DNA of 64,000 nt from a virus, in IMG/VR virus record IMGVR_UViG_3300013126_001527, positions 1 through 64,000 of that record; one strand, written 5' to 3'. Made by a program: the position numbers and the translations under genes. The notes beneath the pieces were generated by a model. That model saw only the letters and a program-made list of their open reading frames with translations, did not search any database and had not been told where the DNA came from. Every line of letters starts with the position of its first letter. Positions within the stretch are counted from its first letter, which is position 1. Shown one piece after another: positions 1 through 64,000 of the stretch.

Positions 1-2
1 CA

Positions 3-1052
3 GGCTTCAAGAACCGCATTATCAATGGTGCGATGATGATTGACCAGCGTAATGCTGGGGCTAGTGTGAATATGGCAGCATTGGATGGTGGGTATTGTCT
101 TGATAGATGGAGAACTCAAAAAAATGGGTCTGGCGTTTTAGCTTTACAACAAACATCAACAGCGCCAGCAGGATTTTCTAGCTCATTAAAAGTAACGGTA
201 TCAACAACCTCAACACCATCAGCAGGTGATTTTTATACTATTGGGCAGATTATTGAAGGATATAACTTTGCTGACATGGCTTGGGGAACATCAAGCAATC
301 AAGCAATTACTATTTCATTTTGGGTTCAATCTAGCGTAACAGGAACATATACAGCAAGTGTATATAACTATGGGGTAGGTGCTTATGCATATCCAGCTAC
401 ATTTACAATAAATTCTGCTAATACTTGGGAACAAAAGGCTGTAACAATTAGCGGAGCAACTTCTGCTGCATCTGGAACATGGGTTACTGGAAATACAGGC
501 TCTTTATACTTGCGTGTTGATTTAGGTTCTGGTTCTAGCTTTAACGGAACAGCAAATGCATGGAACTCTACAGGTGGATTTAGAACTTCATCTTCAGTGT
601 CGTTAATTTCTAACGCATCTGCTACCTTCTACATCACAGGTGTTCAACTAGAAAAAGGCTCTACCGCTACATCATTTGACTATAGACCGTATGGTACAGA
701 GTTGGCGTTATGTCAGAGGTATTATGTCGATTTGGCAAACAACGGCGGCGCTACTCAAAACTCTTGGCGTGCCATCGGTTTTGCCGCAACCTATACAACA
801 ACTCAGGGTACTTACGTCGTTCAGGTTCCTGTGCCAATGAGAACCCTACCTTCTCTGTCCCAGTCGGGAACTATGTATTTGCAAAATTTGGGAGCCACAT
901 CGGTTTCAAGTTTTGGTGGCCCCTATTCGATGGCGGGGACGGTTATTGAAGGAGATTTCACGATGGTAGGCGCTGTGACAGCAAACACCACTGCTATTTT
1001 GCGATGGAACAATTCGTCCACTCAAAAGTTTGCTTATTCTGCGGAGTTGTAA
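3..1052 (+). CDS. Tail fibre / virion structural protein, 5' end cut by window
   Basis: The reading frame is open from base 3, so the gene begins upstream of the window and only its C-terminal ~349 residues are visible. The first residues read GFKNRIINGAMMIDQRNAG, a segment very common at the start of the C-terminal domain of phage tail proteins. It is followed by a Gly/Ser/Thr-rich beta-type stretch with features of carbohydrate-binding-like modules (LYLRVDLGSGSSFNGTANAW, FYITGVQLEKGSTATSF). I infer a distal tail or host-recognition protein. The next small gene begins one base after the stop. The fold call is by resemblance only. Confidence 0.75.
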   Translation, partial: GFKNRIINGAMMIDQRNAGASVNMAALDGGYCLDRWRTQKNGSGVLALQQTSTAPAGFSSSLKVTVSTTSTPSAGDFYTIGQIIEGYNFADMAWGTSSNQAITISFWVQSSVTGTYTASVYNYGVGAYAYPATFTINSANTWEQKAVTISGATSAASGTWVTGNTGSLYLRVDLGSGSSFNGTANAWNSTGGFRTSSSVSLISNASATFYITGVQLEKGSTATSFDYRPYGTELALCQRYYVDLANNGGATQNSWRAIGFAATYTTTQGTYVVQVPVPMRTLPSLSQSGTMYLQNLGATSVSSFGGPYSMAGTVIEGDFTMVGAVTANTTAILRWNNSSTQKFAYSAEL

Positions 1053-1053
1053 A

Positions 1054-1218
1054 ATGTACAAAACAATCACCACTCAAGGCGGCGAAAGCATCATCAAGAC
1101 CAATGATGATGGCTCAACAACTTCTTTTGCAAAGAGTGAAAACAACACAGACTACCAAGCCTATCTAGCATGGCTTGACGAAGGCAACACACCAGAACCT
1201 GCGGATGAGGTAAAGTAA
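1054..1218 (+). CDS. Small tail-associated hypothetical protein
   Basis: A 54-residue protein beginning MYKTITTQGGESIIKTNDDG and containing DYQAYLAWLDEGNTPEPAD. This short acidic type, with a YLAWL-EGNTPEPAD core, is recurrent next to phage tail genes and sometimes forms the end of larger tail proteins. The start at 1054 is preferred to an in-frame upstream TTG at 1030 because it follows the previous stop by one base and avoids a long overlap. Role unknown; likely accessory to the fibre upstream. Confidence 0.6.
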   Translation: MYKTITTQGGESIIKTNDDGSTTSFAKSENNTDYQAYLAWLDEGNTPEPADEVK

Positions 1219-1386
1219 TTGTTCGGAATTAGCACATTTGCCCAAGTACCTTTTGCTAGCTTAGCATCAACAGCACACGTTGCTTCGATGACTGAGAATG
1301 TAGGTATGGCTGACGCTAATACACAAGTTTGGTCTTTCCAACAAGCGCTTCAATTAGTGTCTGGTAATTCAAATGCACTTCATTAG
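1219..1386 (+). CDS. Small tail-region protein with TTG start
   Basis: The frame opens with TTG directly after the previous stop and encodes 55 residues, FGISTFAQVPFASLASTAHV then ENVGMADANTQVWSFQQALQ. Short proteins with an FG-STFAQ-PFASL opening are often seen in phage tail clusters, within or beside larger fibres. There is no ATG; the TTG start is inferred from the zero spacing and conserved-looking opening. It overlaps the next gene by 14 bases. Function unknown. Confidence 0.5.
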   Translation: MFGISTFAQVPFASLASTAHVASMTENVGMADANTQVWSFQQALQLVSGNSNALH

Positions 1387-1567
1387 TGGCTTTATCATAG
1401 CTGCTGTGTTGACACCATTCATCGGTGCTTACTCTATTGCTGTAGTGGCTGTTATTGCGTTACTAAAAGAGATATACGACTACCTACACCCTGACAAGCA
1501 CACTGCTGACTTTTGGGATTGGGTAGCTACTATTCTTGGTGGATTATTAGGTGCAATTTTATTATAA
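1373..1567 (+). CDS. Small two-helix membrane protein
   Basis: 64 residues with two hydrophobic segments (about 3-28 and 48-64) separated by a polar loop (KEIYDYLHPDKHTADFWDW). The layout fits a small phage inner-membrane protein. A holin-like role is possible, but a better holin candidate lies at 40785. It overlaps the preceding small gene by 14 bases, implying co-translation. Confidence 0.6.
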   Translation: MHFISGFIIAAVLTPFIGAYSIAVVAVIALLKEIYDYLHPDKHTADFWDWVATILGGLLGAILL

Positions 1568-1650
1568 ATATATAAAACAGGAATAATATCTGTAGCGCCA
1601 GCAGGGTTTATAAACTCGCTGAAATCTTCCAACAAACTGCCGATTAAAAT

Positions 1651-1658
1651 TATAAATA
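1651..1658 (+). promoter_or_regulatory. T4-type late promoter box TATAAATA
   Basis: Exact TATAAATA, 28 nt before the start at 1687, inside a 119-bp intergenic stretch (1568-1686). A second exact copy lies at 1563-1570, over the 3' end of the previous gene. In T4-like phages this octamer is the late promoter -10 element read by the phage sigma factor gp55. Similar boxes recur at 20-30 nt before many genes here, which supports the call. Confidence 0.55.
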
Positions 1659-1686
1659 ATATAAACATTGCGGATAGGGAAGCAAT

Positions 1687-2010
1687 ATGACAACAAATAA
1701 TCTTGACTTTAAAGTCAAAAATGGACTACAAGTAGGTACTGATGCAGTAATTACAGGATCAGCAACAGCTACTTCATTTATTGGAGATGGGTCAAGCTTG
1801 ACTGGTCTTCCTACTCAAGCATCATTATCAGTTGATGATCTTATTACGCTTTCAGGTGTTTCTGAAGGTTCTGCAAATCTGGGTTCTTTTACCGGAACTA
1901 CAATCGCAAATAACTCAACAGTTAAATCTGCTGTACAACAATTAGAAACATCGGTAGAAACTAAAGCTGATGTAGGTGTTGCGGCTGCTTTATCAATTGC
2001 TCTAGGATAA
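1687..2010 (+). CDS. Small tail fibre-like structural protein
   Basis: 107 residues. The N-terminal part DFKVKNGLQVGTDAVITGS and the FIGDGSSLTGL motif are typical of repeating beta-strand modules of phage tail fibres and collar/whisker proteins. The C-terminal half (STVKSAVQQLETSVETKADV) looks like a short coiled coil, suitable for trimerisation. It is first in a run of structural genes behind a late-type promoter. Confidence 0.6.
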   Translation: MTTNNLDFKVKNGLQVGTDAVITGSATATSFIGDGSSLTGLPTQASLSVDDLITLSGVSEGSANLGSFTGTTIANNSTVKSAVQQLETSVETKADVGVAAALSIALG

Positions 2011-2013
2011 TAA

Positions 2014-2340
2014 ATGGAAACCGCATTCACCTCTTATGTAAATAAAGATGTAGGTACTTCGGCTGCTACTATAGTAACTGCCGCAACTTCTACTCAAGTA
2101 ACTTTAATTGGTATGTCCTGTTCTAATACAACAGTTAATCCAGTTACGGTTGATGTGTATATCACAAGATCAGCAACAAACTATTATTTAGTTAAAGGTG
2201 CAACTGTACCTGTTGGTGGTTCATTAGTTACTATTGGTGGGGATCAAAAAGTAGTATTAATTGCTGGAGATATACTTAAAGTATTATCTTCTGTTGCATC
2301 TTCTATAGATGTTATAACATCATCTTTGGTAACAAGTTAA
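2014..2340 (+). CDS. Virion structural protein, shared N-terminal module
   Basis: 108 residues, beta-rich. The stretch KGATVPVGGSLVTIGGDQKVVLIAGDILKV closely parallels the protein starting at 63476 (NGTIPAQGALIVVGGSQKIILQEGD), so the two are paralogous over this domain. The spacing of three bases after the previous stop and one base before the next gene indicates a structural operon. Exact virion position unknown. Confidence 0.55.
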   Translation: METAFTSYVNKDVGTSAATIVTAATSTQVTLIGMSCSNTTVNPVTVDVYITRSATNYYLVKGATVPVGGSLVTIGGDQKVVLIAGDILKVLSSVASSIDVITSSLVTS

Positions 2341-2341
2341 T

Positions 2342-5300
2342 ATGGCATATATTGGGAATACACAACAGAATCAAAACTACGTTCCAGCCGTTGATTATTT
2401 CAATGGTGACGGTGCCACTGTAGCATTTACACTTAGCCGTCCTGTAGCTTCTGTAGCTCAGGTTCAAGCTGTTATTGAGAATGTCCCACAAAACCCCGGC
2501 AGTGCATATACAGTCAGTGGCAATACAATCACGTTTACATCAGCACCGCCATTAGGCACAAGCAATATCTATGTGTACTACACAAGTCCTAATACGCAGG
2601 TAGTTCAACCTGGACAGGGTACTGTAAGCCCAAGCTCATTAAGCACAGGCGGACTATATTGGGATACAATCGGTAATGTTGGGATTGGTACAAGTAGTCC
2701 TAACGCTAAATTAGAAGTATATGGGCAGCGTATACGTGTAAATGCAACCCCTGACCCCGGTATTGAATTTGCAAATACATCTGCTGTTAAAGGCTATGTA
2801 TTCTATGATACAACTAATGATTTGATGACAATGCGTCACGCATCTAGTACAGGTATCAATCTAAACTCCTCTGGTAACGTAGGGATTGGTACAAGTAGTC
2901 CTGTAGATTTACTTACAATTTATCGTTCATCTGGTTCTGGTATTACTTCTGGTATTTCATTACAAACTGCTGCTGGTGGTGTTGGTGATGGGTCTTATAT
3001 TAAATGGACAGGCGCAAGTACCAATGAAAAAATTGCTCGTATTGATGGTGTTGAAGAAGGAACGGATTTAGGCTCAATTAGATTTAACACAGGTAATGGC
3101 GCAGATAGTTTTGCAGAACGCATGCGTATCAGCAACCACGATCTCACTGCAAATAGTTTTATCAGCACTGCGCAACATACTAATAGTAATACTGAGGGCG
3201 TATATAAAATTAACACTGCGAATACCAATTATATTCTTTACTATCCTCGTCGTTTAACAGGGTTAAAACTTGGATATCCTCTTAATAAGTTTGACTCACA
3301 GATACGCAAGGCTGATATTTTTGGTGGTGCAGAATTGCCTATAACTAGTATCTCAAGTGATGTTTCTAATCCGAGTACTATCACAGTAACAACTCCATAT
3401 GCACACGGTCTTGGTCCGGGTACACCAATTATTGTTAATATCACTAATAGTCCAAGCTCAGGCAAAGAATATGCCGAAGGGTCATTTAATATTTTAAGTA
3501 TTCCATCAACAACAACTTTCACATACCAGGCTAAAACTGGCTTAGATGTTAGTGATGATATCGAAGCAACAATTTATATAAGACCAAGTTCATTCTTTGT
3601 ACATAGACCTTTTGACGGTGGTGTATTAATTGGCTCAGGTACTCCACACCACGGTGCAATGTCTGCACGCCAAAGTAAAAAATACTTCCGTTATCAATCA
3701 GGTAAAGGACTTGTGTGGACAAGTGGTACACTGTTAAGTACTAACTTTGACGTAGTAAACGTCAGTGCTACAGGTACAGCAGTGAGTGGTAACACTATTA
3801 GCATTACTACCGAGGTTGAACATTACCTACAAATTGGTGCCAACGTTCGATTGAGTGGAGTTACTACCACAGGCTACGAAGGTTACTATCGAGTATATGG
3901 TATTACTAGCGACACTGCATTTACAGTAGCGTTAAACGAAGAACTTGGATCAAGTGCACCTACACTAGATCTACAACCAAAACTTAACCTAATAGGATGG
4001 CACGGCGGATCTGTACGTGCGGGTATATTTGATGACCAAAATGGTGCATTCTGGGAAAATAACGGAACTCATATCAACGTGGTGTTACGTTCAGCTACAT
4101 TTCAGCTTGCGGGTACTGTAAGCATGGAAGTCGGCAGTAACTATGTAACTGGTGACGGTAACTGCCGTTTCTTAGAACAGCTTAAAATTTATGACCGTAT
4201 TGTAGTACGAGGCATGAGCCATACAGTAACCAGCATTATTAATAATAACTCGTTAACTGTTAGCCCAGCTTGGCGCGGAGTAAGTAACCAAACACGTGTT
4301 AAAGCTAGTCGCGTAATTGATCAGCGTATTCCACAAAGTCAGTTTAACATTGACAAAGTTGACGGCACAGGACCAAGTGGTTATGTGTTGGATGCAAGTA
4401 AAATGCAGATGTTGCTGATCCAGTATACGTGGTATGGTGCTGGTTTCGTAGACTTTGGTCTACGTGGCCCACTAGGCAACTACATTATGTGTCATCGTAT
4501 ACAAAACAACAACGTCAATGATGAAGCATATATGCGTTCAGGTAACTTACCTGTACGGTATTCTGCAAACAATGAAGGCCCTACTGCAAGATTATCTACA
4601 GCTGCTAACACCAGTGTAACTACATTTACAGTTGATGATGCTAGTCAATTTCCAGCAGCAAGTGTAGCTTATCCATTCTATGTGCAAGTAGAAAACGAAG
4701 TAGTTAAAGTACAAGGACATACTCCGGGTACTAATACATTTACTAACTGCACTCGCGGTGCTACATTTACTCTATGGCAAGATGGGTCTAGTAAATCATT
4801 TACTATGGGCAGTGCTACCACTCACTCAGCAAACGTTGGTGTCACATTATTAGATTGCACATCAAGTCCAACCCTAAATCACTGGGGTAGTGCAGTTATT
4901 ATGGACGGTGGTTTTGACCAAGATCGTGGTTATGCGTTTACCTACGCACGCAATAACATGGCGTTGCCTAGCACTGCTGGTGCAAAATCCACAGTATTCT
5001 TAATGCGTTTGGCACCAAGCGTAAGTAACACTATTATTGGTGATATTGGTCAGCGAGACTTGATTAACCGTGCGCAATTGATTCTTGAGAACATGGTTGT
5101 AAACGTAACTGGCGGACGTTTCGTTGTTGAAGGGATTTTAAATCCAACTAATGTTACATCAAACACAATTGAGTGGATTGATCTAAATACAGAAAACAAC
5201 GGAAATCAACCAAGTTTTACACAGTTTTCAACGGCATTTGAGTTTACTGACAGTGCAACTGGTGGTGTAATTGGTGCGTTGCGTAATGAATTTGGTGGTA

Positions 5301-5836
5301 TGGACCGTTCGGGTATTGCACCGTCGACGTTTGTTCGATATATCAATTACGCCAAACTTGGCACAACACCTGGTATGACTACCAGCGGTGCAGGTACAGG
5401 TGCCAATGTTAGTATTTGGAAAACATATTCAGGTACAAGCACAGTAAACTATGTTACTACACAGATTGTTGTTTGGGAACAGGGTACTGGTTTTGCTGTA
5501 GGCGATACTATTACTGTACCTGGTAACATTTGGACTACCTCAACTACCAGCACATCATATAGTGGCACTGCGCCGACTAATAATGTTACCTTAACCGTGT
5601 TAGCTGTGGCACAGGGTGTTGAAGGTGGTGAACGTTTATTTGCTATCCCAGTAAGTACAACAAACTCAGGCTTCTTAGATCTAAGCAAAGTTAAACAAAT
5701 TGGTACTAGTGCTATCCCAGGCAATGGAATTTACCCAGACGGTCCAGAAGTATTGGCTATTAACGTTACTGCAATTACTCCAGGTAGTGCTGCAACAGGA
5801 GACTTCCAAATTACGTTCTCAGAAACACAAGCGTAA
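2342..5836 (+). CDS. Large tail fibre-like structural protein
   Basis: 1164 residues. Residues ~1-100 form a phage tail-type N-terminal domain (DYFNGDGATVAFTLSRPVAS). Residues ~113-190 hold two copies of the fibre motif GNVGIGTSSP. The remainder is a long beta-rich region with VMDGG-like elements (SAVIMDGGFDQDRGYAFTYA) similar to structural proteins of T4-like cyanophages. No enzymatic motif was seen. It starts two bases after the previous stop and is followed by a clear hairpin terminator. I infer a virion fibre or baseplate-attached appendage. Confidence 0.65.
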   Translation: MAYIGNTQQNQNYVPAVDYFNGDGATVAFTLSRPVASVAQVQAVIENVPQNPGSAYTVSGNTITFTSAPPLGTSNIYVYYTSPNTQVVQPGQGTVSPSSLSTGGLYWDTIGNVGIGTSSPNAKLEVYGQRIRVNATPDPGIEFANTSAVKGYVFYDTTNDLMTMRHASSTGINLNSSGNVGIGTSSPVDLLTIYRSSGSGITSGISLQTAAGGVGDGSYIKWTGASTNEKIARIDGVEEGTDLGSIRFNTGNGADSFAERMRISNHDLTANSFISTAQHTNSNTEGVYKINTANTNYILYYPRRLTGLKLGYPLNKFDSQIRKADIFGGAELPITSISSDVSNPSTITVTTPYAHGLGPGTPIIVNITNSPSSGKEYAEGSFNILSIPSTTTFTYQAKTGLDVSDDIEATIYIRPSSFFVHRPFDGGVLIGSGTPHHGAMSARQSKKYFRYQSGKGLVWTSGTLLSTNFDVVNVSATGTAVSGNTISITTEVEHYLQIGANVRLSGVTTTGYEGYYRVYGITSDTAFTVALNEELGSSAPTLDLQPKLNLIGWHGGSVRAGIFDDQNGAFWENNGTHINVVLRSATFQLAGTVSMEVGSNYVTGDGNCRFLEQLKIYDRIVVRGMSHTVTSIINNNSLTVSPAWRGVSNQTRVKASRVIDQRIPQSQFNIDKVDGTGPSGYVLDASKMQMLLIQYTWYGAGFVDFGLRGPLGNYIMCHRIQNNNVNDEAYMRSGNLPVRYSANNEGPTARLSTAANTSVTTFTVDDASQFPAASVAYPFYVQVENEVVKVQGHTPGTNTFTNCTRGATFTLWQDGSSKSFTMGSATTHSANVGVTLLDCTSSPTLNHWGSAVIMDGGFDQDRGYAFTYARNNMALPSTAGAKSTVFLMRLAPSVSNTIIGDIGQRDLINRAQLILENMVVNVTGGRFVVEGILNPTNVTSNTIEWIDLNTENNGNQPSFTQFSTAFEFTDSATGGVIGALRNEFGGMDRSGIAPSTFVRYINYAKLGTTPGMTTSGAGTGANVSIWKTYSGTSTVNYVTTQIVVWEQGTGFAVGDTITVPGNIWTTSTTSTSYSGTAPTNNVTLTVLAVAQGVEGGERLFAIPVSTTNSGFLDLSKVKQIGTSAIPGNGIYPDGPEVLAINVTAITPGSAATGDFQITFSETQA
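2681..2902 (+). repeat. Direct repeat encoding the GIGTSSP fibre motif
   Basis: The 21-bp string beginning GGGATTGGTACAAG occurs at 2681-2701 and 2882-2902, identical in both copies, and encodes GIGTSSP each time. The copies lie within one fibre gene about 200 bp apart. The nucleotide identity suggests recent duplication or gene conversion of a fibre module. Confidence 0.8.
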
Positions 5837-5855
5837 TTATTTTGTACTAAAGACT

Positions 5856-5880
5856 ATAGGACCTGCGGGTCCTATTTTCT
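5856..5880 (+). terminator. Rho-independent terminator
   Basis: An 8-bp inverted repeat (ATAGGACC / GGTCCTAT) with a 4-nt loop is followed by TTTCTT. It sits between the stop at 5836 and the late-type box at 5882, separating two large structural genes. Confidence 0.7.
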
Positions 5881-5881
5881 T

Positions 5882-5889
5882 GATAAATA
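5882..5889 (+). promoter_or_regulatory. Late promoter-like box GATAAATA
   Basis: A one-mismatch version of TATAAATA, 23 nt before the start at 5913 and just after a terminator, so the downstream gene appears to have its own late transcript. Confidence 0.5.
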
Positions 5890-5912
5890 CTCTAAAGACA
5901 TGAGCGGAAATA

Positions 5913-8900
5913 ATGGCACTAACAAGACCTAGAGCAAGTCAGATCAATACCGTTATAACTAACGTAACTGACCCCTTAATTGTACTCAACAACGGCAGCA
6001 CCACAGCCAACATTGATGTTGGCCTGGTTATGAATCGCAACAATGGAACTTTACCAAATGTTGCTTTTTTCTGGAACGAAAGTGCCAATAGTTTTGTTGC
6101 AAGTTTTACAACATCCACAGGCGGCACAAATGCTAATGTAGTTGTCGGCGAATATGCCAATGTTCGTGTTAACACCTTAACTGGCGACATTGTATCAACG
6201 CTAGGGAATATTGCTAGTTTAACTTCTAGTAATTTAGTATTACCTGGCACATTGACTCTCGGTAGTCAAATATTCTACACACAGGGTAGTGATGGTTTTA
6301 GTGTCAATGAGGATTTTAATATTGGCAACGCTACTATTACAGGATATCACTATACATCGGGCGCCGGGCGCAACAGTGTGGCATTTACCTTGGCTAGAAC
6401 AGGGCAGTTCACTAACGGGTTTGGTATCCATGGAACCACTAGCGATAATAAATTTGTAATTGGCAGTGAGTATGCAAATTCAACATTCCAATTTAAAAAA
6501 TCCATTGGAATGCCATTTGACGTTTCTGGCGGTACTACTCTATTTGAGATCTTACCTACCGGTAACTTAACTGTCTATGGTAGTATTTTACCAGATGCTA
6601 ATGTGAGCTATGATCTAGGTAGTCCAACACAGAGATTCCGAGATGGTTACTTTAGCGGTAATACTATCTACATTGGCAGTGAGCAAATGGGTGTCGATGC
6701 TGATGGTAACTGGTCATTTACCAGCAACGGCGCTACAGTTTCGCTAGGCGCAACTACAGAATTTAACCCGCCAAATGCAAACATTTCAGGAAATGTAACT
6801 GCTACAAACTATCTATTTTCCAACGGCGTCAATCTTATGTCAATGGTTAATAGCGAATTTGGCAATGTATGGGCTAATGCGGCCGCTCAATCTGGTAATC
6901 TTGCAGTGTTATGGCAAAATGGATTGGATATTACCTCAAACATAGTTGCTCTTGACAATTACACTAGCACATTGAGCACTAGAATAGTAGATGCCGAGGG
7001 CAACATTATCGCCATTTACGCCAATCTTAGTTCTGTTGCAGGTAGTCTAGCAACTCTGACTAGTAATGCTGGTGCACAAGCAGGAGCGATTTCTAGTCTG
7101 ACAGGCAACAGTGTTAGCCAAGCATCTGATATCTCAAATTTATATACAATTAAAGCTAACATTGATACACCTACATTTACAGGAAATGCAACCTTTAACA
7201 GTATAGGTGCAGTACAATTACCTAGCGGGACGTCAGACCAAAGAACTGCTGGCACTGCTGGACAAATACGTTATAACAGTGAAACGGGCAGTTTTGAGGG
7301 CTACACTACTACATGGGGCAGTTTGGGGGGTGCCGGTGGCGGCGGAACTCCGGGCGGTGCAGACACTTACATACAGTTTAATGATGCAGGCACTACCTTT
7401 GCTGGCGCTAGCGCATTAAAATACTTTAAAGGCAACGGAGTGATACTAGCCAATGCTGATGTTGTTAGTACATCTAGCACAACTGGGACCATGCAGATTA
7501 TTGGCGGTTTGGGCGCGACTGGGAACACTACCATACAGGGAATATTAACCATTGGTTCCGAAAACATGACCAATGTAGTTGAATTTACCGATACTGTTGG
7601 CGCATTCTATCATAATGCCAACAGTTGGGCACAGGTCACTCTACAAAATTTAAATTCTGATATAGGTAGCAGCAGTGATTTTATTGCTTATGCAAACAAT
7701 GGAGATAATACCAGTGGTTGGATTGACATGGGTATCACTGGAAACAACTTTGTTAATCAAGGTGGGGAGTACGGTATTACCGGGCCCAATGACGGCTATA
7801 TATTCATGGCTGGCAAGGACGGAGCTAATACAGGGGGCAATTTAGTTATTGCAACCAGCGGTTACGGCACACATAACGATATTGTTATTGCTACCGGCGG
7901 GTTTGATAGCATCCACGAAGAAGCCAGATTTGTAGCCCATGTAGGTTTGAAATTAGTCCAAGGGACGCCGAGCACTAGTGCAACCACTGGTGCTCTTCAG
8001 GTTGTTGGCGGCGTGGGCATTGGCGGCAACTTAAACATTCTAGGTGATGCTACCATACAAGGTAATCTAAACATTGTAGGTAATGTTATTCGATTTGAAA
8101 CCAATAGTCTTTCTATTACAGATAGTTTACTTTACCTAGCAGAGGATAATTCAAGTGACTTCTTAGATCTTGGATTAATTGGAAGTTTTACTAAAGACAG
8201 CTACTATCAACATGGTGGTATTGTTAGAGACGCAACCGACGGGATTTGGAAATTCTTTGCCAATGTAGAATCAGAACCTACAACAACTGTGGATTTTGGT
8301 AGTGCTACCTATAGTCCTATCAAAGCAGGAAATATTATTGCCACAGGCAATGTGGTAGTAGGATCTAATATTCGTGTAACAGGCGCTCTATTAAACTCAG
8401 CTGGAGAAGCTGGCATACCGGGGCAATATCTCACTACTACAGGAACTGGGCTTGCCTGGACTGATATCGAAGCAGGTGCGCTGTACACTGCGGCTAACAC
8501 TGCACCATCGTCACCAACAGTTAACGACGTTTGGTATGATACCGACACTGGAATTTTGTTCCAATATCAAGATGATGGCGATACTGAGCAATGGGTAGAC
8601 ATTAGTTCAGTTGCCTTAAATACCAATGTAGCTACGGTGGCGGGTACTAGTTTAAGTATCTCAGGCAACGGTACAGTAGGTGGCACATTTACATCAGCAG
8701 ATGCTATAACTGTAAACAGCGCAAATTCACCCACTGCCATCGCCAATGGGGGCACCAATGGAGTAGGCAACATTGGCTCTAGTGGTGGTGCATTTAATAC
8801 CATATTTGCTAAAGCAACATCAGCCCAGTACGCCGACCTAGCAGAACGCTACACCTGCGATCAACAATATTACCCAGGAACCGTACTAATATTTGGTGGC

Positions 8901-9206
8901 AGCGCAGAAGTTACATTAGCTACAGATTCACATGATCCACGAGTTGCAGGTGTGGTAACAACGCATCCAGCATATCTAATGAATGACAGTATCCAAGGGG
9001 TTGACATAGCCTTAACCGGAAGAGTACCATGTCGTGTATTGGGTCCGGTAAATAAAGGTGATAGATTGGTTTCTAGTAATATTCCAGGAGTAGCACAACG
9101 CTTAGATCTGGAACAGTATGTTCCGGGATGTGTTATTGGCAAGAGTTTAGAAGTTTTAGAAAATAACAGCGTAACAACAATTGAAGTAGCAGTAGGAAGA
9201 TTTTAA
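5913..9206 (+). CDS. Large tail fibre with C-terminal chaperone/autoprotease-like domain
   Basis: 1097 residues. The body contains repeated Asn/Thr/Gly-rich fibre modules (TTGALQVVGGVGIGGNL and variants). The last ~140 residues contain SAQYADLAERYTCDQQYYPG, then GTVLIFGG, and end VAVGRF. This C-terminal block resembles the peptidase_G2 / intramolecular chaperone-like domain of T4-like phage fibres, which trimerises the fibre and may be cleaved off. Catalytic residues were not assigned. It is separated from the next fibre gene by three bases. Likely a long or short tail fibre subunit. Confidence 0.65.
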   Translation: MALTRPRASQINTVITNVTDPLIVLNNGSTTANIDVGLVMNRNNGTLPNVAFFWNESANSFVASFTTSTGGTNANVVVGEYANVRVNTLTGDIVSTLGNIASLTSSNLVLPGTLTLGSQIFYTQGSDGFSVNEDFNIGNATITGYHYTSGAGRNSVAFTLARTGQFTNGFGIHGTTSDNKFVIGSEYANSTFQFKKSIGMPFDVSGGTTLFEILPTGNLTVYGSILPDANVSYDLGSPTQRFRDGYFSGNTIYIGSEQMGVDADGNWSFTSNGATVSLGATTEFNPPNANISGNVTATNYLFSNGVNLMSMVNSEFGNVWANAAAQSGNLAVLWQNGLDITSNIVALDNYTSTLSTRIVDAEGNIIAIYANLSSVAGSLATLTSNAGAQAGAISSLTGNSVSQASDISNLYTIKANIDTPTFTGNATFNSIGAVQLPSGTSDQRTAGTAGQIRYNSETGSFEGYTTTWGSLGGAGGGGTPGGADTYIQFNDAGTTFAGASALKYFKGNGVILANADVVSTSSTTGTMQIIGGLGATGNTTIQGILTIGSENMTNVVEFTDTVGAFYHNANSWAQVTLQNLNSDIGSSSDFIAYANNGDNTSGWIDMGITGNNFVNQGGEYGITGPNDGYIFMAGKDGANTGGNLVIATSGYGTHNDIVIATGGFDSIHEEARFVAHVGLKLVQGTPSTSATTGALQVVGGVGIGGNLNILGDATIQGNLNIVGNVIRFETNSLSITDSLLYLAEDNSSDFLDLGLIGSFTKDSYYQHGGIVRDATDGIWKFFANVESEPTTTVDFGSATYSPIKAGNIIATGNVVVGSNIRVTGALLNSAGEAGIPGQYLTTTGTGLAWTDIEAGALYTAANTAPSSPTVNDVWYDTDTGILFQYQDDGDTEQWVDISSVALNTNVATVAGTSLSISGNGTVGGTFTSADAITVNSANSPTAIANGGTNGVGNIGSSGGAFNTIFAKATSAQYADLAERYTCDQQYYPGTVLIFGGSAEVTLATDSHDPRVAGVVTTHPAYLMNDSIQGVDIALTGRVPCRVLGPVNKGDRLVSSNIPGVAQRLDLEQYVPGCVIGKSLEVLENNSVTTIEVAVGRF

Positions 9207-9209
9207 CAT

Positions 9210-9803
9210 ATGGCACAATTTCCAAGTACACCCAATAATGGCGATCAAACCACCGTTAATGGTATAACCTATACCTATAACAGTACTAAGACTGCTTGGA
9301 TTCGTAATAGCACAACTGGCGCTAATCTAACAGCCAACAGCCTAACCATCACTGACTCTACTAATAGCTCGAGTACTACAACAGGTGCGCTAGTAGTTAC
9401 AGGTGGGGTCGGCATTCAAGGAAATCTAAATGTAGGTTCATTCTATGCCACTACAGGTATATTCAGTGGACCAGTTGCATACAGTGATCAAATTACAGTT
9501 AGCGGAAATTTAGTAGTATCCGGACCGGCTAATTTTTCAGGAACAGTTCAACTTGATAATGTAACAGCGGCGACTTTTAGTGGCACAACTTCAGTATCAG
9601 GTACGTTCACTTATAATGGCGGCACTGTATTAACTACTGCCAACAGTCCTAGCTTAGGTGCAAACAGTATTATTAGAACAAATAGTAATACTATTGACGA
9701 AGATATTACTATCCCAAGTGGCACCAATGGTGTTAGTGCCGGACCGATCACCATCGCCGACGGTAGAACTGTTACAGTTAGTGGTGATTGGAGTATAGTT
9801 TGA
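9210..9803 (+). CDS. Tail fibre-like protein
   Basis: 197 residues. The N-terminus (MAQFPSTPNNGDQTTVNGITYTYN) matches a short phage motif often found in tail proteins. The middle carries the TTTGALVVTGGVGIQGNLNVG module shared with the preceding large fibre. The C-terminus reads ITIPSGTNGVSAGPITIADG followed by a GDWSIV ending, as in many cyanophage-like fibres. Its stop overlaps the start of the first small adhesin-like gene. Confidence 0.6.
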   Translation: MAQFPSTPNNGDQTTVNGITYTYNSTKTAWIRNSTTGANLTANSLTITDSTNSSSTTTGALVVTGGVGIQGNLNVGSFYATTGIFSGPVAYSDQITVSGNLVVSGPANFSGTVQLDNVTAATFSGTTSVSGTFTYNGGTVLTTANSPSLGANSIIRTNSNTIDEDITIPSGTNGVSAGPITIADGRTVTVSGDWSIV

Positions 9804-10366
9804 GTAACGTTGTAGTAGATGAATTATCAGGTCGTCGCGATGGCAACCATGTAATTGCAGTTCCAGCGGGACAGACTCTACACGTGGCCGGCCACGTAAT
9901 ACAGACTGTGTGGAGAAAAATGGATTATCATGCCACTTATAATAGTTACAATGACACTGTTAGTCGTGATATTGACGGTTTAAATCTATCAATTACACTG
10001 AAAAATGCTAATAGCTTAGTTTATTGTAAATGGTGGTTATTTTATGAATGTCATCACGACATTACATTTCAAGCCAAACGGGGCGGCACTGTGATTGGAT
10101 ACAATTCTGAAGTAGGCAACGTCAGATGGAGTGGCATAGGCGTAGGAGACTATGAGCACAGTCATGATCAAAGCAGTACTCCAACTTATAGCCACATGTG
10201 TTGGGTTGATGCGCCCGGTTCAGTTGGTCCTCACACATACAGTTTAGGTTCAAGGTCTAGCACAGGAACAAACTACGACATTCGTATCAATCGTGCATGG
10301 GCCAATTTTACCAATGACTACGAAGCTGGCGTAAGTTGGTGTGTGCTTGAGGAGATTGCACAGTGA
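9800..10366 (+). CDS. Adhesin-like tail protein, family A copy 1
   Basis: 188 residues from a TTG whose last two bases fall in the previous stop (TTGA overlap). An in-frame TTG at 9788 is an alternative. Together with the two following genes it forms family A: HVIQTV near the N-terminus, a central WWLFYE-HHD-type segment, a D-PG-----TYSL segment and the ending YEAGVSW---EEIA. This matches the general plan of small beta-sandwich tail-fibre tip domains. No enzymatic residues seen. Likely a receptor-binding or fibre-tip subunit. Confidence 0.55.
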   Translation: MSNVVVDELSGRRDGNHVIAVPAGQTLHVAGHVIQTVWRKMDYHATYNSYNDTVSRDIDGLNLSITLKNANSLVYCKWWLFYECHHDITFQAKRGGTVIGYNSEVGNVRWSGIGVGDYEHSHDQSSTPTYSHMCWVDAPGSVGPHTYSLGSRSSTGTNYDIRINRAWANFTNDYEAGVSWCVLEEIAQ

Positions 10367-10917
10367 CTTTAACTGTACAAAACCTAGCATCGGCCACTGG
10401 TTCACAAATTGCTATTCCTAGTGGGCATCGTCTGCAACACCAGGGCAAAGTTATACAAACGGTCTACGTAAGAAGCGATGCTAGAGCTACTTATACTGCC
10501 GCACCATCAGGAGATGGTACACAGATTACTCCCTTAAATTTAACCATAACTCCCACTAGAACAGACAGTGTTATATGGCTACGATGGACAATATTTTATG
10601 AAATGTATCATGATTGCATGTTTATCGTACATCGAAATAGTAGTCTAATAGGCTACAATACCTACAGAGGTAATGTACGATATAGCGGCATTCTCGCCCC
10701 TCACTATGATAATGATTACAACTCGACTCCTCAAACTAGTACAATCAATTGGTTTGACCGCCCTGGGACTACTAGTGCAACAACATATCAGTTAGCTGTG
10801 CGTTCATCAAATAGTCCCACCAACACACTGTCTTTGAATCGAACTATTGGTAACGTCGGGACTGATGGTTACGAGGTTGGAGTTAGTTGGGGATTTGCTA
10901 GGGAGATATCAGGATGA
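10363..10917 (+). CDS. Adhesin-like tail protein, family A copy 2
   Basis: 184 residues from GTG overlapping the previous stop (GTGA). Alignable by eye to copy 1: KVIQTVYVRSDARATY, WLRWTIFYEMYHDCMF, IGYNTYRGNVRYSGI, WFDRPGTTSATTYQL, and the ending YEVGVSWGFAREISG. Divergence is high outside these blocks, so duplication is old or diversification fast. Coupled by 4-base overlaps on both sides. Confidence 0.55.
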   Translation: MTLTVQNLASATGSQIAIPSGHRLQHQGKVIQTVYVRSDARATYTAAPSGDGTQITPLNLTITPTRTDSVIWLRWTIFYEMYHDCMFIVHRNSSLIGYNTYRGNVRYSGILAPHYDNDYNSTPQTSTINWFDRPGTTSATTYQLAVRSSNSPTNTLSLNRTIGNVGTDGYEVGVSWGFAREISG

Positions 10918-11519
10918 CTCTGCGTGTTGATAATATCTACGGCGCCAGTAATGTTGTTCGTGTGGCTAACCCTAATGTACTATATGCCCCTGGACACATT
11001 GTTGATGTGTCTTACACCGTAAGTATGGAGAGAATGTATTACACAATACCAACCAATGATGGTGGTATGAGGGGTGATAGTTTTGCAGAAGGTAGTAACC
11101 AAGGTGGCACTATATTACGTCCACTAGATGTTACAATAATACCCAAAAGTCCGGATAGTTGGATTTTTATTGAATTCAATGTATTCTACGAAGCACACCA
11201 TGATATTGTGTTTACTGTGTTACGTGATGGTATGTTAGTAGGAGCCCAGTGGGGGTCAGGCTATAATCAAGGCATGTGGACTGGTGCGGCACCATCTAGA
11301 TACGATAACAATAATGATAGTACACCTTCATATCTTAATTTGCCTTGGATAGACCGCCCAGGAAAAACACAACCAGTGACCTATAGTTTTGCAGCCAAAG
11401 CGTCTGGCGCCACAGCTCGCGATATGACATTAAATTGTACTTACACTAATTATTTAAACGGCGCAGATTATTACGAACAAGGTGTAAGTTTTAGTATAGC
11501 GCAAGAAATTGCCGCATAA
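10914..11519 (+). CDS. Adhesin-like tail protein, family A copy 3
   Basis: 201 residues from an ATGA overlap. It shares the family A blocks: APGHIVDVSY, FIEFNVFYEAHHDIVF, LPWIDRPGKTQPVTYSF and the ending YYEQGVSFSIAQEIAA. It carries an insertion near residues 45-65 relative to copies 1 and 2. It is followed by a ribosome site (AAGGAAAT) and a putative assembly chaperone. Confidence 0.55.
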   Translation: MTLRVDNIYGASNVVRVANPNVLYAPGHIVDVSYTVSMERMYYTIPTNDGGMRGDSFAEGSNQGGTILRPLDVTIIPKSPDSWIFIEFNVFYEAHHDIVFTVLRDGMLVGAQWGSGYNQGMWTGAAPSRYDNNNDSTPSYLNLPWIDRPGKTQPVTYSFAAKASGATARDMTLNCTYTNYLNGADYYEQGVSFSIAQEIAA

Positions 11520-11530
11520 GGAAATAAAAT

Positions 11531-11977
11531 ATGGCAGAAGATTTATCACAAGTAGCAAGCGAAGACCTTCCTCAAGCTAGAGAGCTATTACCACTTCCGC
11601 TGGCTATCAGAGAACTAGCGCCGACTAGTCGCTGGAGCCTAATAGGCGAAGATCTTAGTGGGTTGGTATGGGAAGATGATCCTACGACTAGACCCACAGA
11701 CGAAGAGATTTTAACCAAAGCCCGCGAAATCAAAGCACAGGCACCGTTGGCATTGCTGAGACGCCAACGTGATGCACGTATGCGCGAAGTTGACTGGGTG
11801 ACTCTACGTGCTATGCGCACAGGTGAAGCAATATCGCAAGAGTGGAAAGACTACATGCAGGCCTTGGCTGACATTACAGAAACTTCAACGCCTTCAATTG
11901 TAGCTGGAGTTTTAGTAGGAGTAACATGGCCTACCAGACCAGATGGCAAACCTGCAGGTTCGGCATATAGAACATAA
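11531..11977 (+). CDS. Putative tail fibre assembly chaperone
   Basis: 148 residues. The C-terminal half has the pattern LLRRQRDARMREVDWVTLRA, then EEWKDYMQALADI-like and VTWPTRPDGKPAG. This is the layout of phage tail assembly chaperone families (LR--RD-LL---DW------W--YRQALRDI---WP), which act in folding or attaching fibre tips. The N-terminal half is acidic and unlike the fibres. Its position between family A and family B adhesins suits a helper for one of them. The call rests on motif pattern. Confidence 0.6.
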   Translation: MAEDLSQVASEDLPQARELLPLPLAIRELAPTSRWSLIGEDLSGLVWEDDPTTRPTDEEILTKAREIKAQAPLALLRRQRDARMREVDWVTLRAMRTGEAISQEWKDYMQALADITETSTPSIVAGVLVGVTWPTRPDGKPAGSAYRT

Positions 11978-11980
11978 ATT

Positions 11981-12481
11981 ATGAGTACAGTCAAAGCTGA
12001 TAATATACAAGGTGGGAGTAGAGAAACTCTAATACCAACTAGCGAATTGCGCAGTCGAGTAATCAAATCCTATCAATTTAATTGGAATGGCGGTTGGTGG
12101 GATCCTAGTGACAGCTATCAATGGTTGCCAGCTGGGTATCACGATTACTTGCCTGCTAGTGCAAATAGCCGTATCAGATTTACGATTAGTCTGAGTTATT
12201 GCCACATCAACGGTCATGGAATCAGTCATTGTATTTTTTATGCAAATGGCAACGAAGTAGGTAGGCACTGTATTGCCGGACAAAGCCCAGAACACATGCA
12301 TACCTATGTATGGGATATAGCCAGCTGGGGCACAACAGAAGGACGAATTGGTTATCAGATTCGTCGATATGGTGGTAGTAACAGCGGAAGATTTCACGGC
12401 GTGACTCATTGGGACGGAATTGGCGAAGGCAATCCAACAGCACACAGTGAATTCTTAATAGAGGAATATCTACCCCTATGA
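11981..12481 (+). CDS. Adhesin-like tail protein, family B copy 1
   Basis: 166 residues. First of six family B paralogues, defined by: a short N-terminal strand (STVKADNIQGGS), SELRSRVIKSYQ, WW/WNP then W-PG/AG, a D--P---SRI segment, HGISHCIFYANG-E-GRH, an Asp/Glu-rich W-DIASWGTTEGRIGYQIR block, and the ending FLIEEYL. The beta-rich, Trp-rich composition and tail context suggest a receptor-binding fibre-tip domain. Ends with an ATGA overlap into copy 2. Confidence 0.55.
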   Translation: MSTVKADNIQGGSRETLIPTSELRSRVIKSYQFNWNGGWWDPSDSYQWLPAGYHDYLPASANSRIRFTISLSYCHINGHGISHCIFYANGNEVGRHCIAGQSPEHMHTYVWDIASWGTTEGRIGYQIRRYGGSNSGRFHGVTHWDGIGEGNPTAHSEFLIEEYLPL

Positions 12482-12987
12482 GTACCATAATCACCGATCA
12501 ATTACAATATGACTATGATAAACCTTTAGTCCCAATTACCGAACTAGGTCATAGAGTTATTAAAAGTTTTAGACAAAATTATGATGGTGGTCTGTGGAAC
12601 CCTGATACAAATTATAATTGGGTACCTGGTATGTATACGTCATACACTCCACTGTCGTCATCTAGTCGGATTCGTGTATATTGTCATTTGCCTTATGCTA
12701 GAAACAGTGGGAGCTCACACGCTATAAGTAATTGGATATTTTATGCTAACGGAGTTGAACGTGGTCGGCACAGTGTCAGTGGCAACCATTTAGAAGATAT
12801 GAGCTGCTACGTATGGGATATGGCCAGTTGGGGTACAATCGAAGCTACAATAGGTTATCAGATGCGAGCTCATGCGAATGACAATCATGAAGTTCGTCCG
12901 TACACCACACAATACTGGGACGGTGGTGGAAGTACACAAACATGTCGAGGTCAGTTTGTGATTGAAGAATATTTAACTGGAGTATAG
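12478..12987 (+). CDS. Adhesin-like tail protein, family B copy 2
   Basis: 169 residues. Closest by eye to copies 3 and 4, sharing NPDTNYNWVPG, SHAISNWIFYANGVERGRH, CYVWDMASWGT and ANDNHEVR, and ending FVIEEYLTGV. The identical ANDNHEVR block in copies 2-4 points to more recent duplication or exchange within this sub-group. Confidence 0.55.
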   Translation: MSTIITDQLQYDYDKPLVPITELGHRVIKSFRQNYDGGLWNPDTNYNWVPGMYTSYTPLSSSSRIRVYCHLPYARNSGSSHAISNWIFYANGVERGRHSVSGNHLEDMSCYVWDMASWGTIEATIGYQMRAHANDNHEVRPYTTQYWDGGGSTQTCRGQFVIEEYLTGV

Positions 12988-12990
12988 ATT

Positions 12991-13488
12991 GTGGCATTAA
13001 CTGTAGAATATTTACAAAATACAGCAGGATCAGTTACTGTTCCAGTTAGCGAATTACAGATTAGAACTATACAGTTTTATCAAGCTGAATATACATCGGG
13101 TGAATGGAATCCTGACACAAATTATAACTGGATACCCGGTGCTTATGCCGATTTCACACCAAGGCGAGCAGATAGCCGTATAAAATACACCATGCGCTTG
13201 CCTACCGCATGGTCAAATGCCTCGCATGCCATCAGCCATTGGTATTTTTGGGCTGCTGGCACACTATATTGGTATTGGAGTGAAAGTGGAACACATGTTG
13301 AAAATGCAAAAATGTTTCAATTTGAAGTGCCTAGTTGGGGTACAAGTACTCAGCGTATAGGAATGCAGATGCGTAGCTACGCTAACGATAATCACGAAGT
13401 TCGAGCATATAGAACATATTATTGGAATGGTGCAGGTAGTGTTCAGAATGCCTACGGGCATTTGATAATTGAAGAGGTTCTTTATTAA
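12991..13488 (+). CDS. Adhesin-like tail protein, family B copy 3
   Basis: 165 residues from GTG. Shares EWNPDTNYNWIPG, ADSRIKYTMRLPTAWSN, SHAISHWYFWAAG, FEVPSWGTSTQRIGMQMRS, ANDNHEVR and the ending LIIEEVLY with its neighbours. The stop overlaps the next start (TAATG). Confidence 0.55.
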   Translation: MALTVEYLQNTAGSVTVPVSELQIRTIQFYQAEYTSGEWNPDTNYNWIPGAYADFTPRRADSRIKYTMRLPTAWSNASHAISHWYFWAAGTLYWYWSESGTHVENAKMFQFEVPSWGTSTQRIGMQMRSYANDNHEVRAYRTYYWNGAGSVQNAYGHLIIEEVLY

Positions 13489-14036
13489 TGACTACACTTA
13501 CAGTTAATGCATTAAAACATACTAACAGCGGTCATGCTATTCCGATTAAAGAGCTCACAGCTCGTGTAATACAGCGCCATGTTGCAGACTATACCAGTGG
13601 CGAATGGAATCCAGACAACACTAGTAATTGGGTGCCAGGTAGCTGGGTTGATTTTACACCCCTAAGAGCCGACAGTAGAATTAGCTATATCTGGCGTTGC
13701 CCCCATGCGTGGTCAAATGCCACCCATGCTATCAGCCATTGGAGATTTTATGTCAATGGCATTTTGTATTTTTGGCACAGTACCAGTGGAGTACATATCG
13801 AAGACGGCTGTGTACTAAAATGGGACGTTCCAAGTTGGGGGACTTCTGCAGGTAGAATAGGTTATCAAATACGATCATATGCCAACGACAATCACGAAGT
13901 AAGATTGTATACTACATATTACTGGGATGGCGCCGGCCGCAGTGCCCAAAATGCCTACGGACAATTAATTGTAGAAGAATACGTTGGTGTAAGTGATGCA
14001 ACTAGTAATAATTCTTACAGTGTTACAGCTGGTTAA
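13488..14036 (+). CDS. Adhesin-like tail protein, family B copy 4
   Basis: 182 residues. Nearly the same backbone as copy 3 (YTSGEWNPDN, ADSRISYIWRCPHAWSN, ANDNHEVR, AYGQLIVEEY) plus an extra ~15-residue Ser/Thr-rich tail (SDATSNNSYSVTAG) absent from the other copies. The gene's TAA lies inside a late-type box for the next gene. Confidence 0.55.
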   Translation: MTTLTVNALKHTNSGHAIPIKELTARVIQRHVADYTSGEWNPDNTSNWVPGSWVDFTPLRADSRISYIWRCPHAWSNATHAISHWRFYVNGILYFWHSTSGVHIEDGCVLKWDVPSWGTSAGRIGYQIRSYANDNHEVRLYTTYYWDGAGRSAQNAYGQLIVEEYVGVSDATSNNSYSVTAG

Positions 14037-14039
14037 ATA
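14032..14039 (+). promoter_or_regulatory. Late promoter-like box GTTAAATA
   Basis: A TATAAATA-like octamer (two mismatches) overlapping the previous stop, 26 nt before the start at 14066, which also has a strong AAGGAGA ribosome site. It suggests a separate late transcript for the last third of the adhesin array. Confidence 0.35.
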
Positions 14040-14065
14040 CTATAAATGAAATTAAGGAGAATAAT

Positions 14066-14395
14066 ATGGCAGATGTAGACTTTGGCGAAGTAATGCATAA
14101 GTTCTATGCCGGTAGACAATACGGAGTGCGCGGACCTAACTATGAAGATATTACCTGGTTAGAATCTGAACCTAAACCCAGTAGAGAAGATCTAATAGCT
14201 AAATGGGAAACTATTAAAGACGAAGTAGTTCTGCGAAGAGTAGCGCAAGCTCGTGCTACTCCTGGTAACTATCCTAGTAGAGATGATATGATTGTTGCTT
14301 TGTGGGAAATGGTTGTTGAAAATCGACCCGAAACAGCCCAAGCACTTCAAGCACGTCGTGAAGAAATTAAAACTCAATTTCCAAAACCAGTATAA
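14066..14395 (+). CDS. Putative second tail fibre assembly-type protein
   Basis: 109 residues, charged and helical. Contains NYEDITWLESEPKPSREDLIAKW, then YPSRDDMIVALWEMV. A W--PKP-EEEL--W plus YPS--DQ--ALW plan is common in small phage proteins that sit beside tail fibres and are thought to help assembly. It is not homologous to the adhesins around it. Start chosen for the AAGGAGA site six bases upstream. Confidence 0.5.
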   Translation: MADVDFGEVMHKFYAGRQYGVRGPNYEDITWLESEPKPSREDLIAKWETIKDEVVLRRVAQARATPGNYPSRDDMIVALWEMVVENRPETAQALQARREEIKTQFPKPV

Positions 14396-14398
14396 TCA

Positions 14399-14911
14399 AT
14401 GACCGGGATATTAAAAGTTGATACTATACGTAATGTGGCCAACACAGTTAGCCTTACGCCTGCAAACTTACAACGCAGGCTAGTACAGCGTACCACTAGA
14501 TGGTTTAAAGGTGGGCTTTGGAATCCCGGTAACAATTACAGAGAAATTCCGGGAAGTTTAATTAATATTACTCCGCTATATGATAACAGCTATTTGACCT
14601 ACACCTATATGTGTCCATTGGGACATCGCGGTGCAGCACACAGTATCACCCATTGGATTTTTGTAGCCTATGGTCAAGAGTACGGTAGACATAGTCGTTC
14701 AGTAGATCACCAAGAATCTGGACAAGCACTGCGCTGGGAAGTACCTAGTTGGGGTGCTGGAAGATCTGGAACCATGGGATACTTTACTCGCCAATACACT
14801 GACAGTAATCATAGTGTGCATTTTAACGGTCGTAGATATATCGATGGCAGCGACAGCAGTAGAGCTGTTCCAAGTTGGGTCTCTGTTGAGGAGTATTTAC
14901 CTGCACCATGA
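14399..14911 (+). CDS. Adhesin-like tail protein, family B copy 5
   Basis: 170 residues. Family B features: LQRRLVQRT, WNPGNNYREIPG, AAHSITHWIFVAYGQEYGRHS, LRWEVPSWGAG and the ending VSVEEYLPAP. It is more diverged than copies 1-4; the NDNHEVR block becomes DSNHSVHF. The stop overlaps the next start by four bases. Confidence 0.55.
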   Translation: MTGILKVDTIRNVANTVSLTPANLQRRLVQRTTRWFKGGLWNPGNNYREIPGSLINITPLYDNSYLTYTYMCPLGHRGAAHSITHWIFVAYGQEYGRHSRSVDHQESGQALRWEVPSWGAGRSGTMGYFTRQYTDSNHSVHFNGRRYIDGSDSSRAVPSWVSVEEYLPAP

Positions 14912-15423
14912 CCGGAATTCTTACAGTTAATACTTTACAAAATGAAGCTGGCGATGTTAGCATTAACACTTCGCATCTACAAAGACGCATATTACAACGT
15001 GTGAGCTACGTGCATCGAATTGGGTGGTGGAGAGGAAGCAAGACCTATTACTGGGTACCAGGTGCATATGTTGACTTTCGTCCTATTAGGTCAAACTCAA
15101 GGGTACGACTAACATTTAGTATACCTACTAGACAGTATGGCAGCCAGCATATGATCATGCATTGGATGTTTTATAGAGACGAAGTTTATTATGGTCGACA
15201 TTGTCGCGGAGGACACCATGTAGAGAATGCCTTTGCTATGGAATGGGATATCGCTAGTTGGGGAGAAATGCAGTACGCTAGGGTAGGGTATAAATGTCGT
15301 AGTTATGTAGAAGGCAACCATAATGCGCACCTATATCTAACTCAATATTGGGATGGCGGCAGCGCAAGCAACGACATACAAGGACAAGTTATTGTTGAAG
15401 AATACATACCTGCAGCATTTTAG
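14908..15423 (+). CDS. Adhesin-like tail protein, family B copy 6
   Basis: 171 residues. Shares LQRRILQRVSY, YYWVPGAYVDFRP, SQHMIMHWMFYRDEVYYGRH, MEWDIASWGE, EGNHNAHLYLTQYWDG and the ending VIVEEYIPAAF. Last member of the array; a terminator follows 26 bases downstream. Confidence 0.55.
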   Translation: MTGILTVNTLQNEAGDVSINTSHLQRRILQRVSYVHRIGWWRGSKTYYWVPGAYVDFRPIRSNSRVRLTFSIPTRQYGSQHMIMHWMFYRDEVYYGRHCRGGHHVENAFAMEWDIASWGEMQYARVGYKCRSYVEGNHNAHLYLTQYWDGGSASNDIQGQVIVEEYIPAAF

Positions 15424-15448
15424 TCAAATCTGAGTTGCTATTCTAATC

Positions 15449-15486
15449 AAGCTACTATATACTATTATAGTAGCTTTTTATTTTTT
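15449..15486 (+). terminator. Rho-independent terminator closing the adhesin array
   Basis: An 11-bp inverted repeat (AAGCTACTATA / TATAGTAGCTT, arms 15449-15459 and 15466-15476) with a 6-nt loop, followed by a T-rich run. It separates the tail array from the halogenase operon. Confidence 0.8.
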
Positions 15487-15496
15487 AAGACTGTAT

Positions 15497-15943
15497 ATGA
15501 CTCCCGAACAACTAATCTGTCAATTTATCAAGAAAGACCAACGAATTCTACAAATAGGCGGTGATGATAATCTTAAAGATCTAGCCGAGGCAGATACCTA
15601 CACTTATCTATCTGTTGATCAACTTAATGTCATTCCAGCACAACCTTACGATTATGTTATTCTAACAGAGGTGCTTGAATTAGTCGACGACCCCGTTAAA
15701 TTAATTAATACTGTTAAAAATCTATCTCGTAGCGTAGTAATATACGAATACAAATATGATGATGTTGAAATCAAACCTACATGGCGCAAACCGTGGCAAT
15801 CAGTAGGTTTGGAGTTTTCATTAACCCGAGGTTTTGACTACGTGAATAGTATATTTTTAGGTTACGCTACTATACATATATGCGAAATGCCATATACTAC
15901 ATCAGAAACTGAACAAAAGGAACACCCAAATGCTATTAGATAA
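15497..15943 (+). CDS. Methyltransferase-like protein (degenerate)
   Basis: 148 residues. RILQIGGDDNLKDL lies where a SAM-binding V-EIG-G-G loop would be, and YDYVILTEVLELVDDPVKLI resembles motif IV of class I methyltransferases of the MetW type. The glycine-rich loop is imperfect and the protein is shorter than typical (~190-200 aa), so activity is uncertain. It overlaps the halogenase gene by 14 bases and heads a three-gene operon. It could act on the same substrate or be a relic. Confidence 0.45.
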   Translation: MTPEQLICQFIKKDQRILQIGGDDNLKDLAEADTYTYLSVDQLNVIPAQPYDYVILTEVLELVDDPVKLINTVKNLSRSVVIYEYKYDDVEIKPTWRKPWQSVGLEFSLTRGFDYVNSIFLGYATIHICEMPYTTSETEQKEHPNAIR

Positions 15944-17432
15944 CATAGCTATTGTTGGCGGCGGAACTAGTGGATTAGTTACTGCACTTATATTAAGAAA
16001 AACGTATCCTAAACTAAAAATTGATCTAATAGAATCAGATCAAATTGGTATTGTAGGAGTAGGTGAGGGCAGTACCGAACACTGGTCAAACTTCACAGGG
16101 TTTTGTGATATTAGTATTAGTCAACTAATCAAAGAAACAGACGCCACCTTTAAATATGGTATTAAGTTTGATAATTGGAACGGTGACGGCAAACATTACA
16201 TGCACTCTGTATCAAGTGCATTTAACATCGAAAGCCAAACAAATAGTAAATTTGTCTACAGTTGGTTAATAGCCAATGGAGGGACTCCACAAGACATCGT
16301 ACACGAGTATGTAGGAAAGAGCCTACATAGAAAACCCTATTGGAGCATTAATCAGTTTCATTTTAACACGTTTAAACTAAATGAATTCTTACATAAACTC
16401 TGCGAAAGACGTAGTATTAATATAATTAAGGCAGAGATTGAGTATGCTACACTTAACGAAGACGGAGATATTGGCGGATTAAAAACATCAGATGGTCGTA
16501 CGTTGTCTTATGATTTTTACGTAGACAGTACAGGATTCCGCAGGCTACTGTTAAAAAACACACTAGGAGTTCAATGGAAAAGTTACAACAAGTATCTGCC
16601 AATGAATAGTGCGATTGCATTTCCTACAGAACGAACAGAAACTATCCCAAGTTGGACCTTAAGTAAAGCATTGGACTCAGGATGGTTGTGGAGAATTCCT
16701 ACACAGAATCGGTATGGTAATGGGTATGTGTTCAATGATCAATTTATGGATTTTGACCGGGCTAAACAAGAAGTAGAAAGATTGTACGGACACGAAATTG
16801 TAGTAGCAAAACAAATTAAGTTTGACGCAGGTATGTTAGAGCAGTCTTGGAAAAATAATTGCGTTGCTATAGGCCTAAGTAGTAGTTTTGTAGAACCGTT
16901 AGAAGCCAGTGCGATTGGCGCCAGTATACAACAAGCATTTATGTTTTCTACGGCTGTTGCTAGTTACATTCCAAATAGTGGGAATACCTATGCCGAACGA
17001 GTGTTTAATAAAGAAAATCAAGAATTAGTAGAAAATATCATTGACTTTGTTAGTCTACATTATGTTGTTAAACGTCAGGATACTGACTTTTGGAAGAGTA
17101 TACAACAATTACCAAAAACTGATAGCCTACTAGAAAAATTAGAAATTTTTAAACATAAATTTCCAGGAAAGAGTGACTTTGAAAATCGACGATTAATGTT
17201 TAAAGAAGCCAATTGGATTTTAATCATGCATGGCCAAGGATTGATACCGCAACACGTAGCACAGCAAGATGTAAACATACAACCGTCGCATGTCATTGAC
17301 AGTATTAATAATAATATTACTAATATTATCGGGCCTATGGGTATAAACGACGATCAAGCAGTTGATCATCGGACTGCACTACAGTGGTTAGTGGACAATC
17401 CGGAACAGGGTTTTTATGAGTCAGATTTTTAA
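15930..17432 (+). CDS. Flavin-dependent tryptophan-halogenase-family enzyme
   Basis: 500 residues, usual length for the family. An N-terminal FAD-binding Rossmann motif GGGTSG (10-15) is followed by GVGEGS (43-48). DATFKYGIKF places Lys75 like the catalytic lysine of PrnA/RebH. The diagnostic WxWxIP motif is intact as WLWRIP (252-257), and FVEPLEASAIG (from ~321) matches the conserved glutamate region near the active site. These enzymes use FADH2, O2 and halide to form HOX and halogenate aromatic substrates. A cyanophage member (VirX1) has been characterised, so phage carriage has precedent. The substrate here is unknown. Overlaps both neighbours. Confidence 0.85.
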   Translation: MLLDNIAIVGGGTSGLVTALILRKTYPKLKIDLIESDQIGIVGVGEGSTEHWSNFTGFCDISISQLIKETDATFKYGIKFDNWNGDGKHYMHSVSSAFNIESQTNSKFVYSWLIANGGTPQDIVHEYVGKSLHRKPYWSINQFHFNTFKLNEFLHKLCERRSINIIKAEIEYATLNEDGDIGGLKTSDGRTLSYDFYVDSTGFRRLLLKNTLGVQWKSYNKYLPMNSAIAFPTERTETIPSWTLSKALDSGWLWRIPTQNRYGNGYVFNDQFMDFDRAKQEVERLYGHEIVVAKQIKFDAGMLEQSWKNNCVAIGLSSSFVEPLEASAIGASIQQAFMFSTAVASYIPNSGNTYAERVFNKENQELVENIIDFVSLHYVVKRQDTDFWKSIQQLPKTDSLLEKLEIFKHKFPGKSDFENRRLMFKEANWILIMHGQGLIPQHVAQQDVNIQPSHVIDSINNNITNIIGPMGINDDQAVDHRTALQWLVDNPEQGFYESDF

Positions 17433-18063
17433 GCAAGGGTTAAATTGGGTAATAGTTGATCATATAGGTAACCTTGATTCAACTAACAAAATGTTAGAGA
17501 CTGTTACACAAGATGACTGGCACGCATATACTAGTGCAAAAGGTCCCAATAGTCATCAACACTATATAATTAATCCAAATTGGATGCCACATGCCAATCA
17601 TCAAGAACCCGTTGGTTGGCCAGATATTCGACGCAAGTTTACTAAAATCGTACAAACCGAGATAGTCAACTATGGTCTTATGCCAATGAATTGGACTGAA
17701 CTACATGCCTGTTCAGCATGGACTGTAACTGGAGAAGAAAACAGCTATCACACAATTCACGAACATGGGCCTATGAATATTTGTAGTGTTACATATTTAA
17801 AAGTTCCAGAGCATCAAGAAAGTCCTGCTGGACAAATTTACTTTGTGCTACACAGTGACGGGTATAATCCACTAAGTACTCCAAACATGCGAGTGCTACA
17901 CATACAACCACAACAAGGAATGATAGTTATATTCCCAAGTTGGCTATTGCACGGTGTATATCCGCAAGGACCTGGATTGCGACAAACTTTAAATATAGAC
18001 TTTAACGGTGACCCTAACTACAAGTTTAATATTCCACATTCTGGCGGCGCAAGTTACGGTTGA
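17416..18063 (+). CDS. 2OG-Fe(II) oxygenase-like protein
   Basis: 215 residues. The iron-binding pattern is visible: HEHG (His115/His117), then SVTYLKVP and AGQIYF, then GMIVIFPSWLLHGV (His179) and LRQTLNIDFN (Arg189 for 2-oxoglutarate). This is the HxH/D...H...R plan of the small phage-associated 2OG-Fe(II) oxygenases that hydroxylate amino acid or peptide substrates. It overlaps the halogenase by 17 bases, so co-expression is likely; a shared target is an inference. Confidence 0.75.
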   Translation: MSQIFKQGLNWVIVDHIGNLDSTNKMLETVTQDDWHAYTSAKGPNSHQHYIINPNWMPHANHQEPVGWPDIRRKFTKIVQTEIVNYGLMPMNWTELHACSAWTVTGEENSYHTIHEHGPMNICSVTYLKVPEHQESPAGQIYFVLHSDGYNPLSTPNMRVLHIQPQQGMIVIFPSWLLHGVYPQGPGLRQTLNIDFNGDPNYKFNIPHSGGASYG

Positions 18064-18088
18064 CACGCAGTTTAAAAGATTGTATAAT
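18060..18088 (+). promoter_or_regulatory. Sigma70 promoter for DNA ligase
   Basis: TTGACA (18060-18065), 17-bp spacer, TATAAT (18083-18088): an exact match to the consensus, overlapping the end of the previous gene and 30 bp before the ligase start. Marks an early-type transcript read by host RNA polymerase. Confidence 0.85.
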
Positions 18089-18118
18089 ACGCTTATACTT
18101 AATAGATAGGTGTAGTTT

Positions 18119-19435
18119 ATGGATCAACCTTGGCAAGTAATTAGCGCATTAGAAACGCACAATCTCCGTACTAACAAAGAACAAATTATTGCCGCACAAA
18201 TCCAAAGTCAAAACACGGAATTTTTTGAAGGTTGTCGTCTTGCACTGGACAGTATGATTACTTTTGGTGTAAAACAAGTTTCAGAAAAAGATAAAGATGA
18301 AGGCCAAGGCCTTAGTTGGACGGGCTTTAAGCAACTAGCAGAAGCATTAGCCAATCGACAACTCACTGGCAACGATGCCCAAACAGCCATTGCCCACGCA
18401 CGTATGCGAGCAACTAAACAGCAATGGAATTTATGGTATCGACGTATCTTAATCAAAGACCTGCGCTGTGGTACTAGCGAAAAAACCATCAACAAAGTAG
18501 TGGAGAAATTAAATGCTAAAGATTACATTATTCCTGTGTTTACTTGTCAACTTGCTCATGATTCTGCCAATCACGAAACTAAAGTGGCAGGAGAAAAACT
18601 TGTTGAAGTTAAACTCGATGGAGTACGTGTTATTGCTATTGTCTATCCAAACGGCCTTGTTAGTCTTTTTAGCCGTAACGGTAAACAACTGGCAAACTTT
18701 CCATTGGTTGAGCAACAATTAGCCAAACACGCTATTTTCTTTGCAGAACCTGTGGTCCTTGACGGAGAAATTATGAGTGCTAGTTTTCAGGATCTAATGA
18801 AACAAGTACATCGTAAAAGTGGTGTAGCCAGTACTGATGCTGTATTGAACCTATTTGATATCCTTACCTTGCGTGAATTCCAGCAGGGTCAAGGAGAACA
18901 TCGGCAAATTGATCGCAGTTATAGTCTGCAGGCATGGTATAATCAATTTAAGGATCACATGCCTAATGTTACAGTAGTAGGGCAAGAACTAGTTGATTTG
19001 GATACACCAGAAGGACAAACTCGCTTTAAAGAGATCAATGCTACTGCTATTAGTGGCGGCTATGAGGGTATCATGATCAAAGATCCAACCGCAGTTTACG
19101 AATGCAAACGTAGTACTGCCTGGCTTAAACTTAAACCATTTATTGAAGTTAGTTTGGAGGTTGTAGATGTTGAAGAAGGCACTGGCAGAAATAGTGGCAA
19201 AATGGGGGCTCTGGCATGTCATGGGCAAGATGATGGCCGTGATATTATTGTTAATTGCGGAAGTGGGTTTACTGATAACGATCGTGCAGTTTATTGGGAA
19301 TCACGTGAGGAACTAATTGGACAGATTGTGGAAATTCGCGCTGACGCTGTCACGCAAAATCAAGACGGTACGTACTCGTTACGTTTTCCTAGGTTCCTCC
19401 GTTTTAGGGGTTTTGAAATTGGCGAAAAACTATAA
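18119..19435 (+). CDS. ATP-dependent DNA ligase
   Basis: 438 residues. The nucleotidyltransferase motif I is VEVKLDGV with adenylated Lys165. An N-terminal DNA-binding domain precedes it, including the conserved type LIKDLRCGTSEKTIN. Later motifs include DGEIM (motif III region), EGIMIKDP (motif IV) and WLKLKP (motif V), followed by an OB-fold C-terminal part. Size and order fit T4 gp30-type ligases. It seals nicks during phage replication and repair. Transcribed from its own consensus promoter; the small downstream gene overlaps by 17 bases. Confidence 0.9.
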   Translation: MDQPWQVISALETHNLRTNKEQIIAAQIQSQNTEFFEGCRLALDSMITFGVKQVSEKDKDEGQGLSWTGFKQLAEALANRQLTGNDAQTAIAHARMRATKQQWNLWYRRILIKDLRCGTSEKTINKVVEKLNAKDYIIPVFTCQLAHDSANHETKVAGEKLVEVKLDGVRVIAIVYPNGLVSLFSRNGKQLANFPLVEQQLAKHAIFFAEPVVLDGEIMSASFQDLMKQVHRKSGVASTDAVLNLFDILTLREFQQGQGEHRQIDRSYSLQAWYNQFKDHMPNVTVVGQELVDLDTPEGQTRFKEINATAISGGYEGIMIKDPTAVYECKRSTAWLKLKPFIEVSLEVVDVEEGTGRNSGKMGALACHGQDDGRDIIVNCGSGFTDNDRAVYWESREELIGQIVEIRADAVTQNQDGTYSLRFPRFLRFRGFEIGEKL

Positions 19436-19679
19436 ACTAGCACAAGACGCAAATAAAAGCGTAGTCTACGGTGCCTTGTTGGAAATAACAAAGAATCCCC
19501 GCTTATGGCGTCACAGTGATGTTGGGCGTGAGTATAGCTATCTGACTAAAGAAGGATATGAAGTTATTGGTGATCTTATGCAGGATATCTTACGAACTGT
19601 AGATGCATTAGACCAAAAAGTTGTTGAGCAAAAGGCCAAAGAAGTTGTTTGGAAAGAATTAGGCAAGGAACAAGAATAA
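19419..19679 (+). CDS. Small hypothetical protein downstream of ligase
   Basis: About 86 residues from an inferred TTG inside the ligase 3' end (MAKNYKLAQDANKSVVYGAL). Longer in-frame options further upstream would overlap the ligase by over 100 bases. Contains RLWRHSDVGREYSYLTKEGYEVIGDLM and a charged helical C-terminus. No family recognised. Confidence 0.5.
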   Translation: MAKNYKLAQDANKSVVYGALLEITKNPRLWRHSDVGREYSYLTKEGYEVIGDLMQDILRTVDALDQKVVEQKAKEVVWKELGKEQE

Positions 19680-19732
19680 TGTTATTAGGATGGGGCAGTG
19701 ACGCATTTAGACTATCAAAAGAAAGGAATCGT

Positions 19733-20008
19733 ATGATCTTAACACGCAATGAAATTATTGAAGCATTACAGGAACACAAATGCATAGTAAAGTTTACTAA
19801 AGTAAATGGCGAAGTACGTGAAATGCCCTGCACCTTACGAGAAGATATTGTGCCCAAATACGAACGCAAAACACCAATGAAAGATGCTACAGGTAAAAAT
19901 CAAAATGTTCTTAGTGTGTGGTGTTTAGACAAAAACGAATGGCGCAGTTTTAGGGTGGATAACGTACTTGAATTGCGATTAGATTTAGGCATGCCTATAG
20001 TAACGTAA
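19733..20008 (+). CDS. Small beta-barrel (WYL_2/DUF2693-like) protein
   Basis: 91 residues from the ATG at 19733, which has a GAAAGGAAT ribosome site; an upstream ATG at 19679 (TAATG overlap) is an alternative. The sequence LTRNEIIEALQEHKCIVKFTKVNGEVREMPCTL followed by LSVWCLDKNEWRSFRVDNV matches a small Sm/SH3-like fold found in many T4-like phages. Role unknown; nucleic-acid or protein regulation has been suggested for such folds. Confidence 0.6.
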   Translation: MILTRNEIIEALQEHKCIVKFTKVNGEVREMPCTLREDIVPKYERKTPMKDATGKNQNVLSVWCLDKNEWRSFRVDNVLELRLDLGMPIVT

Positions 20009-20035
20009 TTTTGGTAAAAATTTGATAAAAAGTGG

Positions 20036-20064
20036 TTGACAAAATCATTAACTGAGTATATAAT
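20036..20064 (+). promoter_or_regulatory. Sigma70 promoter
   Basis: TTGACA (20036-20041), 17-bp spacer, TATAAT (20059-20064), exact consensus. It drives a single small gene with a ~50-nt leader, closed by a terminator at 20396: a stand-alone strong early unit. Confidence 0.9.
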
Positions 20065-20122
20065 ATATGCTCATGCTTAGGAAAGCAGTTGTACTTTTAT
20101 TAAACTTTATGGAGATTTACGC

Positions 20123-20368
20123 ATGGCAAATTTAGCTAAAGTAACAAATCAAGTAGCATTCTTAGAAAAATACCTACGCGGTACAGGTAAATCATTAACA
20201 GCAGCTCAAGCAAAAGCAAACTACGGTATTGGTAACTTGTCAGCTCGTATGAGTGAGTTTCGTAAATGTGGATTGAATGTTAAGACTTCTGTTAATACAA
20301 CAGGTAAAACTGCTTACACTGTTACTGCTCGTGATTTAACTGGTTCACGTGCTAAGTATTTTTCTTAA
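20123..20368 (+). CDS. Small helix-turn-helix-like protein
   Basis: 81 residues, basic. QVAFLEKYLRGTGKSLTAAQ then ANYGIGNLSARMSEFRKCGLNV reads like a winged-helix domain: an N-terminal helix, a helix-turn-helix (TAAQAKANYGIGNLSARMSELR-type), then a beta hairpin. Similar small DNA-binding proteins are common in T4-like cyanophages. Its consensus promoter and private terminator suggest strong early expression, possibly as a transcription or genome-takeover factor (inference). Confidence 0.6.
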   Translation: MANLAKVTNQVAFLEKYLRGTGKSLTAAQAKANYGIGNLSARMSEFRKCGLNVKTSVNTTGKTAYTVTARDLTGSRAKYFS

Positions 20369-20395
20369 TATTAACGTTTAAGTTAATTATTCTTC

Positions 20396-20425
20396 AAAAA
20401 GCCCCTAATAGGGGCTTTTTGTTTT
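20396..20425 (+). terminator. Strong rho-independent terminator
   Basis: A 10-bp inverted repeat (AAAAAGCCCC / GGGGCTTTTT) with a 5-nt loop (20406-20410), followed by GTTTTA. It isolates the small helix-turn-helix gene. Confidence 0.9.
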
Positions 20426-20439
20426 ATAAGTAATAGTAT

Positions 20440-21189
20440 ATGAAGTTTATTAATCGATACCAATACGTAATATTCCAAATTTTAGCACATCTGGTTACAG
20501 CGTGGGCAGTGTTTGCCTTTCACTGGTCTGAATGGTTGCTGGCTATTCCTTTTTACTTTTTGCTAGTAGGAGTTGGTATTAGTATCACTTATCACAGACT
20601 ATGTACGCATCAAGCATATAAACATTTCCCTCATTGGTTAAAAATATTAGGACTTGTATTTGGCACAGCCAATGGTCAAGGTACTAGTATTGGGTGGGTT
20701 ACAAAACATGCACAGCATCACAGCAAGAGCGACACTGAACTAGATCCACATAGCCCACACTACGCTAACCCCTATAGACTATATTGGACTAATTTGATTC
20801 ATGGCGCCAATGTCAACCCAAAATATGGTATCACAGCACTACGCGATCCAATTCAAATTTGGTTTCACAAGTATTATTGGTTTGTAAACGCCGCATATGC
20901 AGGTCTTATGTGGCTTTTAGGTGTTGAATTTTTAGTATTTGGTTACTTTGTTCCGGCGGCTTTGGGTTGGTTTGTAACTGGATATGGGGTAGCCTGTGCT
21001 AGTCATCAACGAGGTTATATTAGCTACAACAACACTAAAGACCACAGCAGAAATAACATTTGGGTAGGATATTTGGTATTTGGTGAAGGGTACCAAAATA
21101 ATCATCATCGTTTTCCAAGTGACTGTGTACTAAGTAAACGTTGGTACGAAATTGATACCCTTGGGTGGTTATTTAAACGCTTCCGTTAA
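20440..21189 (+). CDS. Membrane fatty acid desaturase 1
   Basis: 249 residues, several hydrophobic helices. His boxes of the acyl-CoA/acyl-lipid delta-9 class: HRLCTH (52-57, HX4H) and HAQHH (90-94, HX2HH). The third box reads EGYQNNHHRFP (His222, His223), with Gln where many homologues have the first His. The enzyme would insert a double bond into membrane acyl chains using O2 and a host electron donor. It starts 15 bases after a terminator; the next gene converges on it and overlaps by four bases. Confidence 0.8.
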   Translation: MKFINRYQYVIFQILAHLVTAWAVFAFHWSEWLLAIPFYFLLVGVGISITYHRLCTHQAYKHFPHWLKILGLVFGTANGQGTSIGWVTKHAQHHSKSDTELDPHSPHYANPYRLYWTNLIHGANVNPKYGITALRDPIQIWFHKYYWFVNAAYAGLMWLLGVEFLVFGYFVPAALGWFVTGYGVACASHQRGYISYNNTKDHSRNNIWVGYLVFGEGYQNNHHRFPSDCVLSKRWYEIDTLGWLFKRFR

Positions 21190-21563
21190 AGCCCATCTGG
21201 ACGAGTTACATGTTCAATTTGTGTGTAACCTGTTAAATCAGGATTGTTAACGTCTTCTAAAACTAAAGTTTGCCCCGTTTCTGATTGATATGCATTAACT
21301 TCATCTATAGTGTCTGGAGTACCCCAACTTGGGATATACAGACGTGCTGTACTTTCATATTCATCAAAGAACGCATCGTCAGAGAACACATGATCGACTA
21401 CTAGCGTCAAATCAGTATCCGGATTGCCCTTCATGTATGTGGTAATCTTGCCTGTGTCGTTAAATCTTGAAATATTTTCTACTACTGTGTCAAAAAAGAC
21501 ATACATAGCCCAAACTGAATTAGTGTCGGGTCTAGTAAAAGTTCCTCTAATAGATTTTGCCAT
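21186..21563 (-). CDS. Hypothetical protein on minus strand
   Basis: 125 residues from the ATG at 21563 (MAKSIRGTFTRPDTNSVWAM), with an AAGGA ribosome site and a late-type box 25 nt upstream on the minus strand. Contains TVVENISRFNDTGKITTYMK, a Pro-Ser-Trp-Gly (IPSWGTP) element and an acidic C-terminus. No family recognised. Late-type control hints at a virion or assembly role. Confidence 0.55.
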   Translation of the reverse strand: MAKSIRGTFTRPDTNSVWAMYVFFDTVVENISRFNDTGKITTYMKGNPDTDLTLVVDHVFSDDAFFDEYESTARLYIPSWGTPDTIDEVNAYQSETGQTLVLEDVNNPDLTGYTQIEHVTRPDGL

Positions 21564-21588
21564 TTTAAAATCCTTAAAATATATCAAG

Positions 21589-21596
21589 TATTTATT
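21589..21596 (-). promoter_or_regulatory. Late promoter-like box (minus strand)
   Basis: Read on the minus strand this is AATAAATA followed by C, 25 nt before the ATG at 21563, the same spacing as the plus-strand late boxes. Confidence 0.45.
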
Positions 21597-21605
21597 ATTT
21601 TTTGA

Positions 21606-21634
21606 TTGACTTTTTTATGTTTTGATAGTATAAT
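21606..21634 (+). promoter_or_regulatory. Sigma70 promoter for SleB-type hydrolase
   Basis: TTGACT (21606-21611), 17-bp spacer, TATAAT (21629-21634). It lies ~20 bp before the start at 21655 and back-to-back with the minus-strand late box. Confidence 0.8.
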
Positions 21635-21654
21635 TGCTACTGTTAATAATAATT

Positions 21655-22251
21655 ATGGCACACATTATGGCAACTACTAAAACATATTTGGCTATTGGCG
21701 CGGCTGTATTCGTAGGTAACGTCTTGTATCATGCGATCGATAATGGCAGTGAGCGTATCAGCAACGTAGAGGAACAGGTCGCTGAAATGCGTGAAGAAGT
21801 TGAAGAACTTAAGCAGGTGGTTCTTGCGCACACTCCTATACATGTAAAATACAACAAAGATGACGTTGAATGTTTAGCTCGCAATATCTATTGGGAAGCC
21901 GGGGTTGAGGATATGATGGGTAAAATTGCTGTAGGTAACGTTACAATCAACCGAGTAAAAGCTCGTTATTGGGGTACACATATCTGTGATGTTGTATATA
22001 GCAAGGATCAATTTAGTTGGACTAAAGAAAGAAAACGTGCCTGGGTCAAATTGCAAGGACAAGCATGGAGAGACAGCCGGGCTGCAGCCCATGCGGTATT
22101 GGATGGCATTAGCGTAAAGCAATTAAACAAGGCCTTGTATTATCATGCAGATTATGTTAAGCCTAAATGGCGAGATAAAGACAAGCAAGTGACCCAAATT
22201 GGGAGACATATTTTCTATACACAAGCAAAGGACACAAATATCAAGTTATGA
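21655..22251 (+). CDS. Membrane-anchored SleB-type cell wall hydrolase
   Basis: 198 residues from the first ATG after the promoter (a second ATG at 21667 is possible). An N-terminal hydrophobic anchor (TYLAIGAAVFVGNVLY) is followed by a short coiled coil (ERISNVEEQVAEMREEVEEL). The hydrolase domain has ARNIYWEAGVEDM with the candidate catalytic Glu81, then VGNVTINRV and DQFSWT. SleB/CwlJ-type enzymes cleave peptidoglycan glycan strands. The signal-anchor layout suggests periplasmic display from the inner membrane. Early-type promoter, so possibly not the main lysin; host wall remodelling is an alternative. Confidence 0.75.
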   Translation: MAHIMATTKTYLAIGAAVFVGNVLYHAIDNGSERISNVEEQVAEMREEVEELKQVVLAHTPIHVKYNKDDVECLARNIYWEAGVEDMMGKIAVGNVTINRVKARYWGTHICDVVYSKDQFSWTKERKRAWVKLQGQAWRDSRAAAHAVLDGISVKQLNKALYYHADYVKPKWRDKDKQVTQIGRHIFYTQAKDTNIKL

Positions 22252-22709
22252 AATATTTTAGTTACGGAATGAACACTAATTTAAGTAGCATGGCCATGCG
22301 ATGCCCCAAAGCTCGCAGTCTTGGCGCCACTGTACTACCGCATTATCAATTTGAATTTAAAAGTTTTGCCACAGTTACTCCAAAAATGGATCACAAAGTT
22401 GAAGGTGTTCTTTGGGAAATCTCTGATGAATGTGAACGTAGTTTGGACCGTTTAGAAGGCTATCCAATTTACTATGGTAAAATTATTGTTTGGGTTGAGT
22501 ATGAGGGTCAACTGGTCCCTTGTATGACTTACTTAATGTACCCGGAAGAAGAATACAACTACCCTAGTCAAAGTTATGTAGACATGCTTACAGAAGGGTA
22601 CACATCACACGGTATCAGCTTAGACCAAATCAATTGGGCACTAGTACAGATAGATGACCTAAATGGTAATACCTGGTTGACAGGTAAAGAAGTAAATTAT
22701 ATAGTATAA
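22248..22709 (+). CDS. Gamma-glutamylcyclotransferase-like protein
   Basis: 153 residues, start overlapping the previous stop (ATGA). The GGCT-like fold is marked by an N-terminal YGMN motif (6-9), the substrate-binding loop position, and SLDRLEGYP with candidate catalytic Glu70. Members release 5-oxoproline from gamma-glutamyl peptides or amines. The substrate is unknown; glutathione or gamma-glutamylamine turnover is possible. Confidence 0.7.
   Translation: MKYFSYGMNTNLSSMAMRCPKARSLGATVLPHYQFEFKSFATVTPKMDHKVEGVLWEISDECERSLDRLEGYPIYYGKIIVWVEYEGQLVPCMTYLMYPEEEYNYPSQSYVDMLTEGYTSHGISLDQINWALVQIDDLNGNTWLTGKEVNYIV
22677..22705 (+). promoter_or_regulatory. Sigma70 promoter inside GGCT gene
   Basis: TTGACA (22677-22682), 17-bp spacer, TATAGT (22700-22705), lying in the 3' end of the upstream gene and ~21 bp before the next start at 22727, which also has a strong AAGGAG site. 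Confidence 0.7.
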
Positions 22710-22726
22710 GTATCAAGGAGACACAT

Positions 22727-23584
22727 ATGGCCACTGAGCAACAAAAAGAAGAGTTGATGCAGACTCTTAAATTTACGCCGCGTAACTATAAAATTGAAAT
22801 TTGGGGTTATGGTGGAGAAATTTATTGGGGTCCGGTTGACCGTAAAATCTACGACTTGTTCAAAGAAAAATCAATCGATATTGAGCAGTACGCAGGTGGT
22901 TGGGATGACGACATGTGGGCAGATATTCCAGCAGACATGCGTCCATTTGAACCAGGTAGTGCTTATGAGTGTGATTATGGGTGTCATTTGAGCGGTGCTA
23001 CCTTTGACGAAAGTAGTTACGTAACTGTCTACGATGAAAATGGTGAGCAGGTTTGGCAAAGTAGCCTAGACAGTGTGGCCCTTGCTGAACACGGGGTAGG
23101 ATACGATTGCATTGATGAGAAGTATGTCAATGACTACGAACCAGGCACTGTAGTGTTTATGGGTGCGCAGGGTGAAAAAGGACTATTTTTTGGTAACGAG
23201 TTTGAAATTAAATCGCCGTTTGATCCTAGCAAGCTACAGATTAACTATGAAGACTGTGACGGCTGGATGCTGACCAGCAGTGTAAGTTATGATGGCCAAG
23301 ACATTGACGGCAATGACTACGATACCACAGGTAAGTGGGGTGAGAACAAGTGGCTCATCATTGGTAGTGATGAAGAAGTCTATGATGGCGTAGAACGTGA
23401 CGAAGAATCCTATGAAGATACTAGCGATGATGACGAAGAAATTACATTAGATGATTGGGATCCTACCGCAGAGTTAGATAAGATTGAAGTTCCTAAAGTA
23501 GATAATACGTTCCCCATGCAGGATGGTGATGGTGAACCGTTGGACGACCCAGACAGTTCATCAAAGGGTAAGTGGCCATTCTAA
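22727..23584 (+). CDS. Acidic hypothetical protein
   Basis: 285 residues with AAGGAGA ribosome site. The N-terminal ~200 residues are Trp/Tyr-rich and acidic (KIEIWGYGGEIYWGPVDRK, GWDDDMWADIPADMRPFEPG). The C-terminal third is strongly acidic and low complexity (DEESYEDTSDDDEEITLDDWD), ending KGKWPF. Negative charge could mimic DNA or bind basic partners (speculative). No family recognised. Confidence 0.6.
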   Translation: MATEQQKEELMQTLKFTPRNYKIEIWGYGGEIYWGPVDRKIYDLFKEKSIDIEQYAGGWDDDMWADIPADMRPFEPGSAYECDYGCHLSGATFDESSYVTVYDENGEQVWQSSLDSVALAEHGVGYDCIDEKYVNDYEPGTVVFMGAQGEKGLFFGNEFEIKSPFDPSKLQINYEDCDGWMLTSSVSYDGQDIDGNDYDTTGKWGENKWLIIGSDEEVYDGVERDEESYEDTSDDDEEITLDDWDPTAELDKIEVPKVDNTFPMQDGDGEPLDDPDSSSKGKWPF

Positions 23585-23940
23585 TGTCGATATATACAGC
23601 AACTAATAGTCCTAATTACAGTAACGTAATTGTTGGTGGCAGTCTAACTGCTACTACAGCCAACCATAACAGTGTGATTACTGTGTCCAACGGTACAGGC
23701 GCTACTTGGAGTAATCAAGCCAGAACTACTGCCAAAGGGCAACTACACCTAGAAGGTCCAGATGCTGACTTGGTTATCAATGGTGTTAAGCTCAGTGACA
23801 TCTTAAATGGCATTACTGCTAGACTTAGTATCCTACAGCCTAAACCAGAACTGCTTGAAAAGTACGAAAACCTACGTCAAGCATACGAGCATTATAAAAC
23901 CCTAGAAGCCTTGCTACATGAAGAATCAACTTCTAAATAG
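23584..23940 (+). CDS. Conserved phage hypothetical with C-terminal helix
   Basis: 118 residues from the ATG overlapping the previous stop (TAATG). N-terminal Thr/Asn-rich beta stretch, then GQLHLEGPDADLVINGVKLSDIL and a helical end (RLSILQPKPELLEKYENLRQAYEHYKTLEALL). The DADL-INGV-L-D-L-----RL-IL-P-PELE pattern recurs in T4-like marine phages. Function unknown. Confidence 0.6.
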   Translation: MSIYTATNSPNYSNVIVGGSLTATTANHNSVITVSNGTGATWSNQARTTAKGQLHLEGPDADLVINGVKLSDILNGITARLSILQPKPELLEKYENLRQAYEHYKTLEALLHEESTSK

Positions 23941-24115
23941 CAATTACGTACTGGACGTTCGAGGCGAAGCTATCAATCAAGTTGATGAGTGGGTCAATCT
24001 TCATTTAACCAAAGATGAAGATTATACCTACATGCTGTCTGATGTATTTCCTCCCCGTTTTAGGTACTATTTTAAGTGCCCGCAACAGCATTTAATGGCC
24101 ACACTTAAGTCTTGA
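23918..24115 (+). CDS. Small hypothetical protein
   Basis: 65 residues, starting within the previous gene (23-base overlap). YVLDVRGEAINQVDEWVNLHL, then DVFPPRFRYYFKCPQQHLMATLKS. Ends just before a consensus promoter. No family recognised. Confidence 0.45.
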   Translation: MKNQLLNSNYVLDVRGEAINQVDEWVNLHLTKDEDYTYMLSDVFPPRFRYYFKCPQQHLMATLKS

Positions 24116-24140
24116 CATTTTGGTTAAATGGTGCTATAAT
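24112..24140 (+). promoter_or_regulatory. Sigma70 promoter
   Basis: TTGACA (24112-24117), 17-bp spacer, TATAAT (24135-24140), exact consensus, 32 bp before the start at 24173. The -35 overlaps the previous stop codon. Confidence 0.9.
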
Positions 24141-24172
24141 AGCATTAAATAATACAAAAGAGAGCTAGAATT

Positions 24173-24514
24173 ATGTCAATTTTACAGGCACTTTTACAAA
24201 CGTATATCTTTATTAGTGTAGCTTTTACCACGTTCTTCTTAATTGGTTTGATTAGAAATTTATACAAAGCTCTTAAAAAAGACGAAGCTGCAGAAGTACT
24301 TGAAAAAGTTAAAAATCAACTGAAATTAGTCTACATTGAACAGGACTGTGGTATGTTTCATTTGTATGACAAAACTACTAATTGTTTCATTGCCCAAGGG
24401 TACACAGAAGATGAAATGTGGGCTACAGCCAAGTTGAATTTTCCTAAACAAGAGTTTATAATAGAAGGTGAAAATGGTAAGGCCGTTCTTGTTTCAGTAA
24501 AGGATATAAAATAA
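24173..24514 (+). CDS. Small membrane-anchored hypothetical protein
   Basis: 113 residues. One N-terminal transmembrane helix (about 5-27, LLQTYIFISVAFTTFFLIGL) followed by a basic patch (RNLYKALKK) and a soluble domain with LVYIEQDCGMFHLYDKTTNCFIAQG. Orientation by positive-inside favours a cytoplasmic soluble domain. First gene of an early-type operon. Confidence 0.6.
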   Translation: MSILQALLQTYIFISVAFTTFFLIGLIRNLYKALKKDEAAEVLEKVKNQLKLVYIEQDCGMFHLYDKTTNCFIAQGYTEDEMWATAKLNFPKQEFIIEGENGKAVLVSVKDIK

Positions 24515-24936
24515 TGACCATGCATCTACTACCGCCTATGTATTCAACTACCGGCAAAAAGCGAGGCAAGCAGAAACACCGTACAGCAGAAAGTGCTAAC
24601 AAGGCACGACGTAATGCTGAATCATGGCAACAACTATTGGAGAAATATGATGTTAAACCCAGTAAAGTGGTGGTGGAGAAATCTAGGTCCAGCAGAACAA
24701 CTGCTGGTAAAAGTGTGGCTGTTCCTAGGTATGATTGGCGTAGCCGTATTGATCCTAGTCGCCTTACTGACAGCATTCCTAGCCGTGACACAGGTGTCAG
24801 TGTAGCGGCTCGTCCAGCAGACAAAGTTTATACTGGTGATGCCATGTTAGGTGTTAGTGTCTTACACAAGTCAAATGGTATTCCGGTATTCCGTCAAGAA
24901 GATGCTGTGGATATTGCTAAGATGCGGAGAGGATAA
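24514..24936 (+). CDS. Basic hypothetical protein
   Basis: 140 residues, start overlapping the previous stop. Arg/Lys/Ser-rich (KKRGKQKHRTAESANKARRN, RYDWRSRIDPSRL) with a C-terminal MLGVSVLHKSNGIPVFRQED-type ending. Similar small basic proteins occur in many large phages. Nucleic-acid binding is plausible from charge only. Confidence 0.5.
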   Translation: MTMHLLPPMYSTTGKKRGKQKHRTAESANKARRNAESWQQLLEKYDVKPSKVVVEKSRSSRTTAGKSVAVPRYDWRSRIDPSRLTDSIPSRDTGVSVAARPADKVYTGDAMLGVSVLHKSNGIPVFRQEDAVDIAKMRRG

Positions 24937-25124
24937 TGCGTAAAATTATTGGTTGGGTACTAAGTTGGACCCTATATTGGTTAGGTGATCTTGTGAGTAA
25001 ACCTATGAATTGGTTTGAGTGGGCATGGTGGTTATATCCTGTGTACAATCGCTTAATGAATTGGAGTTATGACATACAAGAATGGAGCGGGAACACAGGT
25101 CCATGGAAAAAATCAAATGGGTGA
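24936..25124 (+). CDS. Small Trp-rich membrane-associated protein
   Basis: 62 residues with about ten Trp (MRKIIGWVLSWTLYWLGDLV, WFEWAWWLYPVYNRLMNW). An N-terminal amphipathic or transmembrane segment is likely. Overlaps the start of the next gene. Function unknown. Confidence 0.5.
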   Translation: MRKIIGWVLSWTLYWLGDLVSKPMNWFEWAWWLYPVYNRLMNWSYDIQEWSGNTGPWKKSNG

Positions 25125-25542
25125 TGAGTGGAAAGAATACTATCGAGAAGTAACGGAGGACATGGGTTTGGGTAAAGACGAAGTGGCTAAAATGCTTATG
25201 GATATGTACGATAGTAAAAATCGCAGTTGGATGTATGCCAGTGACGAGGAAGACCTTGAGATTACAGAAGCATACTATGAAGATGAAGAAAGTGTTGACG
25301 CAGAGTATGCTACCATCCTAATGGACGAACTTACTGAGAACGGGCTAGACTCACACATCTTACTCAAATATCCAAAGATTGCCGATTGGTGGGGTGGTAT
25401 ACTTAAAGAACGCAAAAAGAAAGCAGAAGCACTGCGTAAACGTGAAGAAGCACGTCGTAAGAAGGAAGAAGACGCACGTGCTCGTGAGTCGTTGCTAGCA
25501 CGCCTAACCCCAGAAGAAAAGCGTTTATTAGGAGTCAAATAA
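25117..25542 (+). CDS. Charged helical hypothetical protein
   Basis: 141 residues from the ATG at 25117 (an earlier in-frame ATG at 25069 would overlap the previous gene by 56 bases). Acidic N-terminal half (DEEDLEITEAYYEDEESVD) and a long basic coiled coil (LKERKKKAEALRKREEARRKK) ending TPEEKRLLGVK. No family recognised. Confidence 0.5.
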   Translation: MGDEWKEYYREVTEDMGLGKDEVAKMLMDMYDSKNRSWMYASDEEDLEITEAYYEDEESVDAEYATILMDELTENGLDSHILLKYPKIADWWGGILKERKKKAEALRKREEARRKKEEDARARESLLARLTPEEKRLLGVK

Positions 25543-25548
25543 GTTGTT

Positions 25549-25556
25549 AATAAATA
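25549..25556 (+). promoter_or_regulatory. Late promoter-like box AATAAATA
   Basis: One mismatch from TATAAATA, 21 nt before the IF-1 TTG start and seven bases after the previous stop. It suggests that IF-1 and the second desaturase form a late unit, unlike the preceding early-type genes. Confidence 0.45.
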
Positions 25557-25577
25557 GAGTATTAAAGGAAGTATAGT

Positions 25578-25793
25578 TTGGCCAAAGAAGACGTATTAAA
25601 ATTTACCGGCACAGTTGATGAAGTATTAGGCAACAGCATGTTCCGTGTTACATTAGAAAATGGACATAAAGTTGTGGCATATATCGGCGGTAAAATGCGT
25701 ATGCACACTATTAAAATTATTATGGGTGACACTGTAGAAGTTGAAATGACCCCATATGATCTAACTAAGGCACGTATTGTTTACAGAAAGTAA
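25578..25793 (+). CDS. infA: Translation initiation factor IF-1 homologue
   Basis: 71 residues, the full length of bacterial IF-1. The sequence opens [20 protein letters not shown], carries [21 protein letters not shown], and ends [14 protein letters not shown], matching the OB-fold family throughout. IF-1 binds the ribosomal A site on the 30S subunit and helps start selection. The start is TTG with an AAAGGAAG ribosome site; no ATG is available at the family's N-terminus. The downstream desaturase start overlaps the stop. The similarity to proteobacterial IF-1 suggests capture from a host. Confidence 0.92.
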
Positions 25794-26536
25794 TGCAATT
25801 AAATCATAAAGTTAAGCTAGTGACTGTAATACAACACATTATAGCCCTTGCAGGGCTATATTTTTACGGCATCACATGGGGATCTACCTTAACTGTTTTG
25901 GTTTTTTATTTTATATTCTTTGGGCTAGGGGTTAGTGGGGGATATCACAAACTATTCTGCCATAGGGCATTTGAAACTACAAAGTTTTGGCGCCGGACTC
26001 TATTAGCTATTGGCACAACTAGTGGTTTGGGAAGTAGTATTGCGTGGAGTTTAAGCCATAGACTTCATCATAAGTACAGCGACCAAGGTGTTGACAAAGA
26101 TCCGTATTATCCGCAAGGTGGCTTTTGGCCTGCATTTGTTGCTTGGTGGGTAGTTCCTCGTAATGTACCATATAATCCTCTGATTATTCGCGATCTACTA
26201 GCCGATCCAGAGCAAAGATTTATTCACGATCATTATTTTAAAATCTTAATTACATTTGTTTTAGTACTAACTGCTATTAATCCCTGGCTCACTATCTTTG
26301 TTTGGGCAATCCCAAACGTACTAGGATATCACGCTATACAAGCTGTTGGAGTTATCAGCCACAGTTTTGGGTCACAACAACACAACAACCACGATAATAG
26401 TCGTGATAATTTTTTAGTTGGTATTCTTACCTTTGGTGAGGGGTTTCAAAACACCCACCATTATACTCCGAGTGCATACAGGTTACACCGTTACGATGTA
26501 GTGGGGTATATCATCGACCACTTCCTTAAGAAATAA
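25793..26536 (+). CDS. Membrane fatty acid desaturase 2
   Basis: 247 residues, paralogous to the desaturase at 20440 (same length, same box positions). Boxes: HKLFCH (52-57), HRLHH (89-93), and EGFQNTHHYTP with His222-His223 and again Gln in place of the usual first His. The spacer residues differ considerably, so the two probably have different chain or position specificity. Translationally coupled to IF-1 by a TAATG overlap. Confidence 0.8.
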   Translation: MQLNHKVKLVTVIQHIIALAGLYFYGITWGSTLTVLVFYFIFFGLGVSGGYHKLFCHRAFETTKFWRRTLLAIGTTSGLGSSIAWSLSHRLHHKYSDQGVDKDPYYPQGGFWPAFVAWWVVPRNVPYNPLIIRDLLADPEQRFIHDHYFKILITFVLVLTAINPWLTIFVWAIPNVLGYHAIQAVGVISHSFGSQQHNNHDNSRDNFLVGILTFGEGFQNTHHYTPSAYRLHRYDVVGYIIDHFLKK

Positions 26537-26569
26537 CGCTTTCCTAACAGATTTTGTTTGTTCATTCTA

Positions 26570-26577
26570 GGTAAATA
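26570..26577 (+). promoter_or_regulatory. Late promoter-like box GGTAAATA
   Basis: A two-mismatch TATAAATA-like octamer 30 nt before the start at 26608, heading a block of three structural genes. Confidence 0.35.
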
Positions 26578-26607
26578 CAATATATAGAATTTATCTAGAG
26601 CGAACAT

Positions 26608-27162
26608 ATGACTATATCTACAGAACAATTTATTAGCGTTAACGTGGGATCTTCAGCCAACGACGGCACCGGTGACAGTTTACGAGATGCGTTTATCAAA
26701 GTTAATGAAAATTTTGCTAACATAAGCGATATTGGATTTGATGCCGGGAACATTAATGTCCAAGGGGCTATTGAAAGTCAAGGCAATATTTCTGCACCAT
26801 TTTTTGTAGGAAGCGGAGAATTTCTTACTAATCTAGCACTAGGCAATGTTACTACAGTTGGTAATTTGACAACACTAACAGTAACCGGAAATATCACTGC
26901 TAGTGCTAATGTTAATGTTACTAACAACATTGTATCCGGAAACGTATATGCACAGGGATTTTTCTTATCAGATGGTAGTTTACCTCTTGACAGCTACACC
27001 GAAGATGCCAATTTTACAGGCAATGTGACTGTAGCTAACGTATATGTTCCAACTTCAAATAGCAGTGCAGGCAGCGCAGGTCAAATTGTGTGGGACACAG
27101 ATTACCTTTATGTGTGTATTGCAACAGATACATGGAAACGTGCCAATTTGGCAACATGGTAA
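26608..27162 (+). CDS. Virion structural protein with fibre modules
   Basis: 184 residues. N-terminal motif VNVGSSANDGTGDSLRDAF then KVNENFANI is a short block repeatedly seen at the start of T4-like phage structural proteins. The remainder has fibre-type beta repeats (GNVTTVGNLTTLTVTGNIT) and ends with a W-DTDYLYVC-ATDTWKRA element common in tail proteins. Confidence 0.65.
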   Translation: MTISTEQFISVNVGSSANDGTGDSLRDAFIKVNENFANISDIGFDAGNINVQGAIESQGNISAPFFVGSGEFLTNLALGNVTTVGNLTTLTVTGNITASANVNVTNNIVSGNVYAQGFFLSDGSLPLDSYTEDANFTGNVTVANVYVPTSNSSAGSAGQIVWDTDYLYVCIATDTWKRANLATW

Positions 27163-27173
27163 TAGGATAAATT

Positions 27174-30100
27174 ATGGCTTTACCTAAGTGGTTAACTCCA
27201 GCTGGCGTTCTTGGGATTATACCTGAAACTGAGTATTACGAATTTCCGCTAGATGCCTACGATGCTAGTGGTGGTACACTAACCTATCGTTTAGTGTCTG
27301 GCAGACTCCCTCCAGGGATACAATTAATTTCAACAGGCCGACTACAGGGCATCCCTATTAGTGAGTTAGGCACAGACATTAACATTGAGTATCGATTTAC
27401 TATACGAGTACAAAATAGCTCAACCGGTGGGTTGTCTGACAGAACATTTAGTATTACAATCACTAATGTATTTCCTCCGACTATTATACCAAGAAATGTT
27501 GATTTAGGTCTTTATCTTGATGGTACTGTAGTAGATCTGACCTTAGAGGCCATTGAGTTTACACCAGGCGCTGCACTAACATGGCGATTAGTTGAAGGAG
27601 AATTGCCTCCAGGGTTGTCTATTACTACCAGTGGCGTTATACAGGGGTACATAGAACCTATCCCAGAAACAGCAATTAGAACAATATCAGGCAACGACGA
27701 AGGTGGAAATGTCCTATCTTTAACAGGCTGGGGGGTTCACTACTGGAACGAGACAGTTTATTATCCAGATGATTCTAGTGTTGCAATCGGTTGGGCGCCA
27801 ACTACTCGCGCAGTAAGTAAAAGATTTACCTTTTCAATTGAAGTGTCCGATGGGGTTAACTACGATCGCACAGACTATACATTAGATGTGTTTCCTCGCA
27901 GTAGTTTAACCGCTGACAATGATACACTAACCGTAGATACTACAACAATACAGTCTACATACGCACTGCAAATTGATAGCGGCGCCAAACACGACCCAAT
28001 TATTCTTACCACACAAGACGATCTTGTACCAGTTCGGCAAGGTAGTTTCTTCAGTTTTAACGTAGATGCGCTTGACTTGGATGGTGATAATTTAGAATAT
28101 ACATTACCAATTGTAGCTAGCGGTGCGTTTGATGAGCAAGATTTTACCAGCACATCTTCGTTAAATTATGTGCCAACTAGTCCTTTGTCTGGTGTTATAT
28201 CAGCAGGGGTGTTTCCTAAAACTAGTATATCAAACACACTAGCAACTATTAATTTATATACTGGATATTCTATATCTGCTAACGTAGGAGATTATATTAC
28301 ACAGGCAATCACTGGTGCAAACGCACAAGTTCGTGCCAATGTGATAAACAGTAATCAAGTCACTGTGACTATTTTAAATAGCGGTTTTGCTGAAACTAAA
28401 GGCAATCTAGCGGTCAATGGGACCGAACTAGTGGTCTCAAGCTACACTAGTGCAACTGCAACGTGGGCAAATGTAGGGGTGATTCCTGAAACTGTTACCA
28501 CAGGAGAACCGGAAATTATCGTTGATCGCACTAGCCCGGGATTGTCTCCGGGAGATGCTATTAAAATCCTTGGTTCTAGCGATTTTTGGTACTCTGCAAC
28601 TGTAACATCCGACACATCTGTAAAATTATTAGGGAATACTAAAGTAGCAGGCAATGTAGGCGACACATTAACGCAGGCAATCAGTGGCGTAGATGCTAGT
28701 ATAAACAGTATCAGTGATACCACTGGGACGCTAACCATCGGTGGCGCCATTTTAGTAGGTACTATTCAAATATTAGGAAATTTAGTTACAGCCAATGTGG
28801 GAGATTTTGTAACGCAAAATGGATCTTTGGCAAACGCACAGGTTACTAGTAATGTAGTCGACGGCAATAATATTTCCGTAAGATATCTAGTAGGATCATT
28901 TACTACTGGGTCTGGTAATTTAAAAATTAACGGTGCAAATGTAGCATCGTATCCTGCTTCAATAGTTAGATACTCAAGTACAGTTGGGCTAACTGCTAAC
29001 GTAGGTGATTTTATTACCCAACCATCTACAGGAGCAAATGCTCAGATTACTGCCAACATAATTTCAGGGTTAACTGCTCAAGTAGAACTAGTTAGTGGTG
29101 CATTTACCCTAGGATCAGGAAATATCCAACTCAATGGAGCAAACATTAATGCGTATCCAAGTAATGTTACGGCAACCACTGACATTGAGGTTACCTACAA
29201 CACCAGTGACGTATTTTACTTAAATTCCACCGAAAGCACTGCAAAAATATTCATAGCAAATACTTCTACAAACAGTACCCCTATTAGTATTAACAGCGTT
29301 GGAATAACTGTTGGAAGTTTAGCAATAGAAGGCACTACGGGATTTGATGAAGGCAAATTTGATCAAGGTACCCTAGCGTTGCCACCCGGGTTGAGCATCA
29401 ACCCCGATACTGGGTGGATGACTGGACAACTACCGGCTCAAACAATTAATCAGATTGATTACGATTTTGAAATCTTAGTTAGAAAATCAGATGATCCGAC
29501 ATATGAATCAAGTAAACTGTACACACTAACTGTACTTGGTGATTTAAATAATCGAATTAATTGGATCACCCCGAGCAATCTTGGGACTATACAAAATGGC
29601 AAGGTTAGCGACCTATTTGTAAAAGCATTGTCGACTAAAGGAAAGCCTTTAGTATATTCATTAAAGACCGCTGGAAGTCACAGACTTCCGCAAGGTCTAT
29701 CGGTAACGACTAGTGGGTTAATTTCAGGGCGTGTAAGTTTTCAATTATTTGGATTAGATCAAGGGTCAACATCTATCGACGGCGGTGACACTACGTTTGA
29801 CAATACTTATACCTTTACCGTGGTTGCAAGTGACATTGATCGCACAGTGTCTGCTGAAAGAACATTTACTATACAAGTAATTAATAGAAACATCAAACCA
29901 TACGAGAATCTGTACCTTAAAGCTCTAACCTCTTACGATCAACGACAATATTTTGATAGTATTGTGCAGAATCGTACAGTATTCCCACAAGAACTTATAT
30001 ACAGAGGTGAAGATCCGTGGTTTGGTATTGCTAGAGATATCAAAACATTATTTTTGGCGGGCTTAGAACCAAGTACATTAGAAGAATATATACAGGCCGC

Positions 30101-31304
30101 AGATACTAACCACTTCACAAAACGATTAACATTTGGTGATGTAAAAACTGCGCAAGCACTTGATGAGAATTTTAATGTAAAGTATGAGGTTGTATACCTA
30201 GAGATTTTTGACGAGAATACAAATGCAGAGGGAAGTGGCCCTGCAGATGTTATAGATTTAACAGGTCGACTTGAAACTCCATATTACGATGAACAAGGCA
30301 ACGATTATACTATTGCTTACCCTAATTCATTTACTAACATGAGTTCTGTTATAGTGGCTGGTTTGGGCTATGCTAACAAAGGCGCCTTGCCAGACTGGAT
30401 GACTAGTCGGCAACCCAATGGTCGACAACTTGGATTTGTAAGATCAGTTGTTCTAGCATATACAGTGCCAGGGGCTAGCGATCTGATTGCATACCGTTTT
30501 AGAGAACAAAATTATCAACTAAACTCCATTGATTTTTCAGTAGATCGTTATCAAGTTGATAATAGTTATAGTGAAAATTTTGACATTAGTGCTGGCGCAT
30601 TTTTGACTAGTACAGAGACAACATTTGATCGATATCCAGCACTTTCTAATGTTTTTGCTGACAAAGGTGTTGTCGATTATGCAAGCCCTCTATCTTTTGA
30701 AGACATCAATAATCGTAGCTTAACAAGTATCAGAAGTCTTGGTGGAATCGACGGTATTAACAACATTAAAACCGGTGATCGATTAGTGTTTGGATCACAA
30801 GAATTTCGCAAGGGGCAAAATGATATTGGGGATTATAACCAGGGATGGAGTAGAGTAGAAACCCTCTGGGATGGTGAAATTTGGGATAACAGTCAAGGAA
30901 CCAGTACTACTAGTGACGATTTAGGTTGGGATGCGGCTAGCTATGTCTCTGGTTACAACGAACACAATCTTGATCTAACAGTTAATAATGAACGTATTGG
31001 CATTTGGGAAGTTTTGATAACTGATCAGATTGTCACATTATCGTTTGTTGAAACTATGGAATTTTATGATAAAGTCTATGTCAGAAACGGTCTGACCTAT
31101 GGGGGTACTAATATATACTACGATCCTGTTATCAAACAAGGTAATCTGATTCCGAATTATAGTATTATACCTCAACAAATTAAAACAACGTACACTAGCT
31201 TTGATGGTAACGGTACTCGATTCTTTGACTATCGAGATGAATACACCGAACCTGAAAGCGGTGATAAATACATTAAATTTCCCAAACTCGGAGTGTTTAA
31301 TTAA
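27174..31304 (+). CDS. Giant structural protein with Ig-like (He_PIG) repeats
   Basis: 1376 residues. At least four He_PIG-type putative Ig motifs of the form LPPGL-I---G-I-G: RLPPGIQLISTGRLQG (~45), ELPPGLSITTSGVIQG (~143), LPPGLSINPDTGWMTG (~738) and RLPQGLSVTTSGLISG (~840). Between ~370 and ~665 lie four copies of an NVGD-(I/F/T)-TQ---GANAQ-type repeat of ~60-70 residues. The C-terminal ~450 residues are a distinct domain (DQRQYFDSIVQNRTVFPQEL, DPWFGIARDIK) resembling large structural proteins of T4-like marine phages. Likely tail or baseplate-associated. Confidence 0.65.
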   Translation: MALPKWLTPAGVLGIIPETEYYEFPLDAYDASGGTLTYRLVSGRLPPGIQLISTGRLQGIPISELGTDINIEYRFTIRVQNSSTGGLSDRTFSITITNVFPPTIIPRNVDLGLYLDGTVVDLTLEAIEFTPGAALTWRLVEGELPPGLSITTSGVIQGYIEPIPETAIRTISGNDEGGNVLSLTGWGVHYWNETVYYPDDSSVAIGWAPTTRAVSKRFTFSIEVSDGVNYDRTDYTLDVFPRSSLTADNDTLTVDTTTIQSTYALQIDSGAKHDPIILTTQDDLVPVRQGSFFSFNVDALDLDGDNLEYTLPIVASGAFDEQDFTSTSSLNYVPTSPLSGVISAGVFPKTSISNTLATINLYTGYSISANVGDYITQAITGANAQVRANVINSNQVTVTILNSGFAETKGNLAVNGTELVVSSYTSATATWANVGVIPETVTTGEPEIIVDRTSPGLSPGDAIKILGSSDFWYSATVTSDTSVKLLGNTKVAGNVGDTLTQAISGVDASINSISDTTGTLTIGGAILVGTIQILGNLVTANVGDFVTQNGSLANAQVTSNVVDGNNISVRYLVGSFTTGSGNLKINGANVASYPASIVRYSSTVGLTANVGDFITQPSTGANAQITANIISGLTAQVELVSGAFTLGSGNIQLNGANINAYPSNVTATTDIEVTYNTSDVFYLNSTESTAKIFIANTSTNSTPISINSVGITVGSLAIEGTTGFDEGKFDQGTLALPPGLSINPDTGWMTGQLPAQTINQIDYDFEILVRKSDDPTYESSKLYTLTVLGDLNNRINWITPSNLGTIQNGKVSDLFVKALSTKGKPLVYSLKTAGSHRLPQGLSVTTSGLISGRVSFQLFGLDQGSTSIDGGDTTFDNTYTFTVVASDIDRTVSAERTFTIQVINRNIKPYENLYLKALTSYDQRQYFDSIVQNRTVFPQELIYRGEDPWFGIARDIKTLFLAGLEPSTLEEYIQAADTNHFTKRLTFGDVKTAQALDENFNVKYEVVYLEIFDENTNAEGSGPADVIDLTGRLETPYYDEQGNDYTIAYPNSFTNMSSVIVAGLGYANKGALPDWMTSRQPNGRQLGFVRSVVLAYTVPGASDLIAYRFREQNYQLNSIDFSVDRYQVDNSYSENFDISAGAFLTSTETTFDRYPALSNVFADKGVVDYASPLSFEDINNRSLTSIRSLGGIDGINNIKTGDRLVFGSQEFRKGQNDIGDYNQGWSRVETLWDGEIWDNSQGTSTTSDDLGWDAASYVSGYNEHNLDLTVNNERIGIWEVLITDQIVTLSFVETMEFYDKVYVRNGLTYGGTNIYYDPVIKQGNLIPNYSIIPQQIKTTYTSFDGNGTRFFDYRDEYTEPESGDKYIKFPKLGVFN

Positions 31305-31306
31305 TT

Positions 31307-32194
31307 ATGTCATCAATTAACCCAAATAACATCAACGGCGGCTACCCTATTGCCGGTCAAGACAACGACAGCCAAGGCTTCCGTGATAATTTTACGAATA
31401 TTAAAAACAACTTAACATTCGCTAAAACAGAGATCGAAGATCTACAAAATAATGCTATATTAAAGAGTGCATTAGCTGGTACTGTCTTAGATAACAATTT
31501 AAATAACAGCATTCTTAAAGGTGCCCAGCTTCTTAAAACAACTGAAACTATCAACGATCTAGGTTCACTAAGCGGAACAGTTGAAGTTAGTTGGAACGAT
31601 GCACATTTCCAACTAGTAACGTTAACCGGCAGTATCACTGCATTAACGCTTGCAGATTGGCCTACTAGTGGTTTTTGGACCAAATTAAGATTAGCGGTTG
31701 TAATCAACAATACCGCACACACACTAACACTAGATTCAAGCTCAACTACCTATTTAGGACTTAGTGACATCCAAGGAGCGAGTGGGTATACTATCACTTT
31801 CCCAAAGACTGGTACATACGTTTTTGAGTTTAGTACTTACAACAATGGTACTGATGTCTTAGTACAAGAACTTACTCGCAATCGTAGCGTTCGAGTAACT
31901 GACTATCAGTATTTGACGCCAGCAAATGCAAGTATCGCAAATGTAAGTCCAACTGTATCTACAGTTATTATCGAACCTGCCACTGTTATTGATGAAGCAA
32001 ATATTCGCATGCCAGGGAATACTCAAGTTATCGATGGACAAACTATTAGTTTTGCTTTTGGTAATACAATCACCGCAGTTACACACTACGGAAATGGTGC
32101 AACTATACTTGGTGGACTGACTAGTGCTAGCACTTCCACTGAAGCAAAATATGTATTCAAATCATCAACAAATTCTTGGTACCGAATGGGTTAA
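31307..32194 (+). CDS. Virion structural protein
   Basis: 295 residues. The N-terminus NNINGGYPIAGQDNDSQGFR then DNFTNIKNN is a recognisable module of T4-like phage structural proteins. The central part has a beta-jelly-roll-like TLTGSITALTLADWPTSGFW element, and the C-terminus ends KSSTNSWYRMG. It starts two bases after the previous stop. Confidence 0.65.
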   Translation: MSSINPNNINGGYPIAGQDNDSQGFRDNFTNIKNNLTFAKTEIEDLQNNAILKSALAGTVLDNNLNNSILKGAQLLKTTETINDLGSLSGTVEVSWNDAHFQLVTLTGSITALTLADWPTSGFWTKLRLAVVINNTAHTLTLDSSSTTYLGLSDIQGASGYTITFPKTGTYVFEFSTYNNGTDVLVQELTRNRSVRVTDYQYLTPANASIANVSPTVSTVIIEPATVIDEANIRMPGNTQVIDGQTISFAFGNTITAVTHYGNGATILGGLTSASTSTEAKYVFKSSTNSWYRMG

Positions 32195-32215
32195 TGATTA
32201 ATTAAACCAAAACGA

Positions 32216-32247
32216 TTGACTCCTTATTTGTATTGTTTTATTATAAT
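32216..32247 (+). promoter_or_regulatory. Possible sigma70 promoter for mazG-like gene
   Basis: TTGACT (32216-32221) and TATAAT (32242-32247), but with a 20-bp spacer, longer than at other promoters here. The -10 is 20 bp before the start at 32268, and the ribosome site ATAAGGAG is strong. Weaker than the other calls. Confidence 0.4.
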
Positions 32248-32267
32248 ACTATAAGGAGTTTTCTTTT

Positions 32268-32675
32268 ATGCAAATCGATTTAAACAAATATCAAGAATTC
32301 GTAGAAGCAGTTACATCCGGCGAATCCAATCATCCGGGACAATTTATCAACCAAATTCAACATATTCGCTCTAGTACAAATGTTAATCCAAGCCTATTAC
32401 TCACAGCCGCAATTGGACTAGCTGCAGAAACAGGCGAATTTGCCGAAATACCTAAAAAAATCTTGTTTCAAGGCAAACCAGTAAACGAAGAAAGCCTATT
32501 CCACATGAAGCGCGAACTAGGCGACATTATGTGGTACTGGGTTAATGCTTGTCGTGCGCTCAATCTAGATCCAAATGATGTTATTGCTGAAAATGTGCGT
32601 AAGTTAGAAGCTCGGTATCCGGGCGGTGCATTTGACCCATACTACAGCGAGAATAGGAAACAAGGAGATTTGTAA
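32268..32675 (+). CDS. MazG-like nucleotide pyrophosphohydrolase
   Basis: 135 residues. The all-alpha NTP-PPase signature is visible: GLAAETGEFAEIPKK (ExxE half), then KRELGDIMWYW (ExxD half), then a helix ending VRKLEARYPGG. MazG-type enzymes hydrolyse dNTPs or (p)ppGpp-related nucleotides to monophosphates; they are common in marine T4-like phages. The stop overlaps the next start (TAATG). Confidence 0.8.
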   Translation: MQIDLNKYQEFVEAVTSGESNHPGQFINQIQHIRSSTNVNPSLLLTAAIGLAAETGEFAEIPKKILFQGKPVNEESLFHMKRELGDIMWYWVNACRALNLDPNDVIAENVRKLEARYPGGAFDPYYSENRKQGDL

Positions 32676-32914
32676 TGCATCCACTGGCTCCAGATTTATC
32701 TAAATTAACTGAAGACGAATTGCACCAGAAACGTGCCGAGTTAAACAATAGACTAATGTTTGCATATCGAATGGGGCAAGGAGACATGATTGGTCAAATA
32801 CAAATGCTGGTAAATGATTACGACATGGAAATACAAAAGCGTAATCAAAAGATTCTCGACGATTTGAGCAAAAACAACAAAAATTTTAACGACAAGATCA
32901 ATATTGGGCGATGA
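32675..32914 (+). CDS. Small helical conserved phage protein
   Basis: 79 residues, predicted helical hairpin: MHPLAPDLSKLTEDELHQKR, then NRLMFAYRMGQGDMIGQIQML and a Lys/Asn-rich tail. MHPL-DLS-L---L--K openings recur in T4-like phages. It overlaps both neighbours by 1 and 4 bases. Function unknown. Confidence 0.55.
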   Translation: MHPLAPDLSKLTEDELHQKRAELNNRLMFAYRMGQGDMIGQIQMLVNDYDMEIQKRNQKILDDLSKNNKNFNDKINIGR

Positions 32915-33423
32915 AATACGATCAATACGGCCGTGCCTATACGGAAAGTAGCGAACTGTGTAACTTACTGTATAGAAACCCTGACTTAGATTTAAGTCTA
33001 TTTCAGGTTGAAGATCCGCAAGAATATAACAAAAGCCGCAGTGAGTTACATGCAGAAATGCCATATTTACGAGGGTATGTTGAGTTAGGTGAAACAGTTA
33101 GTTTTTTTGATAACCGTTGGCAAAGTAAGTGGCACATGCCTGAAGAATATAAGCAATTAGATATTGCTGAATATGTCTTAGGCTTGTGTAAAGAAGATTA
33201 TGAACTACAGCGTGTAGGTGAAGAATTGTTGCTATTTCAAGAACGTGATTTATTCAATCTACTACGATACTTAAAATATCTAGTAGACACTCTACGCAAA
33301 CATAATGTTGTTTGGGGTGTAGGTCGTGGTAGTAGTGTAGCAAGCTATGTGTTATTCCTAATAGGAGTACATAAAATTGATTCACTGTTCTATAATCTTG
33401 ATATCAGAGAATTTCTCAAATAA
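32911..33423 (+). CDS. DNA polymerase III alpha-like fragment
   Basis: 170 residues. The C-terminal part VVWGVGRGSSVASYVLFLIG then IDSLFYNLDIREFLK matches the conserved DnaE segment containing the GRGS motif. In bacterial DnaE this is followed by the catalytic PDxDxDF block, but this protein stops just before it. So it is a stand-alone fragment and cannot be a complete polymerase. Similar pieces are known in T4-like marine phages, which suggests a conserved non-catalytic role rather than decay. Confidence 0.6.
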   Translation: MKYDQYGRAYTESSELCNLLYRNPDLDLSLFQVEDPQEYNKSRSELHAEMPYLRGYVELGETVSFFDNRWQSKWHMPEEYKQLDIAEYVLGLCKEDYELQRVGEELLLFQERDLFNLLRYLKYLVDTLRKHNVVWGVGRGSSVASYVLFLIGVHKIDSLFYNLDIREFLK

Positions 33424-33426
33424 ATA
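33419..33426 (+). promoter_or_regulatory. Late promoter-like box AATAAATA
   Basis: One mismatch from TATAAATA, overlapping the previous stop and 23 nt before the start at 33450, which has an AGGAGA ribosome site. Confidence 0.45.
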
Positions 33427-33449
33427 TACGCATATAATAGGAGATTATT

Positions 33450-33863
33450 ATGTCTAAAATGTACAGATCGGCAATGGGCAAACCCATTGATCTTGATATG
33501 ATTCGTCTAGCAAACGAAGATGTTATTGCAGTAGGCAATATGCGAGTTAATGCTCGCGGTGACGAATTAGGTCCAGGTGGCAAGGTTGTAAAAACTCGAT
33601 CTCAAGCTATGAGAGAATTTCACAAACTAAACACACCTGTTGCAGCAGATGATGAAATCTTAACCAGCGCACCAAAAATACAAAAACCTGCTGGGAAAAT
33701 GGTTGCTCCTGTAGCAGAAGATACTCCGGTAGTAACGTCGTCAAATAAACCTCGAGGCAGCTTTGCTGAGTCTATTGCTACTGAGACTGAGGTAACTACA
33801 GAGCTACTAGATCCAGCCCCGTTACTAGGCAGCAACAAAGACCAAGGTGTTCAACGTATTTAA
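33450..33863 (+). CDS. Conserved T4-like phage hypothetical protein
   Basis: 137 residues. MSKMYRSAMGKPIDLDMIRL then VGNMRVNARGDELGPGGKVV is a recurring block of T4-like marine phages. The C-terminal half is Pro/Thr/Ala-rich and disordered-looking. The late-type box suggests a structural or assembly role; function unknown. Confidence 0.6.
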   Translation: MSKMYRSAMGKPIDLDMIRLANEDVIAVGNMRVNARGDELGPGGKVVKTRSQAMREFHKLNTPVAADDEILTSAPKIQKPAGKMVAPVAEDTPVVTSSNKPRGSFAESIATETEVTTELLDPAPLLGSNKDQGVQRI

Positions 33864-33871
33864 AGGTATAT

Positions 33872-34222
33872 ATGAGTTTCGATCCAGTAAAAATCAAATC
33901 AATTCGTGCTATAAAAGATCATATTATTGTAACAGATATGAACTTTGATCAAAAAATCAGTCACGGTGGCATTATTATTCCTACGGGTGACGGTAAACTA
34001 GAAGGGGTGCATCCTCGTTGGGCCCAAGTGTACGCCATTGGCCCAACCCAAAAAGATATACGTGTAGGACAATACGTTTGTGTTAAACATGGGCGTTGGA
34101 CTCGAGGTCTTGACATTGAAGACCCGTCTGGCAGTTATACTATCAGACGAGTTGATCCAAAAGATATTCTATTGGTTAGTAATGATCCAATGTCTGATGA
34201 AACTATCGGTCGAGGATTATAA
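33872..34222 (+). CDS. GroES/gp31-like co-chaperonin
   Basis: 116 residues. GroES-fold landmarks: IRAIKDHIIVTDMNFDQKIS (first strands), HGGIIIPTG (mobile loop ending GGI), then VHPRWAQVYAIGPTQKDIRVGQYVCV and DPKDILLVSND at the C-terminus. Phage versions such as T4 gp31 replace GroES on host GroEL to fold capsid proteins. It lies in a chain of closely spaced genes; the next gene begins immediately with TTG. Confidence 0.8.
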   Translation: MSFDPVKIKSIRAIKDHIIVTDMNFDQKISHGGIIIPTGDGKLEGVHPRWAQVYAIGPTQKDIRVGQYVCVKHGRWTRGLDIEDPSGSYTIRRVDPKDILLVSNDPMSDETIGRGL

Positions 34223-34474
34223 TTGAACGATAGTGATAATATCACTGATTTAACCAATCTTAGTTCCGATGGTGCACAAGTAGCAAGGTTTATTCATGAT
34301 CTTGCTAATATGTGTCGTAGCCCTTATACTGATGCATTTACCCAATGCCATTGTAAACATCAACTTTATCTGTTAAAATGTTTTATAGAAGATCAGTTCA
34401 AAGATCTGCCCGAATTTCCACAACAGGAAAAAGAGTGGGAACAAGAACGTTTAATTGAGGTATTAAAGAAATGA
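34223..34474 (+). CDS. Small hypothetical protein with TTG start
   Basis: 83 residues starting at TTG directly after the previous stop. ARFIHDLANMCRSPYTDAFT then CHCKHQLYLLKCFIEDQF, with several Cys and His, but no recognisable zinc motif. Overlaps the next small gene by four bases. Confidence 0.45.
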   Translation: MNDSDNITDLTNLSSDGAQVARFIHDLANMCRSPYTDAFTQCHCKHQLYLLKCFIEDQFKDLPEFPQQEKEWEQERLIEVLKK

Positions 34475-34629
34475 ATCATCCAGATCCAATTTGGCATCGT
34501 AATATTAGTTTTATAAAAAGTGCCTTGCGCATTTTAGCAGGGTTTGTGTTATGTTTTAATGCGTATATTAGCGCAGGTGTATTATTAATTTTAGCAGAAA
34601 TTTTAGGAATTGTAGAGGAGTTAGTGTGA
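34471..34629 (+). CDS. Small membrane protein
   Basis: 52 residues: MNHPDPIWHRNISFIKSALR, then one hydrophobic stretch (ILAGFVLCFNAYISAGVLLI) and a short acidic end. Both ends overlap neighbours by four bases (ATGA and GTGA), which supports a real gene. A short HPDPIWHRN-SFIKS opening recurs in T4-like marine phages. Confidence 0.6.
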   Translation: MNHPDPIWHRNISFIKSALRILAGFVLCFNAYISAGVLLILAEILGIVEELV

Positions 34630-35552
34630 AACAACTTTGGGTAGAACAGTATAGACCAAAAACTGTAGACGGGTATGTGTTCCAAGACGATAGTATGAAG
34701 GAGCAGGTACAAAGTTGGATTAAAGCAGGCATGATTCCGCACCTATTACTACATGGCGGCCCAGGTACCGGTAAAACAACATTAGCACGTATGCTGATTA
34801 ACGAACTGGGGGTTGATGAATATGATGTTATGTTTGCTAATGGTAGTAAAGAGGCACGTAAAGTAGAATGGGTAGACAAATTAATTAGTTTCTGTCAGAC
34901 TATGCCATTTGGCACCTTCAAGGTTGTGTTAATTGACGAAGCTGATTATATGAATCCGGTAAGTGTTCAACCAGCATTACGTAACCTAATGGAAGAGTAC
35001 AGCGACAGTGTTCGATTCATTCTTACCTGCAACTATCCAAATAAAATCTTGCCACCAATACATAGTCGTTGTCAAAGTATCCATGTAAACAAAGCTGACC
35101 ACACAGAGTTCACAGCACGTGTAGCCACTGTATTAGTTGAGGAAGGCATAGAGTTTGACCTAGACACACTAGACAACTATGTTCGTGCTACCTATCCAGA
35201 TCTGCGTAAGTGTTTAAATCTTGTACAGCAAAACTCTACAGACAATAAATTACGCAGTCCTAAAGAAGGTGACAAAGCTGTAGGTGACTGGAAACTTGAC
35301 TGCGTATCATTATTTAAAGCAGGTAAAATTCGTGAGGCACGTAAACTCTTATGTGAGCAAGCAGAAGCAGAAGAGATGGATGGTGTTTTTCGTTGGATGT
35401 ACGATAACTTAGATCTATGGAGTAAAACCGAAGAAGGTCAAGATGAAGCAATTACTATCATTCGCAAAGGCCTAGTGAATCATAGTATGGTAGCAGATGC
35501 TGAGATCAATTTAAGTGCTACACTTGTTGAACTAAGTCAAATAGGATCCTAA
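34626..35552 (+). CDS. Sliding-clamp loader large subunit (gp44-like)
   Basis: 308 residues from GTG. AAA+ features: Walker A GGPGTGKT (44-51), Walker B VVLIDEAD (100-107), sensor 1 ILTCNY and the RFC box SRC (147-149) as arginine finger. T4 gp44 homologues load the ring clamp gp45 on primer-template DNA. A gp62 partner is not obvious; the next gene is small and unassigned. Confidence 0.9.
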   Translation: MKQLWVEQYRPKTVDGYVFQDDSMKEQVQSWIKAGMIPHLLLHGGPGTGKTTLARMLINELGVDEYDVMFANGSKEARKVEWVDKLISFCQTMPFGTFKVVLIDEADYMNPVSVQPALRNLMEEYSDSVRFILTCNYPNKILPPIHSRCQSIHVNKADHTEFTARVATVLVEEGIEFDLDTLDNYVRATYPDLRKCLNLVQQNSTDNKLRSPKEGDKAVGDWKLDCVSLFKAGKIREARKLLCEQAEAEEMDGVFRWMYDNLDLWSKTEEGQDEAITIIRKGLVNHSMVADAEINLSATLVELSQIGS

Positions 35553-35553
35553 T

Positions 35554-35868
35554 ATGGCAGATTTAAACATTTATCTATTAGCAAAATACTCAGGTCAACC
35601 TAAAGACCCTAAACGCACTGCACAGCCAGGTTACATGAGCAATCCAGACAATATTCACTATGAAGAGCAAGTATATTTGGCTCGTGGGTTGAAGCAAAAA
35701 GACCTCCAAAATCAGGTTGTTTTGAACCTAACTGAGCAAAAAATAGTCAAAAATAACTTCAATCCTGGCAAAAACTTTGAGGAAATTTTTACTCACTACT
35801 ATGAAGCTTATCCAACATATATCGATGACTGTGTAAATCAATTAAATGAAGCGTACCAAATTAAGTGA
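35554..35868 (+). CDS. Small protein next to clamp loader
   Basis: 104 residues. ADLNIYLLAKYSGQPKDPKR, then EEQVYLARGLKQKDLQNQVV. No recognised fold. The position after gp44 is where T4 has gp62, but length and sequence do not allow that call. Confidence 0.5.
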   Translation: MADLNIYLLAKYSGQPKDPKRTAQPGYMSNPDNIHYEEQVYLARGLKQKDLQNQVVLNLTEQKIVKNNFNPGKNFEEIFTHYYEAYPTYIDDCVNQLNEAYQIK

Positions 35869-36166
35869 TTGCGGCAGTCGCGGGTGGTTTATAGGTGATT
35901 TTGCAGGAAGTGTATGGCCTACTAAAGATTTTGAAATATGCTATCAAAAGAATTCCCGTAGTCAAACAGCTAGCCATATTCATAAAATTGCCCACGAAAT
36001 TACCCTAGTAATCAGTGGGCGACAGATCTGCAATGGCGAAATGTTTACCGCCGGGGATATTTGTATATTAGAGCCCGGCGATATTAGTCAAATTGAATAT
36101 CTAGAGGAAACTGAAGTGGTTACTATTAAAGTACCGAGTGTTCCCTCTGACAAGCATTATCTATAA
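35846..36166 (+). CDS. Cupin-like protein
   Basis: 106 residues, overlapping the previous gene by 23 bases. Beta-barrel cupin pattern: HIHKIAHEITLVISGRQICN (first half, metal-type His and Glu) and GDICILEPGDISQIEYLE (second half). Could bind a small molecule or metal, or be an isomerase/sugar-modifying protein. Converges tail-to-tail with phoH. Confidence 0.6.
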   Translation: MKRTKLSDCGSRGWFIGDFAGSVWPTKDFEICYQKNSRSQTASHIHKIAHEITLVISGRQICNGEMFTAGDICILEPGDISQIEYLEETEVVTIKVPSVPSDKHYL

Positions 36167-36910
36167 TTAAACTTCTCCGTAAATATGTAACACCTCCTTT
36201 ACTGCGGGATGACGCATAATATCTCTATTTGCAAATTCAACACCGGCTACATACTTACTATGTTGGTATGCGGCAACAAGACCTTTAAAGTCCAGTAACC
36301 CGTTGTCGTCTTCTCTACGGTCTGCCTGACGTGTATCGCCTGTAACAACTATCTTGGAGTTTTCACCGAGTCGCGTTAGGAGCATCTTCATCTGTCCAGG
36401 AGTGGCGTTTTGCATTTCATCTGCTACTATCCAACTATCCTTAAAAGTGCGACCTCTCATGAATGCTAGTGGAGCTATCTCTATTATTTGTTCGTCTATC
36501 ATTCTGGCTACTTCTTTTGGGCTATAATACTCTGCAAATACATCAAACAGAGGTCTAGTCCAAGGTTCCATTTTAGCGTTAATATCACCTGGTAGGAAAC
36601 CATGCTTCTCATCATCCACTCCTACCGCCGGACGAGTCATTACAATTTTCTTCACCTCCCCTTCTTTATATGCTTTAATGCCGGCTAATACGGCTAACAT
36701 GGTTTTACCCGTACCGGCAGGACCTGTAGCAAAAACAATACTCTTGCTATCGTCCGATAATAATTCAATGTATGCTTCTTGATTTAGACTTTTTGGGATT
36801 AATGTTACTGATTTGCGTTGTTGTACATAATTGTTAAAACTTATCACGGTATTATCTACTACAAATGCTTGGGTGTTATTACTACGACTACTTCTGCGAT
36901 GTCTTGGCAT
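36167..36910 (-). CDS. phoH: PhoH-like ATPase
   Basis: 247 residues from ATG 36910 with an AGAGGAG ribosome site. Walker A ATGPAGTGKT (61-70), Walker B IVADEMQN (161-168) and GDTRQ (191-195) are characteristic of the RNA-helicase-like PhoH family. An N-terminal basic extension (MPRHRRSSRSNN) precedes it. The family is widespread in marine phages; the role is uncertain (RNA metabolism or stress response). It is one of five minus-strand genes here and is divergent from 37099. Confidence 0.85.
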   Translation of the reverse strand: MPRHRRSSRSNNTQAFVVDNTVISFNNYVQQRKSVTLIPKSLNQEAYIELLSDDSKSIVFATGPAGTGKTMLAVLAGIKAYKEGEVKKIVMTRPAVGVDDEKHGFLPGDINAKMEPWTRPLFDVFAEYYSPKEVARMIDEQIIEIAPLAFMRGRTFKDSWIVADEMQNATPGQMKMLLTRLGENSKIVVTGDTRQADRREDDNGLLDFKGLVAAYQHSKYVAGVEFANRDIMRHPAVKEVLHIYGEV

Positions 36911-37098
36911 ACTGCTCCTCTTTCTCGTTGAAATGTAGATTAAAGGCATCTACACAGATATTTAAGAATCCATAGCAAGAAGTAAAGTTAACAGTTAAAT
37001 CTAAATTCTCATGGCTAAATATTAAGCTCTTGTAAGAATCCTTTCTGCAATACTCATTTACTATTCTGATATAAATACTTAAAACGAGTTGAATAACC
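36911..37098. other. Divergent intergenic region between phoH and a late operon
   Basis: 188 bp with no convincing coding frame. It holds an exact late box on the plus strand (37070-37077). On the minus strand CTTAAATA-like sequence near 36958-36965 may serve phoH but is weak. Confidence 0.4.
37070..37077 (+). promoter_or_regulatory. Late promoter box TATAAATA
   Basis: Exact TATAAATA followed by C, 21 nt before the start at 37099. Confidence 0.6.
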
Positions 37099-37629
37099 AT
37101 GGCTAGAGCAATTAAAGACGTTATCGAAAACACCAAAGAAATATTCATGACCGACAGCAGTCTGACTACTTTGTTAGACTTTGAACGTGTGCTTGACGAG
37201 CTTGATCTTTATGTTTTTAAAAATTGGAAACAAGGCGAATTGGTAGAAGGCCCAATATATGAAAAATATTTTGTGTCTTGTACATTTATGTGGCCTAGAG
37301 CAATGATGCCAGATCCTCGGGGTGGCGAGCGACTATTGGATTACGATTGCGAAGTTTATTACAGTAAAGATTATGTAGAGTTTCCTGTAGATATTAAGAG
37401 CCCAAACGATTTTGAACCAGGTACCAAAATGCCAAAAATGGCTAAAAATCCAGTTTGGCTAGTCACAATAGTGATGCCAAAAAGATTGATGCAAGAAATA
37501 CAGCAAGGCAGCTTAGAGCTTGAGAGTGCCACGTTAGATCTTGAAGATATTGAACAAGCATACGAAGAAGGCAACGATCAAACTGTTGACCAAACTACTC
37601 AATCGGATCTAGACAATGCTACATTCTAA
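37099..37629 (+). CDS. Conserved T4-like structural-type protein
   Basis: 176 residues. DFERVLDELDLYVFKNWKQG then PIYEKYFVSCTFMWPRAMMPDP, and an acidic C-terminal tail. This block recurs in T4-like marine phages and pairs with the next gene. Late-type promoter. Virion or assembly role inferred; function unknown. Confidence 0.55.
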   Translation: MARAIKDVIENTKEIFMTDSSLTTLLDFERVLDELDLYVFKNWKQGELVEGPIYEKYFVSCTFMWPRAMMPDPRGGERLLDYDCEVYYSKDYVEFPVDIKSPNDFEPGTKMPKMAKNPVWLVTIVMPKRLMQEIQQGSLELESATLDLEDIEQAYEEGNDQTVDQTTQSDLDNATF

Positions 37630-38176
37630 CCAGTTAAACGAAAATTTAGAAATAGGCGATTTGAAACGCTTAATTCACAATGAACTACACATTGATGAAT
37701 ACAAGAGTAAAATGGGCGATGATAGCGATATCTGTGTGTTGAGTTTTAAAGTTTCTGGTAAAGAGCCTAGCACAGATTTAGTTAACTTCATTGAAAAAGG
37801 GTACAATTATGTACTCGATGCCGATGTTAGTTCGGGCGAAAAAGAGGGCGGAGACTACTTAGTATTTGTTGAGCTTGATCGTACCTCCAAACTGCCAGAG
37901 CAGATAACGGCAATAATTAATGATATTTTAAATTTAACTGAGCAATCAATAAATGAGTGGCGATTTAAATATCGAAAAAGTACAAAAGAACACCCGTTAA
38001 CAGTCGACACACTAGCTAACACTATACCGCTGTCTCCAGAAGACTATCAAAAACGTTTTAAACAAGAGCAGGATGAAATTGATGCTCTTAAGGCGGCCGC
38101 CGGAGTTGAAGTGGATACAGTGGCTCCTACAAATGAATACACAGAAAGTTTGAGGATTGCCGCCGGCATTAGATAA
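37616..38176 (+). CDS. Conserved T4-like hypothetical protein
   Basis: 186 residues, starting 14 bases inside the previous gene. LKRLIHNELHIDEYKSKMGD then VLSFKVSGKEPSTDLVNFIE, LDADVSSGE and a helical C-terminus ending LRIAAGIR. The short LR-AAG-type end resembles those of other proteins in this phage (LRKLAGIK at 60546). Function unknown. Confidence 0.55.
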   Translation: MLHSNQLNENLEIGDLKRLIHNELHIDEYKSKMGDDSDICVLSFKVSGKEPSTDLVNFIEKGYNYVLDADVSSGEKEGGDYLVFVELDRTSKLPEQITAIINDILNLTEQSINEWRFKYRKSTKEHPLTVDTLANTIPLSPEDYQKRFKQEQDEIDALKAAAGVEVDTVAPTNEYTESLRIAAGIR

Positions 38177-38200
38177 GCATTTCAATAAAGGACATCAACG

Positions 38201-39037
38201 ATGCAAATTACAGCAGAACATATTCAATCATTATTTCCAAAATACAAATACCCAGCAGACCTAGCAGAAGCACTAACAGAATCATTTGACAAGTATGATA
38301 TTAATACTGTTAATCGTGCCGCTGGTTTCTTGGCACAGTGCGGACATGAAAGTGCAGGGTTTACAGTATTGCAAGAAAACCTAAACTATTCAGCCGACGG
38401 GTTGAACAAAATCTTTAAGAAGTATTTTCCAACAGTGGCAGATGCACAACCATATGCTCGTAATCCAGAAAAGATTGCTAACAAGGTATATGGTGGGCGT
38501 ATGGGCAATGGTCCAGAATCTAGCGGTGATGGTTACAAATTCCGTGGCCGTGGCGCTATCCAATTAACTGGTCGTGACAACTATACACAGTTTGCCAAGG
38601 CAGTAGGCCTAACCGTTGACGAAGCAGTAGCAGACTTAGAAACACTTGACGGTGCTATTGAATCGGCATGTTGGTTCTGGCAGAAAAACGGACTTAACGC
38701 TATCTGTGATGCAGACGACGTTGTTAAAATGACCAAACGTATCAATGGTGGAACCATCGGCTTAGAAGATCGCAAGAAACACTACGAACATGCTAAACAT
38801 GTATTAGGTGGCAGTCATGTAGAAGAATCACACGGTGTTAGTGTAACCACATACGAAACAGTACGTGTTGGCTCTAAAGGTGAAACAGTCAAAGCTGTGC
38901 AGGCTGCACTGGGGCTAACAGCAGATGGCGCATTTGGGCATGGCACAGAAAAAGCAGTTAAAGCATGGCAAACTAAAAATGGCCTTACAGCAGACGGCGT
39001 AATGGGTCCTAAGAGCCTACAAAAACTATTAGGATAA
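38201..39037 (+). CDS. GH19 endolysin with C-terminal peptidoglycan-binding domain
   Basis: 278 residues. Residues ~1-205 form a GH19 chitinase/lysozyme domain: FLAQCGHESAGF with candidate catalytic Glu50, a second Glu near LQENLNY (Glu59), then FRGRGAIQLTGRDNY. Residues ~222-278 are a PG_binding_1 repeat (VGSKGETVKAVQAALGLTAD). It would cleave the glycan backbone of the wall at lysis. No signal peptide, so release depends on the holin downstream. Ribosome site AAAGGA. Confidence 0.85.
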   Translation: MQITAEHIQSLFPKYKYPADLAEALTESFDKYDINTVNRAAGFLAQCGHESAGFTVLQENLNYSADGLNKIFKKYFPTVADAQPYARNPEKIANKVYGGRMGNGPESSGDGYKFRGRGAIQLTGRDNYTQFAKAVGLTVDEAVADLETLDGAIESACWFWQKNGLNAICDADDVVKMTKRINGGTIGLEDRKKHYEHAKHVLGGSHVEESHGVSVTTYETVRVGSKGETVKAVQAALGLTADGAFGHGTEKAVKAWQTKNGLTADGVMGPKSLQKLLG

Positions 39038-39040
39038 TCT

Positions 39041-39496
39041 ATGTTCTTACTACATTTTTTACCGGATAGTTTCTTACAAACAGTAATCAACATTGTACTT
39101 TTCTCAGGGTTAGGGTTAACTGTAGTGGGTTTTTTCCTAGCAGGATGGATTCCAGGTGCACGCAATTATAAGTCACTTATTCAAATCTTAGGTGTTACAC
39201 TATTAGCCGCTGGTATCTACTGGAAGGGTGGCTACGGTGTTGAAATGGAATGGCGTGGCCGAGTAGCTGAACTTGAGGCTAAACTAAAAACAGCAGAAGA
39301 AAAATCACAACAGGTCAATACCGTGATTGAAACCAAAGTAGTTACACAGGTTAAACATATCAAAGATACACAGGTTAAGATACAAAAACAAATTGTCGAA
39401 CGAGAAAAGATTATCAACGGTGAATGTGAAGTTCCAGCAGAGGCTATTGAGTTGCTAAACAAAGCTGCTGAACGTCCAACAGGAGAAAACAAATGA
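39041..39496 (+). CDS. Putative inner-membrane spanin-like protein
   Basis: 151 residues. Two hydrophobic helices (~10-35 and ~45-62) then a long periplasmic-type coiled coil (RVAELEAKLKTAEEKSQQVN, IKDTQVKIQKQIVEREKI). A membrane anchor plus coiled coil in a lysis cassette fits an i-spanin-like role, though typical i-spanins have a single helix. The lipoprotein at 39881 would be the outer partner. Confidence 0.55.
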   Translation: MFLLHFLPDSFLQTVINIVLFSGLGLTVVGFFLAGWIPGARNYKSLIQILGVTLLAAGIYWKGGYGVEMEWRGRVAELEAKLKTAEEKSQQVNTVIETKVVTQVKHIKDTQVKIQKQIVEREKIINGECEVPAEAIELLNKAAERPTGENK

Positions 39497-39888
39497 GTAA
39501 TTCAATTAACAAATATATCAAACTATTCGAAGAAGAATTAGCAGGACTGCGTGCTGTTGGCGTATCAGAGCCAGAGGATTCAGAAGAGTCTTCATTGCCC
39601 GAAGTCAACATTTCATTCCAGCATGATACGGATAATAGCCCTAAAAAATCCGTAATGGTCAACGCAGGTGGAATATACACCGGTGATGCCAACGATCTGC
39701 GTGATATACTACACGACATGAACGTTCCAATCCCCGACGAAGATGCTCAACCAAACGATTCGGGTGTTTGGGTCAGCGTAGATGAAAACGGTAAGAGAAT
39801 CACAGCAATGGCAGATAATGAAAAAGGTGACGAACTGTTAGCTATGTTAAAGAACGCCGGCTTATATAAAGGTGGGCCAGATGCGTAG
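39493..39888 (+). CDS. Acidic hypothetical protein in lysis cassette
   Basis: 131 residues, ATGA overlap with the previous stop. SNSINKYIKLFEEELAGLRA, an acidic stretch (SEPEDSEESSLPE), and a C-terminal DENGKRITAMADNEKGDELL region. No family recognised; the N-terminal FEEEL is reminiscent of the short N-terminal helices seen in later genes. Confidence 0.5.
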   Translation: MSNSINKYIKLFEEELAGLRAVGVSEPEDSEESSLPEVNISFQHDTDNSPKKSVMVNAGGIYTGDANDLRDILHDMNVPIPDEDAQPNDSGVWVSVDENGKRITAMADNEKGDELLAMLKNAGLYKGGPDA

Positions 39889-40138
39889 TTTATTACTGGT
39901 CTTGCTACTTTCAGGTTGTTCAACGCTAGTTCCTGTTAAGGCTAAGTTTCCGGAACTACCCAAAGAGTTGGCTATTGAATGTCCAGACCTAAAACAACTA
40001 CCACCAGATACTAAAAAGCTAAGTGATGTAGTCAGCAACGTAAGTGAAAACTACGGTACCTACTATGAATGCCAAGCACGTAAAGAAGCATGGGTAGAGT
40101 GGTACAAGGCACAGAAACAAATCTACGAGAGCAACTAA
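39881..40138 (+). CDS. Small lipoprotein, o-spanin-like
   Basis: 85 residues from ATG 39881. A lipoprotein signal peptide with lipobox LLSGC (MRSLLLVLLLSGCSTLVPV) and a short periplasmic part (LSDVVSNVSENYGTYYECQA). Size, position after the endolysin and coiled-coil protein, and lipobox fit an Rz1-type outer membrane spanin of a Gram-negative phage. Confidence 0.65.
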   Translation: MRSLLLVLLLSGCSTLVPVKAKFPELPKELAIECPDLKQLPPDTKKLSDVVSNVSENYGTYYECQARKEAWVEWYKAQKQIYESN

Positions 40139-40545
40139 TGAAAAAATTTATTCTTATAGCAGTAGCGACGTTGGCATTAAATGGCTGTGCCATTGTTGAT
40201 ATCTACAAGCAAGCACGGTGGGATAACAATGAATACAGTCTAGTAAATGAAGTACAAACATCAGCTGCATTAGGTATTGATGTTTGTGCTTATCCTAAAG
40301 ATGTTGTTTACTACGTAGATCATATCTATAGTAAAAGTTTAGAGTTTAGAAACTATACTGCAGAAATTGATCGTAACCAAGAAGCAAACAAAATGGCTGA
40401 AAGTTTATTAGCCATTACTAAAGGTTTAAAAGAACGCTACCACAGCGGCGATGAGCCTACACAAAAATACTGTGAACTAAAAATGACAACTATACAAACC
40501 AGTTCCAGTACTATCAAGCGAGCACTAGGAGCTAAACCAAGATGA
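40138..40545 (+). CDS. Lipoprotein
   Basis: 135 residues from the ATG overlapping the previous stop. Signal peptide and lipobox LALNGC (MKKFILIAVATLALNGC). The mature part has IYKQARWDNNEYSLVNEVQT and four Cys. A second outer-membrane lipoprotein in the lysis block; it could assist spanin action or block superinfection (inference). Confidence 0.6.
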   Translation: MKKFILIAVATLALNGCAIVDIYKQARWDNNEYSLVNEVQTSAALGIDVCAYPKDVVYYVDHIYSKSLEFRNYTAEIDRNQEANKMAESLLAITKGLKERYHSGDEPTQKYCELKMTTIQTSSSTIKRALGAKPR

Positions 40546-40748
40546 CAACCAGAAACGATGTAGTAGCAGAAGCACAAACATTAGAAAACGAATTTAAAGC
40601 CGGGCGTCTCTCGGCAAGTGAATTAAAAGAATTATTAGAAGATTTAAAGCACAGCAAAGCTATTGTAGCTGCCGCAGGCGACTTAGAAGTTAAAGCTCAG
40701 CTGTTTGAGTTAATTGACGGCATCATCTGTGCTGCTGGCGCTATCTAA
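40542..40748 (+). CDS. Small helical hypothetical protein
   Basis: 68 residues, ATGA overlap. Mostly alpha-helical and acidic (AEAQTLENEFKAGRLSASEL, LKELLEDLKHSKAI). No family recognised. Confidence 0.5.
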   Translation: MTTRNDVVAEAQTLENEFKAGRLSASELKELLEDLKHSKAIVAAAGDLEVKAQLFELIDGIICAAGAI

Positions 40749-40754
40749 TAAATA
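40747..40754 (+). promoter_or_regulatory. Late promoter-like box AATAAATA
   Basis: One mismatch from TATAAATA, 30 nt before the holin start, which has an AAGGAG ribosome site. Confidence 0.45.
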
Positions 40755-40784
40755 TTATTATAATAATCAACAAGGAGTAAGACA

Positions 40785-41075
40785 ATGGCAAAAACAGCAG
40801 AAGAACGCACATCAGATTGGATGACCACCAAGTGGCGTCCGTTAATGGCAATCACATACATGGCAACAATTTGGTTTGATTTTATTCTTGGACCAGTTGT
40901 TTTTAACGTATTACAATATTGGAATCCGGGTCAGGCGATTACTAGTTGGACAGCACTAACACTACAAGGTGGTGGTTTATATCACATCTCTATGGGTGCT
41001 ATTCTAGGTATTGCGGCTTGGACACGTGGCAAGGAAAAAGTAGCTGAATTAGAAAACGGTGGCGCGGGAAAATAG
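40785..41075 (+). CDS. Holin
   Basis: 96 residues. Two clear hydrophobic segments, about 17-40 (LMAITYMATIWFDFILGPVV) and 62-80 (GGGLYHISMGAILGIAAW), plus a central PGQAITSWTALTLQGGG element typical of the phage 3TM holin family. It would form the inner-membrane lesion that releases the GH19 endolysin. The coding end GCG GGA AAA TAG contains the heptamer G_GGA_AAA in the zero frame immediately before the stop, and a -1 shift leads into an 81-codon extension (see the next entry). Confidence 0.75.
   Translation: MAKTAEERTSDWMTTKWRPLMAITYMATIWFDFILGPVVFNVLQYWNPGQAITSWTALTLQGGGLYHISMGAILGIAAWTRGKEKVAELENGGAGK
41066..41072 (+). promoter_or_regulatory. Candidate -1 programmed frameshift site GGGAAAA
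   Basis: In the holin frame the bases read G_GGA_AAA followed directly by TAG. This is a canonical X_XXY_YYZ slippery heptamer, one base from the lambda G-GT site (GGGAAAG). A possible 5-bp stem (CAGGG 41076-41080 with CCCTG 41092-41096) begins four bases downstream, modest but well placed. Confidence 0.6.
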
Positions 41076-41317
41076 CAGGGTACGAAACAGCCCCTGAGCA
41101 AAATGTTTCAACAGAACCGCAATGGATTGTTACAGATAGCAGCCCAGCGGACAATGTGTCAGTGACTGCACCTGTTGAAGCTGCTGAATCAGAGGTTGAA
41201 GTTCCTGAGGTAGCTGAAACACAAGAATTGTATGACGCACCTGAGGTAGCTGAAACTCCTCAACAGCCCAAAATAGCAGAAGATCCAAATCGTCCAAAAA
41301 GACGTAAAAAATCTTAA
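41072..41317 (+). CDS. -1 frame C-terminal extension of holin
   Basis: This explains the apparent 317-base gap 41076-41392. The frame is open from 41048 to the stop at 41315-41317 with ordinary codon use and no ATG, GTG or TTG near its start. After a -1 shift at 41066-41072 it would add ~81 residues: IAGYETAPEQNVSTEPQWIV, two PEVAET repeats, and a basic end (RPKRRKKS). The tail is acidic and Pro-rich, likely disordered and cytoplasmic. Alternative: an indel in a run of A, so that holin and tail are one gene in other isolates. Confidence 0.55.
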   Translation: MAGYETAPEQNVSTEPQWIVTDSSPADNVSVTAPVEAAESEVEVPEVAETQELYDAPEVAETPQQPKIAEDPNRPKRRKKS

Positions 41318-41341
41318 TCTGGTAGAAAAACAGTAGTAAAT

Positions 41342-41373
41342 AAAAGGGTAAGCATTGACGCTTACCCTTTTTT
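41342..41373 (+). terminator. Rho-independent terminator
   Basis: A 12-bp inverted repeat (AAAAGGGTAAGC / GCTTACCCTTTT; arms 41342-41353 and 41360-41371) with a 6-nt loop and a T run. It closes the lysis block. Its loop and right arm contain the -35 of the following promoter. Confidence 0.85.
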
Positions 41374-41383
41374 ATTATATAAT
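41356..41383 (+). promoter_or_regulatory. Sigma70 promoter nested in terminator
   Basis: TTGACG (41356-41361), 16-bp spacer, TATAAT (41378-41383), 9 bp before the dnaJ start. The -35 lies within the terminator hairpin, giving a compact stop-start element. The leader would be very short. Confidence 0.6.
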
Positions 41384-41392
41384 ATACTTACT

Positions 41393-42235
41393 ATGGCAAA
41401 TGCGTATGAAACATTGGGTGTGCCTAAAGGGGCATCCGAAGAAGAAATTAAAAAGGCTTACCGCAGACTAGCGGCTAAGCATCATCCCGATCGCGGTGGA
41501 GATACTGCTAAGTTCCAAGAGATACAGGGTGCTTATGAAACTCTTACAGATCCACAAAAACGTGCGGCTCATGACAATCCGGGTTTTAATCATGGCTCTG
41601 GCGGATTTGAGTTTCACTTTGGTTCTGGTATGGATCCTAATGATATCTTTGGTCAATTTTTTAATCAACAACAAGGATTTAATCCGTTTCACCAACAACG
41701 CCAGCAACAACAGCGTAGAAATAAAGATCTACGCATAAACATCAACATCTCTTTAAAAAGCACATTAAATTCTCAAACTAAAACAGTTAGTGTACAAACC
41801 ACCAAAGGTGACAGATTTACTGTAGATGTTCAGATTCCTCGAGGTGTAACTAACGGAACTACTATTAAGTATTCTCGTATGGGGGACAACTTTTTTGAAT
41901 CATTGACACGCGGCGACTTATATGTTATAATCAACATACAAACTGATGGTCGATTTGAAATCTATGGGCACAATGTTGTTACTAACTTAACTATTAACAG
42001 TGTTGAGGCAATGTTAGGCACAGAAAAAGAAATACAAGGCGTAGAAGATAATACATTTTTAGTTAAAATACCGCCAGGAACACAGTCGGGTTCAAAATTT
42101 GGTCTTCAAGGTCAAGGATTGTATGACCCTAGGGGCGTAATGCGTGGGGATTTAATTGTTACACTTACAATTAATACTCTTATTCCAACCGAGGAACAAA
42201 TTATCAAATTGAGAGAAATTTGGCCCAATCTATAA
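41393..42235 (+). CDS. DnaJ-like (CbpA-type) co-chaperone
   Basis: 280 residues. J domain at 1-~65 with the HPD motif (31-33, KHHPDRGG) that triggers DnaK ATPase. A Gly/Phe-Gln-rich linker follows ([20 protein letters not shown], then Gln-rich), then the C-terminal client-binding beta domains. There is no Cys-rich zinc domain, so it is of the CbpA class. It would recruit host DnaK. It lies directly upstream of the ClpA-type unfoldase. Confidence 0.88.
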
Positions 42236-42238
42236 ATA
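42231..42238 (+). promoter_or_regulatory. Late promoter box TATAAATA
   Basis: Exact TATAAATA overlapping the dnaJ stop, 24 nt before the clpA-like start. Confidence 0.6.
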
Positions 42239-42262
42239 TTTTTAATAACATAAGGTACCTAT

Positions 42263-44560
42263 ATGATTAACAATCCAATAATTGATGCTATTATTGACCA
42301 TGCTACTAATTTTGCTAAGGAAAACAAACATAGTTATGTTACACTTGAGCATCTTTTGTATGCTCTAGTCAACAGCGAAGATTTTGGAACTTTATTGGAC
42401 GATTTTGGAGTTGATGTATCAGGGTTAGAAGAAGATATTCATGAATATGTTATTAAACAAACTCATTTAGTTGATGGGTTTAACCAAGAAGTAGCCCCAA
42501 AACGTACACACAGTTTAGAACGTGTATTCAATCGTGCGTTTACTCAGGTGCTGTTCACAGCACGAGAACGAATGGAACCAATTGATTTATTCTTAAGTAT
42601 TACACAAGAAACTAACAGTCATGCTGCATATTTCTTAATCAAATGGGGAGCGACTCGTAAACAGATAGTTGAGTTCTATACAAAACTTGTAGGACAAACA
42701 GCAAACTCAGAGCGTAAAGAAAAGTCTAAAAAACCAGATGCTATTGATCGCATTTTAGATGAACATTGTACTAATTTAAACAAACAGGTGGCAGAAGGTA
42801 AGATTGATCCTGTAATTGGTCGTGAATATGAGTTAGAAGAAATAGCACAGGTACTAGCACGTAGACACAAATCAAATGTGTTAATGATAGGTGATCCTGG
42901 TGTAGGTAAAACTGCAATCGCCGAAGGATTAGCATATAAGATTGTTAACAATCAAGTTCCTGCGTACCTAAACGATTATATCGTATATAATTTGGAAATT
43001 GGTAGTTTATTGGCCGGTAGCAAATACCGCGGTGAGTTTGAAGAAAAACTCAAAGACGTATTATATGCCCTCAATCAAAAGGGCAAAACAATTTTGTTTA
43101 TCGACGAAGCACACCAAATGCATGGTGCTGGTGCAGGAAGTTCTAGTTCTGTTGATTTTGCTAACATGATCAAACCAGCACTGAGTCGAGGTAATATCAA
43201 AGTTATTGCCAGCACAACCTTTGAAGAATATACTAAATCTTTTGAAAAAGATCGTGCATTGATGCGTAGATTCTATAAATTATCAATCGATGAACCTAGT
43301 CCGGCTGTGGCAAAAGAAATCTTGTTTGGGCTGCGTGGGCATTTTGAAGAGTTTCATGGTGGTGTAATAAGCGACGATGCCATTGAATCTGCTGTTGATT
43401 TAAGTGTTCGATATCAGACTGATCGTAGACTTCCGGACAAAGCCATCGATCTTATTGACATGAGTTGTGCTCGTTTGAAGATCAAGTTTGACGAGTGGGT
43501 TGTGGATAAGGAAGAAATTGTTGAGACTATTAGCAAAGCTACTAAGATCCCAATGGAGAATCTTGACAACAAAGAGTCTACCAAAACACTAACTTCATTG
43601 GATGCTAGCGTTAAAGATCGTCTATTCGGGCAAGACTCGGCAGTAGATCAAGTTTTAGAAAAAATCTATATTGCTAAAGCGGGATTAAAATCTCCAACTA
43701 AACCTGTAGGTAGTTTCTTATTTTTAGGTCCAACAGGTACTGGTAAAACAGAACTATGTAAGTTACTAAGTGAAAACCTAAGTATGAAACTAATTCGCTT
43801 TGATATGAGTGAATACCAAGAGAAACACAGTGTAGCTAAACTTATTGGTGCACCTCCGGGATATGTGGGTTACGAAGACGGTAATCTAGGTGGCGGTTTA
43901 TTAATCAGCGAAGTTGAACGCAACCCACACTCAATTATCTTGTTAGATGAGATTGAGAAGGCCCACCCAGATGTAAGTAATATTCTATTGAGTATCATGG
44001 ACGAAGGCATGGTTACCAGTTCAAATGGTAAGAAAGCAGATTGCCGGCATGCTATTGTTATTATGACATCAAATTTGGGTGCTGCCGATAATGAACGTAA
44101 TAATATTGGATTTGGACGAAGCTTATCTAAAGACGGGCAAGATGATGATGCTGTTAAGAAATTCTTTAAACCAGAGTTCCGCAATCGGTTAGATGCAGTG
44201 ATTAAATTTAATAAACTTGATCAGATGTCAATGAAGAAAATTGTTGTTAAATTTATCAACGAACTTAACGATCTATTGGGAGAACGTCATGTTAAAATTA
44301 ATGCAACTGAATCTTTAGTAGATTATCTAGTAGAGGTTGGATTTGATTCTGCAATGGGTGCGAGACCGTTGAATCGAAAGATCAATGAATTAATTAAAGT
44401 CCCCTTAAGTAAAAAGATTCTTTTTGAAAATGTAGAACCGGGTAGCACTGTAACTGTAGATTATTTAGATAGTAATATTGTGTTTACAGTTAGCTCTCCA
44501 ACTGTTAATCTATTAGAAAATAAAACAGTTGACGAACATGGTTACATTGTAGTAGAATAA
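42263..44560 (+). CDS. clpA: ClpA-type AAA+ unfoldase
   Basis: 765 residues, close to bacterial ClpA (~758). Residues ~1-150 are a Clp_N double repeat (HSYVTLEHLLYALV). D1 has Walker A GDPGVGKT (210-217) and Walker B ILFIDEAH. D2 has Walker A GPTGTGKT (489-496) and Walker B IILLDEIE. There is no ClpB-type middle coiled coil. The loop NNIGFG has I615-G616-F617 where ClpA/ClpX have the IGL/IGF tripeptide that docks ClpP. It should therefore feed substrates to host ClpP. No phage clpP or clpS was seen in the window. Confidence 0.9.
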   Translation: MINNPIIDAIIDHATNFAKENKHSYVTLEHLLYALVNSEDFGTLLDDFGVDVSGLEEDIHEYVIKQTHLVDGFNQEVAPKRTHSLERVFNRAFTQVLFTARERMEPIDLFLSITQETNSHAAYFLIKWGATRKQIVEFYTKLVGQTANSERKEKSKKPDAIDRILDEHCTNLNKQVAEGKIDPVIGREYELEEIAQVLARRHKSNVLMIGDPGVGKTAIAEGLAYKIVNNQVPAYLNDYIVYNLEIGSLLAGSKYRGEFEEKLKDVLYALNQKGKTILFIDEAHQMHGAGAGSSSSVDFANMIKPALSRGNIKVIASTTFEEYTKSFEKDRALMRRFYKLSIDEPSPAVAKEILFGLRGHFEEFHGGVISDDAIESAVDLSVRYQTDRRLPDKAIDLIDMSCARLKIKFDEWVVDKEEIVETISKATKIPMENLDNKESTKTLTSLDASVKDRLFGQDSAVDQVLEKIYIAKAGLKSPTKPVGSFLFLGPTGTGKTELCKLLSENLSMKLIRFDMSEYQEKHSVAKLIGAPPGYVGYEDGNLGGGLLISEVERNPHSIILLDEIEKAHPDVSNILLSIMDEGMVTSSNGKKADCRHAIVIMTSNLGAADNERNNIGFGRSLSKDGQDDDAVKKFFKPEFRNRLDAVIKFNKLDQMSMKKIVVKFINELNDLLGERHVKINATESLVDYLVEVGFDSAMGARPLNRKINELIKVPLSKKILFENVEPGSTVTVDYLDSNIVFTVSSPTVNLLENKTVDEHGYIVVE

Positions 44561-44582
44561 TTTTATTAGATGTCAGGGCTCC

Positions 44583-44590
44583 GATAAATA
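44583..44590 (+). promoter_or_regulatory. Late promoter-like box GATAAATA
   Basis: One mismatch from TATAAATA, 27 nt before the small gene at 44618. Confidence 0.45.
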
Positions 44591-44617
44591 AACATAGTAT
44601 ATTATTAGGAGCCCGAA

Positions 44618-44782
44618 ATGGCAAAGTTACAAGAAGAAGTTTTAGTTATCAAAGTTAGCAAAATGTTAAAAGACAATGATGCTGAAAAAGTAATTCTAAC
44701 CGCAGAAACTGTAGCAAGTTTAGAAGCAGTGGTACAAGAACTAGCAGGTGCTCACACCCTAGTTGAAATTCAAGTAGCATAA
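44618..44782 (+). CDS. Small hypothetical protein (54 aa)
   Basis: MAKLQEEVLVIKVSKMLKDN then DAEKVILTAETVASLEAVVQ, ending TLVEIQVA. It has an ATTAGGAGC ribosome site and a late-type box, so it is credible despite the length. Alternating strand-helix-strand pattern. No family recognised. Confidence 0.6.
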   Translation: MAKLQEEVLVIKVSKMLKDNDAEKVILTAETVASLEAVVQELAGAHTLVEIQVA

Positions 44783-44808
44783 TTTAATTCAATAAAGAGA
44801 GATTTTCA

Positions 44809-45597
44809 ATGGCAAAGCGTATTAAACCCAACGCACCTCAGATGGTGCAAAATCAAACTGCTCCTGCACAACAGCAACAATTTGACTTTAGTAAAGTACA
44901 TATTCACTTTGGTATCCCATGCTACGGTGGACAAATTACAGAACCTTGTTTTACCAGTTTCTTACGTTTTATCTTACTAGCAAGCCGTGTAGGATTACAA
45001 TGGTCGTTAGACACTATGGTTAACGAGTCACTGGTAACACGTGCTCGTAATAACTTAATGGCTAAAATGATGACCAATGACAAGGCCACACATTTTATGT
45101 TTATTGACGCAGATATTCGTTTTCAACCAGAAAGTATCCTGCAGATGATTGCCACAGACAAAGATGTAATTGGCGGATTGTATCCTAAGAAAGCCTTGCC
45201 AATTAGCTATGTAATTAACGTACAGCCCGGTACACAAATTATCAACGATCTGTTTAAGGTTGACACTATGGGCACTGGTTTTATGATGTTTAAACGTCAC
45301 GTCTACGAAAAACTAATTGCTGCGCACCCAGAATGTAAATATGTTGATGATGTGGGATTAGGCAAGCAGTTTGAACCAATGATGTATTCAATCTTTGACA
45401 CGGCAATTGACGAAAAGGGACATTACCTGTCAGAAGATTGGTTGTTCTGTAGACGTTGGGCTGCACTAGGCGGCGAAATCTATGCCCACAGTAAGGTACT
45501 GTTAAATCACAGTGGTCATTATGAATTTGCTGGCGACCTAGACGTGTTAATTGGCAAGAAAAAAGCAGAGCATCCGAATCCAAATCAACCTAAGTAA
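44809..45597 (+). CDS. Glycosyltransferase-like protein
   Basis: 262 residues. A GT-A type plan: IHFGIPCYGGQITEPCFTSF (strand and loop), VNESLVTRARNNLMAKMM, then FMFIDADIRF, where DAD is the metal-binding DXD motif. EDWLFCRRW near the C-terminus is the candidate base/acceptor region. It could glycosylate virion proteins, DNA or surface sugars; the substrate cannot be told. Ribosome site AAAGAGAG. Confidence 0.65.
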   Translation: MAKRIKPNAPQMVQNQTAPAQQQQFDFSKVHIHFGIPCYGGQITEPCFTSFLRFILLASRVGLQWSLDTMVNESLVTRARNNLMAKMMTNDKATHFMFIDADIRFQPESILQMIATDKDVIGGLYPKKALPISYVINVQPGTQIINDLFKVDTMGTGFMMFKRHVYEKLIAAHPECKYVDDVGLGKQFEPMMYSIFDTAIDEKGHYLSEDWLFCRRWAALGGEIYAHSKVLLNHSGHYEFAGDLDVLIGKKKAEHPNPNQPK

Positions 45598-46043
45598 TGC
45601 CTTCCGAACTATTAAGTTTTCAAATTAAACTAAGCGGAACTTACTGGGATAAACTTCCAGAATTTTCCGTTTGGTTAGATGACCAAAAGATTGATCAAAA
45701 TATTCTTTCTTCCAAGGACTGCGTTGTTAATTTTGAGCAAGAACTCTGCCAAGGTGATCACTTTCTCAAAATTCGATTAGAAAATAAAGACCAACGTACA
45801 GATACCATAGTTGAAGATGGTGCAATAATCAAAGATCTTTTACTTAATATTGAAGATATCATTATAGATGACATTAGCATAGGCGGCCTATTGTGGACTG
45901 CTGAATATCTATTAGACGAACCGCAAGAATATCAAGGAAAAACAATTTCTCAGCTCAATCATTGCGTAAATTTAGGGTGGAATGGTACTTATATTTTAAA
46001 ATTTAGTAGTCCATTTTATCGATGGCTATTAGAAAAACTCTAA
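45597..46043 (+). CDS. Small beta-sandwich protein, possible carbohydrate-binding module
   Basis: 148 residues, TAATG overlap with the glycosyltransferase. FSVWLDDQKID, FLKIRLENKDQRTDTIVEDG, LLLNIEDIIIDDISIGGLLW and CVNLGWNGTYILKFSSPFYR give a pattern like xylan-binding/CBM-type domains in marine phages. Its partner enzyme and the related small gene at 47096 suggest a sugar-linked role (inference). Confidence 0.5.
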   Translation: MPSELLSFQIKLSGTYWDKLPEFSVWLDDQKIDQNILSSKDCVVNFEQELCQGDHFLKIRLENKDQRTDTIVEDGAIIKDLLLNIEDIIIDDISIGGLLWTAEYLLDEPQEYQGKTISQLNHCVNLGWNGTYILKFSSPFYRWLLEKL

Positions 46044-46044
46044 A

Positions 46045-46052
46045 CTAAATAT
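46045..46052 (+). promoter_or_regulatory. Late promoter-like box ACTAAATA
   Basis: A TATAAATA-like octamer (two mismatches), 21 nt before the start at 46074. Confidence 0.3.
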
Positions 46053-46073
46053 AGTATAAACTAAAGGTTTACT

Positions 46074-47096
46074 ATGTTTTTACAGCAATTATTTGAAGCA
46101 ATAGATAAAAGGCATGCGGCATTCTGTTTTGGTCGTATGAATCCACCTACTATAGGCCATGCACAATTAATCAACACCGTAGCTAAAAGTGCTGCAGGTG
46201 GCGATTACTTTATCTTTACTAGCCAAAGTCATGATGCTAAGAAAAATCCCTTAGACTACAGTACAAAAGTTAAATTCCTTAAAGCCCTATTCCCAGAATC
46301 AGCAGGTCATATTGTACAAGATGCCGGTTTAAAAACTATCATACAAGTAGCGCATTGGTTGTATGCTAAAGGTTATCGTAGTGTTACCTTTGTAGCTGGT
46401 AGCGATCGCCTAGCAGACTTTAAAGAGTTGCTAGAGAAATACAACGGAGTACAAGGTCCAAATGGTTTTTATCAATTTGACGCTATTAATTTTGTTAGTA
46501 GTGGGGATCGCGATCCTGACGGAGAAGGATTGGCCGGAGTAAGTGCTAGTGCTGCACGTGCCGCTGCTAAAGCGGGTGATGAACAGGCATTTGCACAAGC
46601 AACTGGCGCAGGCGAATTAACTAATCAACTATATCATGCTGTACGTAAAGGTATGAACGTAACTAAAGACTTAAATGAATTTGCCACGGATGGTTTCAAC
46701 GGTGGTGATGACGAGGGTTTTAGTCCAGCTATAGCAAAAATGGCAGAAGAAGATGGATTTACCAAAGGTGTTGGGCTAGCTGATGTTGCTACACTAGCAC
46801 GAGCGATGGCTATAAACGCTTGGGATACGCAACACGGTGGATTGTACAAACAATATTTCGCTAAAGGGTTTAAGGAAGGTCGCTCAAATAAAGTACAGCA
46901 CGACAATAAACGTTATAATCTCAACTTAACAGTAAACAAGGATGGCTCTATCAGTCAAAGCGTAGCAGAAGATGCCAGCGGCTACATTCCAAAGAATAAA
47001 CGAGAAGCCAAAGACCCACGTTGGTCAAATGCGCTCACTGTAGACGTACACCCAGATACACCTCGTAAGAACATGAAGGCACTTGGTTTGATCTAA
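46074..47096 (+). CDS. Cytidylyltransferase-fold protein with short N-terminal helix
   Basis: 340 residues. Residues 1-13 (MFLQQLFEAIDKR) form a short amphipathic helix of the kind shared with later genes. Residues ~15-200 are a nucleotidyltransferase fold of the NMNAT/cytidylyltransferase type: GRMNPPTIGH (20-29), an (H/T)xGH motif, and GVSASAAR as the ISxT-like element. The C-terminal part contains ASGYIPKNKREAKDPRWSNA then LTVDVHPDT, a block recurring in T4-like marine phages. The nucleotide substrate is unknown; NAD-linked or coenzyme chemistry is possible. Confidence 0.65.
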   Translation: MFLQQLFEAIDKRHAAFCFGRMNPPTIGHAQLINTVAKSAAGGDYFIFTSQSHDAKKNPLDYSTKVKFLKALFPESAGHIVQDAGLKTIIQVAHWLYAKGYRSVTFVAGSDRLADFKELLEKYNGVQGPNGFYQFDAINFVSSGDRDPDGEGLAGVSASAARAAAKAGDEQAFAQATGAGELTNQLYHAVRKGMNVTKDLNEFATDGFNGGDDEGFSPAIAKMAEEDGFTKGVGLADVATLARAMAINAWDTQHGGLYKQYFAKGFKEGRSNKVQHDNKRYNLNLTVNKDGSISQSVAEDASGYIPKNKREAKDPRWSNALTVDVHPDTPRKNMKALGLI

Positions 47097-47434
47097 TGCC
47101 GTTTGTAAATTTACAAGTAGAAGTACATTGCCAACAGCCTAACTGGGTTTCTCGTCCCCATAATTTAAAATATCAAAATCCTATATATAGAATTTATCTA
47201 AATGGTGACTTATTTACTGAACGCACATGGATATGGGATAGTAAAAGGATCTTTATTAGCGAAGATATATGGGCTCAGTTAGGAAAAAATATATCTTATA
47301 CAATCAAATTGGTTCCAGTTTTAAAGAATTCCGCTCAGGCTAAATTTAAACTAACCAATTTAGAGGTCAACGACGTTGAAGAGGTAGTATTTGATTCTGT
47401 CAATGACTGCCAGTTAACATTTAAAATACGATAA
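47096..47434 (+). CDS. Small beta-sandwich hypothetical protein
   Basis: 112 residues, TAATG overlap. NLQVEVHCQQPNWVSRPHNL, then YRIYLNGDLFTERTWIW and LTNLEVNDVEEVVFDS. Strand-rich and probably of the same general class as the protein at 45597, though similarity is weak. Confidence 0.45.
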   Translation: MPFVNLQVEVHCQQPNWVSRPHNLKYQNPIYRIYLNGDLFTERTWIWDSKRIFISEDIWAQLGKNISYTIKLVPVLKNSAQAKFKLTNLEVNDVEEVVFDSVNDCQLTFKIR

Positions 47435-47437
47435 ATA
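47430..47437 (+). promoter_or_regulatory. Late promoter-like box GATAAATA close to a start codon
   Basis: One mismatch from TATAAATA, overlapping the previous stop, only 6 nt before the ATG at 47444. If used, the mRNA would be almost leaderless. Confidence 0.4.
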
Positions 47438-47443
47438 GATTAT

Positions 47444-47602
47444 ATGAAAATCTTTGAAGTAATTACTATTAAAGAAAATGCTAGCATAGGCTCAACTGCT
47501 TCGGGCGGTGTTGCTACAAGCATGGGCGGCGGTGCTGGTTTTGGTACTAGTATTTTTATGCGCAGAATTCCAAAGAAAACTAAAAAGAGTAAACAAAAAT
47601 GA
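47444..47602 (+). CDS. Small Gly-rich/basic protein (52 aa)
   Basis: MKIFEVITIKENASIGSTAS, then GGVATSMGGGAGFGTSIFMR and a basic end (RIPKKTKKSKQK). A short N-terminal helix of the same type as neighbouring genes followed by Gly-rich and Lys-rich stretches, which might bind DNA in the head (inference). Overlaps the next gene by four bases. Too short for family assignment. Confidence 0.6.
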   Translation: MKIFEVITIKENASIGSTASGGVATSMGGGAGFGTSIFMRRIPKKTKKSKQK

Positions 47603-50514
47603 ATATGAAATCCCTATTAGAAAAGATGATGAAGTTTGCCGGAGAACCTGATCAAACAGCTGGTGATCAAGTGCGCAGTTCCGAAAAGGTCAAAAAAAGT
47701 GGCAAAGACCATCCATTCAAAGGTCGATTAGTTGGCGACAGCATAGAACCGCAGACTAATATGTTAGAAGAACTTAGCCAAGAATCTAAAGACAAAAACA
47801 TCGAATGGGCCTTATCAGAGGCATGGGCAGAATTTAAAGAAGCTGCATTTAAAGATACCGCAGAAAAGCGCACTACACGTAAAGGCAGTCGTCCTAGTCG
47901 AGGTCATGAGCCTGTAGCTCGTTATAAAAAAGTAGAAGAAGCCACCCAAGAAGAAATTTGGCAAGGTTGGAAAATTCGCTACGAAACCACGCCTCAAATT
48001 AAAGGACAACCACTACGTTGGATGGTATGGCACACTAAACGAGGCACAGAAAGTGCGCACGAAGGACAGGCAAATACCCCGCAAGAAGCTATCGAAGCTG
48101 CAAAAGCATGGATTCAAAGTGGTGGTAATGCTAAGGAAATCACTACTAGTACAGTAACCATCGACTTTAATGTGAAATTTGCCAACGAAATTGTCAACGG
48201 CAATGATTTTTATGCTAAAATCGTACAAGGACCAACTCTACTAGTTTCAGGTGACGCAAAACCGGGATTCAAACGTAGTCATATTCGTACACAAAAGAGT
48301 AAAGCCACACAAGACACTACGCTATTGCCAATGATTAGCCTGTCAAATTCTGAAGCAACATCTGCAGGATTAAAGGCCCACGGTCGTTATATCTTAGGCG
48401 ACACACAACAAATGGAAGATGGTACACTAGCATATCCGTTAATTTATCAAAGCACAGTACAGGCCAAAGGCGATATAATGCGGTTGGGTAAACCTGGATT
48501 GACTGTAGCGATGAACCGAGAAGTTAGTGGCTTAGAAGAAACAGACCAGGGCATCAGTAAAGCTAAGGAAACTGAGTTTCATACTAAATTAGATACCCTA
48601 GTACACGATACATTTGGTCGCCGTAAAGAAGAAATGAAAGAAGGTTGGGGTCGTGGTCATGACCGCGTTAGCCTACCAGATGAGCCAAGCACATATTGGT
48701 CAGGTAAAGGCCAACTACAAAAAGAATACGAAGCACTGTACGATCAACTAGTCCCAGCATCAGGTGCGGCAGATACTATTGAAGGTGAAGTACTACGTGC
48801 GGCCAGTAAGATTGTTTATCGTCACTACAACGATGGTGATGAATTTAATGCTCCAAGTTTTGGCCAACTTGAAGAATTTATTGGCAAGGTTACTAGTTAC
48901 GATGACCTAGCACACAAGGCCACAGAATTCGCTCTAAAAGCCAACGGCAACTATCATCCTAACCACGGTTGGGACAGCCTAGACGTTATGGAATACGGTC
49001 CTGAAGACAACAGTGATGACTATGATGAAGATGACGGCTGGGATGAAGAGGAAGAAGATACTAGCTGGGACCAAGATGACAATGACGAAGATTTAGATGA
49101 AAGCGATAAAGAAGAGTTCAAATCAACTTATAAAAAGTTCAACGACAAAGTTAAACAACAAAAAGAAAAAGGTGTAGCAGAAAGCTACTACAAATATTCT
49201 GTAAAAAATCCAGATGGTAAGGGTGGAGTATACCACAAAGCAGAACCTGGTTACACAGACCAAATTATTGCTAAAGATATTGCTAAAGCTAAAAGAGATA
49301 ACCCTCGGGCTACTATTCAAGCAACTAAAGATGGTAAACCATTTGACTGGGAAGCTGTATTAGGTGAAGGTATTGTTGATAAAGTTCGTGGTGCTAATTA
49401 TAAACGTCTAGCAAAACGTTCATTTGATAAAGCATACGATGCGCATCAAGACTCTATAGACGCACCAAAAACACCAGCAGAAAGAAGATCAGCACGTGCT
49501 GAATTTAACAAACAATATGACAAAGGTGTTGCTCGTGAAAAACTTGCTAAAGAATTAGGTGAAGGTTGGGAAAGTGGTCCTGAAGAACGTGCCCCGCGTG
49601 AACGTGATCCAGATTGGGAATACGATCAACGTCGCCAAGAGAAGATGGACATTGAAGCTGAGAAAGCTCAAGCACAACGCCCACAAGAACAATACTATAC
49701 TTTAGTAGGTCGTGGTCCTAACTATGAAGCAAACTATGCGTTCCCTGGTGAATATGCTACGCAAGATGAAGCTGTGGCAGCACGTGCTCGTCTAATGGCT
49801 GATCCTAGTACACCAAACCCACGTGACATAGGTATTAGTAAACGTACACGTTACTTAGACATTAAAGAAGGTCGTGAAACTCCTCTACGTGATAAAGAAG
49901 ATTACGCTGCTAAGAAGAAAGCCTTGCAAGACATCCAGTCTGATCCAAGCACAGCGCAAGATTTAGAACTATCAGTAGAAGTTATGCGTAGACTAGCTGG
50001 CTTAAAACAACAGGCTAAAGCTATGGGCCTAGACGAAAGCCGTGCTCACAAGATTTTGGCTCGTAAATTAGCTGACATTGAACGTAAACCTACTGCTGCC
50101 GATACAGACGATGATGCAGCCCGTGCAGAGAAAGCTAAAGCTGATTATGCAAAATATGTAGCTAAGATGAAAAAAGAAAATCCTAATTTTATTCCTATGT
50201 TCAAAATAGATGAATATGGTGCAGATGCTACTACCTCTGCAACTTCGTCAACTATTGATAAAACCAAGGTAAAAGATATAGCGCAGGCAAGCCAAGCACT
50301 AAAGGCCGCAACTGGCAGTACTGCACCTGCACAAAATATTGTAAAAGCAATCGATGCTGCTAGCCAAGGAAAACCAGTTGGACAGCAGGATATGAAGGCT
50401 ATAGAACCCCTAATGAAAGACATTGCTACTGTAGCTAGTGCACCTAAATTAGCAGGTCAATTTAGATCTTTAATGCAACAGGTAGATAGAGAACAAAAAC
50501 TTCAAGGAAAATAA
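47599..50514 (+). CDS. Giant charged multidomain protein, possible processed internal protein
   Basis: 971 residues, hydrophilic, Lys/Glu-rich, no transmembrane segment. N-terminus MNMKSLLEKMMKFAGE resembles the short head-targeting helices discussed in the findings. An acidic low-complexity stretch lies at ~465-510. Later, short repeated domains appear (YYKYSVKNPDGKGGVYHKAE; YYTLVGRGPNYEANYAFPGE). Two sites match the T4 prohead protease pattern LxE|G: LGE590|G and LGE655|G. MRRLAGLKQ near ~805 parallels the C-terminal LRKLAGIK of the protein at 60546. Function unknown; possible polyprotein packaged in the capsid. Confidence 0.6.
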   Translation: MNMKSLLEKMMKFAGEPDQTAGDQVRSSEKVKKSGKDHPFKGRLVGDSIEPQTNMLEELSQESKDKNIEWALSEAWAEFKEAAFKDTAEKRTTRKGSRPSRGHEPVARYKKVEEATQEEIWQGWKIRYETTPQIKGQPLRWMVWHTKRGTESAHEGQANTPQEAIEAAKAWIQSGGNAKEITTSTVTIDFNVKFANEIVNGNDFYAKIVQGPTLLVSGDAKPGFKRSHIRTQKSKATQDTTLLPMISLSNSEATSAGLKAHGRYILGDTQQMEDGTLAYPLIYQSTVQAKGDIMRLGKPGLTVAMNREVSGLEETDQGISKAKETEFHTKLDTLVHDTFGRRKEEMKEGWGRGHDRVSLPDEPSTYWSGKGQLQKEYEALYDQLVPASGAADTIEGEVLRAASKIVYRHYNDGDEFNAPSFGQLEEFIGKVTSYDDLAHKATEFALKANGNYHPNHGWDSLDVMEYGPEDNSDDYDEDDGWDEEEEDTSWDQDDNDEDLDESDKEEFKSTYKKFNDKVKQQKEKGVAESYYKYSVKNPDGKGGVYHKAEPGYTDQIIAKDIAKAKRDNPRATIQATKDGKPFDWEAVLGEGIVDKVRGANYKRLAKRSFDKAYDAHQDSIDAPKTPAERRSARAEFNKQYDKGVAREKLAKELGEGWESGPEERAPRERDPDWEYDQRRQEKMDIEAEKAQAQRPQEQYYTLVGRGPNYEANYAFPGEYATQDEAVAARARLMADPSTPNPRDIGISKRTRYLDIKEGRETPLRDKEDYAAKKKALQDIQSDPSTAQDLELSVEVMRRLAGLKQQAKAMGLDESRAHKILARKLADIERKPTAADTDDDAARAEKAKADYAKYVAKMKKENPNFIPMFKIDEYGADATTSATSSTIDKTKVKDIAQASQALKAATGSTAPAQNIVKAIDAASQGKPVGQQDMKAIEPLMKDIATVASAPKLAGQFRSLMQQVDREQKLQGK

Positions 50515-50531
50515 CAATAATACGTCAATTA

Positions 50532-50563
50532 AAAAGGGCCCAATTTGGGCCCTTTTGTTTTTT
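50532..50563 (+). terminator. Bidirectional rho-independent terminator
   Basis: A 10-bp inverted repeat (AAAAGGGCCC / GGGCCCTTTT) with 5-nt loop, T run on the plus strand and A run upstream for the minus strand. It sits between two convergent genes. Confidence 0.85.
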
Positions 50564-51000
50564 TAATCATCAAAATTTTCTGGTTCTATGGCTTCTTGTT
50601 GTAACTCTCTATCCAATCGTTTGAGATAGGTCTTAGCTGATGTGAGCTTTTTAAACATGCGTGTTGCCCGTTTTTTATTCAAATATAAACAGAACATACC
50701 ACTTTCATCTTTTTTAACTTCTGCCAGAGTATCACGTTTAAATCCAATATGTACATTATACACCGGATCAGATTGTAATAGTGTGTCAAATCCAAGAAGT
50801 ATGCTATCGCCTTTTTGCCCCACTTTAACTAATTTATCATCAAATACCGCACTGATGTTGGCTTTTCGCATGATTAATGCCGCAGTTCGTGGGTCTTGAA
50901 CTTGTATATAACCTTGTTCATCGACCCAAAAATCTACACCTTCTTCAAATCCATTAAATGGATCTGATATAAGATCTAATAATTCGTCAATTTGTGTCAT
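50563..51000 (-). CDS. Hypothetical protein on minus strand with consensus promoter
   Basis: 145 residues from ATG 51000 (upstream in-frame starts would reach into the promoter). MTQIDELLDLISDPFNGFEE, then VDFWVDEQGYIQVQDPRTAA and NKKRATRMFKKLTSAKTYLK. A mixed alpha/beta protein with basic C-terminal helix. No family recognised. An exact sigma70 promoter indicates early expression, unlike its late neighbours. Confidence 0.6.
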   Translation of the reverse strand: MTQIDELLDLISDPFNGFEEGVDFWVDEQGYIQVQDPRTAALIMRKANISAVFDDKLVKVGQKGDSILLGFDTLLQSDPVYNVHIGFKRDTLAEVKKDESGMFCLYLNKKRATRMFKKLTSAKTYLKRLDRELQQEAIEPENFDD

Positions 51001-51038
51001 GATGTAAAATACCCATTGAGTTGTTGATAATAGCAAAC

Positions 51039-51067
51039 ATTATACATTCAAATCTAGAGTTTGTCAA
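51039..51067 (-). promoter_or_regulatory. Sigma70 promoter (minus strand)
   Basis: On the minus strand TTGACA (51067-51062), 17-bp spacer, TATAAT (51044-51039): exact consensus, 38 nt before the start at 51000. Divergent from the late box at 51081. Confidence 0.85.
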
Positions 51068-51080
51068 GTCTTTTTGTTTT

Positions 51081-51088
51081 GATAAATA
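51081..51088 (+). promoter_or_regulatory. Late promoter-like box GATAAATA
   Basis: One mismatch from TATAAATA. It is 28 nt before ATG 51117 and 16 nt before ATG 51105; the spacing used elsewhere favours 51117. Confidence 0.45.
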
Positions 51089-51116
51089 TCATATAAGCAC
51101 AAGTATGGACAATATT

Positions 51117-51509
51117 ATGTTATTAACGGAATTCTTTGAAACCTCGGAGGGCAACTCGTATGCAAAGCCTACGACAGCGTCGAGCGTTAAAGAAACTAAA
51201 CGCAAAATTACAGCAAAAAATGATCCCTGCTGGAAGGGTTACCACATGGTGGGCACAAAGTCTAAAGATAGCAAAGAAGTGCCTAACTGCGTTTCGGGAG
51301 AAAAAGGGTCAATGAATGAAACAGCCGATTTGAGTCATATAATTCAAGCACGCCAATTAGCACATCAAGCCATGACAGATACTAGTAAGCGTCATGAATA
51401 TTTTGATTTTATGAAACATTTACGTGACAAACACGGTAAAGAATACAGTATAAAAATCCATCAAAATGCTACTAAATTAGACAGCATCAAAGAAAGTATC
51501 AAGGAATAA
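51117..51509 (+). CDS. Small basic protein with head-targeting-like N-terminus
   Basis: 130 residues from ATG 51117 (ATG 51105 is an alternative adding MDNI). N-terminus MLLTEFFETSEG is followed by a Lys/Thr-rich stretch with DPCWKGYHMVGTKSKDSKEV then PNCV, a short motif common in T4-like marine phage proteins, and a basic helical C-terminus (RHEYFDFMKHLRDKHGKEYS). Possibly an internal head protein (inference). Confidence 0.55.
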   Translation: MLLTEFFETSEGNSYAKPTTASSVKETKRKITAKNDPCWKGYHMVGTKSKDSKEVPNCVSGEKGSMNETADLSHIIQARQLAHQAMTDTSKRHEYFDFMKHLRDKHGKEYSIKIHQNATKLDSIKESIKE

Positions 51510-51512
51510 TAA

Positions 51513-53792
51513 ATGGCAGATTTACAATATATCTACACCGTTGACCGTCCGGGACCAAGAGCATTTACTATGCCTGATGGTTTTGAAGAAACAGTTGAAG
51601 TTCATTTATGGGGTGCAGGTGGTGGTACCGGATATGGGGGTGCACCAGGGGGTGGTGGCGGTTATGTTAAATCTACTTTAACCATACAATCTGGTGATAT
51701 CATTGAAATTGGTATCGGATTACAAGGAAGCCCTGCACAAAGTGCAACCGCTGGAGGTGGTGGCGGTAATAGCGGCATTGGTTCTAGATATAGTGGCGGT
51801 ATTGGCGGAGGTAGAGGTTACTGGTGCGGTAACTCAGGCGGACCGTTCCCAAGCGGTGGTGGTGGTGGGGCAACTGCCGTATTAGTCAATGGTGTTGCTC
51901 AGGCAGTGGCTGCTGGCGGTGGTGGTGGCGGTGGCTACGGCCACAGAGGTGCCAAATATGCTGGGTTACCGGGTGGTTCATATAGATCGCTCACTGGAAA
52001 TACCCAAGGTGGTGCTGCAAGTTATGGTGGCGGTGGTGGTGGTGGATATCTTGGGGGTGCTGCTGGATATAGTTCAGGACATGCTGTAGTTGGTGGTAGC
52101 GGCGGACAAAATTATGGCACTACAGCAGAAGCAGGCAATGGAGCCACGGCTGGCGGTAGAAATACCATATATGCACCGGTTGCATCTTATGGTAACTCTG
52201 GTTATCACGGATATGCTGTATTGGTGTTTACTAGAAGATTCCAAATTTTTAATAAAGATAGCAGTGAATGGAAACGTGTTTTAAATGCTTGGGTTAAGAC
52301 ACCGCAAGTGTTTATCCCCGTAACAGTTCCGCACACACCTCAAACAGTTACATTTTCTTCTGAAGGCACACATACATTTACAGTCCCTACTGGAATTACG
52401 TCAATTAACGTAACTGCCATTGGTGGTGGTGGTGGTGGCGGTGGCGCTGATGGCGCCGCATCGGGCGGATATCCGGGCGGCGGATACCCTGGAAGTAAAA
52501 TAGTCACAACATTATCTGTTACCCCCGGACAAACATTAACTATCGTTCCGGGCGGTGGTGGTGGCGCTGGTGTAGGTAGAGCTAGCAGTGCAAGACCTGG
52601 TAGTGGTGGGGTTGGATATTACCCTGGTGGCCGCGGTGGGTATGCAGGACCTTCTGGTAGCTCTGGAGCAGGTGGTGGTGGCGGTGGCGCAACTGTAATC
52701 CTGTCAGGAGCTTCTCCTGTGTTGGTAGCAGGTGGTGGTGCTGGTGCAGGTGGTTCCGGTAACGGTAACTATGGAGTAGAATCCATTGGGACTTTTAATT
52801 CTAGTACCTCGGGTGCTGCAGGCCAAGACAAGTCCGGTGACGGGGGCGGTGGTGGTGGTGGCGGTGGTGGCTACCCATATGGTGGTGCTGGTGGCCCAAC
52901 TCGCAGTGGGGATGCAGGAGCATATTCTGGTACAACTGGACAAAGTTTAGTGCCCGCGGGAGGACAACTAGGCACTGGATCAAACGGCGGCAGTTATGCA
53001 AGTGGCACGGGCGGACGAGGCAGCGTAGAAATAACATATACACAACCCGATGAAACTATTTTAGTTGAAGAGGGCGGATGGAAAGGAATACAACAAATAT
53101 ATACAAAACACAACGGTGAGTGGAAACAACTAATTAGTACCGATACAGTAAATGATGGACGTACAGAGAAATTTCTTGTACAAGGATCGTATATATGGAC
53201 AGCACCGGATGATATTATACGTGTTAAAGTATTAGTATACGGTGCTGGCGGTAGTGGTACTGGCGGTGGTGGTGGTGCAGGCGGATATGCTGAAAAATAT
53301 CTAACAGTAACTCCTGGAAGTTCGTATAGTGTCGTTGTAGGAGCAGGCGGTATAGGTAGCCAAGATGGGCAATCAAGTAGTTTTAATGCAAATATCATAG
53401 CCTATGGAGGTTCTGCTGGTACTGCAGCAACTACAGGTACAGATGCAGGTGGTGCTGGTGGCACAGCAACAGGTGGGGACACTAACTTAACTGGTGCTGC
53501 AGGATCTGCCGGTAAGGCGATTTACCACTACTACTATTGGTGGTGGGGTTGGGGTGGTTACTGGGGTTGGGGTGGGTATAATACCTATTCCTATGGATTT
53601 GGTTCATATAACTACGGGTATAATTACAACTACTGGGGCGGTTACTGGGGTTGGGGTTGGCCTCGATCACATTATGCAGGGTATGAATACGGTGTTCCTG
53701 GTGTAGGGTATGACAGTATTGGTAGCGGAGCAGTTGGTCGTGCTGCAGATTCTCCTACTGGAGCAACTGGGGCAGTGTTTGTAATTTATTAA
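51513..53792 (+). CDS. Glycine-rich tail adhesin-like protein
   Basis: 759 residues. Three tandem copies of a module that begins with a beta strand (AFTMPDGFEETVEVHLWGAG; TFTVPTGITSINVTAIGGGG; YIWTAPDDIIRVKVLVYGAG) and continues into long polyglycine runs. Such runs resemble the polyglycine-II sandwiches of gp38-type adhesins in T2/S16-like phages. The C-terminal ~671-726 is extraordinary: almost only Trp, Tyr and Gly (YYYWWWGWGGYWGWGGYN). Likely a receptor-binding tip. It is far from the main tail block and lies next to late genes. Confidence 0.65.
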   Translation: MADLQYIYTVDRPGPRAFTMPDGFEETVEVHLWGAGGGTGYGGAPGGGGGYVKSTLTIQSGDIIEIGIGLQGSPAQSATAGGGGGNSGIGSRYSGGIGGGRGYWCGNSGGPFPSGGGGGATAVLVNGVAQAVAAGGGGGGGYGHRGAKYAGLPGGSYRSLTGNTQGGAASYGGGGGGGYLGGAAGYSSGHAVVGGSGGQNYGTTAEAGNGATAGGRNTIYAPVASYGNSGYHGYAVLVFTRRFQIFNKDSSEWKRVLNAWVKTPQVFIPVTVPHTPQTVTFSSEGTHTFTVPTGITSINVTAIGGGGGGGGADGAASGGYPGGGYPGSKIVTTLSVTPGQTLTIVPGGGGGAGVGRASSARPGSGGVGYYPGGRGGYAGPSGSSGAGGGGGGATVILSGASPVLVAGGGAGAGGSGNGNYGVESIGTFNSSTSGAAGQDKSGDGGGGGGGGGGYPYGGAGGPTRSGDAGAYSGTTGQSLVPAGGQLGTGSNGGSYASGTGGRGSVEITYTQPDETILVEEGGWKGIQQIYTKHNGEWKQLISTDTVNDGRTEKFLVQGSYIWTAPDDIIRVKVLVYGAGGSGTGGGGGAGGYAEKYLTVTPGSSYSVVVGAGGIGSQDGQSSSFNANIIAYGGSAGTAATTGTDAGGAGGTATGGDTNLTGAAGSAGKAIYHYYYWWWGWGGYWGWGGYNTYSYGFGSYNYGYNYNYWGGYWGWGWPRSHYAGYEYGVPGVGYDSIGSGAVGRAADSPTGATGAVFVIY

Positions 53793-53814
53793 AATTTTTT
53801 AAAAGGTGATTTCA

Positions 53815-54618
53815 ATGAAACGTGTATTATCAATCTTATTACTATTAGTATCGGCGCAGGCCTGGGCATGGACACAGACACCTCCCAAACCTCTAGCAAG
53901 TTGTTCAGCAGAAGCTCCATATGGTTTTCCTATTGCAAGCAAAGCAGGATTGGCACAATGTCGATTGGCATTTGCCACAGTATATGACCCAGCAAGTAAG
54001 TTGCCCATGTGGACAACATGGACTATTACACCAACTGAGGCAATAGGATGTATTCCTCGTACTAACGCATTTGTAGCAGATGAAAGTTTACCAAAAGATC
54101 AACGGGCCACTCCAGACGATTATGCAGGAACAGGGTACGACAAGGGGCATGTAGCCCCCGATGGTGATTTGAGTTTTGACCAGCAGGTAGAATACGAAAG
54201 TTTCTTAATGACCAATATGATGCCACAAAGCGGTGGATTAAATCGAGGAATTTGGAAACTGTTAGAAACCTATACCAGAGGTTATGCTGTGCAACGTAAT
54301 ACTACTGTTACAATTTATGCAGGTCCAATTTACAGTATGAGTAACCCAACCATCGGTAAAAACAAAGTAGTTGTTCCGCACGCTTTTTACAAAATATTAA
54401 TTGACAACAAAACTAAAGAAGTTCTAGCATTTATATTCCCGCACAAAGGCGGTCAAGGTAATAATCTAGATGTAGCATTGAGCACAGTTACAGAAATTGA
54501 AAGACAAACTGGTATAAAATTTCCTCTACCCCAAGGTGCAGTATTAAATAAAAAGACTAAGGATTTTCCGGTAGACTTTGGTGCGTTAACCAACGCCAAA
54601 CGAGCTAAATGTAAATAA
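53815..54618 (+). CDS. Secreted DNA/RNA non-specific endonuclease
   Basis: 267 residues from ATG 53815 with an AAAGGTGA site. A classical Sec signal peptide (MKRVLSILLLLVSAQAWA) precedes the mature protein. The beta-beta-alpha-metal nuclease motif DKGHVAPDGD has catalytic His112, and NMMPQSGGLNRGIW supplies the metal-binding Asn143. This is the NucA/NUC1 class of sugar-nonspecific nuclease. Export would place it in the periplasm, where it could degrade incoming or released DNA. Cys30, Cys49, Cys79 and Cys266 may form disulfides. Confidence 0.85.
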   Translation: MKRVLSILLLLVSAQAWAWTQTPPKPLASCSAEAPYGFPIASKAGLAQCRLAFATVYDPASKLPMWTTWTITPTEAIGCIPRTNAFVADESLPKDQRATPDDYAGTGYDKGHVAPDGDLSFDQQVEYESFLMTNMMPQSGGLNRGIWKLLETYTRGYAVQRNTTVTIYAGPIYSMSNPTIGKNKVVVPHAFYKILIDNKTKEVLAFIFPHKGGQGNNLDVALSTVTEIERQTGIKFPLPQGAVLNKKTKDFPVDFGALTNAKRAKCK

Positions 54619-54633
54619 TCAAGGACAACTAAA

Positions 54634-55083
54634 ATGGTAGACGAAGTATTTGACGACGAAGTGACCACAGTTCCGCAAGAAACTGTACAAATTGAAGTTC
54701 CAGCACCTATAACTACAGCCCCATGGGGATTTCATGCTATAATGGACTGTAATAATGTTGAATTAGACAAAATTCAAAGCGAATCAAATATTAAAAATTG
54801 GCTTAGTGATTTGTTAATTAAAATTGATATGACCCCAATTGGTGATCCAATTGTTACCAAAACTGGTGTAGGTATGCCCGATAAAGAGGGATTTACCGCA
54901 GTGCAGATTATTGTTACTAGTAACATTATAGCACATTTTATCGACCAAGATCGACACATTTACATTGATGTGTTTAGTTGTAAAGAGTTTAATCCAACTC
55001 TTGTCGAAGAATCAATTAAACAGTTTTTTGGTGCCAACACAGCAATTAAAAAAATATTATTGCCCAGAAACGCGGCTATTTGA
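54634..55083 (+). CDS. speD: S-adenosylmethionine decarboxylase-like protein
   Basis: 149 residues. WGFHAIMDCNN near the N-terminus and the core TSNIIAH...IDVFSC match prokaryotic SpeD. Ser96 would become the pyruvoyl group; His101 and Cys116 keep the exact spacing of the family's His68 and Cys83. The residue before the serine, normally Glu, is Thr95 here, so self-processing is uncertain. SpeD makes decarboxylated SAM for spermidine synthesis and is known in T4-like cyanophages. Its 3' end overlaps the convergent desaturase-like gene by 27 bases. Confidence 0.75.
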   Translation: MVDEVFDDEVTTVPQETVQIEVPAPITTAPWGFHAIMDCNNVELDKIQSESNIKNWLSDLLIKIDMTPIGDPIVTKTGVGMPDKEGFTAVQIIVTSNIIAHFIDQDRHIYIDVFSCKEFNPTLVEESIKQFFGANTAIKKILLPRNAAI

Positions 55084-56187
55084 TTTAAAAAATATTATTG
55101 CAAAATAATATTGAGGATTGACAAACTTAACCCAACTTGGGCCCATAAAAAGGTCTCCCACAGAGTTGGGTATTTTTTTGAATCGTTTGTGATGCTCATA
55201 ATGCCAGCTTTGATTAAGAGCTATTGGAAACAACCAAGGGTAATTCCTTTCACCAAATCTAGACAAATACCAATCATGCTGAAAATTTAACACATTAACC
55301 AAGGTATAAGGTAATAAGAATAAAAATACGACTCCCGATATACCAATGGTCCAGGCTAGTATTATCAAACACAGTATTTTTATCTCTACTAGATAATTGG
55401 TGGTTTTAGGTTTTCTTATTAGGCTAATATCGTAGTCTTTTAGTCCTGGCACCAATTCTTGCTCAACACGTTTAGTAAATAAGTCTTGTTCAGTTTTCCA
55501 AAGTCGATGATGTGTTTGATGATAACTAACCACCCCATCTTGGTCATGGTGTGTACTAGGCACTAATATCTGAATATATGTTTCTATTAAGAATCTAACT
55601 ATTTTATTTTTAGGTATAATGTAACCATGTTCAACGTATTCGTGTCTGATTACATCTGCAGGCATCCACAACAAAAATCCCAAACACAATCCATAGATAA
55701 ACAACTGAAGATCAAAAAATGCACAGACTAACAAAAAATAGAATATTAGAGTCTTGTACTCTAGTAAAAAATAAAAATTTTTTAGATTAATTGTACTCAG
55801 TAACTGATCAACCACACTGTAGTTAAACCGTTTTGCTATAGAAATTTTATGAGTAATTTTTATAAAATCAATATTATTAGTTGGCCATTGGTCAGCCCCT
55901 TGTACCTCAATGCCTGCAGATCGTAAGTTATATTGCAATTTTGCCTCATCTACCAATGTTAGCGATTCCCATGAAAATTTATCAACAGGATTGGAAATAG
56001 ATTTAGTTATACTAGTGAGCAGGCTTGTTGGGGTTACTTTGTGAAAAAAATAACTTAATGCTTCACGCAACTCCCATAGTTGACATTCTTCTAAAGATTT
56101 GTTAGTATACGTGTGTTGATTGAACCAGTCTACAAATCGTTCATAGTCCGGTAAATTTTTTTGAATTTCTTGAGTGAATATAGTCAT
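55057..56187 (-). CDS. Membrane desaturase/hydroxylase-like protein 3
   Basis: 376 residues from ATG 56187. Residues ~1-130 are a soluble, helical extension. Hydrophobic helices start at ~145. The His boxes are complete: HEYVEH (182-187), HQTHH (223-227) and HYEHH (329-333). This is the membrane di-iron fatty acid desaturase/hydroxylase superfamily, but the architecture differs from the two shorter desaturases and box 3 keeps all three His. Substrate unknown. Confidence 0.7.
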   Translation of the reverse strand: MTIFTQEIQKNLPDYERFVDWFNQHTYTNKSLEECQLWELREALSYFFHKVTPTSLLTSITKSISNPVDKFSWESLTLVDEAKLQYNLRSAGIEVQGADQWPTNNIDFIKITHKISIAKRFNYSVVDQLLSTINLKNFYFLLEYKTLIFYFLLVCAFFDLQLFIYGLCLGFLLWMPADVIRHEYVEHGYIIPKNKIVRFLIETYIQILVPSTHHDQDGVVSYHQTHHRLWKTEQDLFTKRVEQELVPGLKDYDISLIRKPKTTNYLVEIKILCLIILAWTIGISGVVFLFLLPYTLVNVLNFQHDWYLSRFGERNYPWLFPIALNQSWHYEHHKRFKKIPNSVGDLFMGPSWVKFVNPQYYFAIIFFKSNSRVSGQ

Positions 56188-56194
56188 TTCCAAT

Positions 56195-56202
56195 TATTTA
56201 TA
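56195..56202 (-). promoter_or_regulatory. Late promoter box (minus strand) close to a start codon
   Basis: On the minus strand exact TATAAATA, 7 nt before ATG 56187, so any transcript would be nearly leaderless. Confidence 0.45.
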
Positions 56203-56215
56203 ACATACATTTTAC

Positions 56216-56223
56216 GCTAAATA
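56216..56223 (+). promoter_or_regulatory. Late promoter-like box GCTAAATA
   Basis: A TATAAATA-like octamer (two mismatches), 5 nt before ATG 56229, back-to-back with the minus-strand box at 56195. Confidence 0.3.
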
Positions 56224-56228
56224 CATAA

Positions 56229-56768
56229 ATGAAAGCACAAGAATTAATTAGAGCAACAGCAAACACCAAAATCTACTTGGACATGGATGGCGTTCTTGCT
56301 GACTTCTTTGCAGAATACGCAAAACTGGCCGGAGTTAAGTCTGGCAAATACCGAGATATTCCACCTGCTAGTCAAGACCCAACATTAAACAAGATGGTTG
56401 GCACAGACTTTTTCTATAGATTACCAAAGTTCAGCACTGCTGACAATTTAATTCAGCTGGTCTTAAGTTATGCACCAACATACAACATTTGCAGTAGTCC
56501 CCTGCGTGGCGATCATGCTAACAGTGAGCAGTGGAAACGCGAGTGGATTAAAAAGCACTTAAGTCCGCAACCTAAAGAAATAATTATTACAGGTATGAAA
56601 GAACGCCATGCTGTTAACGCTGGTGGCAGCCCTAATATCTTAATCGATGATCGAGGCAGTAATATTCTTAAATGGCAAGCTCGCGGAGGTATTGGTATCA
56701 AATATCAAGCAGACGAAGATAGTCTAGACAAAGTAGCAAAAGGATTAATGTTAGCATATGGTTACTAA
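56229..56768 (+). CDS. HAD-superfamily 5'-nucleotidase-like protein
   Basis: 179 residues. After a short N-terminal helix (MKAQELIRATAN) comes the HAD motif I LDMDGVLADF with nucleophile Asp18 and acid/base Asp20. Later, ICSSPLRG supplies motif II and ILIDDRGSNI motif IV. Closest in plan to phage/bacterial 5'(3')-deoxyribonucleotidases, which dephosphorylate dNMPs. The N-terminal extension matches neighbours with capsid-targeting-like peptides. Overlaps the next gene by 11 bases. Confidence 0.7.
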   Translation: MKAQELIRATANTKIYLDMDGVLADFFAEYAKLAGVKSGKYRDIPPASQDPTLNKMVGTDFFYRLPKFSTADNLIQLVLSYAPTYNICSSPLRGDHANSEQWKREWIKKHLSPQPKEIIITGMKERHAVNAGGSPNILIDDRGSNILKWQARGGIGIKYQADEDSLDKVAKGLMLAYGY

Positions 56769-57492
56769 ACTATTAGAAGGTGGTAATATTTTTAAAACAG
56801 CAGATGGTCAACCTGCCACTACACGTATTGCTCGAGATAATGTTGTACCCACAGTGCAATGGTTAGAACAACTCACTGGATTAAATCTTGTAGACAATAT
56901 GCTAGGATCAACTAGTCGCAAAGAAACAAGTGGTGACTTAGACCTAGGTGTAGATAGTACTAAAATTTCTAAAGAAGTATTAATACAGCAACTACTTCGT
57001 CAAGGTATTCCGCAGACAGATATACGTAAAACAGGTGACAGCGTGCATCTAAAAACTCCTATCTTAGGTGATCCAAGTAACGGATATGTACAAACTGACT
57101 TTATGTTCAGCGACAACCCACAGTTCCAAAGTTTTAGCTATGCTGGCACTGGCGCAGGCGAGTTCAAAGGTGTGCATCGTAACATCTTGCTGGCCAGCAT
57201 TGCCAAAGCACTAGACATGAAATGGAGCCCAAAATTTGGTTTGGTCAACCGAGAAACTAACGAAGTAATTAGCAACAATCCTCAAGAAATAGCTAAAACT
57301 TTAGTCAACGGTACTGTGCAGGATTTGGCATCAGTTGAAACTATAGTAAATAAGATAAAGAACCAAGCAAACTACGAACAACTTGTAGCAGACGCAAGGG
57401 AATATTTTGCTCGTGATAATTTAGTATTGCCAGAGTCGGCACCATTACCAGGCACCGGTGCCTGGTTTAGATTGTGGAAGGATCAACTATGA
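56758..57492 (+). CDS. Nucleotidyltransferase-fold protein
   Basis: 244 residues. LGSTSRKETSGDLDLGVD (49-66) is the pol-beta-type nucleotidyltransferase signature GS-----DLDL, with Asp60 and Asp62 as metal ligands; VQTDFMF supplies the third acidic residue. Substrate unknown: candidates are tRNA, protein or antibiotics-type acceptors. Ends with ATGA overlap into the next gene. Confidence 0.65.
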   Translation: MVTKLLEGGNIFKTADGQPATTRIARDNVVPTVQWLEQLTGLNLVDNMLGSTSRKETSGDLDLGVDSTKISKEVLIQQLLRQGIPQTDIRKTGDSVHLKTPILGDPSNGYVQTDFMFSDNPQFQSFSYAGTGAGEFKGVHRNILLASIAKALDMKWSPKFGLVNRETNEVISNNPQEIAKTLVNGTVQDLASVETIVNKIKNQANYEQLVADAREYFARDNLVLPESAPLPGTGAWFRLWKDQL

Positions 57493-58829
57493 GAGCACGT
57501 CAGTTTATATTAGAATACAGCAGAGAAAAGACTGCCACGGTCTTTGGTAATAAACTCGTCGCTGCTGTAAGCAAAGATAAAAGTCATGATACCGCTATAG
57601 GTAAAATACGTGCTTTTATTGATCAAAAGACCAAAGTTGGCAGCGGTATTGAGCCAGAACAGCGTCAACAGATCTTAGATCAGGTCATGGCCATGTTAGA
57701 GTCAGCTGATCCTACCGCTAATAAAGAATATGTACAATGGTTAGCCAAAGTCTACGCCAACGAAGGCGTTATGATGGAAGACCTTGTGAGTAAGACTACA
57801 GAATGGTTACAAAAGTACGACCTGTACAAAAAGAAAAAGTTCTTTAAAGACAGCGATGCTAAATTGGCCAACATCATGAACTTGTCGTGGCGGGACCTAT
57901 GGGACATCAGTATACGTGCTGACTTTCAAATGCGTGTCCAACAAGCAGAAGAAAAAGCCATGCCCAAGGGCAACGCTGAGCAGGTCTACGAAAACGATAA
58001 GGTTCGCATTATTATTCCTAAAGATAAAGAAGCTGCCTGCTACTATGGACAGGGTACCACATGGTGTACAGCCAGTACACAAAGTACTAACTATTTTAAC
58101 AGCTACAGCAAAGACGGTCCCTTGTATATTCTACTGCCTAAACAGCCCCAGTATGAAGGTGAGAAGTATCAACTACACTTCCCTAGTGGCCAGTTCATGG
58201 ATGAGCAGGATCGCAACGTAGATGATATTATAGAACTATTAGACATGCGTTTTGGCAATCTAGTAGACTTCTTCCGTGAGCGTGAACCGCAGATCAACGA
58301 TTGGCTGGTGTTTACTCCAGATGAAATACTAGAACCTTTGATCGCTAAGATTAAAACCGCAGTCAACGATCATGTACATGAAAAGGTCAACGAATGGGAA
58401 GTAGAAGACGACTACTGGTGGGAGTATTTACGTAAACAAGGTTACGTATACCCAGAAGGGCATGAAGAAGAAGGTGGCATTGATTGGGATGCCGTAGCAG
58501 ATGCTGACGAAAGTTATACCAGTTGGAACTACGAAGCCAGTGACTACATTAGTAGAATAGTTGGTGCTGTGGATCTATCTCCACAGGAAGTACGCAATCT
58601 AGCAGAGGAAGTAGGTCGTGAATGGGGTGCTGATACCCAGGGCATTGATGACCTAGATAAAATTATGGCCTATGCTATTGAACAGACTAACAACCGCAAC
58701 GAGGGTGATGGTGGCGTAGCAGAGTGGATCAATGATCACATCTACATTAAGAAACGTGACGGCCAATGGGATGTCAGCTTGTTGTACACAAACAAAGACG
58801 GCAAGCGTACAGAGTACCCAATACATTAA
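57489..58829 (+). CDS. Hypothetical protein with GxGTTWCTA motif
   Basis: 446 residues. N-terminus MRARQFILEYSREK (targeting-like helix). Central motif GQGTTWCTASTQ (187-198) followed by YFNSYSKDGPLYILLPK is found in various phage and plasmid proteins, including PcfJ-like ones, of unknown function. The C-terminal part is acidic, Trp/Tyr-rich (WEVEDDYWWEYLRKQGYVYP). No catalytic assignment. Confidence 0.55.
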   Translation: MRARQFILEYSREKTATVFGNKLVAAVSKDKSHDTAIGKIRAFIDQKTKVGSGIEPEQRQQILDQVMAMLESADPTANKEYVQWLAKVYANEGVMMEDLVSKTTEWLQKYDLYKKKKFFKDSDAKLANIMNLSWRDLWDISIRADFQMRVQQAEEKAMPKGNAEQVYENDKVRIIIPKDKEAACYYGQGTTWCTASTQSTNYFNSYSKDGPLYILLPKQPQYEGEKYQLHFPSGQFMDEQDRNVDDIIELLDMRFGNLVDFFREREPQINDWLVFTPDEILEPLIAKIKTAVNDHVHEKVNEWEVEDDYWWEYLRKQGYVYPEGHEEEGGIDWDAVADADESYTSWNYEASDYISRIVGAVDLSPQEVRNLAEEVGREWGADTQGIDDLDKIMAYAIEQTNNRNEGDGGVAEWINDHIYIKKRDGQWDVSLLYTNKDGKRTEYPIH

Positions 58830-58830
58830 T

Positions 58831-59280
58831 ATGAGAGCTGAAGAGTTTAATACAAGCAAATTTAATTGGGCAGACTACGCTGATATGCCTACTAAAGATA
58901 AACTTGAACTAATCGAAAGTCTGTACTCGGGATCGAAAAATTTATTTGAGTCCAACGACGCTGAACAAGTTGATTATTTTTTTAATTTACGGGCCATGTC
59001 TGATCCTGTTGAATTAGACCAAACCTATATTGTAAACTTTCTAGGTTTAATAAACAATCGTGTTTTAACATTACAAGATCCGTTTGTAGGCAAAGTATTA
59101 CAACAAGTTGAAGATCAGTTTGAGATTGAATTACCTGACGGTAGAACTGCTATGTTCCCAGACAAATCACTCAGCGATAAGATGGCTACTTCTATGTTTT
59201 TCTTTGCTGGAAATGTATCGTACGACAAATTTAGAACAACAGTTAAATTAAAATTTAGCAAGGATTTACCAAAGATTTAA
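58831..59280 (+). CDS. Hypothetical protein with targeting-like N-terminus
   Basis: 149 residues from ATG 58831, one base after the previous stop. MRAEEFNTSKFNWADYADMP, then LELIESLYSGSKNLFESNDA and ELPDGRTAMFPDKSLSDKMA. No family recognised. An upstream in-frame ATG at 58732 would overlap the previous gene by 98 bases and is rejected. Confidence 0.55.
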   Translation: MRAEEFNTSKFNWADYADMPTKDKLELIESLYSGSKNLFESNDAEQVDYFFNLRAMSDPVELDQTYIVNFLGLINNRVLTLQDPFVGKVLQQVEDQFEIELPDGRTAMFPDKSLSDKMATSMFFFAGNVSYDKFRTTVKLKFSKDLPKI

Positions 59281-59357
59281 AGAACACCACCTTAGGACCT
59301 GTTATTCGTAACGGTACGGTGTTGGCGGCTGCTGCCATGGAGGGATGCCAAAAGTGA
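59259..59357 (+). other. Short open frame without start codon after 59280
   Basis: In the -1 frame relative to the previous gene a stretch reads GFTKDLKNTTLGPVIRNGTV then LAAAAMEGCQK before TGA. It looks protein-like but lacks a good start and a canonical slippery site. It may be a decayed gene piece or an unrecognised extension. Accounts for most of the 89-bp gap to the next gene. Confidence 0.3.
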
Positions 59358-59369
59358 GCACAGGATATT

Positions 59370-60536
59370 ATGAGAGCACGTGATTTTATTAAAGAACTAA
59401 GACGAAATCCAGAACAAAATGTTCGCGTGTCTGGTTGGGATCAATTTGTTCAAATATACAATCAACACAAACAACAAGGCAACCCCAGCAACTTATATAT
59501 CAGCCTAACTGAATTAGAAAAGTTGGGCATTAATCCATTAAGTGAACACGAAACACCAAATGGTGTTTATGCTTATCCTGCAGACTATGTAATCAAAACT
59601 AAAAGTTTTGAGGACTTGCCCTATGCTGGTGATCAAAAATGGGTAAATGTGTTTACAGTTACTCCAGAAGCTAATATTCTTAAAGTTGATACCGTGGGTT
59701 CAGATGAAGTTAAAGAATACTTAAAACGATTAGTCACTGCATACCCAGAACGAGCAGATGAAATTAAACAATTTGCTAAATCAGCTCCTAAGGAAGCATT
59801 TGCCAACGATGGATGGGATGATATTCCTAATCGCAAAAAACTCAAAAAACTGCCTGGTGCTCAACTATGGTATATAACCTTTGAGTTGAGCGAATATGAC
59901 TCCAATCTTTGGAACAAACTGTTTAGAGTTATGGGCATTGATGGCGTAGCGGATTCTGGCATGGGCATTATCCATCATATGGAACCTGTTCAAGCCGTGT
60001 TCTTTAATCCTAAGGCAATTAAGATGATTGGCAGATTCCCAAACTCTGCCGCTCCAACAGAAAAGTCTATAACTAACCGTCGCAAAGAAGGGCAACAGCA
60101 AACTCAGACTAAACGAAATCTTAACTCAATGAGCGAACGAGATCAAATTGAGTGGATGAATAGAAACCACTACCACGAACACTTTAGATATATCAGAAAC
60201 CCATCACCTAAAGTCCAAAAAGCAGCTATTAAATTAGACCCAAGAAATATTTTATGGATTAAAAATCCAAGCCCAGAGTTATTAATGTATGCTGTTAAGA
60301 AGGAACCGCATCTATTAGATCATTTCAAAAATCAAACATTTGAATTACAGATGGCTGCTATAGGTAAAGATTGGTCTAACATTGAATACTTAGATCATCC
60401 TTTGCCGCAGACAGTTCAACAGGTTATGAGCATGATACCTCGCAAAGAGTTAGAACAACTATATCAAGATCAAATTGAATATATTGAAAACGGGTGGGGA
60501 AATCCTCCTTATTCTTGGTTACCTCCTCTTAGATAA
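59370..60536 (+). CDS. Protein with targeting-like N-terminus and DUF4116-like repeats
   Basis: 388 residues. N-terminal helix MRARDFIKELRRNPEQ. Residues ~40-230 include NPLSEHETPNGVYAYPADYV, DLPYAGDQKWVNVFTV, and SGMGIIHHMEPVQAVFFNP, faintly like ADP-ribosyltransferase-type folds (low certainty). Residues ~275-365 hold repeats of the form RNPSPKVQKAAIKLDPRNIL / KNPSPELLMYAVKKEPHLL, like DUF4116 repeats. Confidence 0.5.
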   Translation: MRARDFIKELRRNPEQNVRVSGWDQFVQIYNQHKQQGNPSNLYISLTELEKLGINPLSEHETPNGVYAYPADYVIKTKSFEDLPYAGDQKWVNVFTVTPEANILKVDTVGSDEVKEYLKRLVTAYPERADEIKQFAKSAPKEAFANDGWDDIPNRKKLKKLPGAQLWYITFELSEYDSNLWNKLFRVMGIDGVADSGMGIIHHMEPVQAVFFNPKAIKMIGRFPNSAAPTEKSITNRRKEGQQQTQTKRNLNSMSERDQIEWMNRNHYHEHFRYIRNPSPKVQKAAIKLDPRNILWIKNPSPELLMYAVKKEPHLLDHFKNQTFELQMAAIGKDWSNIEYLDHPLPQTVQQVMSMIPRKELEQLYQDQIEYIENGWGNPPYSWLPPLR

Positions 60537-60539
60537 ATA
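60532..60539 (+). promoter_or_regulatory. Late promoter-like box GATAAATA close to a start codon
   Basis: One mismatch from TATAAATA, overlapping the previous stop and 6 nt before ATG 60546. Confidence 0.4.
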
Positions 60540-60545
60540 CTAATT

Positions 60546-63476
60546 ATGCGATACGAACAAATCAAACCCCTATTAGACGAAGCTGTACTTGACGAAGTCA
60601 AGATGAGCCCTAGTGCTCTACAAAAATTTGCCAACAGTCCAGAAGCAGAAGGTATGCTTATGGGTATAGAATTTGAAATGTGCGTGCCAAATGTTGCTGT
60701 AGATGACGACAGTGGCGACGGCGAATATGACTATGACATGGACGAACGTTGTTACAGCATAGATGATATTATAGAATTCTTCCGTAACGGTGAAATGTCA
60801 AACTTAGGTTCCAGCAGTGCTCAACGCCTACGCGAAAAGATGTGGGACGAATACCTAGACTGGACTAGTGATAAAATTGCAGACAATCTAGACACAGACG
60901 AATTGAATGAACGTGTTCGTAATCGTTTACGTGATGACATAGACTGGGAAGATTACGTTGATGATGCTCGTGAAGAACTAGGCGACGAAGTTCCTGACGA
61001 TAAAGTAGAAGAACGGGCTAAAGAACTAGCAGAAGAAGCATTAGATAATGAAATGAGTGATGCTAGTAGTCGCAACTACCAATATTACTACGACGAAATA
61101 CGCCAAGAGATGGAAGATGAAATGCGTGAAGATGCGGACTACGATCAAGAAGCGTGGTTGCGTGACATTGGCGTAGATTACATGAGCGACGCAGAACGTG
61201 AATGGAGCTTAGATTGGCCACACTGGAGTTACTATGGTAGCGACGGTGAAATGGATGTAGAAAGTGTAGGTGACGAGTTTGGTCGTAGTATGGGCTTAGA
61301 ATACGTAAACACATCAAACAACTACCACGGTGCTCGTCGTGATGGTAAAAACTGGATTGTAGAGCCAGATAGTTCAATTGACGCAGATTCAGGCGATGGT
61401 GGTTTAGAGTTTGTTAGTCCTCCTATGCCAATCAAAGACGGTTTAGAAATGCTACAAAAAATGTACAAGTGGGCCAAGGATAACGGTTGTTATACTAACA
61501 AGTCAACTGGCCTACACATGAACATTAGCGTTCCAGATATGACCATTGAAAAACTGGACTATGTTAAACTAGCCCTGTTCATGGGCGACGAACATGTGCT
61601 TAAACAGTTTGGTCGTCAATATAACAGCTATGCTAAGAGTGCTATGAGTAAGATTAAGGACCGTATTCGTCCAGAAGATGTTCCGCACGTACTAGCACAA
61701 ATGAAGCAACACCTAAACAGTCTAGCCAGTAAAACCATACACAGTGGTATTACAGACAAATACACTAGTATCAACACCAAAGACAACTATGTAGAATTCC
61801 GCGGCCCAGGTGGCGACTACTTGGATATGAATCCATTTGAGGTTACTAACACAGTCCTACGTCTGGCTATGAGCCTGCGTATTGCTACCAATCCAGAAGC
61901 ATACAAACAAGAGTATGCTAAGAAACTATACAAATTAGTAGAACAAGACGGTGACTGGACTGACCCCAATAACTCAGTGGCTCTATTCAGTCGTTATGCT
62001 CTAGGCGAAATTAACAAAGACGAATTAGTCAGTAATGTACGTCAGGCACAGGTAGCACGTAAAGAGAAGAAAGGCGAAGAACTACAGTTCTGGGTCATGA
62101 ACAAAGACGGCACGGGCGGCAAGCAGTTAGTGTTTGCTCAAAGTGAAACAGAAGCCATTATCAAAGGTGGCAAGCAGATGGGCATGAACCGTGAGAAGAG
62201 TATTAGCACGCTCAAAGCTGAGGTAAAATCTGCGCCTATTGATTTAGAAGGCATGAGCAAGGAAGAGTACTATCGTCAGGTCAACGATTTACCTACATAC
62301 ACATTAGAACAATTTGTCAATGAGATTAAAAAACGAGAACTCAGTACATTAGAAAAAGCTCTAGACACTGTTAAGAATCGTAGCATGAGTGGCGACTTAA
62401 GTGCTACTAACTACGAGTTCCTACAGGCAGTTATTGAGCGTGAAATTGCTCGTCGCAGTCTACCAGTTGATGACGGTGAGATGACACAGTGGAGAGTACA
62501 TATTACTCAAGGACCACACGCAGGTGTATCTACAATTATCAACGCACCAACACCACGTAATGCCAAGGTAGCGGCACAGGCTATATTCCGTAGTCAATTA
62601 AATGACGCATTTATAGATTACGACTATTTAGAAGCAAGAGAATATACTTTAGCAAGTAGATTACAAGTAGGTACACCAGAACCAGCAAATGCTCAAGAAA
62701 TATACGACAGTTTACCTAACACTTATAAAGCATGGTTAGATGGGTTAGAAGCAGGCGAATCCAGTGTAATACAAACTGTAATAGACAGTGTTGCCAACGA
62801 TACAGGGGCAAATGCTCAGGCATTAAACATAGAACAACGTGATTTAATTATCAGTAGAGCGCAGGCAGAACTACGTCGTCGTGGGCAAGCAACTCAAAGT
62901 AGCGAAGAAGAAATGACCCGCCCATGGCACGTATGGTTAGCAAATATACAGGATCATACAGATGATCAACTGCGTAATGCTCGACATGTCATGGCAGTTG
63001 GCCGAAATGAACCAGGTGCTCGTGGTGCTAGACTAACTGATCGTCAACGTCAGGCTATTGTAGATGAGATTGATGATGAGTTCCGCCGCAGATTAGCTAG
63101 AAGTATTGAACGCGGTGAACAAGCTCGTGCGGCACAGCAAGGTGATATTATAGCACCAGGACTAGGCGAGGTGGACCCGTTGGCGGCACAACAAGCAGAA
63201 TTAATCAACCGTGATGATCCTGTTACATCAAACGATCCTGAAGCTGATAGTCCATTAGAGGTGCCAGGACAAGGTACGCAAGAGTTTCAGATTGTAAATC
63301 CACACACAGGATCTATTGTAGCAGTAATACGTCAGGCTACCCTAGATCACGCTGTAAGTAAAGCACGTCAATGGGAACAAGACCTAGGCTTATCAGCAGG
63401 TGACTTAGAAGTTCGTCAAATTGGCGAAACTAACGAAAGTATTAATCAATTACGCAAATTAGCAGGCATTAAATAA
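60546..63476 (+). CDS. Giant protein with amidoligase-like domain
   Basis: 976 residues. N-terminus MRYEQIKPLLDEAVLDE (targeting-like). Residues ~37-450 show an amidoligase (COOH-NH2 ligase, PF12224-type) plan: GIEFE (40-44), WIVEPDSSID (270-279) with GGLEFVSPP (285-293), TGLHMNIS (321-328) and YVEFRG (415-420), interrupted by a large acidic helical insertion (~95-215). Residues ~480-970 are charged, with a FQIVNPHTGSIVAVIRQA-type small domain and ending INQLRKLAGIK. Amidoligases form amide bonds in peptides or wall components. Target unknown. Confidence 0.65.
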   Translation: MRYEQIKPLLDEAVLDEVKMSPSALQKFANSPEAEGMLMGIEFEMCVPNVAVDDDSGDGEYDYDMDERCYSIDDIIEFFRNGEMSNLGSSSAQRLREKMWDEYLDWTSDKIADNLDTDELNERVRNRLRDDIDWEDYVDDAREELGDEVPDDKVEERAKELAEEALDNEMSDASSRNYQYYYDEIRQEMEDEMREDADYDQEAWLRDIGVDYMSDAEREWSLDWPHWSYYGSDGEMDVESVGDEFGRSMGLEYVNTSNNYHGARRDGKNWIVEPDSSIDADSGDGGLEFVSPPMPIKDGLEMLQKMYKWAKDNGCYTNKSTGLHMNISVPDMTIEKLDYVKLALFMGDEHVLKQFGRQYNSYAKSAMSKIKDRIRPEDVPHVLAQMKQHLNSLASKTIHSGITDKYTSINTKDNYVEFRGPGGDYLDMNPFEVTNTVLRLAMSLRIATNPEAYKQEYAKKLYKLVEQDGDWTDPNNSVALFSRYALGEINKDELVSNVRQAQVARKEKKGEELQFWVMNKDGTGGKQLVFAQSETEAIIKGGKQMGMNREKSISTLKAEVKSAPIDLEGMSKEEYYRQVNDLPTYTLEQFVNEIKKRELSTLEKALDTVKNRSMSGDLSATNYEFLQAVIEREIARRSLPVDDGEMTQWRVHITQGPHAGVSTIINAPTPRNAKVAAQAIFRSQLNDAFIDYDYLEAREYTLASRLQVGTPEPANAQEIYDSLPNTYKAWLDGLEAGESSVIQTVIDSVANDTGANAQALNIEQRDLIISRAQAELRRRGQATQSSEEEMTRPWHVWLANIQDHTDDQLRNARHVMAVGRNEPGARGARLTDRQRQAIVDEIDDEFRRRLARSIERGEQARAAQQGDIIAPGLGEVDPLAAQQAELINRDDPVTSNDPEADSPLEVPGQGTQEFQIVNPHTGSIVAVIRQATLDHAVSKARQWEQDLGLSAGDLEVRQIGETNESINQLRKLAGIK

Positions 63477-64000
63477 TGGCAAATACATTTTTAAGAAAAG
63501 TAAGCAGTAACGTTAGCACTGTAGAAACAGCCATTGGTAACTATACCGTTGGATCTAATGTTGGTGCGGTAGTAGTTGGTTTAAGTATTTCTAATACCAA
63601 TTTATCCCAAGTTTATGCAAATGTTCTTATTAGTAATGGTATTACCGGACATCACATCATTAAAAATGGTACTATACCTGCACAGGGTGCGTTAATAGTA
63701 GTTGGTGGAAGCCAAAAAATTATCCTACAAGAAGGGGATAGTATACAAGTATCTGCAACTGCAAATGTTGATGCAATTATGAATATCATGGAGACTGATT
63801 CCATTGGAGTGAGTACTGATCCCGTTAGTTACTCCGTGACTGCAAACGTAAATGGAGTCAATGAAAATCAAGCCATTGGATATACTATCTCTACACAAAA
63901 TATAGCCAACAGCACAACATTATATTGGCAGTTAATTGGAAACGTAGTAGCTGCAGATTTCAGTGACAGTGTGACGTCTGGGATCGTTACTATTAGTAAT
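63476..64000 (+). CDS. Virion structural protein, 3' end cut by window
   Basis: Begins at an ATG overlapping the previous stop (TAATG); 175 codons are visible and the frame is open at the window edge. Residues ~50-95 (NGTIPAQGALIVVGGSQKII) are paralogous to the short protein at 2014. From ~118 a Calx-beta-like/Ig-like module begins (NENQAIGYTISTQNIANSTT). Likely a tail or neck structural protein. Confidence 0.6.
   Translation, partial: MANTFLRKVSSNVSTVETAIGNYTVGSNVGAVVVGLSISNTNLSQVYANVLISNGITGHHIIKNGTIPAQGALIVVGGSQKIILQEGDSIQVSATANVDAIMNIMETDSIGVSTDPVSYSVTANVNGVNENQAIGYTISTQNIANSTTLYWQLIGNVVAADFSDSVTSGIVTISN

What the first reader, a model, noticed from the sequence alone, without database searches (positions are those of the whole stretch)
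46074..63476. A set of late proteins sharing capsid-targeting-like N-termini: candidate injected cargo
Eight or nine proteins begin with a short M-(K/R)-x-x-(E/Q/D)-(F/L/I)-(I/L) helix: MKIFEVITI, MLLTEFFET, MKAQELIRA, MRARQFILE, MRAEEFNTS, MRARDFIKE, MRYEQIKPL, and more loosely MFLQQLFEA and MNMKSLLEK. T4 internal proteins (IPII, IPIII) begin MKTYQEFIAEA, a capsid-targeting sequence cut by prohead protease gp21. The enzyme-like bodies here (HAD nucleotidase, nucleotidyltransferase-fold, amidoligase, WCTA and DUF4116 proteins) could thus be packaged and injected with the DNA as early effectors.
Basis: partly seen in the sequence, partly recalled or inferred. Interest (0 to 1): 0.75.

Follow-up and report, generated by a model that had tools for sequence, protein, structure and literature searches.

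The report
Phage enzymes bearing capsid-targeting tags
A large T4-like phage, known only from environmental DNA, puts a short N-terminal tag like T4's capsid-targeting peptide, ending in a predicted head-protease cut site, on about a dozen unrelated proteins including a superoxide dismutase, which suggests they are packed into the virus head and delivered into the host with the DNA.

Summary
All nine N-termini are present. The pattern M[KR]xx[EQDN][FLIV] is in 8 of 21 genes at 46074-68032 of the 90,895-bp record and in 0 of 110 others. Six of the eight defined the pattern; two lie outside the window and are out of sample.

Of 55 distinct viral superoxide dismutases related to the one at record 67083, 54 carry an N-terminal extension with the site (21, 74).

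Seven of nine relatives of 200 kb or more carry a gp21-like protease; four scaffold proteins tested have 10-11 such sites against 2-3 expected (68). The PA5oct superoxide dismutase (tag ...ISIAE|A) was detected by mass spectrometry. Cyanophage homologues begin MKKFSAFLNE|A, like T4 MKTYQEFIAE|A.

Best reading: capsid-targeting propeptides on packaged, probably injected proteins. Packaging is well supported by sequence; injection and effector roles are inferred. The HAD and MRAEEF proteins lack the cut-site Glu.

The parts
46045..46051 (+). CTAAATA box 29 nt before the cytidylyltransferase start; T4-late-promoter-like
   Evidence: consensus match only
46074..47096 (+). Cytidylyltransferase-like protein with tag MFLQQLFE|A
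   Evidence: phrog_3041 4.7e-51, PF01467 over cut-off; viral homologues MFLRDLFE|A, MFLSEIFE|S, MFLTEIFE|S; cyanophage homologues MKKFSAFLNE|A, MKNFHQFITE|A
47444..47602 (+). 52-aa basic protein, tag MKIFEVITIKE|N, followed by a block like the mature N-terminus of the major capsid protein of relatives
   Evidence: ATAAATA box 13 nt upstream
47599..50514 (+). 971-aa protein starting MNMKSLLE|K; tag only weakly supported
   Evidence: no family match; a relative of its middle part follows MRFGEIKKQLAE|G in L006
51117..51509 (+). 130-aa protein, tag MLLTEFFE|T, carrying the CWxGYxxxGxK...VPNCV module seen in other tagged proteins
   Evidence: phrog_4359 1.6e-8; ATAAATA box upstream at 51082
56229..56768 (+). 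HAD 5'(3')-deoxyribonucleotidase-like protein, MKAQELIRAT front half of a tag without the cut-site Glu
   Evidence: PF06941; homologues MRAEELIRAT..., also untagged forms MSKPEVYLDMDGV and forms MRASDLNLPE|G
56758..57492 (+). Pol-beta-like nucleotidyltransferase-fold protein with short tag MVTKLLE|GGN
   Evidence: L5, E7, G8, G9, N10 invariant in four homologues; low-confidence model resembles DNA polymerase lambda/mu
57489..58829 (+). WCTA protein with tag MRARQFILE|Y
   Evidence: M1, E9, Y10 invariant in eight homologues at 27-87% identity; residues 1-15 not part of the model's fold
58831..59280 (+). 149-aa protein starting MRAEEFNTS, front half of a tag, no cut-site Glu
   Evidence: no family match
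59370..60536 (+).
   Evidence: phrog_5925 1.8e-17; no viral relatives found by scan
60546..63476 (+). Amidoligase-domain protein with tag MRYEQIKPLLDE|A
   Evidence: PF12224 5.5e-9; L10 and E12 invariant in six homologues; ATAAATA box 13 nt upstream
63476..64000 (+). Start of an untagged 582-aa protein; tagged genes continue beyond the window at record 65233 (M78-like peptidase), 66432 (MKASDFLNE|A), 67083 (SOD, MRAQDFLTE|S) and 67613 (MSNWEVYVRE|S)

Best explanation
The N-termini are capsid-targeting propeptides of the T4 internal-protein type on a set of late-expressed proteins. During head assembly the short helix would bind each protein to the prohead scaffold core. The phage's gp21-type protease would then cut after the Glu of [LIVF]-x-E, freeing the mature protein inside the head, where it stays with the DNA and is probably ejected into the next host. 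Cargo includes a cytidylyltransferase-like enzyme, a nucleotidyltransferase, a WCTA protein, an amidoligase, an M78-like metallopeptidase and an Fe/Mn superoxide dismutase. Shown by sequence: the tag, the site, its conservation, its add-on nature on SOD, gp21 and scaffold in relatives. Inferred: packaging, cleavage, injection, early function.
For: Enrichment in the cluster with two out-of-sample members. Site conserved across families and in 54/55 viral SODs (null about 23%). SOD domain of cellular enzymes starts 11-12 residues later. gp21-like protease in relatives, including G024 whose clamp loader is 77% identical to the window's. Scaffold proteins of four relatives have 10-11 [ILV]xE[ASG] sites vs 2.0-2.8 shuffled, as T4 gp22 has 10. 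PA5oct: SOD MS-detected with tag ...ISIAE|A; tag plus site 5/93 MS-detected vs 2/352 others, p=0.005. Same style of N-terminus in T4 IPII/IPIII and in cyanophage homologues. Late-type promoter boxes before tagged units.
Against: No virion data for this phage; gp21 is not in the 90.9-kb fragment, nor found in two relatives over 200 kb (G010, G011). HAD and MRAEEF lack the P1 Glu. PA5oct's MS list also contains cytosolic enzymes, so detection is not proof of packaging. In the whole genome of G024 the [KR]-first tag with site is rare (4-5 genes, though above the shuffle mean of 0.2-0.6).
Confidence: 0.8

Rival explanations
1. The tagged proteins are packaged and cleaved, but serve inside the head or during assembly (core or stabilising proteins) and are not injected effectors.
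For: T4 core proteins such as gp22, gp67 and gp68 are gp21 substrates with assembly roles (PMC9026906). The 52-aa tagged protein shares a block with the major capsid protein.
Against: Many bodies look enzymatic (SOD, nucleotidyltransferase, cytidylyltransferase, amidoligase), a poor fit for scaffolds. T4 IP proteins of this design are injected (PMC12373910).
Confidence: 0.25
2. The N-terminal helix is a different targeting signal (for instance to a phage replication compartment or to a membrane) and the Glu motif is unrelated to gp21.
For: Function was not assayed; the HAD tag lacks the Glu, so the front half may have a role of its own.
Against: The [LIV]-x-E ending matches the head-protease consensus and recurs in scaffold and capsid proteins of relatives. 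The phage has T4-type replication genes and late boxes.
Confidence: 0.08
3. Chance or composition: short helical N-termini rich in K/R, E and aliphatics that look alike.
For: A bare [ILVF]-x-E in the first 20 residues is common (21/93 vs 79/359 in PA5oct).
Against: 0/110 elsewhere in the record and two out-of-sample hits; invariance of the triad in diverged homologues; 54/55 SODs.
Confidence: 0.03

Closest known systems
T4 internal proteins IPI/IPII/IPIII with the capsid-targeting sequence (CTS)
   Same: Short N-terminal tag of the style MKTYQEFIAE|A (read from the T4 record), gp21-type cut site, unrelated bodies behind similar tags, late genes.
   Different: T4 IPs are small inhibitors of Type IV restriction enzymes (PMC12373910); here bodies are mostly larger and enzyme-like, about a dozen in 22 kb; packaging is unproven.
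T4 Alt (packaged, injected ADP-ribosyltransferase with a 7-residue propeptide)
   Same: An enzyme delivered from the head after removal of a short propeptide (propeptide length from PMC9026906; enzyme class from general knowledge), as proposed here.
   Different: No Alt homologue was identified in the window; different enzyme classes.
Cyanophage (Kyanoviridae) cytidylyltransferases
   Same: Homologous to the window protein at 46074; N-termini MKKFSAFLNE|A, MKNFHQFITE|A, MKKFSEIIE|A, MKKFSAFLSE|A.
   Different: Annotated only as enzymes; the tag is not noted in those records; bodies share about 45% identity over the core.
Pseudomonas jumbo phage PA5oct SOD homologue (EST35_0261)
   Same: 44% identical SOD with tag MNDSIKKYISIAE|A, detected by ESI-MS/MS.
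   Different: Annotated as hypothetical protein; distant from the window phage; detection alone does not prove packaging.
phiKZ/SPN3US ejection proteins
   Same: Head proteins cleaved by a gp21-related protease after a Glu motif and ejected (PMC9026906, PMC10052503).
   Different: Motif is S/A-x-E; different phage lineage with a virion RNA polymerase.

Membership tests
T4-type capsid-targeted internal proteins (CTS cargo) | N-terminal propeptide of about 7-20 residues ending in a gp21 site L/I-x-E | tested here: met
   Met for 46074, 47444, 56758, 57489, 59370, 60546 and for record 66432, 67083, 67613; near-match (FFE, MFE, LLE) for 51117, 65233, 47599; not met for HAD 56229 and MRAEEF 58831
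T4-type capsid-targeted internal proteins (CTS cargo) | Same kind of tag on unrelated mature bodies | tested here: met
   Different families behind similar tags; 90 distinct tagged N-termini in neighbourhoods of relatives
T4-type capsid-targeted internal proteins (CTS cargo) | Phage encodes a gp21-type prohead protease and a scaffold with the same sites | tested here: inconclusive
   Absent from the 90.9-kb fragment; present in relatives incl. G024 and G032; scaffold site density high
T4-type capsid-targeted internal proteins (CTS cargo) | Late expression | tested here: inconclusive
   T4-late-like boxes 12-36 nt before tagged units; overall box count is not above shuffled sequence, evidence is positional
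T4-type capsid-targeted internal proteins (CTS cargo) | Presence in the virion with the propeptide removed, and injection | not testable with these tools
   Only indirect: PA5oct SOD flagged ESI-MS/MS
Iron/manganese superoxide dismutase (record 67083-67616) | SOD N- and C-terminal domains | tested here: met
   PF00081 5e-11, PF02777 2.3e-24; aligned to solved SODs with the His/Asp ligand segments present by eye

The most novel reading that the evidence does not exclude
A clade of large T4-like phages (relatives of 200-364 kb) uses an interchangeable tag to turn ordinary enzymes, superoxide dismutase among them, into virion-borne cargo, so that a dozen or more activities reach the host before any phage gene is expressed; the same rule applies to cytidylyltransferases found in hundreds of cyanophage records.
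Probability: 0.5. Interest if true: 0.85.

Novelty: new variant of a known kind. Interest (0 to 1): 0.7.

Why it matters
What T4-like phages other than the T-evens inject is almost unknown. A tag plus cut-site rule that can be read from sequence would turn many unannotated genes into a testable list of packaged proteins and would explain why enzymes such as superoxide dismutase sit in a late gene cluster. It also points to natural tags for loading enzymes into phage heads.

Tried and rejected
A bare [ILVF]-x-E in the first 20 residues is not informative (21/93 vs 79/359 in PA5oct); the tag pattern plus site is needed. Enrichment of [KR]-first tags near versus far from SOD in a mixed set of contigs: none, since most distant SODs carry other tag styles. 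Peptidase_S77 in the window's record: none. gp21 profile in 16 SOD-bearing records (37-354 kb): none; the nine of 100-145 kb also tested for portal and capsid protein lack both, so they are read as fragments; in G010 the capsid and portal genes lie at opposite contig ends, so the gp21 region falls in the break. WCTA fold against PDB: no match. Viral relatives of the 59370 protein: none by scan. Papers on tagged enzymes in cyanophages or on packaged SOD: none found in the open library; the PA5oct omics paper is not held. Phage-nucleus import was considered as the role of the tag and set aside: this is a T4-type phage and the Glu site fits head maturation.
Full report
OBSERVATION. The window is the first 64 kb of a 90,895-bp virus record. 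I fetched the rest and scored the whole record. The relaxed pattern M[KR]xx[EQDN][FLIV] occurs in 8 of 21 genes between 46074 and 68032 and in none of 110 others. Six of those eight defined the pattern, so that p-value (1.2e-7) is inflated. The other two, MKASDFLNE at 66432 and MRAQDFLTE at 67083, lie outside the window and are a clean out-of-sample success: two hits among 115 remaining genes, both in the five genes next to the cluster. Of 3,210 ATG codons on both strands only 9 open a frame with pattern plus cut site, and six of these are starts of cluster genes.

WHAT THE TAG IS. Most tags end in [ILVF]-x-E in front of the body: MFLQQLFE|A, MKIFEVITIKE|N, MVTKLLE|G, MRARQFILE|Y, MRARDFIKE|L, MRYEQIKPLLDE|A, and beyond the window MKASDFLNE|A, MRAQDFLTE|S, MSNWEVYVRE|S. 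T4 gp21 cuts after L/I-x-E, and the 10-19-residue IP propeptides target proteins to the core; in IPIII residues 4 and 7 matter most for targeting and 8 and 10 for processing, and Asp at position 10 blocks processing but not targeting (PMC9026906). T4 IPII and IPIII, read from the record, both start MKTYQEFIAE|A.

THE SUPEROXIDE DISMUTASE TEST. MRAQDFLTE|SKEKLKLIDLPYSR... is an Fe/Mn SOD. Cellular SODs align from residue 3-4 of their chains to residue 15-16 of this protein, so the first 11-12 residues are an addition. A scan of IMG/VR found 225 relatives and kept 80. Among 55 distinct N-termini, 53 have the site by script; L050 also has it when its longer ATG is used (MQYDIRRYIMVVE|G). The one untagged SOD (L065) starts MKLKLEKINY. 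The same test on random internal stretches gave 23% against 43 of 45. Tag sequences differ widely (MRDLITLVE|S, MKVNDFLTE|A, MHSIRNTLTLLE|S, MYDVVEKITE|S) but the site persists.

CONSERVATION IN OTHER FAMILIES. WCTA protein: within the tag M1 and E9, plus Y10 after it, are invariant in eight homologues at 27-87% identity, including one whose tag is five residues longer. Nucleotidyltransferase: L5, E7 and GGN invariant. Amidoligase: L10 and E12 invariant. AlphaFold gives its lowest confidence to residues 1-8 (nucleotidyltransferase) and 1-15 (WCTA), so the tags are not part of the folded bodies. Ninety distinct tagged N-termini, on varied bodies, lie in contigs around relatives of the nucleotidase, cytidylyltransferase and WCTA genes.

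HEAD MACHINERY. The fragment itself has no gp21. Relatives do: C48C1, G006, G012, G015 and G023-G026 and G032. G024 (355 kb) has a clamp loader 77% identical to the window's and, in a row, a portal-sized gene, gp21, a scaffold-like and a capsid-like gene. Two relatives above 200 kb, G010 and G011, gave no gp21; G010 breaks inside the head block. Scaffold proteins of C48C1, G006, G012 and G015 carry 10-11 [ILV]xE[ASG] sites against 2.0-2.8 in shuffles; T4 gp22 has 10. Capsid proteins of relatives read ...SLAE|SATAGATSAGNVATLNR, and the 52-aa protein in the window reads ...TIKE|NASIGSTASGGVATS, so a tag cut and the capsid-protein cut share their context. That the capsid protein is cut there is inferred, not measured.

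VIRION DATA. In Pseudomonas phage PA5oct, whose depositors flag proteins found by ESI-MS/MS, the SOD homologue EST35_0261 is flagged and starts MNDSIKKYISIAE|A. The tag with site is in 5/93 flagged and 2/352 unflagged proteins (p=0.005). I tried several related patterns in that call; this one is the pattern of the finding plus the site, and the others gave p from 0.001 to 0.11. The flagged list also holds cytosolic enzymes such as ribonucleotide reductase and FtsH, so this supports but does not prove packaging.

BREADTH. The cytidylyltransferase has homologues in 534 phage records, mostly cyanophages. Of those whose start I read, ACG-2014b, S-SRM01, Melnitz-3 and Syn9 begin MKKFSAFLNE|A, MKNFHQFITE|A, MKKFSEIIE|A and MKKFSAFLSE|A; S-BM3 (MKTLKFFLES) is less clear; C48C1 seems mis-started in its record and reads VIKNFSQYLLE|E upstream.

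EXPRESSION. ATAAATA occurs 18 times on the + strand and 3 on the -, and most + copies lie 12-45 nt before a gene start, including those before 47444, 51117, 60546 and record 65233; CTAAATA precedes 46074 and 56229. Total counts do not exceed shuffles, so the evidence is positional.

MECHANISM AND LIMITS. Most likely these are T4-style internal proteins: late synthesis, core binding through the helix, gp21 cut, retention with the DNA, ejection. The HAD nucleotidase and the MRAEEF protein keep the front half but lack the Glu; by the IPIII result they could be targeted and left uncut, or they may not be cargo. HAD relatives include untagged forms (MSKPEVYLDMDGV), a useful natural control. Packaging and cleavage are predictions; effector action is a further step without direct evidence here.

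NOVELTY. Recognition of internal proteins by their signal sequence is known for T-even phages (PMC12373910; PMC9391042), and a review suggests the CTS as a general packaging device of T4-like phages (PMC9026906). I found no report of it on SOD or on this enzyme set in the open library. I rate it a new variant of a known kind.

Noticed in passing
window 47444-47602; about 20 relatives in L117, L157, L184, L189, L203-L209 and others: Small tagged basic proteins carry, right after the predicted cut, a block (NASxGxTxxGxxAT) like the mature N-terminus of the major capsid protein of relatives, including PA5oct and G024.
   Followed up: partly
window 51117-51509; L001 3432-4079; L001 2233-3435 C-terminus; many relatives: Tagged proteins share small C-terminal modules: CWxGYxxxGxKxKGGxxVxNCV; DGKKPGRKGLAKRSGVNC...QRMAHWCANMKSGK; HNISCAKTPDKAICKARRRWNC.
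   Followed up: no
L025, ORF starting MKIVEVVTPIIAYHGTVDDITQF, near the SOD gene: A tag-like start followed by YHGT, by eye reminiscent of ADP-ribosyltransferases; T4 Alt is a packaged enzyme of that class. Not tested.
   Followed up: no
window 20440-21189, 25793-26536; L001 5009-5797 (-); also, without a Pfam match, window 55057-56187 (-) and L002 9405-10187: Three fatty acid desaturase genes by Pfam and two more that look alike by eye, in one 90.9-kb phage fragment, together with an acyl carrier protein (L002 4461-4688).
   Followed up: partly
window 15930-17432: Tryptophan halogenase-like gene (phrog_2928, 5e-103).
   Followed up: no
L001 16693-17388; L002 1657-2526; L002 6974-7537; L001 11793-13367: GTP cyclohydrolase I, a radical-SAM protein resembling QueE, a QueD-like enzyme and, by eye, a TGT-like protein: possibly 7-deazaguanine DNA modification.
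   Followed up: partly
L083 (phage C48C1, OQ984149.1) 20055-21398: The annotated start of the cytidylyltransferase cuts off its tag and the beginning of its domain; a GTG upstream gives MIKNFSQYLLE|E.
   Followed up: yes
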